Source: Porogramme epimiltina (lineage: Eukaryota > Basidiomycota > Agaricomycetes > Polyporales > Polyporaceae). From it: a DNA stretch of 49,285 nucleotides. The notes below the pieces were generated by a model. The model did not search any database. It was given only the letters and a program-made list of their open reading frames with translations, and was not told the origin of the DNA. The translations under genes and the position numbers were made by a program. Numbering within the stretch: the first letter of the stretch is position 1; each line of letters starts with the position of its first letter. Shown here piece by piece: positions 1 to 49,285 of the stretch. The stretch covers positions 1 to 49,285 of the forward strand of contig FTLJ01000527.1 in the NCBI GenBank assembly GCA_900155495.1, written 5' to 3'.

Positions 1-100
1 GGGGGGGGCGAGGGGGGGGGGGGGGGGAGGGGGGAGGGGCGCGGGCGCGGGGGGGGGGGGGGGGGGAGGCGGCGGAGGGGCGGGGGGAGGGGGAGTGTAT
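1..100. repeat. Poly-G / G-rich low-complexity tract
   Basis: Almost every base is G, with scattered A and C. On the minus strand it reads as an open proline-rich stretch following the acidic linker of the G3BP-like gene, so it may be real coding sequence. It is also at the very end of the window and could contain base-calling errors. Confidence 0.7.
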
Positions 101-829
101 TCGGTGGTGGGTTGTGGGACCTCCTCGCCCTCGGGCTCATCAGAGTCCTCGACAGACTCTTCCTTCAAGAACCGGAAGATGTCGTTAAGGACGAAGTAGC
201 CGTTGGGCTGCTCGGCAAGGAAGAAAGTCTGCACAAACTTTCTCCAATCCTCGCCCTTGTTGGACATCTCGCCAATGACTTGGATGATGATCCCGCCGTT
301 CGCCGAAGACTGAGCGTCGACCGAGTGGATGAAGACCTTACAATCCTGGAAGCCGATGGACGTGATCTTATTGTGGATTTCCTGCGAAGACGGAAAATAG
401 TCAGAAAATGTTGTCCACCTCGACGTCTACCGCAGCTACGCGTGCTTCAGTGGGCGCTTAAAGGCTTCACCGCGCTGACAAGTGGCACTTTTCCTCGTGC
501 CATAGACACCGACAAACTTGGCCGAGGGCCAAAAAGGTCGAAGGAGCATTGCAGCAGGATATAGTGTTGGTGACAGAAGGTACAGAGGAGGGGAGAACGA
601 GAAGGGTATCTTGGCGCGATGGAGGGCGACGCGTGTGCAATCAAGAATGCGCGCTCACCTGCTGGCCAAAACACGGCTTGCCATCTTCACCCTCAGTGCC
701 GTGGATGAAGGTAGACGCTTTGGTGTAGAAGCAGTGCAGGCGATTGGGGTGCTTGTTGACGAAGGTGTAGTACTGCGGCACGAACTGCCAGCCGACCTCC
801 GAGGGATTGACAGCAGAGTTGTTGGTCAT
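1..829 (-). CDS. G3BP/Bre5-like NTF2-domain protein, 5' part only
   Basis: The minus-strand gene starts with ATG at 829. Exon 1 is 829-659 (57 codons, donor GTGAGC) and exon 2 runs from 381 (acceptor CTTCGCAG) off the left edge; both junctions are phase 0. The protein begins MTNNSAVNPSEVGWQF and contains the usual NTF2-like elements of stress-granule G3BP proteins: QYYTFVNKHP near residue 20, IHGTEGEDG near 43, and later VHSVDAQ-like IHSVDAQSS, GGIIIQV and FFLAEQPNGYFVLNDIFRF. After about residue 150 it becomes acidic and then proline-rich as it enters the G-rich (minus-strand C-rich) stretch at 1-100. Members of this family bind RNA through a C-terminal RRM and act in mRNA granules or with a ubiquitin protease; that part lies outside the window. 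The family call is firm, the exact orthologue is not. Confidence 0.85.
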
Positions 830-1230
830 GGTGGAGCGCGAGGGGGGCTGAAGAGGAGGAAATTCAGTGGAAGATCGTTCGCGGGCCAGCAATGAGACAT
901 ACCGAGGGGGCCGAAGACGCGAGGGGACGAGGACGATGGTGCCGGAGGAGGCTAGAGCGGTGGAGGTGCGATGAGCAATACAGCAAAATCTTAGACGCGC
1001 ACTGACGCTGGGGTGGCGTGCCTGGCAAGGTTTGATCTCCGCCACCCGGGCCAGCGAGCACAAGCGGTCGCCGACTGAACCTTGTTGTCTGAGCCTGCTT
1101 TTGTATTGACGTCACGGGCGAGGCCTTGTGTGGCGCTGCGCTCGCGCCGTAGCTAGATATCCGCGCAATCGCTCCCTTAGACGGCCCCAGCTGCAGCGCC
1201 TCGCGCCGGCACCTCTCTCTTCTCCCCATC
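830..1230. promoter_or_regulatory. Divergent intergenic region between G3BP-like and HET-C genes
   Basis: Four hundred bases separate the ATG of the minus-strand G3BP-like gene from the ATG of the plus-strand HET-C gene, so this stretch must hold both promoters and leaders. A pyrimidine-rich run (CCTCTCTCTTCTCCCC) lies directly upstream of the HET-C ATG, a common fungal leader composition. No clear TATA box is visible on either side. Confidence 0.5.
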
Positions 1231-4200
1231 ATGTCCTCTAGTCTGTATCTGCTACTTCTTGTGCTCTGCGTTATCATCCTCTGCGTTCCCGGAGAAGGAG
1301 TCTACGCCTTCGGTGCGGGCAACATCCCCAGGTATGCTACATGTGCGTAATAGATGCACTTCGGAAGCTAATCCTACTCCGCGGCGCAGTTTTGCGTTCC
1401 TCGAGGGCAAGGCCTTCCGTCACGGTGACATTGTGAGTCGTGTTGCACACGAGGCAGGCAGATCGATATGGGCTCACGCGACGTAGGAAGATACCCTCGG
1501 CGATGTCGCGAAGAAAGCCGGTGGCTTTGCTCTTGGAGCGCTGATAGGGAAAGGCGGATCTAAGTTTGGAGGGCTGGATATTAAACGCGTCTACTTCGGG
1601 TACGTCCTCACCCGGCTCTCGGCGCGTGGAGAAGGACCATGGCCTCTGATCAGGTATCTATGTCTGCAGTAACTGGTTACGCGATTACAGTCAGGTCGGG
1701 CATTATTCCGAGGCTAAGCCTTCGCGATGACTGGAACTGAGTGCGTCTTCTATGAACGTAGGCTGTAGATGTCGCGGGCCTACAGAAGCTGCAGATCCAG
1801 GTACTGATATCCCTCTCCCTTCAACCCACATCCGCTGATACCCTACTAGACGATCATCAACTTGTGCATGGCACTCGGCTTCCTGGTATGGGCCCCTCTC
1901 TGCTACGATGAATCTTTGTCCCTCATTCCCACAAACATTATAGGCCCATGGCTACGCGACCAACGAATTTGAGGTCACTGAAGAGCGCCTTGGCGTATAC
2001 CTACCTGTATGTGGCGTTGTTTTACTCGAGAATAGCAGCTGAAGTGCCCTCGCCAGACGGAACATATTGACAATCCGAAAGGATACCCTGACAATGCTAG
2101 GCAATACCACCCCAAGCTTCGTCCTCCCGTTGACGTACGTGTTCCACACAAATCAGTCGACCTAGTTACTCATCTTCGACCTCGCAGCCGAGAGAGCTGG
2201 AGGTCGACCCTCGCACTGGAATGAAGAACTATATTGCGAATGGTACGCGCATCTACGAAGCCGCGTACTCCCGGACTGACTAGATGTGTCGTAGAAAATG
2301 GCGGATGGGATACCTCAAAGGCACTCGTTCGGAGGACCCTTGAGCGGTGTATCCAAGTCGGCCGCCAAGCTCGTTCAGGAGGAAACAAAGTTGATACGTA
2401 TGAATCTTACCGTCTTCTGGGCCAAGCCGTAAGTTTGATATACTCCCGTCATGTGTTCCATCTCATTTTTCCATGTACAGCTGCACACGCTAGAAGACTT
2501 CCCAGCGCACTCCAACTTCTGCGAGCTGGCGCTGATCAAGATGGGCTATCACGATATCTTCGTGCACGTAGGCGACCAAGTAAAGGTTCAAGGACGCGAT
2601 GGTCAATGGGTAGCGCCGCTCGTCACGGGTATGTTCAATTATTCTCTATTCCCGCATTATATGCTGATGCAGAGCTTTAGGTACCTTTGGATCAAGCGAC
2701 TTCATTCATAGTTTGCTAGGAGGTATGTGTCCTGCAGCCGTCAAATGGCAACTCCCCGCTAAATAAAGTATCATTCAGAGGCTACCGATCATATCGTAAG
2801 CGATTCGACTGCGATATGTTGTGTCTTGCCTTCAACTTTGTTTGTAGAGCCAAGCGTCGGTAACAGACCTCAATGCCGAACTCGACAAAGCCCGCGAAAA
2901 GTCTGGTGGCCAAGCTCGCGACGGTTCTTCGCCCGCGAACAACCTCCGCACGCTTCTGTCGGCCATTCCAGGTGGCAGCGACAGCGAGATGGAGCGTGGG
3001 ATGCAGAATGTCGAGCGCATTCGCGCCGGACCGTCGCAAGGTGGGAAGCGTCCGGAAGATATGAGCCCTCAGGAGCTTCACTCTGTCTTGTGGCAGGTGT
3101 TGAGCTTCCGGGATTCAGGTAGGATCTTGATTGAGTCTTCATGACGGATTCTCACTCGTTCGCGCAGTTGTGAAGAAGATTGAGAAAACAATTGGTATGC
3201 TGTCCACCAGATTACAAGCCCCGTCGAGTGCTGATTATCGAGGGCATAGAGCGGATCCCTGGATTGGGCCCTATGATTGAGAAACTTATGGATTCGATTT
3301 CCGGTACGGTGGCTTGTCATCCTGGTATTCATTGCAACTCATTTTACCTTAGTATTCGTTTTTACTACCCTTGAGGTATGCCAAAGTTCCTTTGTGCACT
3401 ATGCGTCCTACTCACGCGCTCGCCGCAGCCATTCCTCAAGCCCATCATGAAGCAGGCCACAAGTGGCCTTGCTCTCGCATCTGGGGAAGTTATCAACACG
3501 CATGACCAGTTTGAGGTGTTCGACGACCCAAGAGCCGTGAGTCCCGCGTGCCTCGGTCTTGTGAAGATATGTCTAACACCTCAATAGTCGGATCCTACCC
3601 ACTCCTTCCTGAGCAAGGACCATTTCGTAAGGGCTGCTTCTCGTGTGCTTCGACGCCATTGACTCAGAACTATCAATGTAGAACCTGATCTTGAACGAAC
3701 CTGCCGGAAACCTCGGTAAAGTCATCTTGGTCAGTCACAGAACGTACTTATTGCTATGATGCTGACACCACAATCGTAGGCGCATACCGCGAACCTCGTC
3801 GTAAAAGCCTGGGACGACACATCGATCAACGTTCACACGGTCACAGAGGACATCTTGCAGTGCCTGTACGTCTCGTTATCCCAAATCGGTGTTGCTCCAT
3901 TGATGTAACATCTCCTGCGCAGCTTCCACCCGAACTTCCACGACTCGAGCAGCCAGATCCAACGCCAGATGCTCGAGTACATGCATGGCTGGGTCAACGG
4001 CCTCGGCCATCAGAAGAACGAGATCATCCGCCGGCTCTCCAAGCAGGCCGTCCGGAACCACGAGAACATCCGTCTGGGAAGCACGCAAAGCGGATCCGGA
4101 CACGGTTCGCAGGCGCAGCACGCCGGCGTCCAGGCCCAGTACAAGATCCAGGGCTACGCCAACCAGATCCCGGGCGTCCAGCAGGCGACCGCCGTCTTCG

Positions 4201-4838
4201 GGCAGGCACAGAACCTCATGGGCAAGTTCAACACCCCAGGCATGAACACGGGCTTCGGCAGGGAAGGCGGGCCCCCGATCGGCGGGGGTGGCGCTCCGAG
4301 CTACCCTGGAGTCACGGCGCATGGTGCAGCATCCCCGCCGCCCATGACGGGCGAGGCCGCGTCGTTCTTCGCGTCAGGCCCATCGAGCGCCCCCAACTTC
4401 CCTGGCGAGTCATCTTACGCCCCGCCCTCCGGCCCCCCTCCCGGCCAGTCCTCGTACGCGCCCCCGTCCGGCCCACCGCACGGGGGTTACGCACCCCCCA
4501 CGGGCCCGCCGCCCGGGCAGAGTCCATTGGGCTTCCCGGGCGCACCCCCAAGCCAGTCAGGGTACGCGCCGAGCTACGCAGCGGCGCCGCCCATGTCGTT
4601 CCCGTCCTCGGACTACGGCGCGCCTCCGAGCTTCCCCGGCGCGTCGACGTACCCCGGGCAGCGGCAGGGCGAGTACGGGGGCGGGCCGCCGCCGCCGCCC
4701 GCGGGCTTTGGGTTCCCGGGCGCGGACATGCCGCACGCGCATGCGCACCAGCACCACCACGAGCACCAGCATAGTCACCACCATGGGCACCAGCACGGCC
4801 AGCCCCAGCCGCCGCCTGGTGGGCCGTTCGGCTGGTGA
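1231..4838 (+). CDS. het-C: Heterokaryon incompatibility protein HET-C homologue, 22 exons, 821 aa
   Basis: Exons: 1231-1331, 1390-1432, 1487-1599, 1670-1694, 1762-1800, 1850-1885, 1944-2006, 2057-2134, 2188-2242, 2295-2428, 2481-2628, 2681-2722, 2779-2795, 2848-3118, 3168-3194, 3250-3303, 3353-3375, 3429-3536, 3588-3626, 3682-3729, 3780-3865 and 3923-4838. All phases agree and sum to 822 codons including the stop. The protein opens with a hydrophobic signal peptide (MSSSLYLLLLVLCVIILCV) and then has family blocks FGAGNIPSFAFLEGKAFRHGDI, VYFGNWLRDYSQ, HTLEDFPAHSNFCELAL and IPGLGPMIEKLMDSI. The last exon encodes a Gly/Pro/Tyr-rich tail (repeated YAPPSGPP-type units) and a His-rich end before PFGW. 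In Neurospora, het-c polymorphism triggers heterokaryon incompatibility with the pin-c partner; conserved homologues without an incompatibility role are widespread, so function here is unproven. No HET-domain partner gene is visible in the window. Confidence 0.93.
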
Positions 4839-5104
4839 GCGCTGGATGGCGTTGCGGGAGAGTAGAAAGCAGGAAATGGAGTAGAAAGTGTAGGATCGTG
4901 GTCCAGGCGAAGGCAGAACTGAAGATGTTGTATCATGCGACCCGATGCTGCTGTTTATCTATATGTAGCCGTACGCAAAATCGAACTTTCTTGGACGCAG
5001 GAAGGGTAGTATACACGGCTTGCCATACACCATCGTCATTATCTCGGTCTGGAGGGAACATCACGGCGTATACCGAAAATCTGGAGCCTGGGCACTCCAA
5101 AACG

Positions 5105-7399
5105 TCAGCACGACCCCGTACGCCGAAATCTGGGAGGGGCGCGCACCTTGTCCGCCAGCTCGCTCGTGTCGACCATCGCGCCGGGCACGGGCCTTCCGTA
5201 CTTTGCGTCCCGGCGCCTGTTCTCTAGCCTGTAGTTGATCTGCATTCGCGCTTAGTCCTCCTAAAAGTTATCACATTTGAGAGCACGGTGAACTACACAC
5301 AGTAAGCCCGAGCGCGAGCACAGCTGCGAGGACGTCGAGAGCGCAATTTGTCGCGAAGCCTCTCCTATACCACCAGGGGAGGAGAGGAGGTGTGTCAATG
5401 TCGCATCTGCGAGAGAGGGGGAGGAAGGCGCACGTGTATCGCGGGCCCTGGGTGAGCGGGTAGAGGTGCGAGCCGAGAACAGCGCCGCATTGGCCGAGGG
5501 CCATGTAGAGAGGCATACCCGCCGCCTTTTTGCTCTCCGAGCCGAGGTTGTGCGAGACTGAAGGAAGGAGAGGGGCGTGGCGTCAGCACTGCACGACGGC
5601 GTGCGGTGAGGGGGAAAGGGAGCGCGAGAGACGAACGGGGCGAATAGCGAGAGGCTAGGAAGGAGGGTGGACTCACACCAAGCGAGGATCGCGCCGAGCA
5701 TGGCGTACGTGCCGCTCGTGATGCAGAAGGTAGCGAAGTAGCGCGCGTGCTTGTCCTGTGCGACGGCGAGGAGGATGCTGCACGCGTCGAGTACGTGAAT
5801 GGCCAGCACGTCTTCGGACTGAGTGGTACGCACACGTATCCCGTGCCCGCGAGGCAGCTGCCCGCGATGACGAAGAGGCCGCGCGTCTGCAGGCGGTCGG
5901 ACGCCGCGGCGGAGAGCACGAGGACGGTTGAGCCGACGACGTACGGCGGGATGGTGAGGAGCTGCGCGAGCGCGTCGGCTGGTGTGGCGCCCGACGCGTC
6001 GATGTGGTGAGCGAGGTGCTCATTAACACTTAGGAATGGGGGACATACTAAAGCCGAACGTCGTGATGATCGTCGGGAGGAACGCAGAGATGGACCCGAA
6101 TGCCGCGTTCGCGGCGAAGTAGAGCACGGCCGCCGCATAGACCTGCGGACGTGCGAGCATCAGGACGCGCCGCGGATGACAAAAGAGTGAGCACTCACCC
6201 TCCAATCCTTGAACGCAGCAGCGACGTGCCCTGCAGAAAGGAACCGAACCTCAGGGCGACCCCCATCCGCGCGTCTAAATGTACTCACGGCGATCGAGCA
6301 CCCTCCCCACGTCCGCCCGCGCGCCACGGTTCGCGCGCGCCACTGCGAGGGCGCGCTCGCGGGGCCCGAGCACGCGCATGGCAGTCTCGGGGCGGCCGGG
6401 GAGGAGCGCGAGCGCGATGAGGCCGAGGATTATAGACGGCGCGCCCTCGACGACGAAGAGGAGGCGCCAGCTCGCGATGCGCGCGTGAGCGTGCTGCACG
6501 GCGAACGCGAGGAGCCCGCTGAATGCACCCGCGACACCGGCGAAGCCGACATATACGGCGAGGCGGACGCCGATCTCCTCTTTGGTGTAGAAGAGCGCTG
6601 TAAGGACAACCCGCGTGAGGTGTATGAGCGTCGGGAGAGGGGGAAGAGTAAGCGAGTGGCCGGAGGCGTAGAGAGGGAGGGCAGGAGGACGCGAAAGGGG
6701 CGCAGATGGGCGAACAGGGGGAAACAGGTGGAAGGGCGTACAGAGGTAGAGCGGGACGCCGGGGGAGAAGCCGGCTTCGAAGACGCCCAGAGCGATGCGT
6801 GATACCAGGAGGCTCGCGAAGTTGAAAGTGGTGGCCTTGGGCCCAGTTAGCGTGCACGGCGTGGCGTCGAAAGCTATGGAAGGCGGCGCACCATGAGGAC
6901 CGCAATTATCCCCCAGCAGATCGCGATGGTGCCAAACCACAGCCGAGGCGGACATATCTTGCAGAGCAGGATCATGGGGACGGGGCATAGGATCTATGGG
7001 GTGCGCCCTCAGCTGGCAGACCCCGAGAAAAGGGGGTCGCTCACATAGGAGAAGTAGAAGGCGGAGTTCACCCAGTCGAAGAGAACCCCCGTCGGATCGC
7101 CTCCCAGGACATCTTGGGGGAGGTGCTGCAGCCGCACGTTCCCGAGATTGATTCGGTCCAGATCTACGCGAGAAAATTTAATGCGTCGATTTGAGGACAT
7201 ACCAACGAGCATACTCACACGAACAGAGGTATATGCAGCAAATGATAGGCATGATGCGAAGGTCTAGCTTCCTCACTAGCTGTTTCTCCTCTTTGGCATC
7301 GAATTCTTCGCTCTGAGCGTCGACGTCGTTGACGTCCTCCTCCTTTCTCTCTACCTCGAGGATCTCGAGTGTCGCAGGTTTGGTTCCACAGGTAGACAT
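5105..7399 (-). CDS. MFS transporter, allantoate/nicotinate permease (Dal5/Tna1-like) family, 499 aa
   Basis: Exons in order of transcription: 7399-7219, 7163-7045, 6993-6892, 6835-6742, 6597-6289, 6230-6199, 6142-6049, 5978-5834, 5777-5677, 5557-5434, 5364-5301 and 5239-5105. Phases agree and sum to exactly 500 codons. The N-terminus is acidic and cytosolic, followed by DLRIMPIICCIYLCSYLDR and NLGNVRLQ, the typical first helix and loop of this family (DRxNxGNAR). Further blocks are LGVFEAGFSPGVPLYL (helix 4-5), WRLLFVVEG (helix 6), TDALAQLLTIPPYVVG (helix 8) and a C-terminal ENRRRDAKYGRPVPG tail ending near DTSELADK. The length is usual for the family. These permeases co-transport small organic anions with protons; the substrate cannot be told from sequence. 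The exon 3/4 junction (donor GTGCGC, acceptor CCCAAG) is the least certain. Confidence 0.9.
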
Positions 7400-8711
7400 T
7401 GTATTCTTGCGCGCAACGAGCAGTGGTTGAGAGAGTACTAGATAGTGGGCTGTATGCGAGGCTGTATGCGCGCAAGCCGCCAAGGCGGGTGCCCGTTGCC
7501 CCTCGCAGGGTCACTTGACATTAGGCCGTGCGGGAATGGCAGCGTAAATACCCGTAGAGGGTGTTTGGAGCACAAATACACAACTGGAGGACGTTTATAA
7601 GCGTCGCTGTGGGAATAGGGGCATGGCAAAAAGCTCACATATCGAGGCGGCTCCGTTAGACATGTTTCAAGAAAAAGCGTCGATGCAGACTCATATCGGG
7701 TTGGATGCATCTTCTCGAGTAGCAATTGTTGCCGCTGGAGAACTTTAGAGGGAATTGAATCATGAGCGCGAAGACATTGCACGTTCTCCAGTACCCACCC
7801 GATATGGGCGCGTATACATTAGACGACCACAGGTTGTAAGGGAGCAATTTTAGCAGGCTCAATTGGGTAGAGTCGCATTGAATGGCATCTTGTCATCAGA
7901 TTGCAGTATATAAGAGCCGCCGACAAGCCAAACGTGTATGATATTGTGAAGGGTCTCACTTTATCCAAACGTTGGTACGTGCAGTGGCGATGTTGTGGTT
8001 GCGAAGTCGGCCGTCGGATTTGGATGCATTGCGCCCCTGAAGGAGGTCGCGCGGTGATACTGGCGGTGAGTGCTGAATATGGAGTGCTAGCGACGTCGGG
8101 CGACCAGGATGAGGGTCAGAGGCTGCGGGAGGCGGGTGACGACTTGGATGGCGGGGCGCGCGAGGGCTTGAGCCGGTGGCCCCGATTTAGGCGATGGGTG
8201 ATGGCGTCACCGATCGCGACTGCCCGAGAGCCAACGTCCACGTCTTTGCTTCAGCTCTTCACTGTCGTCGATATCAGCCTCGTCTGCGCCGCCCTGCTCC
8301 CGCCCTGGCTTCTATTTCTTGTGTCGGGACGACGAATGGGCACGGGTTGTCCCCTCGAACCGACGCAGAACCTTCACAGATGGTCAGTTCCCGCTCTCAG
8401 CCAGGCGCCGTCGCCGGGACCCCAGCGCTCATCTGCAGCACCAGACAGGTGGGAACGCACGCCGACCCGGACTGTCAGCTGGGCTCCCCTGAGGGCGACA
8501 GGGAGGCGGCCAGAAGGCCGTCTCGAAAACAGCCCACAGAACAAGGTTCTCCAGGGCCCGTCTCGGCCAGCCATCAGCCGGAGATGTCCAGAAAGCAAGA
8601 AGCGTCCGCGCGGATAGTTAAGTCTCGCATCCCTCCGTCTCATCTCCTTATTCCCCACCCACATTGCCACCCCGCCCTCGCACAGCTGGTTCTACTGTCC
8701 AACTACCGGTC
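7400..8711. other. Intergenic region between MFS gene and first zinc-finger gene
   Basis: This stretch holds the promoter of the minus-strand MFS gene (from 7400) and of the plus-strand zinc-finger gene (to 8711). A TATA-like TATATAAGAG is visible at 7905-7914 on the plus strand, but it is about 800 bases from the zinc-finger ATG. A 238-codon open frame at 7901-8617 shows no recognisable protein features and was not accepted. A pyrimidine-rich run at 8625-8700 precedes the ATG at 8712. Confidence 0.4.
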
Positions 8712-9814
8712 ATGCACTCCTCGCGCTCCATCATGAACCCTTACATCATTACCCAAGTCGCCCCCAGTGTAACGACCAACTCTTTTGGTGGAGGTTGGGT
8801 CGTTGCACCGGGGGGCCCCTGCGCTGCCGAGACAATGACCGGTCTCGACCGCGTAGGGGTCTCTGACGCTTTTACGGACGACCTCGGCGGCGATTTCAAC
8901 TACAATCAGTTTGACATCGACATCCCCAACGCATTCCATCAAGATTGGCCTACGTACACCCCCACCATAAACATGCTCCCCAACGCCCTTGTCCCCCTCG
9001 AATCCGACACCGGCATCGAGAGTCGGGCCCAGTCCCCTTACTCCGATGGTACCCTCGTCGACTCCCCGCCTGATTACTCCGTGATGGACAGCACGGACAG
9101 CAAGTCCGAGTTCGACCTTGCCGCCAGCTTGGTGTACGACATCGATATCTACATACCGGTGACGTCAGCCTGTAGGGAGGAGCCTTCTTACTCCACGTCC
9201 GTTGTCGGCAGCTGTGGGCAGTCGCCGTTGCAGCACGAGGTCTGTGCTGTGACGGCTGGCGCCCAAAGCTCGCCGACCGTGGAGGGGCTCGCGAAGGATC
9301 TCGCGAGCTTCCCCACGGCTCCGCCATCGCCGTCTCCTACTCAGGTGGACTTCCAAATGCCCAGCAAGGAGGCAAAGGAGCCTACCTCGTCTTTGAAGCG
9401 CAAGCGCGACGACGACGACCCCAGCAGCTCCTACGAGGTGTGCGTCCGGAAGAAGTCCAAGCGCCCGCGGCGCCCCCAGGACACCACCCCGCGCTTCCCA
9501 TGCACGGAGCCTGGTTGTCCCGCTAGTGAGAGCATCCATTCGCCCTCTCGGGCCCTCTCGGGCTCTCGTCCGGACTGACGCGTGCGCCCCCTTCAGACTT
9601 TGCGCGCAGCCACAACCTGAAGGTCCACATCGACTCCGTCCACCGAGGGGAGCGGAAATTCGCGTGCACAGGGGACGAGTGCACCAAGAAGTTCAGCCGC
9701 AGGCACGATCTCATGCGCCACATGCAGAGCAAACACACGACCCTCGGCTCGCCCCGGCGCAAGTCCATCTCGGATGGGAAGGCTGAGAGGGCGCTCGAGG
9801 CCGAGCCATACTAG
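8712..9814 (+). CDS. Two-finger C2H2 zinc-finger protein A, 343 aa
   Basis: Exons are 8712-9525 and 9597-9814 (phase 1, donor GTGAGAGC, acceptor CCTTCAG). The start is the first in-frame ATG; the frame is open further upstream but only with TTG. The N-terminal 240 residues are acidic and Ser/Pro-rich, like an activation domain, and are followed by a basic patch (SLKRKRDDDD, RKKSKRPRRP) that could be a nuclear signal. At the C-terminus are two fingers. Finger 1 (CTEPGC...HNLKVHIDSVH) is C-x4-C-x12-H-x4-H and is split by the intron. Finger 2 (CTGDEC...HDLMRHMQSKH) has the same spacing. The layout suggests a DNA-binding transcription factor; target unknown. The 3' half from about 9250 is duplicated at 12150. 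Confidence 0.85.
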
Positions 9815-11855
9815 ATCTAGTCACGCGCAAGCGTCCCGGTGCGCCTCCGTCTCTCCTGCTGCCCGCGCACCGTTTCCCTGCTGACGCGCACCCGACCTGC
9901 AGATCCGCGGATCGCGCACGCAAGAATTGTAGTACCCCTCCGGTCCCGCGCCCAAATCAAGCTGCCAGCGAGTCGCTGTTGGCTTAACGTTGGCGCAGGA
10001 CTGACAAGAGAGGGGTTTTACGATGCTTGTGGACGGGAGCTCGAAAAACCGTGAGTCTTCGACGGGATGGGGGCTTCGGGCCCGGTGCCTGGGGCCCCTT
10101 GTCCCATCGGAGACGCACGAGTTTTGTCGGCGAAGGATTTCTCTTGTTTCGGTATCTCGCATATGTCTCGGCTCGACCTCTCTCTCTTCCTCTTTCCTCG
10201 ATTGAATGTACACATGCCCGTGCAACCGTATTGTCAAGAACGTCAACGTCTCCCCCTGTGCTTGGTATCTCCGTCACGCTTCTATCTTTCACTTGCTTGT
10301 TGCTCTGGGTCCTCAACTGTACCCTTGCCCTCCTGCGTCAGATATTTACCCACCATCCACCCATCATATTTGATCTTGCATTCTGTTTGTATGCTGAGGC
10401 CGTGTCCCAATCCCTCAAAAAAGGCGTCTCATTTATCAGCATATTCCAATATCTCCGACCATATCTTCTCTTCCCTACTTCTACACGATATACCTTGTCA
10501 TGTACCCCCTTTGTAAATGAACCTATACGCCCCATACGCTGCACAACCGCCCGTGCACGTCTAGTCTCCCCCAACCAGTCCTCCGCACACGTCAAACCAA
10601 ACCCGTACTAGACACTGAGCCCCACAACGTGCCCGTGGCGGCGCGCGCTGAGAACGCCCTCGAAGCTCCGCGCCTCTCGCGGAGCCTAGATCTGGGGGAG
10701 AGATGCGAGCACTTATCGCTGTACGTGTACGCATTACGACATTCTGCCAGGGTCAGCGAAGAGCGCGAGGTGCTGAGTACAGCCTCTTGCACATATAGAG
10801 ACCCTCCGATCCTCGACGCCTCGACCGAGGGCACGGCCGAGAACACGGGGGCGTGCATGCCGCGGGTGCAGTAGGCGGTACGGGCTGCGGTCGCCCTAGG
10901 GCCCCAGGAGGCCATGGGTCCGTCTCCGATCCACGAAAGACGCGATCCCACACCCCGAAGTTCGAGCTTCGAGTCGCTGTGAATGCGGCCGCGCCCTAGC
11001 ATGGTCACCTGGACGCGGGCCACAGCCTACCACGGGAGCTTCGCGCGCCGCCCGACGTCGTCCGTCCGCGCGCGCCGTCCACGGAGCGTGGGGGCACGAA
11101 CCTTGTCGTCGCCCGCCGGGCTCTCCCTGGTGCTTCGCCGCAGAGGGCTTCCGTCGGGTGCGCGGAGCGCTCCCGCTTCTGGAAACCCGCGGCTGGGATG
11201 GCTCGACCGCTGATTATGTGGTGCGCACAGATGTGTGGTTGCTGAGATGCGGACACGGCGTGCGGGCGAGGACGACTGGCGGATCGGCGGTGATCCCAGT
11301 CGCTGCTTCGGCTTTGAAAAGATGCGGAGGCCCGTGGGGATGCGGGGTCTGCGGCGGGGCGCGGGGCTCGCGCGGGGTAGGGTTCGGGATTTGCCCTCCG
11401 GCGGCGCCCACGGTAGTGGTGGTCGTGGCGGAACTCTAGTACACTTGCACGCGGCGGACGATCCAGGGAGCGAAGTGCCCCTCGCGACGTCGCGTCGCAG
11501 GAGGATGCGGGGGAGGAGGTCGAGTCATCTGCGGCTTCTGCGTCTGTGTAGACGGAGTCCGCGCCTGTAGCCCTACCGCGCGCGCGAAGACTAGAATCGT
11601 CGAGAGAAGCCCCTTGGAAGTTAGGGCTACGGGGGAAATGGTGTGGTCCTCTGCCGCTACTTACTGAGGCAGGAGGCTCGCGCTCGATTAATCGCGCGCG
11701 GAGCACCAGGCGGCGGCATCGGAGAGTGAAATATCACGTGCGATGTATTCTGGTAGTGCGCGCCCGGGCCGGATAGGCGGGCCGGTTTTCGACCTTGATA
11801 GGCCCCACTGGAGGTGCTGCAGGTTCGAAATCAAGAAAGCGGAAGCAGAAAGCAA
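9250..11855. repeat. Duplication unit A (3' half of zinc-finger gene A plus about 2 kb downstream)
   Basis: This segment aligns by eye, with gaps, to 12150-14640. Matching landmarks are the finger exons (9597-9814 and 12462-12679, both 218 nt), GTAAATGA at 10514 and 13180, GAACGCC/GAATGCC near 10652 and 13336, GCACGGCCGA at 10833 and 13552, GGACGATCC at 11457 and 14177, and GGTTCGAA at 11822 and 14576. Open frames on either strand of the non-coding part do not stay aligned between copies; for instance a minus-strand frame has Gln in one copy and a stop in the other. Confidence 0.75.
9815..11855. other. Sequence downstream of zinc-finger gene A, no supported gene
   Basis: It presumably contains the 3' UTR of gene A. 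The first part (9815-10500) is AT-richer and has no counterpart frame in unit B. The later part (10500-11855) is GC-rich and conserved with 13160-14620. The longest open frames (10592-11023 and 11005-11706, both minus) are compositionally biased Arg/Ser/Pro/Ala strings not maintained in the second copy, so I do not call them genes. Confidence 0.45.
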
Positions 11856-12150
11856 TCAATTTCCAAACTTGCGCTCTGCGTCATCCATTGCCCCTGGACC
11901 TTACTAGCACTAGTCATTGTCGGAGCCGCGGTCGATTTCACGTTACCTCTTGCAAGTTGCCTCCTTGCACAATGACTAGTACAGTCTACCGCAGGATCTT
12001 TCACTGCGGCAGCCCCTCCTCCACTCTTATAAGGCTGTCCAACCTCCCCGCCCCGCCCCGCCTCCCCTTTGGATAGCCGGCCGGAGACACGTTCCATGTC
12101 CTTCAACCCTTAGATGCCCAGTTCGTTTAGTAGGCCGCGCAAAATCGGTA
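11856..12150 (+). repeat. Duplicated 5' end of RAD52 (promoter, leader and start region)
   Basis: This piece matches 33389-33630 in the same orientation: CATCCATTG, CCGCGGTCGAT, GCACAATGACTA, CCTCCTCCACTC and CCATGTCCTTCAA occur in the same order at similar spacing. The copy of the RAD52 ATG is at 11972 but its frame ends in TAG after about 33 codons. A later RAD52-internal ATG (12114 here, 33619 in RAD52) has become the start of zinc-finger gene B. The fragment lies exactly between duplication units A and B. Confidence 0.82.
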
Positions 12151-12679
12151 CTGTGACGACTGGAGTCCAAGGCTCGAAGGAGCTCGCGAGCCTCTCCGCG
12201 GCTCTGCGATCGCCCTCTCCTTCCCAGGTGGACGTCCCAATGCCCGCTGAGGAGAAGAAGAAGCGCACCTCGCCCTTGAAGCGCAAGCGGGGCGACAACG
12301 ACCCCTGCGACTCCGACGAGCAGCGCGCCCCGAAGCCCCCACCGCCGCGCCGTCAGGATACTACGCCGCGCTACCAGTGCACTGAGCCTGGTTGTTCATC
12401 CAGTGAGAGCATCCCTTCGCCTTTCCGTGTTCGTGTCCGGACTGATGCACGCCCCCTTCAGAGTTCGCGCGCAGCAACAACCTGAAGGTGCACGTCGACT
12501 CCGTCCACCGAGGGCTGCGGAAATTCGCGTGCCCGGTGGGCGAGTGCACCAAGAGGTTTGGCCGCAAGCATGACCTCATGCGCCACTACCAGAGCAAGCA
12601 CACAACCCTCGGCCCTCCTCAGCGGAAGTCTTCCACGAGCGGGAAGGGTGCGAGGGCGCTCAAGGCCGTGGCGTACTAG
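12114..12679 (+). CDS. Chimeric two-finger C2H2 zinc-finger protein B, 168 aa
   Basis: Exons are 12114-12402 and 12462-12679, with the same phase-1 intron position as gene A and an identical 218-nt second exon length. The first dozen codons (MPSSFSRPRKIG) are in register with RAD52 sequence at 33619 onward (MHGSFGG...). From codon 13 the protein follows gene A: VTTGVQ, RSPSPSQVDVPMP, SPLKRKRGDND, then fingers CTEPGC...HVDSVH and CPVGEC...HYQSKH, both C-x4-C-x12-H-x4-H. It has lost the long acidic N-terminus of gene A, so if expressed it could bind similar sites without an activation domain and compete with A; that is inference. The frame is intact, with all zinc ligands kept. Confidence 0.78.
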
Positions 12680-14640
12680 ATTACACGCAAAGGACTAGTC
12701 GGTCACGTTACGCATCCCTATTATCGGTGTCGTTGATACATATGTGTATAAAATTCGACGAGTCTCTTAACGATTTCTTAGGCATTTCCACGAGTGGGAT
12801 ATCCTGTACAGAAGATAGGGACCATACCGACTCACTTCGTCACATTAATGGTCGCTTTCACTAAGGCTTTAAACCTTGCTACTCTTATTAGCATGCTGGC
12901 CCATTAAACACAACTCGTGTAATCTTTTGATCGGCGAACAGCCAAACGGAACCCTAGGTCCAAGCTTCTAACCCCCGGAGGATATTCCAAGCGAACCTCT
13001 TCGCGCACATAAGAGATGTTGTAACCGGACAAATGGCTCCACCAACTAAGAATGGCCACATGTATGCACCACACCTATACATATAAATCATGAAAGAGCT
13101 ATCACACCATATAAGACACCGATAATATCTTCCTCCTCACGTCTGCACGATATACGTTAATCACCTTATGTTCCTTGTGTAAATGAGCAAAGACACTACA
13201 TACACCAAAAACTCACTTACCGGCCACGGCACGCATCAAAGCACGCTCACCTAGTCCTTCAAGTGCACATCAAGCCAACACCGTCCTATACTTGCTCCTC
13301 GTAGCCTCACGACGTGTCCGTCGCGGCGCGAGTTGAGAATGCCTCAAAAGTTCCGCACGGCTCGCGCTGCCGCCGCCGCAGAACCCAGATCCAGTGGGGG
13401 AGAAATACGCACACCTGTCGTTGTACGTGCGCGCGTTAGGTACGACATTAGGCAAGGACTTGCGGTGGGTGATGTGCATGACTTGAGGTGTTGAGTACAG
13501 CCTCTGCATAGACAGTGACCCTTCTGAGGTACTTGACGCCTTGAGTGCGGGCACGGCCGAGGACGGGGGCGTGCATGCCGCAGGTGCAGTGGGCGATACA
13601 GACTGCGGTGGTCCTAGGGCGCCGAGAGGTGGGCCCGTCTGCGAGCCATGAATGACGCGGTTCGAGTATCGCACTGTGAATGTAGCAGCGCGCGAGGCGC
13701 GCCCGTACGTGGTACTACTAGTCACCCACGGGGTACAGCCTGCAACAGGTCCGGGAGCTTGGTTTGGCGCCAGACGTACGTTCGAGCGCACCATACACGG
13801 AGGGTGGGGCGCGAACCTTTTCATCGCTCGGCGCCCTCGACGAGTCTTCGCCGCAGAAAGCTTCCAGCCTGGGAGAGTGGACGCTCGCGCCGCACCGTGC
13901 TTCCGCGTCTGGAAGCCCGAGACTGGGGTGGCTCGACTACCATTTCTGTAGTGCGTACGTGGGGTTGCCGTGATGTGCGCGCGGGGCGCGCGCGAGGACC
14001 GCTGCCAGGTCTGCGGCTGGACCACTGGAAATGGCCACCTGGGTTCGAAGGTGAGGAGGGCCGAAGGGAGGCCTGCGGCCGAGTGCGGGGTGGCGCCGGG
14101 TGGAGTTCGGGACCTGCCTTCTGGGGGCGCCCGCAGCGTTGGGTATGGCGGAACTCTGATACACACGCGCGCGGCGGACGATCCGGGGAGCGAAGGTAGC
14201 GTCGCGCCCCGGCACGTGAGCGAGCGCGAACACGCGCGGGGGCAAGGAAGGGGGCGAGTCGTCTGCGGCTTTGGCGTCTCGCCGCTGCGTCGACGGAATA
14301 GACCGCCTGAGTGCACGTGCGTGGGCACCCTCGATCCCTGTGACCTCACCGCATTCCGTGCGCCCACGCGAGGTGAAGGCGCAACGGACACTGTCTGGGT
14401 TACGGCTGCCCGGCACTCCTCTGTGCTATCATGTGCACGGCGGCTTACACTCGATCGATCGCGGAGCGCTGGGCATCAAACGTGAAATCGAAACATTGAG
14501 TACGATGTTCTCCGGGGGCGTCTGCACTGGGTGGGCCGGCCGTTTCTCAGGTCTGTGCTTCTGCGTAGTGCTACAGGTTCGAAGTCGAAGTCTAAGCGGA
14601 AAAAGAAGCACAAGGCGAAATCCGAATCGGGTTCGGTAGA
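12150..14640. repeat. Duplication unit B (copy of 9250-11855)
   Basis: It begins at the point where zinc-finger gene B joins its RAD52-derived start and ends shortly after the Lys/Arg-rich stretch at 14577. Landmarks are listed under unit A. The two units differ by many substitutions and small gaps, so the duplication is not recent. Confidence 0.75.
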
Positions 14641-15023
14641 CGGTGGCATCGGCGCCACTGGGCCGACATAGCTTGCAGGGACATGGGAGCGTATTCGGAA
14701 GACTGAGATGAGTCAGAGCGGCTCTTCGTGTTTGCAGTTGCGGTCGCCGCAGAGACGTGCGACATCGAAGACAGGGCACTCGCACAATTTGCAAGGCGCA
14801 GACGGGTCAATTGATGTTTAATATCGACGTGGGCTGCGCTGCGCGGGGGGCGATCGATGGTGCTGCAGGGTCCTCCGATCGTGAGCCTGCCCGCGCCGCA
14901 GTGGAAGTAGGTCCAGGGTGGCTAAGGTGGGAGTGGGGGACAGTTCGGAAGGAAACCACAGCCAGACGGAAGCCTGTGTAGAATTTGGGGAGAGCAGTAG
15001 TAGTAATAGCGACCATGGGGTCG
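12680..15023. other. Sequence downstream of zinc-finger gene B; possible orphan basic exon
   Basis: Most of this is the conserved downstream part of unit B. A 373-codon minus-strand open frame (14391-13270) is Arg/Pro/Ser-rich, matches nothing I recognise and is not kept in unit A. On the plus strand, after an acceptor-like TGCTACAG, 14577-14671 reads GSKSKSKRKKKHKAKSES and ends in TAG; unit A has the matching GSKSRKRKQK at 11823 before it is cut by the RAD52 fragment. This could be the last exon of an unrecognised plus-strand gene, or chance. Nothing is seen in 12680-13160 beyond AT-richer sequence. Confidence 0.35.
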
Positions 15024-16736
15024 TTAAGGGTTGGGTGAGGGGTTCACACCGGTATGTTCTCTATCTGAGTCAGAGCATACGACTGCACCGTAGACTGAAC
15101 CTGGGCTCATGGTGTCCACGGACTGCGGAGCACGAAACGCGATAGTGTCCATGTGGATATCAGCAGATGCCGTAGACCGGCAGTCAAGGTTGTCGAGACT
15201 TGAGTTGTTGGCCCATAAGGGGAAGTGGACGTGCATCGCGGCTGCTTCGCGAAGGTCTAGAATAAAATGACAGGTCGAGATCGCGACGATTCTACGAATA
15301 GATATCAGTCGAAGGTCACAGAACGTGGGAAGGACGCGTACGTTGAGAGCCACTGCGACATAGGGTGGATGAGCTATGCAAGCAGGAATTAGTACTATCC
15401 AGTGAGGAAGCGAGTATAAGCTCACGTAGGTCGTGTGAATCATTCCAATGTTCAATATACAAGCGCCGACGATCGCCCTGGAAGGCGGCGCATGAGCATA
15501 TGGCACATTGCTCACGTACCCTGTGCTTACGAGAAGTAGATGTTCCCTAATGTGTCACCATTCGTTAGTTATCGTGTAAACATATGTAAAAGGGGCGTAT
15601 ACATACCATCACAGAAAAGTACATCCGTGAGTTGAGATGTGAAGCTTATCTTGGCTGACGCCCTCATCGACCTTGTTCGCACCCATGTCACTCCGAGAAC
15701 GATCGTGTTCGCGATCATAGCGCACGCGCGCGATACTACTAACCCTGAAAAGGATGGAGGTGTTAGATGCTGGAACCTCCACAATTACGTGCACACACCA
15801 CTGATATGCGATATAAGTGACAACATAGGGCATTCAAGGTAGTTAAAACTTACATTTTAGAGCGAAACGCAAGGTTGCTGTCTATGTTGCATGAACTGGG
15901 AGAAATGTATGGCTCGAAAGTTGCTCTGTTCTTTATTATTGCGTGCTAGAAGATGATATCTCAGTGCCACGCAATGGCACGCATCGAGAGAAATAGTTTT
16001 AGTCCGCCGCTCACAATGGAGGCCGCAACATACAACGTGCACAGGAGGGCAATCAATGAAGGTGCCCAATACCGCCGTCCATGTAGCAGAGCAAACACTC
16101 TAAGACTACAAAACACTAAGGGGGTATCCAAGTGCACCAGCGTTGGTGATCCGGCCTTTGCGCGCAGCAATACGGTAATGTGTACTGACCTGCTGACACG
16201 ACACACACGATCATGTTCGCGATCAACACTATTCGTAATAAAAGTGTGCAGCTAGCGACAACCGTGGTACGTGGCACTCAGACGTGAGTGAAACGTCGAG
16301 GATATTCGCCTACCTCTGTAACATGAGAAATAAGTAAGCTTATCAACGATTGTAAAGATTAAAATAATGAGCAGCTTCACCTGATCAGACTTCTTGGGAA
16401 ACAGGAGTATAATCAAGATTTGAGGGATCGTAGATGCTAGAGCTGTGTAGCGGGAAATAAAGAAAATAAATGACGGCGAGCCGGAGCGTGCATTCCTCCA
16501 CACGTATTTTACCTCTCGGTCGAGGGTAAGGACATGATCGTATAGAAGCAGAGCTTTGCACATTCATCGTCACAGCGTTGAAGAAAGGGGACATCATCAC
16601 TCACTGACAGACGCCATACAGCTGAGCTGTACAACGAGACTGGAAAAAAGAATCAAGTTGGAAGTGCAGCAAAATTGAGACGGGTCTAGACTCACTTCTG
16701 GTGCGCTAAGATAGTCAGGTTGTCAAGTAAAATCAT
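15024..16736 (-). CDS. DUF6533 membrane protein 1, 13 exons with two 2-nt exons, 337 aa
   Basis: Exons: 16736-16696, 16639-16605, 16553-16381, 16315-16314 (AG), 16251-16190, 16115-16015, 15945-15854, 15800-15799 (TG), 15744-15607, 15546-15531, 15477-15426, 15373-15342 and 15291-15024. They total 338 codons. The DUF6533 signature is LLLYDHVLTLDREVKYVWR in exon 3, followed by hydrophobic helices (ISRYTALASTIPQILIILL; VLIANMIVCVVSA; APSLIALLCTLYVAAS; IANTIVLGVTWVRTR; IVGACILNIGMI) and a hydrophilic C-terminal tail after FILDLREA. About seven membrane spans are likely. Function of the family is unknown. The gene is divergent to zinc-finger gene C. Without the two 2-nt exons the frame breaks twice. 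Confidence 0.82.
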
Positions 16737-17687
16737 TTGGTGCAGTTCACTAGTTTCTAGGCCGAGGGGGGCATTATCTGGGGATATAGTGATCCGTGGA
16801 TGCTGCCAGCTCCCTTATGTGTCTTGAAAAGGTGGACGCCCGTGTACCGCTAGGCTGTGTCACTGCTGCGCTGCCTGCGCAGGAAGTATACCCATATATC
16901 ACGCTAGTAGACAACTTTTTTGTATCAGCGTTGCGCGGAGCCGATGATAAATACGGGCGCTATGCGCACCTTGTCCCAGCTGGCTCGCGCGCTCACAAGT
17001 GGCACCGGGATTGAGTACTGAGACCCTGAACCTGATTGGTTTCATGACTGGGACGAAATTTAAGGTGCAGAGCTGGGGCTCCACATCATGAAGCGATGGA
17101 CGGGTCGCAGTCCGAAGCCAGCGGAAAGCGTGAGAGAAAAGAAGATCTGGTTCGCGGTCAGACCGGTTCGGTTTTGATTAGGGAGAGTCGGCCTGGCCTG
17201 ATAGACGCTCGCGGCGGTGCACAGACTCCTGGCCAGCGAAATCCTGAAAGACGTTCATGGGAACCTGCATCGACAACGCATCACGGTTGCTTCTGCAATG
17301 CACACGTCCATATGCTCGACCGAGCCCTTATGCTTCGGCCTGGAGCTGCTAGAAGCTATATACCCAGCCACCAGTGTATCTGTAGTATCAGTGAGTCGAA
17401 CACTTCTCTTTCGAGTCAGCCTGGTGGTACTGAAGCATCGTGTACTCGGCATTAAAACGCTAGGTCAATCCCTCTGATACTCAATCTAGAAAGTATGCCC
17501 CGACTCTGTGGTCCGCATTACTTTCCACCACGCGGAAGGCGCTGCAGGGGCGTTCACGGACCTTAACTACATATGCGTACGTTCTTCTCCAAACTCTCCT
17601 CCCAACCACCACCACTCCCCCCAAGCTACCTCCCCCGTCGAACCGTCTCTCACAACGTCTCCCTGCCCCCCATCCTCGTTGCCACGC
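16737..17687. other. Divergent intergenic region, DUF6533 gene 1 and zinc-finger gene C
   Basis: It must contain both promoters. The last 120 bases before 17688 are pyrimidine-rich with runs of C and CCACC, and resemble the leader before zinc-finger gene D (23320-23439). No gene-like frame was found; a 119-codon frame at 17096-17455 has no recognisable features. Confidence 0.4.
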
Positions 17688-18498
17688 ATGCAGTATCCGT
17701 ATGAGCTCAACAGCAGGCGCCCTCGCGGGATGACTGAGGCCGCCCTCCATCACAATCCCTCGACTTTCATGTACCTGCCGTCGCTGCCGCCTCCGCAGCA
17801 GCAGCTGTACGACAATGCCTTGCAGTCTGTGGAGACCGACATGGAGCTCACAATGATGCTGTCTGTGAACCACAGTGGGCATTCCGCCTGGGGAGGGATT
17901 GACCCCGCCCTCCAAGGCATGCTCCCCCGCGCGGAATCATCCCTGCAGTTTCACCAATCCAGGTTTTCTTCTGCATCATATGAGGACTATGACAGTAGCT
18001 CCACGAAGATGTATCTTCAGCAGGAAGTGTTTCCGTCTACCCCGTTCCCATCACCCCCCCGGGATGTTCTGCATACCTCCGTTTGCCTGCAAGGACTGCC
18101 CCTAGACGGCGCGGCCCCTTCAAGTACTCCTGAGCATCTTGCGTCCTTCGCAGGCTACACTGAAAATCTTTTCCCACCTGTGGGCCAGTGTCCAGTAACT
18201 TCGCAGATGGAAAACCGCCTTCCTAGTACCCCAACGGATGCGAGGAAGCTGATACCCACTTGTAACATATGTGGCTTCAGTACGTCATTGTGCCTCATAT
18301 ATGTTACACACTGCGCACCATACTGACTGTGCTGATACAGTTCCGAAGTGTCCACGAGATCTTAATCAACACAAGGAATCACATCTGCCACGGGAAGCCC
18401 GGAAGCAGTTCCTCTGCGACGTTCAAGGTTGTTGGAAGAGTTACCTCCGCGCGAACGACTTGAAGAGACACAAGGAGAAGCCTCATTCCCATCACTGA
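17688..18498 (+). CDS. Two-finger C2H2 zinc-finger protein C, 249 aa
   Basis: Exons are 17688-18279 and 18341-18498 (phase 1, donor GTACGT, acceptor GATACAG). The start is the first in-frame ATG; upstream the frame stays open only from GTG. The N-terminal two thirds are Ser/Pro/Gln-rich with an acidic middle. Finger 1 (CNIC...HKESH) is C-x2-C-x12-H-x3-H and is split by the intron just after CGF. Finger 2 (CDVQGC...HKEKPH) is C-x4-C-x12-H-x4-H. The protein ends ten residues later at HSHH. It is a paralogue of gene D (same intron position, same end) and more distant from A and B. Likely a DNA-binding regulator; target unknown. Confidence 0.83.
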
Positions 18499-19640
18499 CT
18501 AGTAAGTATATGCATCCCCTTTATTTGCTTTCCTGGTGCACCGACTGACATATGATACATCATACGCCTACAGCTCCACCCATCCGATTTCGTTCCGTAG
18601 TCGCCTAAAAGACGACGTTCTCGAAGACTGCTCAACACAGTTTGAACGGTCCTCAATCACGCCGACTTCCTAGACCTCCACGGATGTCCCCGGATGCTAC
18701 ATGCCCATGCACGTGCCTACGGCCTCCTCCGCATCCCCAGTATAACCTGCAGTACCTGCGCCTCAACTTCGTGCACCCCTCGAGTGGGCGGCACGCGACT
18801 TCCGTCCTGACCTAACGATTTCTCGATCTCCTACCTAGCGAGGAAGGAAATCAAGATTCTATCGTGGAACAGGACGAGGGTTGCGTGTCGCCCCTCGAGG
18901 TGTGCTCGGGTGGCTGGCGCGCGCTGTAGGTTCTGGCTTTTTGCGGTAGGGCGCCGTTTGCGCTCTCGCGCGTATCACGATAGACATTTCACACAGCTTG
19001 CCAATGTCTCCCACAGTTCGCCTCTCTTTCTTCCCCCCTTTCTTTCTCCACTCGTCTTATCACCCTGGACTCGCCTAGCCATCAGCGCGCTGGCATTGGC
19101 CTCCCTGCCTATTTTGTATCGACTCCCCCCATTTCAACTCCGTTCCCTCTCGGACGATCCCTCCTTCATATAGATACTCTGCTGTCCTACTCGTTAACGT
19201 GACCTAATTCTGACGTACGATAAGATTACGAACTCTCTTACGCATTACCGTCCCTGTGGCCGTATTACCATCTTCGCTCTCACTTCCTTCGTTATGGATC
19301 TGGGTTTTCTCTCATTTGTCTGTCCATTTGCCCCTTTCGATCCCTGTTGCCTCCTCGCTTGCGGCTCGTATTGTTCTTACTACCACCAAGCCCCGCTGTA
19401 CCAAATCGAGATGCCCTCGCACCATGTGTTGTTCTATATACGTCCGCGAATCCATGTGCTTTGCACTTGTACCCGAACCAGCGGAAACTGTATCGGGCTA
19501 GTAACCCCTATGCTATGTCCGCCGAGATGATTGTGCACTTTATGATGGATGTTTGCCATGGGATCGCGTTTGCGACGCGTGTTTAGTCAATGACACGGTC
19601 ACGTGACTTGATGCGTTCCTGGTCCGTGCGCATGCTGGAT
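18499..19640 (+). repeat. Conserved 1.1-kb segment downstream of zinc-finger gene C (copy 1)
   Basis: It aligns almost end to end with 24266-25450. Shared blocks include CATCCGATTTCGTTCCGTAG at 18584 and 24344, GACGACGTTCTCGAAGACTG at 18611 and 24372, CCCTCGAGTGGGCGGCACGC, and AATGACACGGTCAC at 19588 and 25399. A splice donor (GTAAGT, 18502) lies three bases after the stop codon and a matching acceptor (CCTACAG) ends at 18573, suggesting an intron in the 3' UTR. No frame is kept in both copies, so I read it as a long conserved 3' UTR or a non-coding transcript. Confidence 0.7.
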
Positions 19641-20955
19641 GAGGCAGCCCGAACGGCACCGCCATCCTCGTCCTCTGAGGCAGATCTGTTACACTGCTAT
19701 ATTTATCCCTTCTTTCCACGCATCAGCTAGCAACCATCCTATGGCTTTGGACTCGTCAAAAACAAGCATAGTCCATTCATAGTGATTGGTGAGTCAAGGT
19801 CTGGCAACGCCGTCCAATACGCCCGTGGTTCCCCTATTTGGGTCTCGTAGGGAAAAAAATTAAAGGTGTTTGTATTTCTGTCCGCCGTCATACAGCTTCC
19901 GTCTCGTGCCTATATGCTAGAGTCTACTAAAAGCATTTTCAACGCTTGCCATATGAATTATGAAGCTGCGGGCTAGGTTGCATTGCCACACATTCTGTCA
20001 ATGTAGCGTCTCATGCGCAAGCTTTTAAAATAACTTACAGAAACAGCTATCAAAGACAGCATTGCAGATGAGAATTGGCGATGTGCCGTGGGTTCCTGGA
20101 TGTAGTAAGCTGATGTGCTAATGTGGATGATGAGGCATCGTCTCCGAAGAGGTTGACTCTCTCGGGAGAAGCGAGATTGAGTTATGTCAGGTCGAGGCCC
20201 TCATTTTGCACCCGGGGGGCATTTTGACACCTTGAGTCTACCCCGAGGAAGTAACTACATACTGACGTCTCATTGATTAGATGCCATTTATCGCTGAACA
20301 GCTCTCTCCAATTCTCTGGTGTAGACCAAAATAAATATCGTCTTCCGCGGAAACGTTATTGAACTCATATCAGGCACGAATACGTGGTCACACGACATGT
20401 CTTGGCTACATCGCTCGGGCAGCTGGTTCCTCTTCCCTGGCTCTCCTTGGCAAGCGTGAGAGGACGCCCCTCGACAATTATAGATTCGATTGAAGCTTGC
20501 AATTACTGGTCGTGTGAGCATTTACTTGTCTCTCATGTCGCGTGAGCAGTAGCATCTTCCGAGGATAGCGCCTCGTCAGCACCCTACACCTTGCAACCCC
20601 CCTAGATCAAGCCTTCATCTGAGCTCACTGAGTTCGGGATACACCCGGCGTTGACATGGTGCCTCGAGTGCAGTATTCTCGACACCCTGTGAGCTCGGTT
20701 TGTCTGGATTTGCTTCTCCTCGCTACAGCTGAACACATGTACGTCTGTACCGGGGGGGTCCTGGCCTTGTGTGCCCGTCGGTAGAATATCAGGATACCGT
20801 CAAGGACATTTGGATGACTCAGCTCCGAGGGCGGATAGGGATATGATGCCCAGGTAAGCACCAGTTTCTCTACTACTAAAAGCCGCCGCTCCACATATAC
20901 CGGTACTGTCTGTGGGATCCTCTTTCCATCCCCCCGCTCGTATTGCAAACTCAAG
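19641..20955. other. Intergenic region upstream of DUF6533 gene 2
   Basis: No supported gene. Open frames at 20521-20288 and 20969-20625 (minus) are short and featureless. The stretch is AT-richer than the zinc-finger units and contains the promoter of the plus-strand gene at 20956. Confidence 0.4.
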
Positions 20956-22667
20956 ATGGGTTTTACCACCGCTGATTACGCATTATTCAAGTAAGTACCT
21001 TGAGCGCACGTATCCCGGCTACGCTAAATTTCCTCCTTGTGGTTGTCTCCCCAGTGAGCAGGCCGATCTAATCTACGTCTCGTCGACCGGTAAGAATTTT
21101 ACAGCCTTCTGAAGTAGCGAATCTCACACCTCTACGAATAGTTATGCTCATCTATGACTCCCTCCTCACCTTCGACCGCGAATTGCGCTACATATGGCGG
21201 CTTCCCGTCACCCTCTCCGCGGTCTTATTCTTCCTAATGCGCTATATCGCGTTGTCTGCGGTATGCGTCCTTGTCCTTCTGGAGATTACACCCCTCGTGA
21301 CCGGGTCGATCGTGGTATGTTTACCTTCCGTCCTTTCTATTGGAGTAGATGCTCATTCTTACAGGGGTGAGCATGCAAGCCGCTACTTCCTTGCGTGGGT
21401 GCCGACTAAACATTGCATCCTCCGCAATAAAACAGATGCCAAGGGCTGATCTGGGGAGAGATAGGAGTGGATGTCATAGTTCTCATTTCGGCAACAAGTG
21501 AGTGAGCCAACTCGTGTGCGTAGGTCATTATATTCACTTCCCTGGGCAATACCAGTCTTTTCCTGCCTTCGTGTCTACGTCCTATGCTTCAAGAAGCCCT
21601 TGGTTGCCATTCTCGTCATGGTCCTAGGGGTGGCCCATCCTATCATATCCGTGGTACGTATGTGGCGTTCTTGTTCTTCCTTTCCTCAGTTCATTGGCTC
21701 ACGCGTACACTGCGGTAAGTATGCGTTCTCTAAGACACTACGCACATATCTGGTATCCGAAGACCTCAGTACCTACGACGGCGACACATGCAAGTATTAC
21801 TATATTGCCGATGAGCTACTTGTTAGGTTTGTGTCCATTTTTGCGCGGACGACCTTCATATAGCTGACGTGAAATGCAGAGGTGTGTTCCAGCGACACTG
21901 CAGCCTCGCTCAGAGGTGTAACCTTAGCGACCGATAGGTATCCTAGTGTCTCGCTCGTGCAGCATCGTGGCAGACCTCTTCGTGTTGGGAACGACTTGGC
22001 TGAGGGCATGGCCGAGGAGGACCTCCGGGGGCCTTCGGTCCGCCATGTCAGTTGTTCTGTTCAAAGACGGTATGCCTTTCAGCCATGCCTACAAAATTCC
22101 TCTGACAAATCAACAATTCAATGGCGAAGGAACTCTATACTTCGCGTGAGTGCCCCCAGACTACGTGACGGTGCTCCAAACAACGATAAAATGACACTCT
22201 TGTCAGTGCTCTGGTGCTCGTCAATATGGTCAGCATGGTCTTGGTCATGGAAGGCGCGGTGAGGCTTTGAGATTATAAAAATATACTGCAGTTTCTCTGA
22301 CGAGATGAAACAGCTGCGAACCTCGATGACCGTACTCATTGGAACGTATGCTACCTTGTTTTCTCCTTATACTCGTTTCAACGTGACCTCTGACTCCTCC
22401 CGGCCACCCTACTTCCTCAGATTTACGGTCGTGTTCACTTGTCGGTTCATTCTTGACCTCCACGAAGCCAATGAACAGTCAAGAGAGAGCAGTATGTTCT
22501 CCGATGCGTCCGTAGCGTCCAACTCCGGAGGAAGGGCCAGGGAAGCCAGCCGATGGCGTGCTCACGGTGGCATGGAGAGTGGCATATACGGCGCAACCAT
22601 TGACTGGGCACATTCGATCAGAACAAATGATTCGGAAACGTATGAACCCCAGGTGGAGAATTCGTGA
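20956..22667 (+). CDS. DUF6533 membrane protein 2, 13 exons with two 2-nt exons, 330 aa
   Basis: Exons: 20956-20990, 21055-21089, 21142-21314, 21365-21366 (GG), 21436-21497, 21556-21653, 21720-21826, 21880-21881 (AG), 21938-22069, 22130-22145, 22207-22258, 22314-22345 and 22421-22667; 331 codons in all. The protein starts MGFTTADYALFNEQADLIYV and carries MLIYDSLLTFDRELRYIWR (DUF6533), then SCLRVYVLCFKKP, SRSCSIVADLFVLGTTW and CRFILDLHEANE. The tail contains SGIYGATIDWAH, a motif shared with paralogue 3. If the sequence between 21365 and 21497 were one exon it would contain three in-frame stops, so the intron 21367-21435 is needed. It lies downstream of zinc-finger gene C in the same orientation. 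Function unknown. Confidence 0.83.
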
Positions 22668-23439
22668 GAGTTGTTGCAAGGGCTTGAATTGAGACTCTGT
22701 TGGAGTTATATGTTCGTATCAGGCTGTCAACATCAATGGCTAGTAGGATACACTAGTAGGTCTATGCAATCGAAGGTCCTTGCTAGAAGTCAATACCGAG
22801 ATTTGGGTTAGGAGTGTATGAACTTATCGAAAGGATCAACCCGAGACTCGAGTTTATTCAGGCTTAGGCAGGGGTATCAGTTCAAGTTAATATACCGTCT
22901 TCGTTGTGCAGATCGGTTCGTTTTTGATGTCGGGAAACGATCCGGTCCGTCATCGGACCGCACGTGATCATGACCGTCTGGTCCACGAGTCGTACGTAGT
23001 CAAGGAAGCCTCGCTATTGTGACAAGCTCTCTCAAAGAGTAAGCCTGTCGGAGGGCTCGAGTTGGGGATTGAGGGTAAGTCTGATCTCACATTCCATGTG
23101 CAAACCGTGACTGCTGCATAGTCCCGACTCTCTTTGGAGACATTATGAGACGAGTCTAGGAATTGCTCTCCTGGCAGCATGGTGACATCTGGATGATGCA
23201 CGCACACATGTACTCGGACTTGGCCGAGGTCACCGCGGGGCCAATCCGGTAAGTGGGTACCACGAGGCCTGTCATCGTTATTTGGATTACATGTAAGGCG
23301 CTGTAGGACCCGTCTGCAGACTCCCACACCTGTGCTTCCTTCCCCAACTCTCCCTTCAACCACCCCCCCCCCCCCGCTTCTGAACGTCGTTCCGCCCCTC
23401 CTTTCCTCACGTACCAATCTCACGAAACACCTGAACATA
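22668..23439. other. Intergenic region between DUF6533 gene 2 and zinc-finger gene D
   Basis: No supported gene. It ends in a pyrimidine-rich leader with a run of twelve C residues at 23365-23376 before the ATG at 23440; this leader resembles the one of zinc-finger gene C. Confidence 0.45.
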
Positions 23440-24265
23440 ATGTCTTACAACACGGACGCGCCTGCCAGACGTGGATACGAGTCAAGCCCTGTCTTAACGG
23501 CACCTGCCCTCGACGAGTCTTGGACGCGTTTGCTCCCTAATCCGCCGCCGCCACCATTCGACCCCATGCTTGCGCAAATGCTTAACGACCAAGCGAACTT
23601 CATGGGTGACTCCGTCTATCAGCTGTTCTACAGTAATGATCCTGGACTCGGACCCGTGCCGGATGAGCCTGGCTGGCAAGGAGGGGCTGGGATGACATCC
23701 CCTGGTGCGGAATCGTCTGCATCTCACTACGATTCGGTCTTCTCGCCCGCACCCTCTCAGTGCTACACCGGTACCCCAATGACCGAGTACTCGCCGAACG
23801 AGTTTCCTTCCACCCCTACCTATTTGCCAGCCCACTATACCCCGGCGCATACTACCTCTGGCCCTAGTGGATCCTACGCTCCTACCCCTACCATGGAAGC
23901 ACCATTTTCAAACTACACGACTCCGATCACCCCGTCCTCGTCGCATGCTCTCACGTCACCAACCACCACGGGCCCGATCCCGGTTCCCGTGGTAGAGCCT
24001 CCTTCAGCTTTTGAGTGGAGATGTCCGATTCCGGGTTGCCGAAAGCCGGGTGCGCAGCTACTTCCATTGACACGTTTCCTATTGGATATCCACTGAATAT
24101 GCTACGTTAGATATAAAGGACAAGCGCAATGCCAATTCCCACATAAAAACGCATCTCGATCGCTGGGAGCGCGAGCTCTACTGGTGCGATTATTGCGACA
24201 AGAATTACCTACGTTCCCATGACCTGAAGAAGCATATGGAGAGGAATCACCCGCAGGTTATTTAA
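23440..24265 (+). CDS. Two-finger C2H2 zinc-finger protein D, 254 aa
   Basis: Exons are 23440-24049 and 24111-24265 (phase 1, donor GTGCGC, acceptor CTACGTTAG). The ATG chosen (MSYNTDAPARRG) is the first in frame. The N-terminal 190 residues are Pro/Ser/Thr/Tyr-rich with little charge. Finger 1 begins CPIPGC at the end of exon 1 and completes with HIKTH in exon 2, giving C-x4-C-x13-H-x3-H, one residue longer than usual. Finger 2 (CDYC...HDLKKHMERNH) is C-x2-C-x12-H-x4-H. Paralogue of gene C, with the same intron position and a matching downstream segment; it precedes DUF6533 gene 3 as C precedes gene 2. Confidence 0.83.
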
Positions 24266-25450
24266 ATCCACGGTACGCACATCTGCTCTCATTATCTTGC
24301 GCCGCCACTGACACAACCCGATACCTCCTTACATAGTCACCACATCCGATTTCGTTCCGTAGCCGCCTAGAAGACGACGTTCTCGAAGACTGCTCAACAC
24401 AGTTTGAATTGTCCTCAATCACGCCGACCTCCTAGACCTCCACGGATGACCCCGGATACTCCACGCCCGTGCGCGTACCTACGGCCTCCTCCGCATCACC
24501 AGCATCCTTCAATCCCCGCGCCCCCGCTTCGTGCACCCCTCGAGTGGGCGGCACGCGACTCCCGTCTTGACCCAACACTGTCTCGATTTTCAGCCTAACA
24601 AGGAAGAAGATCAAGAATCAGTAGTGGATCAGGGCGAGAGCCGTGTGTCGTCCCTCTATCTGTGCACGGACGGCTGCCGCGCTGTAGGGTCTGGTTTCAT
24701 ACGGTGGGGCGCCGTTCGTGCTCACGCGCGTGTCACGATGGACGTCTCAACAGCTTGCCCATGCTCCCCATAGCTCGCTCCGCTTTGTTATCTCGCACTT
24801 CCCTCTCTTCTGTTCGCCTCATCCCAGATACACCCAGCCTTAGCGCAGCGCGCTAGCATCACCCTCTGTTGTATCCTTTCCCTTTCCATTACTGTAATCA
24901 CGTGTCCTCTCGAGAACATCCTGTCTTGTCTCCTCTACAACCGTCCTGCTAGCGTGCTTGCTCCCCCTCCCTGATGATGTATGATAAGATGACGAACTCT
25001 GTTGTGCCCCGCGCCCTTTTGTTCCCACTTTCGCAGTTCTCGCTCCGCTTTCACTTCCCCGGCTACAGATCAATGTTCTCGTGTGGTTCCCTGTTTGTTT
25101 ACACTCCCGCTGTCCACTCTCCCTCCTCACTCCCAGCTCGTATCGTTGTCGCTGTAACCAAATCGATGTGTCCTTGTTTTACGCCTTATTCTCAATGCGT
25201 CGATGCGCCTGTGTGCTACACTATTGGATTGGAACCGGTGGAATCCCGCCAGATGAGTAAGGTCACTTCGGTCTCCAGTGAGCGGGCCCAGCGCGCTCAA
25301 TGCGCGGAACTTCGCTGCCGCTTACAGACTCGGACAGTGGACTGCATAGATGCATCTCGGCGCTTCCGCGACGCGTCGACGCGTGGTTGTTCAGTTTGAA
25401 TGACACGGTCACATGACTTGACGCGCTCATGGTCCGTGCACACTGGCCGC
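24266..25450 (+). repeat. Conserved 1.2-kb segment downstream of zinc-finger gene D (copy 2)
   Basis: Partner of 18499-19640. As there, a splice donor (GTACGC, 24273) follows the stop codon within eight bases and an acceptor (TTACATAG) ends at 24336, so a spliced 3' UTR is conserved in both copies. The reading frames present here (for example 24531-24773) are not open in copy 1. Confidence 0.7.
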
Positions 25451-26232
25451 CATCAGAGGCTCGGCGAACACCGGACACACGCCCAAGCTGGCGGGCCTTG
25501 TTCCACATCTGACCTCCCTCGTCGACGACTGGCGCGCTACCAACTTACTCACGTGTGGAATCACTCTGTCTTCTGTCCTGTCTATAGACTAGAAAGTACC
25601 CCGGACTGACAGTGAGCTACTAACCCGAGAAGGAGCCCCTTCGCGTGTGTCTCACGCGATGCCAAGGCGCCTTCTCGACGAAGCCGTGAACTTCTCTGTC
25701 CCAGTCTCCTTAATATCTCTCCATGGACTCATCTCATACTTTGCATTTATAAAGGAGAAACAGAAGGTTTGTTGTTCAACATGATTCGAGCATCAGCTGG
25801 GTCATGCCGCCTGGTAAAGTTGCGAACCATCTCTCATTGCAAAATCAGAAGCTATAATTGGAGTCATGGATAGAAAGGGTGTATGGGGCGCGCTCGAAGA
25901 CGGTGACACGTATTCGATGGATAGCTGAATTGGCAGCTCTTGAGATGAATATGTTAGCAGCACGCCAACTGCACAAGAAAAATACTGCACCCCATGACGC
26001 TGGGCGTAATGAGTACCCTTGAACATGAACATGATACCACAGTAAACTGACCTTGCCGATTAGCTACCTCATTCCCGCCTTCACTCGCCACTGTGGTTCT
26101 AGATTTGTTCCACAGGATGATCAAGACGCAGATCTCCCTAATGTAGCGCCATCCAACGTATATATACATGTGTGGAAGCCCTCTTATCCCACTATCGTGT
26201 CCCGACGCCCCACTGATTGGTACAAGCCCTAG
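25451..26232. other. Intergenic region upstream of DUF6533 gene 3
   Basis: No supported gene. TATATATACA at 26158-26167 lies about 65 bases upstream of the ATG at 26233 and may be the TATA element of DUF6533 gene 3. Confidence 0.45.
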
Positions 26233-27960
26233 ATGCCTCTCACTGCCGCAGATTATGCCTTGGTCAAGTGAGCATTTCTTGAGCTACCTAGTCATGCCCT
26301 CAGGCTCTAACCTGCAGCAACTGCAGCGAGCAGGCAGATTTCATATATATCTCTGCCGTAGGTACGTCCTAATCCCAGGCTATCATGCACCATTGAGCGA
26401 TTTGTTATGGTCAACTTTAACTTCTTCGTTGCCAGTCACTTTTATGTACGATCTGCTTCTCACCCTCGACCGAGAGATACGGTACATCTGGCGACTGCCA
26501 CCCACCCTATCCGCCTTGATTTTTATCTTGCTCCGCCTCTTCTCTACATTCGCGGCCCTCTTGTTAATCCTCAAACAGGTGGCGCCCATAACCGATTCCA
26601 TCGCAGTACGTTCATTGACTTGATAGACTTTCAGACACTCATCCTGGCGCTAGGGGTTGGTCTCCACGCACTTACGACCAGATGGCAGTAGCAACTCTAA
26701 CAAAGCTTCTGCCACTAAAAGATGTAAAGGTATCATCTGGTTCCAGATGGGCGTAGACTTCATTGTTCTCCTATTAGCAACGCGTAAGTCTTAAATCCAA
26801 ATACGCGCAATCCTTTTCCTGATTCTCCGCAAGTGTTTTCCTGTCTGCGGATCTACATACTATGCTTCAAAAAACCTCTAATGGCTGTATTCACTGCTAT
26901 CCTCGGGGTGGCTCATCCGAGTTTATCTGTGGTCCGTAAACGAATTATATTTTTTGTGCGTACCACCTACTAACGAATATGATCGGGATAGTATGCATTC
27001 TCAAGGTCACTACATTCGTACATATTACCTGAGAGCGAAAGAGCCTACTACGACGACCCCTGTGGATACTACTACGAGCTAAACGAGTTCTCTGTCAAGT
27101 GAGTTGCTGCGACTTCGGTTGTGTTTCTACGACGGCTGAAGTCGAGCGTAGAGGTCCGTTCTAGCTTGTGTAGGAGCTGTTCGCAGCTGAAAGTGTCATT
27201 CGTCACACCAGTCATGCTCGCTTCCAGGTCATGCAGCATATTGGCAGACCTCATAGTAGTGGGAACAACGTGGGTTCGTGGAAAACCGAGAGGAGTGGAC
27301 GGCTCTAGATTCGCCATGTCCTGGGTTTTATTTAAAAATGGTACGTTCTTTGTGCAACTACGTGGGTGTATCGTCTGGTCAATTCTATCACTCCCTTCTT
27401 AGGCACTTTGTATTTTAGGTGAGTCCACCTTGAAGATACGTATCTAGTAACGGTGAGGCTGAAAGGCCGACGGTCTACAGTGCTCTGGCCGTAGTCAACA
27501 TGATCAGCATGATTCTGATATGGCATGAAGGAGTACGTACTTCGTTCCACAATTTCTGTCGGCCACCACGAATGACATCTATCCAGCTTCGATTCTCAAT
27601 GACAGTTATGATCGGAACGTGCGTTATTTCGTTTTTCGCATCTATAGCACTGACTAATTTGTCCTCGGTCCCAGTTTCTCTGTAATTTTCACCTCTCGAT
27701 TTATCCTAGACCTCTATGAAGCCAATGAGCACGGAAGGCTCACTAGTATGTCTTCTATGACTACTGTGTATATGCAGGCACATAGCAGTGGGGTTAGCAG
27801 ACCGTATATGCAATGGATGAATAACGATGATGGAGGACTATACGGGACGACCGTGAACTGGGCTCACGTGTCCGGATCGGAAGGCCAGGAGACGTATGAG
27901 CTTCATGTTAGGAATATAGAAGGTGCTGGAGATCAGGCAGAGGAAACTATTTTGTCATAA
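26233..27960 (+). CDS. DUF6533 membrane protein 3, 13 exons with two 2-nt exons, 341 aa
   Basis: Exons: 26233-26267, 26327-26361, 26436-26605, 26654-26655 (GG), 26722-26783, 26834-26931, 26992-27098, 27152-27153 (AG), 27212-27340, 27403-27418, 27481-27532, 27587-27618 and 27675-27960; 342 codons. Start MPLTAADYALVNEQADFIYI, DUF6533 core MYDLLLTLDREIRYIWR, then SCLRIYILCFKKP, SRSCSILADLIVVGTTW, SRFILDLYEANE and the tail motif YGTTVNWAH. Closest to paralogue 2. In this copy alone the intron 26656-26721 (66 nt) could be retained without breaking the frame, giving a form 22 residues longer. The donor of exon 6 into the next intron at 26932 (GTCCGT) is unusual. It converges on gene 4, only 115 bases apart. 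Confidence 0.85.
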
Positions 27961-28075
27961 CTACGCGCTAGCATCGGACTGTCGTAATGTATACCTTACG
28001 TCGGACACTGCAGCTCTCGGCTCAATTCCAAAAGAAAGGCTTGCTATTGCATAAATAACGCGCAGCATACTGCGT

Positions 28076-29794
28076 TTACGCGTTGTCGAGCAGGGCTACT
28101 GCACATTTCCATAGTTCGAATGGGTCTTCCTCCTCCTCTATCACAGTCACAACAACGCCGTAAACCTCAGTCATATTCCCGGGAGATTTAACATCGTCAA
28201 AGGGGCGTGAAACGGATGGTCGTGAATACTCGAAGGCGAGTGGATAGCTGGGCGTTGATGGGCCATAAGTGGTCCGACTGGGAGACAGCGACGCTTCGGT
28301 CTCATATAGGTCGAGGATGAAACGCGACGTAAGTATGGCGGTGAACCTAAGGATGCTGAGATTAGACTGCGACACAGCTGCTATATGACATGATACGCAC
28401 GCCCCAATCCACGTGCTCATAGGCTCGATAAGCTGTTGGAGACATTCATATTAGATACCTTGCCCCACTGATAGTGAAATGTCAAAACCCACTCCAAGCT
28501 GTCTTCCAAGACCAAGTGCTACCATGTTGTTAATAAACATGACGCTATAAAAGAACCTTCATGAGCTAGTGGATGGCAGCAAAGAGCTGGACAAGCATAC
28601 CCAAAGTATATTGTACCTAATGGAGCATTGGATTAGCGCGAAGAGGCAAATTAGCGCAAAAATTCTCACCATCCCGCATCATAGTGGTCGAAAACGGGAC
28701 TTTCACCCCAAGACGTGCAGCCTCGGCTCGTAGCGCCCCAGCCTTCCTCCAAGTGACAACAATAACTAGAATGTCAGCGATTACCGTAGCCACACGACCG
28801 CCAATCACCCCTAGGTTACTGTTTAGCGCTGCATAGAAATTGTGCTAAACTATCCAGAGGGCACTAACAACTAGCGAACGCCAAAGGCGGTAAGTTTGGG
28901 TCGCTGAACGATTTCAAAACACGACGCAGCTTACTTTTGGTACGTCTCAACGGCGAGAAATGTGTAAAATGAACATGCTACTGTCCTGAATCCGTCCAGA
29001 GAGACCGACATCGTAGTGAAAGTGTACTGTGAAAGCTCGGTGTCATTAAGCATGAAAAGAAGAGATAGAAAGCGAAACTCACAAGAGAGACTACAGGGTT
29101 AATGATGCCTATGAGAAGGGCGGACACCAAGATGAGACGATTTCTCTTAGACACGGCGTATGCTCTCAGCGCGGAGAAGACTATTGGAAGCGTGAGTTAG
29201 CCCAGAGGGGTAGACAAGTGGTTACCGGTCACCACTCACCCGCAGCGGCAGAGAACATAGTCACGTTCAAGACCATCTCCGAGTGCACGAGAATAGAACA
29301 GCTGATGGAGAAGAAGTCAATGCCCAACATTTGGAAGCGATACGACAGCCCAGCGACATGAGATCGTCACCTCTGCGATGATTCGTATGAGAATTGGTAG
29401 CATTCAGCTTGAAATGTGTAGCACATACCGTTACGCTTTGCCCCTTCCACTCAGTCAGGTCCAGGAAGACAATGATCGTGTTGAGGAATGCGGAATAACG
29501 AATGACGTAAAAATGGAGTGTGGAGACGGAAAAGCCTCGACGCCACATGTATTCCGCCTCGCGTCCGAAGGTGAGGACATAGTCGAAGATGAACAACGCT
29601 GTAAAGGAAAGGGAAGAGAACCCAGGTGCATAAGCGAGGCTCAGCGGAGCGTGGGGGGTAACTCACCTGAGGCAGCAATGAAATTGAGCCTCGTAACCCA
29701 GCTGTGACATGAGGATGGATCAGGAAGGGGCGGCCTGTGTAGCGGATGGAACATACTCTGAATATACGGCGGCCGCAAGAGTTGCATCGTACAT
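28076..29794 (-). CDS. DUF6533 membrane protein 4, 13 exons with two 2-nt exons, 336 aa
   Basis: Exons: 29794-29757, 29701-29667, 29598-29429, 29372-29371 (AG), 29301-29240, 29180-29083, 29026-28935, 28870-28869 (TT), 28810-28670, 28616-28601, 28544-28493, 28432-28401 and 28346-28076; 337 codons. DUF6533 core is LFIFDYVLTFGREAEYMWRR, in which the usual Asp before Arg-Glu is Gly. Later blocks: FSALRAYAVSKRNR, GRVATVIADILVIVVTW, LIEPMSTWIGA and SRFILDLYETEA; the tail has EVYGVVV. Exons 4 and 5 (62 and 98 nt) match the paralogues exactly. Tail-to-tail with gene 3. Function unknown. Confidence 0.83.
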
Positions 29795-30686
29795 GCTCCC
29801 GCCTCACAAAACGAGGACGGCGACAACCCGAGCCGCGAATGGTCTGTGACTCCGGACCACCAGGGCGGGGCCGTGGGTTCTTATACAGGGCGCGGGCTAC
29901 CCGCGTGTCGGCGGCGTACCGAGCGCGCGCGACATCGGGACGACGACTTGACGAGCCGGTGCTGCCGAACAGTCGCGAATGCCCAGATGTGGAAGGTTTG
30001 ATTTCGACGAGGCGACGTCAGATGTGGGAACCGTGGCATCCACATACCGCGCGCCCTCCGCCGCTGTCGGGTAGTACAACTTACAACGACGGCCCGTGGA
30101 AACGGGGACAAGGGGACCCCAAAGGAGTTGCGGTTCCTTGGTCGGGTAAAGTAGATGCAGACTTCGCTTCACCATCGTTTTGTGGCCTGATCGGATGCAG
30201 TCTCAACATCCAATCGCCAGATAGGAGTAGTATCTGCGAGTTTAGTGGGAGTCTAGTGGTAAGCAATTTGTATAAGCGCGAGCGCAGGTGGACCTACAAC
30301 CGCCGTGCGTGACACACAAAGGAGCCGGGCTACCACATGGACCGTCTAGCCCTTTCTATATTTCAAAGGCGGCGGGCTCAATTACCGACTTCTTCGCACC
30401 GGCTGAATCATGGTCTGTCGCCCGACTAGCACTCGCGTGATTCACGACACAGGCGTATCTGGGAGAAGTTGACGCGTGAGGATGGGCTGTGGCCTGAGGT
30501 GACGGATCGTTGGCAGACCAACAGCTCCAACTTCGAGTTGAACTTCGCGCGCGGGCCACAGCGCTTACTTTTTGCGCTGGCTACACGATCACGTGCCGCT
30601 CCCAACAACGTCGTGCTGCGTGCAGGGTACGTAAAGATTCGAAAGGTCTAAGAATACAACAACAACACAACAGATAATGATACAAG
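29795..30686. other. Intergenic region between DUF6533 genes 4 and 5
   Basis: Contains the promoter of gene 4 (minus) and the 3' flank of gene 5 (minus). A 188-codon plus-strand frame (29746-30312) overlaps the start of gene 4 on the other strand and shows no recognisable features. Nothing else seen. Confidence 0.4.
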
Positions 30687-32471
30687 TCAAGCGGAGTCCG
30701 CGGGGCCCTCGCCGGGACCCTCCTCCTCGCTCGGCGACGGCGGGGGCACGCCCGTGTCCCAGTCGACCCGCGCGCCATACACCTCCGCCGCGCTCCCCTG
30801 TCGTGGCCGCGCCCAACTCCGCTCCGCGCTGGGGCCGTCGAGGGCGCCGTCGAGGGCGAGCCGGCGCGCGTCCCATCCCTGAGAAGCGAGCTCGACGTCG
30901 TCGTGCTGGAAGCGCAGCTGGCGCGTCGCGACGTTGGGCACGCCCGAGACCGTGGACGCCCACCCGCCCGCCTTGGCATTCGCCTCGTGCAGGTCGAGGA
31001 TGAAGCGGCAGGTGAATACGACGGTGATGCTGCGGTGAGAGTAGGGTGAGTGGCGTGTGCGAAGAGAGGCGCAGTGTGGGAGGGGGGACGTACGCGCCGA
31101 TGATGTTCATGACTGAAATCGGGACCTGGGAAGGAGGTGACGTCATTGGTGAGGGATGGCGCGAAACGGCAGGTGGGGCTTACTTCGGAATTCGAGATGA
31201 GGAATATGCTAACTAGGTTGGAAACTGCAAGCCCACTGGAGCATATAGTGAATTAGATACGCGGAGAGACAGGCGAGAGGCACTTCGAACGTACACAAAA
31301 TATATGGTACCTAGGGTAGCATACATGAGCCATCGATGAGCAAAATAAATTGAACAGTAATGCTCACCGTCTTCGAATAGTACAGCAGATACAGTAGTTG
31401 CGAAATCTTTGCCCTCTCTCGTCGGCCATGTTCGCGCCCACGTCGCGAAGAGGACGATGACGTCCGATAATACGGCGCAGACGCGTGCAGCTATAAGGGC
31501 TGTTAAAAGGGATGGGGTGTTTAGCCAGGGCGCGATACGTCGAGTACCCCAGTACGAACCGCTGCAGTGGAGAAAACGCATATAGTCAGCTGCTGTAGAC
31601 TGTACGCCAAAATTGGAGACAGGGCTTACTTCCTGAGTTCGGGAAGAGAGGTGAAGTGGTATCGACATCCGCGGTACACCTCAGTGTCATACACGGATGT
31701 TTGGAGAATGCTAGCAAATACGTACTAGCAGTCGCCACTATGTCAACTACGGTTCAAGGGACACAAGAAAACGAACAACTCACAATAGCTACAGCGGGAT
31801 GCGCAATCCCTATGATCAATACAATGCCCGCCAGCCACGAATTGCTTGCACACAGGACATATACTCGTAGCGCGGAGAACGCTGTGGGGGGAGGGGGACT
31901 CAACAACGTGTGAGCATGTGACGACGATGAGATACGCACCGGCTGCTGCTAGTAGCACGACCGAATCCGCCGCGATCTCGCTCCACACTATGCCTCTACA
32001 TCTGAACGAAGATGCGTCAACGCGCGTGAACGGCTCGGCTGGGATGTGAGCTCACCCCTATAGAACGAGTCAGGACGGTGACTGGGAGAATAGGAGAGAC
32101 GGACGCACTGCGTTGCTTCTGGTGATGAAGAGCCCGAGTTTGAAGATGGTGACGATGCCTGCGACGGCGATGGCGCCGTAGCGGAGCATGAAGAACAGTA
32201 CCGACGCCCGCGAGAACCCCCGAGACCACATATAGTGCATCTCGCGGTCCATGGTGAGGAGATGATCATATAAGACTAACGCTAAACAAGATGGCACAGG
32301 AGTGTTCAGCGACTGTTGCGCGGTGCAGGGGGGTCATTGGACTCACTGACGGCCGCTACGTAGATGTAGTGGCTGCTTTGGCTGTGGAGACTGGTCGGTG
32401 ACGACGAGGCACAGAATCGTTGGTGCGACGTACGTGGATTGTATCAGGCTAACGATACTCGAGTCGGACAT
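30687..32471 (-). CDS. DUF6533 membrane protein 5, 13 exons with two 2-nt exons, 359 aa
   Basis: Exons: 32471-32434, 32381-32347, 32281-32109, 32057-32056 (GG), 32001-31940, 31881-31784, 31724-31630, 31561-31560 (CG), 31499-31368, 31310-31295, 31235-31184, 31125-31094 and 31029-30687; 360 codons. DUF6533 core LVLYDHLLTMDREMHYMWSR, then FSALRVYVLCASNS, ARVCAVLSDVIVLFATW, CRFILDLHEANA and the tail motif EVYGARVDWD. The last exon is markedly more GC-rich than the rest and ends in an acidic Pro/Ser/Glu string. Intact frame; function unknown. Confidence 0.83.
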
Positions 32472-33388
32472 GGTATTGGTCTATCTCAGGGTCGAGGGGC
32501 TGGGGACGGAAGGGGCATCAATAGTTGGGGTTAATTCGACCGGTTGTGATGAGTTCTATGTATGGCGCACCAAATGAGAACGATGATCAACCGTCTCGGG
32601 GGGCGTAGGTGGGTCAATGCATATGCATAGCCTGGATGTTGGGAGTGCCACTCGAGCAGGGGAGTGTGGGTGGAGGGCAAGAGGGGTTGGACGTTATAGT
32701 CTTTCAAACACGAGCGCGAGGACATATCGAGTATATGTGCGGAAGCGAACAAGACAGATTGAGAGGAGGCGGCAGGCGGCGGTAAGCATACGGTATAGAC
32801 GGGGTATGGACAAGACCTGCCACGCGCCGACGCGGATGATGTCAGCGAGGCTAGTGGTCGACACCTGCGCCGCTGTGGCATCGACGTTTGCGTTGAGTGC
32901 CTAGAATGCTAACCATAAACCCTGCTCCGGACAACTGCCACACACCGCCGAGGGGGCAATAGGGTGCGGGGTGGGCCAGAACGTGCTCCATCGCGCGCCA
33001 CAGGCCCTCCGTCGAGTCGTCGTTTTGGAGGACACTGTGTTGCGCTGGGCCGAGGCCGCGCTGCCATGTCATGGCAATATGTTCTCGAGGCGGCGGGGGG
33101 CGGGTCGACAGCGAAATGCAATCAAAGGAGCGATCGATCCTTTTAAATTTGCGGAGAGAGCGATCGTCGAGGGGCCGGCGGCGGAGGACGCGGACCAACG
33201 GAGCAACGGAGCAACGGCGCTAAGCCAACCACCGCCGACGCCCGTCGCAAGGCCTAGAATCCCGGGCGCTGGATGACCGGCGCCACGCGGGGTTGGGCCG
33301 CGCGCGGAATCGCGGACTTCAAATACACGTGACCTCGAGCGTTTCGCACGGGACCGATACGCGATCGCGTCCGACGCGTCTGGGCGCT
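32472..33388. other. Divergent intergenic region, DUF6533 gene 5 and RAD52
   Basis: No supported gene. The RAD52-proximal 270 bases are GC-rich. The part that was copied to 11856 begins at about 33389. Confidence 0.4.
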
Positions 33389-33481
33389 AGATTTCCAAAC
33401 CTGCACTCTGCGTCATCCATTGTCTCTCTCGCCGTCGGACCGCGGTCGATTGACTCGATTCTTATCTTGCCTCTTGCCCCC

Positions 33482-33535
33482 ATGCACAATGACTACCACA
33501 GGATCCTTCAGCGGCCACCTCCTCCACTCCTATAA
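33482..33535 (+). promoter_or_regulatory. Upstream ORF overlapping the RAD52 start codon
   Basis: An ATG at 33482, seven bases before the RAD52 ATG at 33489 and in another frame, opens a 17-codon reading frame ending in TAA at 33533-33535, inside RAD52 exon 1. Ribosomes starting here would miss the RAD52 start, so translation needs leaky scanning. Whether this ATG is in the mRNA is not known. Confidence 0.5.
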
Positions 33536-35775
33536 CGCTGCCCAACCACCCCGTCCCCCCTTCGGCCAGCCTGCCGGTGACCTCTCCATTCACGGCCCCA
33601 TGTCCTTCAATCCTCAAATGCACGGCTCATTCGGTGGTCAAAATTCGATGCCCTCCTTCTTTGCCGACAGCTCGTTTGGTGATGTGTCAGAAGATAGCGC
33701 CAGGAAGATTGCAACATTACAGGCGAAGCTGGATAAAAAGCTTGGACCGGAGTACATCTCACAGAGACCGGGGCCGGGAGGAGGTCCGAAGTTAACTTAT
33801 GCTGAAGGTACGCGCTTCACGCGATGTTCCTCGCACTACGCGCCTACTTATGTCTACCTGCAGGATGGAAGATCATTAACTTGGCCAACGAAGTGTAAGT
33901 TCTCCCTATTCATTCACGCGTGCTTAGTTATGAATTCATTGTTCAGATTCGGCTTCAACGGTTGGAGTTCATCTATCGTGAACATCACCACCGACTTCAT
34001 CGACTTCAGCGAAGAGACGCGGAGATACAACGTCGGCATAACTGCCATCGTGAGGGTGACGTTGAGGGACGGAGCGTTCCACGAGGACCTAGGGTACGGC
34101 TTGTTGGAGAATTCAAAGTCCAAGGGCGCAGCGTTGGACAAGGTGCGTTTTCGTTACTAATTGACTCCACTTACACATTCTGACCACGCATATAGTGCAA
34201 AAAAGAGGCAGTTACGGACGCCGTGAAGCGTACCCTGCGGAACTTTGGAAACTTGCTTGGCAACTGTTTGTACGATAAAGCATATACCCAAGAGGTTGTT
34301 AAGATTAAGGTCCCTCCAGTACGTTATTGCGACCCCTACATGAGACATGTGGTTGACGGATGTGCTGCTTCTAGCCTAAACTCGACAAGAGCGAGCTTCA
34401 CCGCCGCCCTGAGTTTGAAGAAACGAAGCCCAATGTTTCCTATCCCTCACATCCGTCTACGTCTGCCGCTGTCGCGTCTTCCTCTACGGCAGGATCCTCT
34501 ATAAAGACCGAACCTGTCGCCCAAGCAATGCCTCCTCCCGCCCATGTTCCCCAGCGTATGCCTCAGTTCTCTCCTGACCCCAACGCAACGTCCACCCCGA
34601 ACGCAAAGGGAAAGGGACCCGCACAGCCCACTGGCCTTCATACTCCCTTACAAACCTGTACGTTGCCACGACCTGCTCAGGGTCAGAATGTCGGTGGAAT
34701 GGCGCAGAAGACCGCCGATCGGCATGCAGCCCGCCTCAAGGCTATCGAGGAGGCACAAGCAGCTCAGCGGCGCGAGCAAGAAGAAGCAGCCCGCGCTGCC
34801 GCTGCCGTTCCTACGACTGCGACCGGTAGCGATGGCTCATCGTCGACAACGGAGTCGAACCCGCCACGGGACCACACTCCGCTGGTAGTGCCACCACCTC
34901 CAGCCCAAACTAAGAGGCGCGCTCTGGAGCACACGGAGTCTGACGAGTTCCACTTCCCATCGGACGACGATCAATTCTTCGCGAACCTCGATCTCGATGA
35001 GCTAGATGAAGGGATCGGGCGGCCGATAGACTTCGACGAGGGAAAGGCGGGCGCAGAGGAGATGGACGTCGATGTCCACGCTACCACACACGCTACTACG
35101 ACTCCGCCGGTCGTCCAATCCGTGGCCAACGTCCAACCTGTTATCGACACCGGTGCGCCACGGGCTAGCGCTCCTCACCGCCAACCATACCAGCCCCAGA
35201 AGGCGGCCCCCGCCGTCGAGCCCCCACCATCTCGCTCAAACGTGCGCACACAGACGTCCCACCCGTCCCATGGCCAGAACGCGCCGCCGAAAGTCGCGTC
35301 AAGCTCCGCGTCAGACCGACCCCGCACGCCATCGATGGGCGGTGGGTTCAGTTTCCCCACAGGCGTACGTTGCCCCGCACCCCCGTCCCCCACGCACCGC
35401 AGCTGACCCTACCCTCCCATCCCCTGTAGCAGCAGCAGCAGCAGCAGCCACAGACAAGTGTGCCCACACCTACACCCGCGAGCGCCGCCCGGCTGCCCGG
35501 CCGCGGCCAGAGCATCCAAACGCGCAGCGGCAGCCTGAAGCGCACCGCGGACATCATGCAGTACGTCCCCCTCTGCCCCGCCCCCCGCCCCTCCTCTTTC
35601 TCCCCGCCGATACTGACGATGACGATGACTGCACAGGGGCATCCAGGCCGCGCAGGCCACGCGCCGCCCGCAGCAGGGCATGGGCCTGCAGAACCCGCCG
35701 GGAGGGCGGCGGGAGCCGCTCGCCGCGCTCGAGGTGGGCGAGAGCGGGGACGTGAAGCGTGCGCGGCGGGGGTAG
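33489..35775 (+). CDS. RAD52: RAD52 family recombination protein, 7 exons, 642 aa
   Basis: Exons: 33489-33807, 33864-33894, 33947-34142, 34196-34318, 34375-35364, 35430-35560 and 35637-35775; 643 codons. The Rad52/Rad22 domain spans exons 1-4, about residues 70-225: [25 protein letters not shown] begins it, followed by [50 protein letters not shown] and [18 protein letters not shown] follows at the start of exon 5. These are the residues of the ring-forming DNA-annealing core. The long remainder is Pro/Ser-rich with an acidic stretch and a short poly-Gln, as in fungal Rad52 tails that carry RPA- and Rad51-binding sites. Role: single-strand annealing and Rad51 mediation in homologous recombination, nuclear. 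A copy of the 5' end lies at 11856-12150. Confidence 0.95.
35430..35447 (+). repeat. (CAG)6 repeat at the start of RAD52 exon 6
   Basis: Six CAG triplets directly after the intron acceptor CCTGTAG, encoding a short poly-Gln in the Rad52 tail. Because the repeat starts at the splice junction and each unit ends in AG, alternative acceptors could shift its length by whole codons. Confidence 0.8.
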
Positions 35776-36255
35776 TCGCGCGGCGCGGGTGTGAGGGGGA
35801 CCTTCTTGAGCTTGAGGACGGATGGAATGATGGCCAGACGCACGGACTCTAGACGCGGACACTTAGCGTCCCTGCGTCCCTTTGCTTCGCATGTTGTGGG
35901 ATGGCTGTGCTTTTTGCTTTTTGAGGATGGGTGGACGGGCCGTCCGTTATGTGGAGGACGGCGTAATGAGCCACGACGCGTCACGACTCGGAATTTGGTG
36001 TATCGCTAGTCACGAGTAGGCCCCAGCTGGGCCGTCATAGCTCGTCCTGTATGTATCATAGCAAACGAATACCTCACATGTTGATATCCCTATCATGGCA
36101 CGAAGTCTTGGAATTGGAACGCGTGCGCGCGGGAAAAGGACAAACGAAACTTCGAATGAAATGCGATGGCGATTGAACAACAACTATGTAGTACAGATTC
36201 GAACGGAGCCGTCCACAAACGGAACTGACCATAGGAATGTGCTCTCGCGCTGCCT

Positions 36256-37431
36256 CTACCACGACCAATCATGTCCCCCCGTTTGATACACAACCGTCTG
36301 AGCGCCAGCCCACCGCACCTCATCCTGCCGACCTCCTGGAGGTTTGGCGCCGAACCCGCACACGGGCGGCGGAACGGACTCGTGGAACCCAGGGAACTGG
36401 CGCGTCCAGAGCGCGGCGTAGTCCGCGTCGAACGGGCCCACGTCGGGTGCGTCTGAGAGGTGGCGCCATGCGGTGGGAAGGAAGGGGACGGCGCGGAGGT
36501 GCGGGGGAGGTGAGGGGAGGCGAGGGTGGGCTCTTGGAACGGAGCCGAGGTCGGGGCTCACGAAGGTCGTCCGGCGGAGGGGGGTGGTGGAGAGAGGAAG
36601 GGAGAGGAGTCGCGAAGCGGGCTGGGTAGAGTCGTGGGGAGGGAGGAGAGAAGTTATGTCGATGGGGTCAAACGATGCGGGAATAGGTGTAATAGGTTTA
36701 GTAGATACGATTGAAGGCCGGAAAGAAGCGTGCGGGGCGTGCGGGTATCCAGGTTTGGGGGCGCCGGTAAGATGTTGAAGTAAGTCTGTAGCCGTAGGGG
36801 GTGCCGGGGGTGCATCCGCAGCTGGCACGACGGAGGTAGTACGTAGGCGCGAGAGCAGCAAGGGTGCCAGACGAGACGCAGGGCGAGATTCGACTTTGGA
36901 CGTTGCAGGGAGATCGCAGGTAGAAGACGGAGTTGTAGACTCAGCCGGAGTATTGTTCGAAGCCAAGTTGAGGACAGCCGGCAAAGAAGAGACGGCAAGT
37001 TCCAGCGAGCTATGAGCGTTAGGAGGCAGAACTATAGGGGTTGTAAGTGGCGATGGCTTCGTATCGACCGATCCATGGGCATCATCGGCATGACTACGCT
37101 CTTTGCGATCGGGACCAAAGTCGTCGAGATGGAGTTCACGTTTGGGACAAGGCGGCCAGCTGACAGGATCTTCGTCCACGACGCTCGGTGATAGGTTGTC
37201 GACGATGAGGGGATCATTGAGGCCGCCGAGCGAGCCAGGTTCCCCAAGAAAGGTTGTCGATTCATGCTGCCGAGTGTCGCAGTAGGGAAGACAGACTGTA
37301 TCAGGCTCTACAACCTCCTCGATGCAGGTACAAGGGAAACCATGGTCTTGAGGGCTGCTGATATCCGCATCCGTGAAACATACAAACTCGCCTGCGGTCC
37401 AGCGCACGGAGGAGTGTATACTTGGAGGGGC
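36256..37431 (-). CDS. Uncharacterised proline/serine-rich protein, N-terminus unresolved
   Basis: A long minus-strand frame runs from an acceptor-like TTCAAGCAG (ends 37432) to a stop at 36256, about 391 codons. No convincing ATG exon could be chosen upstream; the frame's nominal start is GTG at 37407. The protein has a Cys-containing start (FPCTCIEEVV, VCLPYC), an acidic middle (KRELHLDDFGPDRKER), a long Ser/Pro/Thr-rich part, and a C-terminus with several Trp and aromatic residues (PTAWRHLSDAPDVGPFDADY; YQTGGHDWSW). I do not recognise a family. The end of the protein looks most conserved in character. It converges with RAD52. Confidence 0.5.
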   Translation of the reverse strand, partial: APPSIHSSVRWTAGEFVCFTDADISSPQDHGFPCTCIEEVVEPDTVCLPYCDTRQHESTTFLGEPGSLGGLNDPLIVDNLSPSVVDEDPVSWPPCPKRELHLDDFGPDRKERSHADDAHGSVDTKPSPLTTPIVLPPNAHSSLELAVSSLPAVLNLASNNTPAESTTPSSTCDLPATSKVESRPASRLAPLLLSRLRTTSVVPAADAPPAPPTATDLLQHLTGAPKPGYPHAPHASFRPSIVSTKPITPIPASFDPIDITSLLPPHDSTQPASRLLSLPLSTTPLRRTTFVSPDLGSVPRAHPRLPSPPPHLRAVPFLPTAWRHLSDAPDVGPFDADYAALWTRQFPGFHESVPPPVCGFGAKPPGGRQDEVRWAGAQTVVYQTGGHDWSW

Positions 37432-38859
37432 CTGCTTGAACCTCAGTTTTATTGGGGAATGTTCGCCAGTAGGGGCTCTTTGTGCCGACGTCGCCAGCTC
37501 TATAGTAGTGCGTTGTCAGACGGAATCATCGCACGATGAAGCGAAACCACGCACCCTCACGCACCCCATTAAAAGGAGTACGCGGTTCCGAACGTCTCTC
37601 TCGTCCCGCGCGCCCAAATGCAAGCTAGGACCGGCACCCATGAGCTACGACATGTCGGATAAGGACATAATGCTTACGGATAATCGACAAAGACGAACAA
37701 TCTGACTGACGACAGGGTGCCAGAGAGGTATCGCAAGTGAATCGACAAACTTCACGGAGTGTCGAGGGCGGCCAGCCAAGTGTGCAGAGCGCAGTCGTGA
37801 GACAGAGATGCCCACAGCAAGTACGAAGAGTGCTAGCGCCACGGGTGAGACATAGTAGAAGACGCCGTAGAGCTTTGTGGTGCTGAAGTCGAGTGCGGAG
37901 CGGCCGAGGAGTGCCACTATCATGGGAGACGCGAGTATGCTCCGCAGATGGTAGGGGGTGTCCAAGAAAAAGGAGCGGAGAAGAGTTGGCTGAAGAGCCC
38001 CCACCGTTGTCGCAGTTGAGCTGACCTCCGCGGTCAGAACATCCAAGACAATCACATGACGAAGCTTATCCCCGAGAATATCGGGGCTCGGCTTCGCCTA
38101 ATAGAGAATTTGATAAAGTGCATCGTGTTATTTCCCGCCGACCGACTCCAACGTCTCTGAGCAGTGCAATGCAAGAATACAGCTACAGGCTACTTGGTAA
38201 GGCCTCCTGCCTTGCCCATTCCTCCTTTAAAGTGGCTTATTGTGCCGTTCTCAGGGTTTATATGCAGATGCCCTATTTGTGTTCCGGACAGGCTCTCGAC
38301 TCACGGCGTAAAGTTTTTGCCCAGCCCGTTTCCATGCAGAACCGACCTCTCCACCTGCACCAATCGCGAGAACAGTGATAGAGAACGAACCTGCTCTTCA
38401 TCACTCGGTACTGCCGCGATGGTAAACAGGGGTCGAACCAGCATCCAAAGGCCACAGTACGAGCACAACAATAGATTCATGTCACGAACCACTGGGTCAA
38501 CCACTGCATTGAATCGTTCAATCCTTCACCGCGACGAGGGTATTGGCGGAATTGATGGAACATTCGCGACAACCCATTTCCATCACCACCGTGTCGCTTC
38601 TTTTATTGCCCGTAATAGTCTACATTAATACCCATTAGTTCCCGGGTGGCCCCTCAATCAGAAGACTGTCGAAAGCTAATCCTGTCGCGTCATAGGTCTC
38701 AATGAGCCACATTAGGGTCAAGCGACTGCAAAGGTACGCGACCTCATGGTACTTATTCGTCGCCATGGCCAAGGTCCCCCTCAACCTCCTTCGCCGGGTG
38801 GCCCCCCGCTGTACACCTGGGTCGTGACCTGCAGCCCGGCCCCTGCCTGCTCGGCCCCA
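37432..38859. other. Intergenic region upstream of DUF6533 gene 6
   Basis: Holds the unresolved 5' end of the minus-strand gene at 36256-37431. A 136-codon minus-strand frame at 38055-37645 has hydrophobic stretches (YVSPVALALFVLAVGISV) but no ATG and is not called. The part 38200-38640 is duplicated at 42470-42920. Confidence 0.4.
38200..38640. repeat. Duplicated upstream segment, copy 1 (before DUF6533 gene 6)
   Basis: Aligns by eye with 42470-42920: CCATTCCTCCTTT, GATGCCCTATTTGT, TTTTGCCC, CGACCTCTCC, CGAGAACAG, CACTCGGTACTGCCG and GTCAACCA occur in the same order. No frame is shared by the copies. Confidence 0.65.
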
Positions 38860-40625
38860 ATGTCACTATCGGACATACAAGCCATCATCGATGTTTTCGA
38901 GGCAGCGTGAGTGCTCATGCAAGTCTAGACACCACCGAATTGTTCCTAACGGACGTCCATATGGTACTGTCAGGCGAATCGTCCAGATCAACTACATCGT
39001 CGCAGCCGGTAGGCTTTCCATGCGCTTGCTTTCCTTATAGTTCTGATGTCGTCATCAATTGCAAGCATTGATCTCGTACGACTACTTGCTCACCTTCAAC
39101 CGCGAAGTGCGGCAGATATGGAGACGGCGGTTTAGCAGTGCGGCTCTGCTGTTTTACACTGTGCGCTACCCCGGCATAGCAAGCACCATATTCGTATTCC
39201 TCGATCTCATTCCGTGGAAAGGGATGTCTGACAAGGTGCGCGCAGCGTGACATTACACATCATCAGGCAGGGCTCACAGTGTGTCGACAGAGGTATGCCT
39301 ACTGGACTCCCAAGCGTCATTCTTGTTAACGCCGGTAAACATCCCTAGCTGTAACGCCATTGTTCGAACTCAGATGGTCCTCGACGTTCTCCTTCTCATC
39401 AGCGCTGCTGGTATGGCTTTCATGTGCAGCTTTAGTCTTCGGCTTACTTTGATTCAATAGTTTTCTCTGGTCTGAGAGTGTATGCGCTGTCGGGGAAGAA
39501 CACCATAATGCTGATACTTGTGGTCGTCTTGGGGCTTATAAATCCTGCAATATCTGCCGTATGTGAACACGACGTCTGAATTTGTGTAACCGTGACTCTA
39601 ATGATGCTTTCACAGTATACGTTCGCGGAGACGACTCCCCTTATGATCACATCTCCCTTTCAAGTGTGCGGCTTTGTTACGGCCATATCGCGCCAGGAAT
39701 ATGAGAAGTATGTTTGATCTTGCCCGTCCCCGATATGCCGCGCTGATGGCCTCGCGAAATAGCTGTCAGTGCTGAATGTTTTCCATGCTCTTTTCGTCTC
39801 TCATTTTGTCCCGCGCAATGCGTGGATTGTAGGGTCCATCGGCGCGCGAGCTGCAGCAGTACTTGCAGATGCCGTCGTGATCGGCGTAACGTGGAAGAGA
39901 ACGTGGACTGCGCGCGCCGAAGCCGCTCGAATCAATTTCAATCCTACCCTCACGACTACACTGATGAGAGACGGTACGTTATTCATCTCGTTCGCGCCAA
40001 TGTGGAACCGCTTTCTGAACATTTTCAACTAGGAACGATGTATTTTACGTAGGTCTAAGACGTGCTCTTATGTGGAGCTTGCCCTTAACATGGCCCCGCA
40101 TATCAGTGTACAACTAGTTATCAACGCCATAGGAGTAGTTCTAAGCCGACGACTCGAGGTACGTGCCCTCGAGGTCTCGCTTTCACGAGTACGTGCACTA
40201 ATGACCCCCACCCAGCTCATAGAGCCCATGTCCACCTGGATAGCAGTGTTCGCCCCCTCTTCCCCACTCCCCTCTCCGCCGCGCTCACATCTCCGCACAG
40301 GTTCACCTCCATCCTTATCGGGCGTTTTATCCTCGACCTGCATGAGGCCTCTGAGGCGCTCGCAGGTGACGACACGCGTCTCGGGGGCACCTTCCTCGAG
40401 CATTCCATGGCATTCCGCACCGCGCCTCTGCACGGCACCGATATCTACGGCACTGTACTCACTGATCTCACCACGGGCGAGTTCGACTCGGACGACGACT
40501 GGGGCGCCGGCAGCGCCGGCGACTGGGAGCTGCACGCGTTCGGCGCGCGCGGGGGCCAACGAGTGCCGGATGCGCCCGTGTACCGCTTCCCGGAGGAGCG
40601 AATGTGCATGGGCGAGGCGATCTAG
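38860..40625 (+). CDS. DUF6533 membrane protein 6, 13 exons with two 2-nt exons, 357 aa
   Basis: Exons: 38860-38906, 38974-39008, 39066-39235, 39291-39292 (AG), 39349-39410, 39461-39558, 39616-39707, 39763-39764 (CT), 39833-39973, 40033-40048, 40107-40158, 40216-40247 and 40301-40625; 358 codons. DUF6533 core ALISYDYLLTFNREVRQIWRR, then SCNAIVRTQMVLDVLLLISA, FSGLRVYALSGKN, GARAAAVLADAVVIGVTWKR, LIEPMSTWIA and GRFILDLHEASE. The tail has DIYGTVLTDL and ends in a basic/acidic stretch near EERMCMGEAI. Sister copy is gene 7. Function unknown. Confidence 0.85.
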
Positions 40626-40986
40626 GGCTTGTGGGACGGCAGACCGCGGTATGGCCGTGGCAAGGTCTGAGTCCGTGTGTACAGTACACTACGTGATGAC
40701 ATATATAGATGCGTGGGCGTAGTCGCGCGGCTTGCGCCTGGATGTGCAGACATGGATATACAGATATCGAAGATGGGGCGTGTTCTTCTGTGTCACTAAA
40801 ATGGGTACCTCTGATCCAACGCCGTGCTCCGCACCGGAACTGGAGCCAGAACGCAAAGGGGAGGCGGACGAAGGGGGGAACGGAGATTTCAAGTTCCGAT
40901 TCTACGCAGTGAATCGGATTTACAATGGAGGAAGCGCAGATTACATAAGATTTGCTTAGTCATTTCGTACCACCATCATTGATGGT
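40626..40986. other. Intergenic spacer between DUF6533 gene 6 and aminotransferase pseudogene
   Basis: No gene-like frame. It presumably holds the 3' UTR of gene 6; TACATATA-like AT-rich sequence near 40700 could serve in 3' processing. Confidence 0.35.
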
Positions 40987-42239
40987 GTGATTCTATTGGT
41001 GGAAAAGCCGCCTTCCGTTTTGGGCTCCCCTGGAATGAGGCTCCCGCCCTTCCGCTTAGGTAATCCAACCCACCGTTCTGTTCGCTCATTGGTCGTGCTG
41101 CCCGTTTCCCTTTTTGACTCTCCTTCAAGTGAGGCTCTCGCTCCTCCGCCCAAGCAACCTAACCCACTTGGCCTCGCATACCACCCTCTTCGCCGTCTGC
41201 TGTACGCCCCACTCCTCGACACTGACACCTTCTACCACATCTCGCCTGTGTACGCGGCCCGATTCCAAAGCAAGGACGAGACAGAAGAACAGTATGTTGA
41301 GCGCTCGCGGAAGGAGATAGGATGACAAGTTCCAGGAGCTGGGCCCGGATACTGTCATTGGTTGTGAGTATATTTCTTCCGGGCCTATGTGCGCATTTTG
41401 ACGGTATGGATGATGCATCCCAGTCGTTGCGGAGACGGTCGTCGGAGCCACCACCGGCGTGGTCACCCCTCTAAAGGGCTACTTCAAGGCGATGAAGTCT
41501 GTGTGTGACAAGTACGGCGCGCTCTCCATCCTAAATGAAGCCATGAATGGAATGGGCCGTACGTCTTCCCCCTTCCCTTTCGCCCTTATCTATGCTGAAT
41601 ATCCCCTCCTCGTTCCTCATTTAGGTCTGGGTACCTTGCACGCACGGGAGACCTTCGGTGACGGTGCAGTACCCAACCTCCAGGCTGTCGCGAAGGGCCT
41701 CGGCGGCGGGTACGCCTCGGCACCGTGCTCCTCAGCAAGCGCATCGCCGACGCCATCAACGGCGCCTCGGGCTGGAAGCACGGCCACACGTACCATGCGC
41801 ACCCGCTCGCGTGCGCCGCACCACTCGCAGTGCAGAAGATGCTCGCGGAGGAGAAGCTGGAGTCGAGCGCGTGAGCGAGTGGGGCCCGAAGATGGGCGCG
41901 CTGCTCCGCGCGTGGCTGCAGGGTGACCGCGCGCGCGCGAAGCCGTTCACGTTTGACGTGCGCGGCGCCGGCGCGTGGTGGGGGATCGACTTCGACTTCG
42001 AGGGCGAGGACCGGGCGACGGCGAAGGGGTACAAGGTAAGACGTTCGCGATGGAGGTGCAGGCGCGCGCGCTGCAGAACGAGCTGGTGATCATGGGCTTC
42101 ACGGGCGGCGCGAGCTGCGACGGGAAGAGGGGGAACCACCTCATGCTCGCCCGCGTATAACGTCACGGATCAGGAGGTGGAGAACATTGTGGACGTGTTT
42201 GTGAAGAGCGTGGAAGTTTTGGAAGCGAACGCGCTGTGA
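40987..42239 (+). pseudogene. Decayed class III PLP-dependent aminotransferase
   Basis: The order of family blocks is kept across frames: NPLGLAYHP, YHISPVYAARFQSKDETEEQYVER, KFQELGPDTVIG, FVAETVVGATTGVVTPLKGYF, NEAMNGMGR, FGDGAVPNLQAVAKGLGGGYAS, SKRIADAINGASGWKHGHTYHAHPLACA, GAWWGIDFDFEGED, MGFTGGASCDGKRGNHLMLA and NVTDQEVENIVDVFVKSVE, with the stop at 42237-42239. The N-terminal third is missing. Frames are broken at about 41322 (in-frame TGA), 41722 (small deletion after GGYAS), 42035 (AAGGTAAGACG) and 42151. The Lys that binds PLP (in AKGLGGG) is kept, but the conserved Asp of the DE motif is Asn (NEAMNG). Several independent breaks make a sequencing error unlikely; the gene is inactive. 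Substrate class cannot be judged. Confidence 0.82.
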
Positions 42240-43149
42240 GTGGGAGGCCAAGCAAGTGAAATTAGAGACTTGTGCTACTAGTACAACATCACTAAGTTGA
42301 AGTGTGATGGTGGGGAAATGTAGCTATGTCTTTTGTAGAATCGGATCCGGCGGGGTCGTCCCCGCGGTACAACAAGTCTATCACGTGCGTGATGATATGG
42401 AAGCGCGCAGAGGAAGTGCCTAGGCCCTAGATTAAGCGGTACCTAACTAGCAGAGCCTCTTCAAAGCTTCAATGCCTTCCCTGTTCCTCCTTTCTTGTCG
42501 TTCTTGGGCTTTACATTCAGAATGCCCTGTCTGTTTCCCGAACAAGCTCCTGATTGCCATGGCATAAAGCTTTTACTCGCCCTGTTTCTATCAAGATGTA
42601 GATGCGACCTCTCTGGCCACAGGCATCACGAGAACAGCGATCGGGCCCCGACTCGTTCCTCACCACTCAGTACTGCCGTGACGGTCAAAATCATACAAAG
42701 GCCGCTGTACGCAAACGGCAATGGTTCAATGCCACCTGCCATGTCAACCAGTGCACTGACACTACGTTGAATGGTTCAATATTTCAATGCAACGGCAGAA
42801 GAACTGACACGGCCACCCGGGCCCGGTGCAACTCAAAGTCGATAGAACGTCAACGAAATCCCTTATCCGTTCCCTCAGGTCACCTCTGTATCACTTCTTC
42901 TACATATCGCCCGTGATAGTTCATCTGGGATTGTGATTTATCTCCCGTAATGGTTGAGATAGAATTGTAGCTCATCGCTCGTGCCTTTTGAACGTTGAAC
43001 ACAGGATAGGCCAGAGACAAGATGTATGTGATATCAAGATCCATTAGTGACCGCAGGCAGGCGTTATAACTTATAAGGGTGTCAACCGTGTTCAGCGTAA
43101 TGGCAAAGGACCCCACACATCCCGATTCCGACCTCCTCGCCTGGCCCTA
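42240..43149. other. Intergenic region upstream of DUF6533 gene 7
   Basis: Contains the duplicated segment 42470-42920 and the promoter of gene 7. Frames at 42495-42770 and 42602-42916 are not shared with the copy at 38200 and are not called. Confidence 0.4.
42470..42920. repeat. Duplicated upstream segment, copy 2 (before DUF6533 gene 7)
   Basis: Partner of 38200-38640. Its position relative to gene 7 resembles that of copy 1 relative to gene 6, so genes 6 and 7 were probably duplicated together with their upstream DNA. The aminotransferase remnant lies between the two copies. Confidence 0.65.
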
Positions 43150-44795
43150 ATGTCACTGTCGGATCCCGCCATCCAGGACATTATCTATGTTATCAAGACA
43201 GAGTGAGTCATGCAAGTCTAGACCTCACTGGGTGGCTCCTGAAGATGATGGTTAAATGGTGCTTCTAGGCGAATCTCCCAGATCAACTACATCGTCGTAG
43301 CCGGTGAGCTTTCCATGTGCTGGTTGCCTTTGCTCATTCTGACGTTGGCCTCTTCGGAACGCAAGCATTGATATCATACGATTATTTACTCACTTTCAAC
43401 CGTGAAGTGAGGCAGATATGGAGACGACGGTTCAGTAGCGCGGCTCTACTGTTCTACACTATGCGCTATCCTGGTATCGTGGGCGGCATATTCGTTATCC
43501 TCGATCTCACTCCGTGGAAAGGGATGTCTGACAAGGTGCGCGCAGTATGTGATCACACTACATAATCCGGGATACTCATGGTGGACTTACAGAGGTATGA
43601 CTGTTGAACTTGCGCCATTCTTGTTGACGCCAGCAAACATCTCTAGTTGCAATGCCATTGTTCGAATACAAATGGTCCTTGACATTCTCCTTCTCATTGG
43701 CTCAGCTGGTTGGTGTCTCGTGTGTAACTTGAACCCTTTGCTCACCTTCACTCGATAGTTTTTTCTGGCCTGAGGGTGTATGCGCTTTCGGGGAAGAAGA
43801 GCGCGATGCTGGTATTCGTGATCGTATCAGGGCTTATAAGCCCTGCTATATCTGTCGTATGTGATCACTATATCTGGGTTCGCGTGAAAGTGATCTATAA
43901 TGTTTTCGCAGTATGCATTCGTGGAGATGACTCCCGCCGTGGCAACCATCCCCTCTCGGGTATGCGGATTAGTCTTTAATCCAGCCATATCGATCCAGGG
44001 TTATGAGAAGTACGTTCGTTATGCTCCATCCACGATATGTCGCACTGTTGACCTCGCAAAAAAGTTGTCAGTGTTGAGCAGTTTACACCCTCTTTACAAC
44101 GCTTATTTTGTCCTGTGCGATGCATGGGTCCCAGGGATCATTGGAGCGCGAGCGGCAGCCGTGTTTGCAGACGCTGTCGTGATTGGGGTAACGTGGAAGA
44201 GAACTTGGACTACGTTGGCCGAAGCCGCCCGAATCAATTCTACTCCCACGCTCACCAGTATACTAATGAGGGATGGTACGTTGTTTATCTTCCTGACACC
44301 AATGCGAATGGGCTTCCTGAGCATATCGGACTAGGAACGATCTACTTTGCGTAGGTCAAAGACGGTTCCTCATAAGAAATTAACCCTCAACATGACACCA
44401 CACAACAGTGTACAACTGGTCATCAACGCCATAGGAGTGATTCTGGGCAGGCGAATCGAGGTGCGCGCCCTCATTGCGTTGTGACGAGTACGTGCGCTGA
44501 CATCCCCTAGCTCATGGAACCTATGTCCACCTGGATAGCAGCGTAAGCCGCTTCCCCCTCTCTCCTTACCCCGCGCTCACGTCCTCATACTTATAGGTTC
44601 GATACCATCCTCATCGGGCGCTTCCTCATTGATCTGCACGAGGCCTCGGGGGCGCAAGCGAACGACGACACGCGCTTCGGGAGCACCCTCCCCGACGACT
44701 CCGGAATAGAGTTTCGTACCGCGCCGCGGCGCAATCTATACGGCACGGTGCTCACCGACATCACAACGGGAGGCTTGGACTGGGACGACGACTGA
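43150..44795 (+). CDS. DUF6533 membrane protein 7, 13 exons with two 2-nt exons, 319 aa
   Basis: Exons: 43150-43202, 43269-43303, 43366-43535, 43593-43594 (AG), 43647-43708, 43759-43856, 43912-44009, 44065-44066 (TT), 44135-44275, 44335-44350, 44409-44460, 44511-44542 and 44597-44795; 320 codons. Nearly the same as gene 6 in the core (LISYDYLLTFNREVRQIWRR; SCNAIVRIQMVLDILLLIGSA; GARAAAVFADAVVIGVTWKR). The tail stops at TGA 44793-44795 where gene 6 has TGG, so about 40 residues present in gene 6 are lost; the DNA beyond still resembles gene 6. The gene may have a shortened tail or be at an early stage of decay. Confidence 0.82.
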
Positions 44796-45068
44796 GATGT
44801 CGCTGCCTCTGCGGGCGACTGCGGTGTGCACGCGTGAGGCGCGTGCGTGGGGGGAAACGAGCCCCGGATGCGCCCGTGAGCGGCCTCCTAGAGGGGCGAG
44901 TATACATGGGCGAGGCGATTCAGAGCTACGGCGGCGATAGGATCCAAGTCCGTGTGTACAGTATACTACATGATGCCATAGATGTGTGTGCGCGGTCGCG
45001 CCTGGATATACAGACATATTTATAATGCAAACATCAAGAATAGGGGCGTCCGTCAGCGTCGCAAATAG

Positions 45069-46869
45069 CTATGATGGGCACCTCTGATACGACACCGTAC
45101 TCCGCGCTTCCTCTTCTTCCACAGGCTGCGGTGCGCGCCCAGGCAGGCCAGCGGCAAGGCGCGAGCCGCCGTCGGCCGAGCGCCGGCGGACGGGGCGCGG
45201 CGCAAGACCTCCGGGGCTGAACTCGGGCTCCGCGAAGTCGACGTTAAACGCGCGCGCAGGCACGCCTACGGAGATCGGGCTGAGGACGCGGCTCTTCGGC
45301 GTCGGTCTGGATATGGGAGATGGGCCCGCGCTGGAACCAGAGGGAGAGAGCAGAGGAGAGGCGGATGAGGGGGAGGCAGAGAGCGGCGAGCTGCCAGTCG
45401 ACGCGAGCTGCGCTTGCTTCTCCATCACGTGCGCAGTATGGAGGCGCGCGATGGAGGAGGTGCGCGCGCGTGGTAAGGGGGGCACTGGGGGCACTGGGGG
45501 GAGCGGAGGGTTGAAGATGAGTTCCCCGCGGATGTCGTCGTCATGATGCATGGCGTCGCGTTGGTGTACGTTTGCGGTGGAGCCAGAAAGGTCGGTCGAA
45601 TGTGAGTGGAGCGTTGAGGGAAAGCTCTGGGAAGCGGGATCATTCTTCCTCGCGGGGGATATGAGAGTCCTTCTAGGCGACAATGCATCCAGTCCCGAAA
45701 CTGCTTCCGTGTCTACGGATACGTGACCCACATGAGCCTCCCTCCTCGGAAGAATGATCATGAATGAAGGCAACTCACCGAACGGTATCGCAGCATCCCC
45801 CCTTGTAAGCCTGTTCCGCCTCTTCCACCACCACGTTCCGCCTAGTACGAGCAGGATGAGAATGACGCCTGCGATCGCAACCCCGATGATCGCGCCAGGG
45901 GCCTTTAATGGGGAGCTGACATGCAGACCTCCAGAGCCGATGACTTGTCCGGTTACGGAGACAGACGTTGTCGTAGAAGATGAAGGGGCACTACTTGCTT
46001 TTGTTGACTCTGTTGATGTCGACCTTGCAGCGGTCACAGCGATAGACGACTCAGGACGGGTTGACGTTCCCGTGCCCAGGTTCGTCGGCCGGCTACCAGA
46101 TGTGGTCGCAGTACTGGAGGCCTCATGAGAGGGCGTGCTTGACGACTGCTTCCTTGAAGATTCCGTTGTCGTGGGACGACTTGCCGAGTGCGTAGAGGGA
46201 CTTTCGGGTTGCCGAGATTTCTGCGTAGGCGTGGCCTGGCTGCCTGAGGAAGAGGCTGCAGTTGGTGCGTCATTGGTCGTATCGACTTGGATGTAATCGA
46301 GCCAAAATTCGTTCCCGAGGTTTGTAATCGTAAGTGTGTGCGGTCCGAATGAGATAGCGCCGGACAAGAAGAAGGGACGGCGATAAAGCCATTGTGTGGG
46401 GGCTGAAGCGAGGTGAAAGGGGACTGGCATGCCGCTATCGATGCTGTATGCGGACTGGACGTCGAAGGTCCCGGGTTCGAATGCCCCAAATACCGTGACA
46501 GCAGAGCCTGGGTGTACAGGGGATGAAGGGGTGTGGAGGAGCAAGTGAATGTGGAACCAGGGGGTTGGAGAAGGCGAATAGATGAGACTTGTGTCCTGTG
46601 GTAGATATGTTACAGGCAACATGCTTACCTATAAATGAAAGTGTGGCCGAAGAACCCGAAATGTTGGAGAACGTGAGGGTGCCCATGAAGCTGTCCATCT
46701 CCGGGTCACTCCCTGAGCTGGGTATCCAGCTCCCGCGATACGCAATATCGGGATCCGAGTCGTCCACCGTCATGGAATCGGATGTTTGACACGCCACCGG
46801 TGACGTGAGAGTAGAAATGGCGGTAAGGACAGTGGAGACTCGAGCGACGACGTCTCGGAGTCTAGACAT
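45069..46869 (-). CDS. Secreted-end, single-membrane-span protein with Ser/Thr-rich stalk, 537 aa
   Basis: Exons: 46869-46629, 46507-45779 and 45712-45069; 538 codons. The N-terminus has a signal peptide (MSRLRDVVARVSTVLTAIST...VAC). Residues about 30-175 form a beta-rich domain (YRGSW, GTLTFSNISGSSATLSFIG, SAVTVFGAF, PHTLTITNLG, FWLDYIQVD) of the kind common in basidiomycete surface proteins. Then come a long Ser/Thr stalk, a membrane span (IIGVAIAGVILILLVLGG) followed by WWWKRR, and a cytosolic tail rich in Pro and Ser ending near EEEEARSTVSYQ. It looks like a cell-surface sensor or adhesin; that is inference. The first intron (121 nt) is long for this genome. The second (45778-45713, 66 nt) could be retained in frame. 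Confidence 0.8.
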
Positions 46870-48053
46870 GACGATGAGTCTCGAGGAGGGCGGGCGGTGA
46901 GGGCATTGGGTGGCAAAGAAAGCATGCACGCTCACCAGTTCCGGATAGACGTCTAAGTCTCCTGTCGATGCCGTTGCGCTTCTGATTTGGCGAAGAAGTG
47001 GATCGCAGCGCGCACCATAGGAGCTACAGGGAATCACATCCGGGGCTTGCGGGAAATCCAGGTCGAATCTGGTGAACGCGAGGCGATTGTTGGCTTCGAG
47101 GATTGCCCTAGCTGAACATTCACGTACGCTGCTTCTTCGCCATGTGATGATCATTGAGTAGGTGATGTGGTCCCATGAAAACCGCAACATTCCCGTGAGG
47201 GGCTCGCATGAGCTGGTTCCTGCAGCGGGGTAGAGCGAATGCGAGGTTTGCCGATGGAGGTTGCAAGAATTCAGGTGAGTGTGCAGTTGAGAGCTCATTT
47301 TGGGGCGAGGCCGAGGCTGAGAGCTTGAAGAGGAGCTTCGCAGCAGGGTGTCTAGGAGGGTCATCACGGCCGCGACAGATGTAGATGTGAATTGGCAGAG
47401 AAGGGTCGTCATCTGTCGACATGAACCCCTGGTTGATGAGCTGCCCCACAATAGGAAGGTGTGTCTCACGCATACACCAGGATTAATCAATTAAGTAGCC
47501 CCTCTCCCTCAGATCGAACGGGTCCACTCTCCGGCGACCCCGGTGAGAAGTCGGGAGTAGTTGACGAGATGTAGGTTTGCGCTGGACCTCAGAGTCGTTG
47601 CTGCCCGACCTGAGCCGCTGGGCCGACGGCATCGAAGGGCTGTGATGCGTTCCGCCCACAGGCGCCCAGCATACCCGATGTCGGTTCCGACTTCTTATAA
47701 CGCCGACGCCACCATGCGGCGGCGCTGTTTCCTACTTGCGGCGAGGTTCGATAGTTGGATATCTAAGCACTGCTTCTTCTACCCCAATCTTCCGAAGTCT
47801 GAAGTAAGATTACAAGACGGAAGCACACGTGTTCGAGCTACTTGTATTCCGGGCGCGGAGGCGAGTCTCCTAGCTAGTGGCGGCTACTTCCAGGGTATAT
47901 GCCACCGGTAGATTCATTACATGCCAATCAATCGTTCGTAATAGCCAATACATCCCCTAGAGAGTTTATCTTAGACCTCTTCTCGGTTATTAGGCCAGGG
48001 TGGATCTTTAACTCACCTATGACGCCTTAAGGCTTCCATGGTGGGGAAGAGCA
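46870..48053. other. Region upstream of the membrane-protein gene; unassigned open frame
   Basis: A minus-strand frame is open from 47490 to the ATG at 46869 and beyond. Its part 47190-46937 (RFSWDHITYSMIITW, FTRFDLDFPQAPDVIP) has the character of real protein and is followed by a donor-like CTG|GTGAGCG at 46937. It may be an unrecognised exon of another minus-strand gene, but no gene could be built. Nothing is seen in 47500-48053 apart from the 3' flank of the zinc-finger gene. Confidence 0.3.
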
Positions 48054-48426
48054 TCATACTCCTTGACGCGCGGACGTTACTGCCGAGTCGCAGGTCCGCG
48101 GCACAAACGATCCGGAGTGCCGCCTTCGAGTGTGCTCCTTCAGGTCAGCTCGGCGGGTGTACGCCTTCCTGCACCCGTCGACGGTGCAGACATGTCGGGT
48201 TGCAGGCTTGGCATGTACGTGGTCATGTATGATGTGCTTCTTAAGCGCCGTTATCTGCCTGAAGGCTACCAAAGCTAGCATGAGCATCCGTAGGTAGCCC
48301 ATGCTGAAGCGCAGGAGACACACCTTGACCACAGTGTAGGCAGGGGAATGATATCGGTGGAGTCGGGCGACGGACGGGGGCGCTCTCCATTAGTGAGAGA
48401 CGAACCGCGACACGCATGGAGGACAT
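48054..48426 (-). CDS. Small C2H2 zinc-finger protein E, splice junction unresolved
   Basis: Exon 1 (from ATG 48426, MSSMRVAV...) ends in FPCLHCGQ near 48324, where GTGTGT offers a donor. Exon 2 (from about 48258 or 48254 to the stop at 48054) reads ITALKKHIIHDH and then a full finger CTVDGC...ADLKEHTRRRH (C-x4-C-x12-H-x4-H). The first finger is split by the intron, as in genes A-D, but neither donor (48324/48322) combined with the nearby acceptors (CTTCAG, GGCAG) gives both a clean frame and normal 12-residue spacing. TATATATA-like sequence at 48549-48556 (minus strand) lies 125 bases upstream, which supports this start over the upstream ATG at 48549. Could be degenerate. Confidence 0.55.
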
Positions 48427-49285
48427 GGCGAAGGGGAGAAGAGGGGAGGAGGGGGAAGAGAGGGAAGAGAGGGAAGAGGTGCAAGATGGTGAGGGGAAAC
48501 TCTTGGACGGTGACTTGGGGCGAACAGGCATCTGAGTTTGGGGGCACATATATACAGTGCGGGACAGCTTCCGAAGGATCCTCGGACATGACTAGTGCCT
48601 GCGGTAGGGCGTGGGGGCAGTGGCAAGGCGTCCCGAAAGATATCTGTGCGCCTGCGGAGAACAAGGCGGGATTGGGCATTGCATCGGGGCCTGCCGCAGA
48701 TGAGAGTTCGCATACAATGCTGCGGCATCGATGTGGCCATCGGCACAGCTTGCGGCGAGGAATCGTACAGAACCTAATACCAACGCCGCCTCTCCCCCGA
48801 TCATCAGCAAAAGCGCGGGAGCAGGGTCATGTAAGGTAGCGCCGACCGGACGCCACCTGGCCCGGCACCCCCAGGTATAGTCGTTGCCAGCCTGGCATCG
48901 CCAGGTATAGTGCTGGCGGCAAGGCGCCGGATATGGTGGGGGTCGGCCGGGCTCTTACCACGGACGGGGGTTTCTACCGTGCCCGTATTAGCCAGGTATG
49001 TGTGCACCAGGGTAGTTCTGACTCACCGGGGATGGGAAGCTCACGGCCGCGTGTACTCCTGCCTGGAGAACTTCGTCGTCCATGGCCGCGTGCTCGGGCA
49101 AACACTTGTGTGCTAGTATCTAGTATTGTTATATGACAGATGACTTATGTATGTGATCCCACAGACGTGTTGGAAATCGAGGAAAGGAAATTTATTAGAG
49201 CTAATGATAGTAACTACGAGTAGCGAGGATTGAGGCTGAGCGCTGAATGCTCTCAATTCTACAAGTCTCGCGTAGCCGGCCCTAA
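48427..49285. other. Right-edge non-coding region
   Basis: No supported gene. A short unit CCAGGTATAGT occurs twice, at 48871 and 48900. The minus strand has AATAAA (49191-49186), which could be the polyadenylation signal of a minus-strand gene lying beyond the right edge. Confidence 0.35.

Follow-up and report, generated by a model that had tools for sequence, protein, structure and literature searches.

A predicted two-nucleotide exon at one conserved position in the DUF6533 genes of Porogramme epimiltina

The DUF6533 genes of Porogramme epimiltina raise the question of how an exon ending in phase 0 is joined to a following exon that can be read only in phase 2. The window, which is the whole stretch of DNA analysed here, is contig FTLJ01000527.1 (49,285 nt) and carries seven DUF6533 genes within positions 15,024–44,795. 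The products of this family are predicted membrane proteins. A search of the assembly (GCA_900155495.1) lists 150 matches to DUF6533 (PF20151), with window genes 1, 2, 4, 5, 6, and 7 above the curated profile cut-off; genes 1 to 4 are above it in another profile search, the sole run in which gene 3 is matched. The set of genes read is composed of the seven window genes and 89 of the 144 matches outside the window in the same assembly, 96 in all.

Each of the seven window genes has an exon 3 that ends in phase 0 and an exon 4 of 62 nt, separated by the sequence AG|NN|GT with a GT-AG intron on either side. A sequence-only reading of this DNA had proposed that the two central bases, AG or GG, are a microexon. 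Its positions and letters are confirmed in all seven genes, as are the exon 3 phase, the length of exon 4, and its intron range of 48–69 nt (48–65 nt upstream, 52–69 nt downstream). The features are as follows.

16381..16554, minus strand: gene 1 exon 3 (part modelled; PF20151 domain; end ..SDQ, phase 0)
16316..16380, minus strand: gene 1 upstream intron, 65 nt, GTGAAG..CAG
16314..16315, minus strand: gene 1 predicted 2-nt exon, AG
16252..16313, minus strand: gene 1 downstream intron, 62 nt, GTAGGC..TAG
16190..16251, minus strand: gene 1 exon 4, 62 nt, C-TGC..
21144..21314, plus strand: gene 2 exon 3 (part modelled; end ..SIV, phase 0)
21315..21364, plus strand: gene 2 upstream intron, 50 nt, GTATGT..CAG
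21365..21366, plus strand: gene 2 predicted 2-nt exon, GG
21367..21435, plus strand: gene 2 downstream intron, 69 nt, GTGAGC..CAG
21436..21497, plus strand: gene 2 exon 4, 62 nt, A-TGC..
26441..26605, plus strand: gene 3 exon 3 (part modelled; end ..SIA, phase 0)
26606..26653, plus strand: gene 3 upstream intron, 48 nt, GTACGT..TAG
26654..26655, plus strand: gene 3 predicted 2-nt exon, GG
26656..26721, plus strand: gene 3 downstream intron, 66 nt, GTTGGT..AAG (frame kept if retained)
26722..26783, plus strand: gene 3 exon 4, 62 nt, A-TGT..
29429..29599, minus strand: gene 4 exon 3 (part modelled; end ..SVT, phase 0)
29373..29428, minus strand: gene 4 upstream intron, 56 nt, GTATGT..CAG
29371..29372, minus strand: gene 4 predicted 2-nt exon, AG
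29302..29370, minus strand: gene 4 downstream intron, 69 nt, GTGACG..CAG
29240..29301, minus strand: gene 4 exon 4, 62 nt, C-TGT..
32109..32282, minus strand: gene 5 exon 3 (part modelled; end ..SNA, phase 0)
32058..32108, minus strand: gene 5 upstream intron, 51 nt, GTGCGT..TAG (possible GC donor 2 nt in)
32056..32057, minus strand: gene 5 predicted 2-nt exon, GG
32002..32055, minus strand: gene 5 downstream intron, 54 nt, GTGAGC..CAG
31940..32001, minus strand: gene 5 exon 4, 62 nt, A-TGT..
39065..39235, plus strand: gene 6 exon 3 (part modelled; end ..SDK, phase 0)
39236..39290, plus strand: gene 6 upstream intron, 55 nt, GTGCGC..CAG (possible GC donor 2 nt in)
39291..39292, plus strand: gene 6 predicted 2-nt exon, AG
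39293..39348, plus strand: gene 6 downstream intron, 56 nt, GTATGC..TAG
39349..39410, plus strand: gene 6 exon 4, 62 nt, C-TGT..
43365..43535, plus strand: gene 7 exon 3 (part modelled; end ..SDK, phase 0)
43536..43592, plus strand: gene 7 upstream intron, 57 nt, GTGCGC..CAG (possible GC donor 2 nt in)
43593..43594, plus strand: gene 7 predicted 2-nt exon, AG
43595..43646, plus strand: gene 7 downstream intron, 52 nt, GTATGA..TAG
43647..43708, plus strand: gene 7 exon 4, 62 nt, T-TGC..

The codon generated by the joining is Ser in genes 1, 4, 6, and 7 and Gly in genes 2, 3, and 5, followed by Cys in every copy, as had been claimed. In the protein, the site corresponds to the beginning of predicted helix 3. 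The downstream intron of gene 3 has weaker splice sites, and the upstream intron of gene 7 has a second in-frame donor, GTATGT, which would shorten it from 57 to 48 nt.

Judged from the genomic sequence, it is highly probable that a 2-nt exon between two short GT-AG introns is spliced into the DUF6533 mRNA, keeping exon 3 and exon 4 in frame. The codon that precedes the conserved Cys would take two of its three bases from this exon, by which exon 3, ending in phase 0, would be brought into frame with the 62-nt exon 4. Each flanking intron has its own donor and acceptor and may be recognised by intron definition. The introns are probably removed successively, because the 2-nt exon is too short for both adjoining splice sites to be bound simultaneously.

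Across the wider gene set a 2-nt exon is predicted at the same place in 89 of the 96 genes, through splice-aware runs, a relaxed search, and hand reading. In these 89 genes, as in all seven of the window, the exon is set between two introns with canonical ends, one gene having a GC donor. The phase 0/phase 2 mismatch that the sequence-only reading proposed to look for in other DUF6533 genes recurs among paralogs of the same genome. The remaining seven genes are of a fused form, in which one intron is absent and a single intron is followed by a 64-nt exon encoding Ser or Thr, then Cys. These would have lost the downstream intron, and the 2-nt exon is likely to be older than the expansion of the family in the P. 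epimiltina genome. A 62-nt exon 4 was recognised in 77 of the 96 genes. A legal 2-nt exon is present in 76 of these 77, with a shuffle mean of 8.6 and maximum of 12 (20 shuffles); the 77th also has the 2-nt exon, with the GC donor. Other exon sizes from 1 to 14 nt are legal in 1–16 of the 77 genes, or in 1–7 when matches sharing an acceptor or donor with the 2-nt site are excluded. Sizes 4, 6, and 7 are above the shuffle maximum too (16, 14, and 11 genes), an excess that comes mostly from such sharing, as 7, 1, and 5 genes are left without it. The length of the exon is constant while its letters are free, with AG, AC, GC, AT, GT, GG, and others making up eleven dinucleotides. With the 2-nt exon the reading frame is open in 89/89 genes; when it is skipped the frame is kept in 0/89.

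These counts differ in how firm they are. The profiles that placed exons 3 and 4 were built from the very genes to which they were applied. Two splice-aware runs on their own give the 2-nt exon in 68/96 and 70/96 genes; 13 genes change class between the runs, and five of these lose the 2-nt exon (L027, L030, L046, L051, and L053). Twelve of the 89 lie beyond the strict test and are based on relaxed limits or hand reading. More than one legal arrangement is possible in 33 of the 77 genes, eight of which have more than one 2-nt position, and the choice between them was made by splice score. For some genes the margin over a model lacking the microexon is small, as in gene 2 (110 versus 109 bits).

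The alternative that survives best is that the 2-nt exon is real and alternatively used, skipping or retention truncating the protein as an on-off switch for the family. Skipping would generate a frameshift in every copy, and in 35 of the 89 genes the shifted frame meets a stop inside exon 4; regulated microexons are described elsewhere (PMC11121469, PMC8831610). However, retention can be in frame in only 5/89 genes for intron 1, 5/89 for intron 2, and 3/89 for both, and the splice sites around the exon appear ordinary. At position +5 of the intron 2 donor, 80/89 genes have G (72 of the 81 with a single candidate 2-nt exon), and 84/89 have YAG as the intron 1 acceptor (76 of the same 81). The median length of both flanking introns is 58, which is also that of the intron after exon 4 (84 genes). 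Since skipping shifts the frame in every copy, inclusion should be constitutive, and the switch is considered unlikely. Within the window, retention is in frame and free of stops only for intron 2 of gene 3. The sequence-only reading had allowed retention or shifted acceptors in genes 3 and 6; as regards retention, this holds for gene 3 and fails for gene 6. Shifted acceptors were tallied across the family rather than gene by gene in the window.

It is very improbable that there is instead a single long intron of about 105–130 nt and no microexon, with the donor a GC 2 nt into intron 1 (GC-AG) or the donor or acceptor otherwise shifted. The GT|GC that this requires, which the earlier reading did not mention, is present in window genes 5, 6, and 7 and would keep the frame, encoding Val-Cys. 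A run without the microexon chose the GC-AG intron for these three genes, at a cost of just 2.5–5.8 bits. Among the 89 mapped genes, some shifted GT donor within 21 nt fits 44 and some GC donor fits 50, at places that differ. No fixed place fits widely, however. The GC at +2 is found in only 16/89 genes (19/89 with any legal donor), and the best shifted GT donor and the best shifted acceptor fit 11 each. This agrees with the claim that no single-intron alternative works for the whole family. Nor does a single intron explain the AG|NN|GT of 76/77 genes, and in place of Val the homologs of genes 6 and 7 carry Thr or Ser at the site. The 2-nt exon before the conserved Cys is the only model tried that fits these sequences across the family.

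Even less probable is a recursive splice site, in which AG|NN|GT would be a ratchet point within one long intron, leaving no exonic base in the mRNA. A zero-length site is indeed also present in 36 genes with AG (AGAGGT) and eight with GT (AGGTGT), and size 0 is legal in 23/77 genes. Against this, the frame is lost without the two bases in 89/89 genes, letters other than AG or GT are present in 45/89, and away from the 2-nt site there are size-0 matches in 0/77. Coincidence can be dismissed, since AG-NN-GT flanked on both sides by introns of 45 nt or more arises in 1–14% of the dinucleotide shuffles made, gene by gene, of the window segments, yet is found in 7/7 window genes jointly and in 76/77 of the wider set, where no shuffle exceeded 12.

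The Ser codons at the 2-nt exon are strongly biased, with 31 AGY and one TCN, where AGY makes up 22% in exons 3 and 4 (p 1.7e-19). Counted once per cluster at 50% identity the ratio is 17:1. Among the fused genes, the three that encode Ser do so with TCN. Such a bias is as expected if the letters double as part of the 5' splice site. On a broader reading, a 2-nt exon of fixed length and free letters would be obligatory in almost all members of the DUF6533 receptor-like superfamily in mushroom-forming fungi, such that a single genome makes well over 100 proteins that depend on it for their frame. The letters would be read both as codon and as 5' splice site contact, shaping codon choice (Ser as AGY, not TCN), the introns would be removed in an obligatory order that acts as a frame checkpoint, and a large share of published models would be wrong here. 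This is a tentative proposal, with the balance tipped slightly against it.

Exons of 1 nt are already published from plants and Fusarium; the comparisons made here draw on parts of the papers cited. The 1-nt exon of CYP621A in Fusarium has identical letters in 20 orthologs (abstract) or 24 genes (discussion), with SRA read support (PMC12940212). Like the DUF6533 exon, it is fungal, lies between two introns where exon phases cannot be joined, mends the frame within a conserved motif, and was inferred by comparison with an intronless relative. The DUF6533 exon differs in being 2 nt long, in its 89 paralogs within one genome, in its variable letters, and in being predicted from genomic sequence. 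The 1-nt exons of plant APC11 and VPS55 are confirmed by RNA-seq and RT-PCR in few gene copies (PMC4674806, PMC8831610). They too are missed by annotation, are fused into a larger exon upon intron loss, and have been proposed to involve stepwise removal, whereas DUF6533 is a large fungal multigene family. The P450 genes of Phanerochaete, also a white-rot basidiomycete, have frequent 45–55 bp introns and very small exons, but the shortest reported exon is 6 bp and the microexons are spread over families rather than at one conserved position (PMC1184071). Stwintrons likewise have two adjoining introns that need successive removal; there the outer intron has a splice signal interrupted by the inner one, while the DUF6533 introns have whole signals with two exonic bases between them (PMC5639578). 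A [D1,2] stwintron, with the inner intron between donor G and T, does not fit, as T is first after intron 1 in only 3/89 genes. Snowball (SNB1) of Coprinopsis has a DUF6533 domain and seven predicted transmembrane helices, as here, and is required for fruiting-body patterning (PMC10949477). The term intron is absent from the text of that paper and a microexon is not mentioned in the passages drawn on. The snb1 group has 1–5 copies per species (PMC10949477), against the 150 matches listed here, which possibly belong to another group.

Polypore homologs elsewhere have either a single residue at the site or irregular gene models there. The closest foreign homologs found for gene 7, P0001 (SDR-T-C) and P0002 (SDR-S-C), align with its SDK-S-C, and their one residue is what the 2-nt exon model predicts. 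As to inclusion in the mRNA, jgi proteins P0023, P0024, P0029, and P0037 are suggestive only. It is likely that gene-finding programs often miss the 2-nt exon.

The question of how exons too small for exon definition are dealt with by the spliceosome has so far rested on few genes. The P. epimiltina genome holds about 90 natural versions of one 2-nt exon at a homologous place, with eleven dinucleotides and many donor and acceptor strengths, together with seven fusions. The order of intron removal, the sequence limits, and the fidelity of the process could be read from one RNA sample. DUF6533 gene models often look irregular exactly at the 2-nt exon, a blind spot that further fungal families may share.

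From the DNA of one genome, and from 96 of its genes, a 2-nt exon is predicted between exon 3 and exon 4 of the DUF6533 genes. Read directly from the window, the arrangement AG-NN-GT is present at all seven sites where the sequence-only reading had claimed it, the dinucleotide being AG in genes 1, 4, 6 and 7 and GG in genes 2, 3 and 5. Other parts of that description also hold, in that all seven genes have an exon 3 closing in phase 0 and an exon 4 of 62 nt, the flanking introns are GT-AG at 48–65 nt (intron 1) and 52–69 nt (intron 2), and the joined codons generate Ser-Cys or Gly-Cys. PF20151 (DUF6533) is above the cut-off in exon 3 of genes 1–4, and genes 5, 6 and 7 match it in the assembly-wide profile search. 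In gene 7, the intron 1 donor with the best splice score lies 9 nt further downstream than the donor favoured by homology to gene 6. No function is known for the DUF6533 family, so the domain is uninformative in this respect.

The assembly is 41.9 Mb in 926 contigs, the window being contig C426. There are 150 DUF6533 matches listed (150 scored out of 279 candidates), often clustered on shared contigs of this 41.9 Mb genome. Six of the window genes are among the 150 listed matches; gene 3 is absent. The studied set is made up of the seven window genes and 89 of the 144 matches listed elsewhere in the assembly (paralogs with L-numbers), giving 96 of at least 151 genes. These were read by splice-aware DNA-to-protein-profile alignment with exon length unrestricted and the profile column preceding the conserved Cys set neutral; the profiles were trained on the same genes they were used to read, and some genes were placed by hand. 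The refined run placed a 2-nt exon near the site in 68 out of 96 genes, with a fused 64-nt exon (the two bases joined to exon 4 and one intron absent) in 5. With the penalties changed, a second run found the 2-nt exon in 70 genes and the fused exon in 6, leaving 20 others. Thirteen genes switched class between the runs, 7 gaining the 2-nt exon, 5 losing it and L069 becoming fused. The conclusion is based on neither run.

A test of exon size was made in which the 62-nt exon 4 alone was fixed (profile score of at least 8, AG before and GT after). An AG-Nk-GT exon upstream was considered legal if both introns were 45–80 nt, the exon 3 frame was open and the phases matched. This exon 4 was recognised in 77 of the 96 genes and size 2 is legal in 76 of them, the sole exception being L038, where the 2-nt exon is present but intron 1 has a GC donor. 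The other sizes from 1 to 14 are legal in 1–16 of the 77 genes and size 0 in 23. When the final 100 nt upstream of exon 4 were shuffled (20 rounds), size 2 was legal in a mean of 8.6 genes and a maximum of 12. Sizes 0, 4, 6 and 7 also exceed the maximum reached in their own shuffles; once hits sharing an acceptor or donor with the 2-nt site are discounted, 0, 7, 1 and 5 of the 77 genes remain, respectively. Chance is ruled out by the size spectrum together with the shuffles. More than one legal arrangement exists in 33 of the 77 genes, mostly through alternative intron 1 donors, and more than one possible 2-nt position in 8; ambiguous arrangements were settled by best splice score.

Nineteen genes have no scored 62-nt exon 4. 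Twelve of these have the 2-nt exon and 7 are fused, bringing the tally to 89 mapped genes with the 2-nt exon and 7 fused genes, which make up the 96.

Genes with no scored 62-nt exon 4, with the structure read and its basis
L021, L022, L024, L025, L068, L086: 2-nt exon; same search with wider limits, chosen by hand where several sites were legal
L006, L019, L031, L062: 2-nt exon; explicit boundaries
L041: 2-nt exon; splice-aware runs, exon 4 of 68 nt
L061: 2-nt exon; placed by hand
L032, L043, L048, L069, L074, L077, L079: one intron and a fused 64-nt exon (2 + 62)

In L006, exon 4 extends beyond 62 nt, and in L019 and L062 it is directly followed by GC. The fused reading of L069 uses a GC donor. 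In L079, read by eye, a stop codon interrupts the frame of exon 3 ahead of the fused 64-nt exon, which points to either decay of this copy or an error in the sequence. Individual paralogs seem to have GC-AG where the corresponding intron of their relatives has GT-AG, for intron 1 in L038 and L069 and after exon 4 in L019 and L062. In the related copies L031 and L061, exon 3 is seemingly split by an extra intron upstream of the 2-nt exon.

At the 2-nt exon the length alone is fixed and the letters are free. Among the 89 mapped genes the dinucleotides are AG (36), AC (13), GC (9), AT (8), GT (8) and GG (6), with CC, TA, AA and GA in 2 genes each and TC in 1. The encoded residue is Ser in 32, Thr in 13, Ala in 9, Val in 8, Ile in 7 and Gly in 6, with others in the remainder, and is followed by Cys in 77 of the 89. 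The splice sites look real at positions that the search left unconstrained: position +5 of the intron 2 donor is G in 80 out of 89 genes (72 out of 81 with a single candidate 2-nt exon) and the intron 1 acceptor is YAG in 84 out of 89 (76 out of 81). The intron 1 donor was often picked by score and no weight is therefore placed on it. A branch-like YTNAY motif is present in 77 of 89 copies of intron 1, against 50.9 of 89 when this intron is shuffled, in 67 of 89 copies of intron 2, and in 67 of the 84 introns that follow exon 4.

A single intron with a GC donor 2 nt inside intron 1 has to be weighed seriously, since this is what a run without microexons chose for genes 5–7. It is the best of the fixed GC donors and fits 16 of the 89 mapped genes, or 19, gene 7 included, with any legal donor; it is therefore missing in at least 70 of the 89. 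The residues it predicts for genes 5, 6 and 7 are Val-Cys. Of the foreign homologs found, those nearest to gene 7, a close relative of gene 6, carry Thr-Cys and Ser-Cys instead. Other shifted sites and intron retention were likewise rejected, as no fixed one fits widely across the mapped genes: the best single shift of a GT donor or of an acceptor fits 11 of 89 in each case, and retention is open and in frame in 5 of 89 for intron 1, 5 for intron 2 and 3 for both. If the shift may differ from gene to gene within 21 nt, some GT donor fits 44 of 89 and some GC donor 50 of 89; single genes alone are thus often indecisive and it is the family that decides. A stwintron, tested in the mapped genes, was rejected, as was a ratchet (recursive site), the frame never being kept when the two bases are omitted (0 of 89).

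The 2-nt exon was also compared with homologous proteins of other species. The first search gave 4 matches, and searches with alignments as queries gave 34 and 48. Opposite SDK-S-C of gene 7, P0001 of Cerioporus squamosus, a homolog of genes 6 and 7, has SDR-T-C and P0002 of Lentinus tigrinus has SDR-S-C. Annotated homologs are frequently irregular at exactly the position of the 2-nt exon. In the FPI..GRF group (P0004–P0018, grouped by eye) the common spacing, one residue before Cys, is found in 3 of 15 (P0007, P0009, P0017), with other lengths in 9 and the stretch partly missing in 3 (P0005, P0012, P0016). The L. tigrinus models P0017 (ATCQGV) and P0018 (ATYAPMESV), apparently of the same gene, diverge here. 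In the WPNQTD-type group, also formed by eye, 6 of 18 have one residue before Cys (P0025, P0041, P0047, P0051, P0056, P0061) and 12 have inserts or gaps (P0043, P0044, P0045, P0049, P0050, P0053, P0058, P0059, P0060, P0063, P0067, P0069). Such an insert is the exception to the likeness across the region between P0047 of Sparassis crispa and P0053 of S. latifolia. The in-genome relative of this group is L040, in which the 2-nt exon yields Thr before Cys; its identity over the stretch is 69% with P0041 and 73% with P0061. Several polypore gene models (P0043, P0051, P0063, P0067) have DUF6533 fused to an EAP30/Vps36 domain, and are possibly neighbouring genes merged by annotation. Six jgi-source proteins, from contigs of 1.1–2.8 kb, are among the matches. 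A single residue precedes Cys in all four that can be aligned (P0023 and P0037, ADK-T-C; P0024, ADN-I-C; P0029, GQA-I-C); P0048 begins after the site and P0076 is too divergent to place. The frame of P0037 has 361 residues and its contig 1,235 nt, so a transcript is its likely source.

Residue 82 of P0001 corresponds to the 2-nt codon. An AlphaFold model of this protein, of middling quality (mean pLDDT 66.2, pTM 0.60), would place the following Cys83 near the start of helix 3 (80–112), and its nine predicted helical stretches fit a seven-helix layout. Cys83 is invariant in 15 of 15 aligned homologs, picked for an intact region. A second Cys (153 in P0001), found in 13 of the 15, is modelled between helices 4 and 5, an arrangement of the pair like that of the conserved GPCR disulfide. 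A Foldseek comparison of the model with the PDB yielded no match at E ≤ 0.001; the 50 rows shown are GPCRs, as weak matches (top E 0.0046).

A quick tree of 92 rows and 79 columns, in which most forks are weak, left out L079 and the mapped genes L006, L031 and L061. Its 6 fused rows require two changes and group with L052, a 2-nt gene (SH-aLRT 96); the remaining rows are all 2-nt genes, the divergent YHQ group (L024, L025, L068, L086) included. This clustering favours a loss of intron 2 among the fused genes over its having been gained repeatedly, though the tree is weak.

Of the 32 Ser codons at the 2-nt exon, 31 are AGY and one is TCN, against an AGY share of 22% among the 407 Ser codons that these genes have in exons 3 and 4 (binomial p 1.7e-19). 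As the genes are related, one count was also taken per cluster, giving AGY:TCN ratios of 26:1 at 60% identity, 17:1 at 50% and 6:1 at 45% (p 0.0007). All three fused genes with Ser use TCN. On the simplest reading, A and G immediately before the donor GT aid pairing with U1, in line with the consensus for 5' splice sites, and the letters of the 2-nt exon may thus serve both splicing and coding. Common descent within subfamilies can explain part of the AGY excess.

Ultra-small exons are already known as a kind, since 1-nt exons are in print for plant APC11 and VPS55 (excerpts of PMC4674806 and PMC8831610) and for Fusarium CYP621A, with 20 orthologs in the abstract and 24 genes in the discussion; excerpts of the latter source describe this exon as the first for a fungal gene, with SRA reads in support (PMC12940212). 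In the open-licence literature searched, neither a 2-nt exon with free letters at one place across a family of this size nor a mention of a microexon at this site in DUF6533 was found. Intron definition is how introns of this length are recognised in fungi. Two bases would be too few for both splice-site complexes simultaneously, so the flanking introns may be removed one after the other, as an excerpt of PMC4674806 proposes for the 1-nt exon of Arabidopsis APC11. Inclusion of the predicted 2-nt exon should be constitutive because skipping would break the frame and, in 35 of the 89 mapped genes, introduce a stop inside exon 4.
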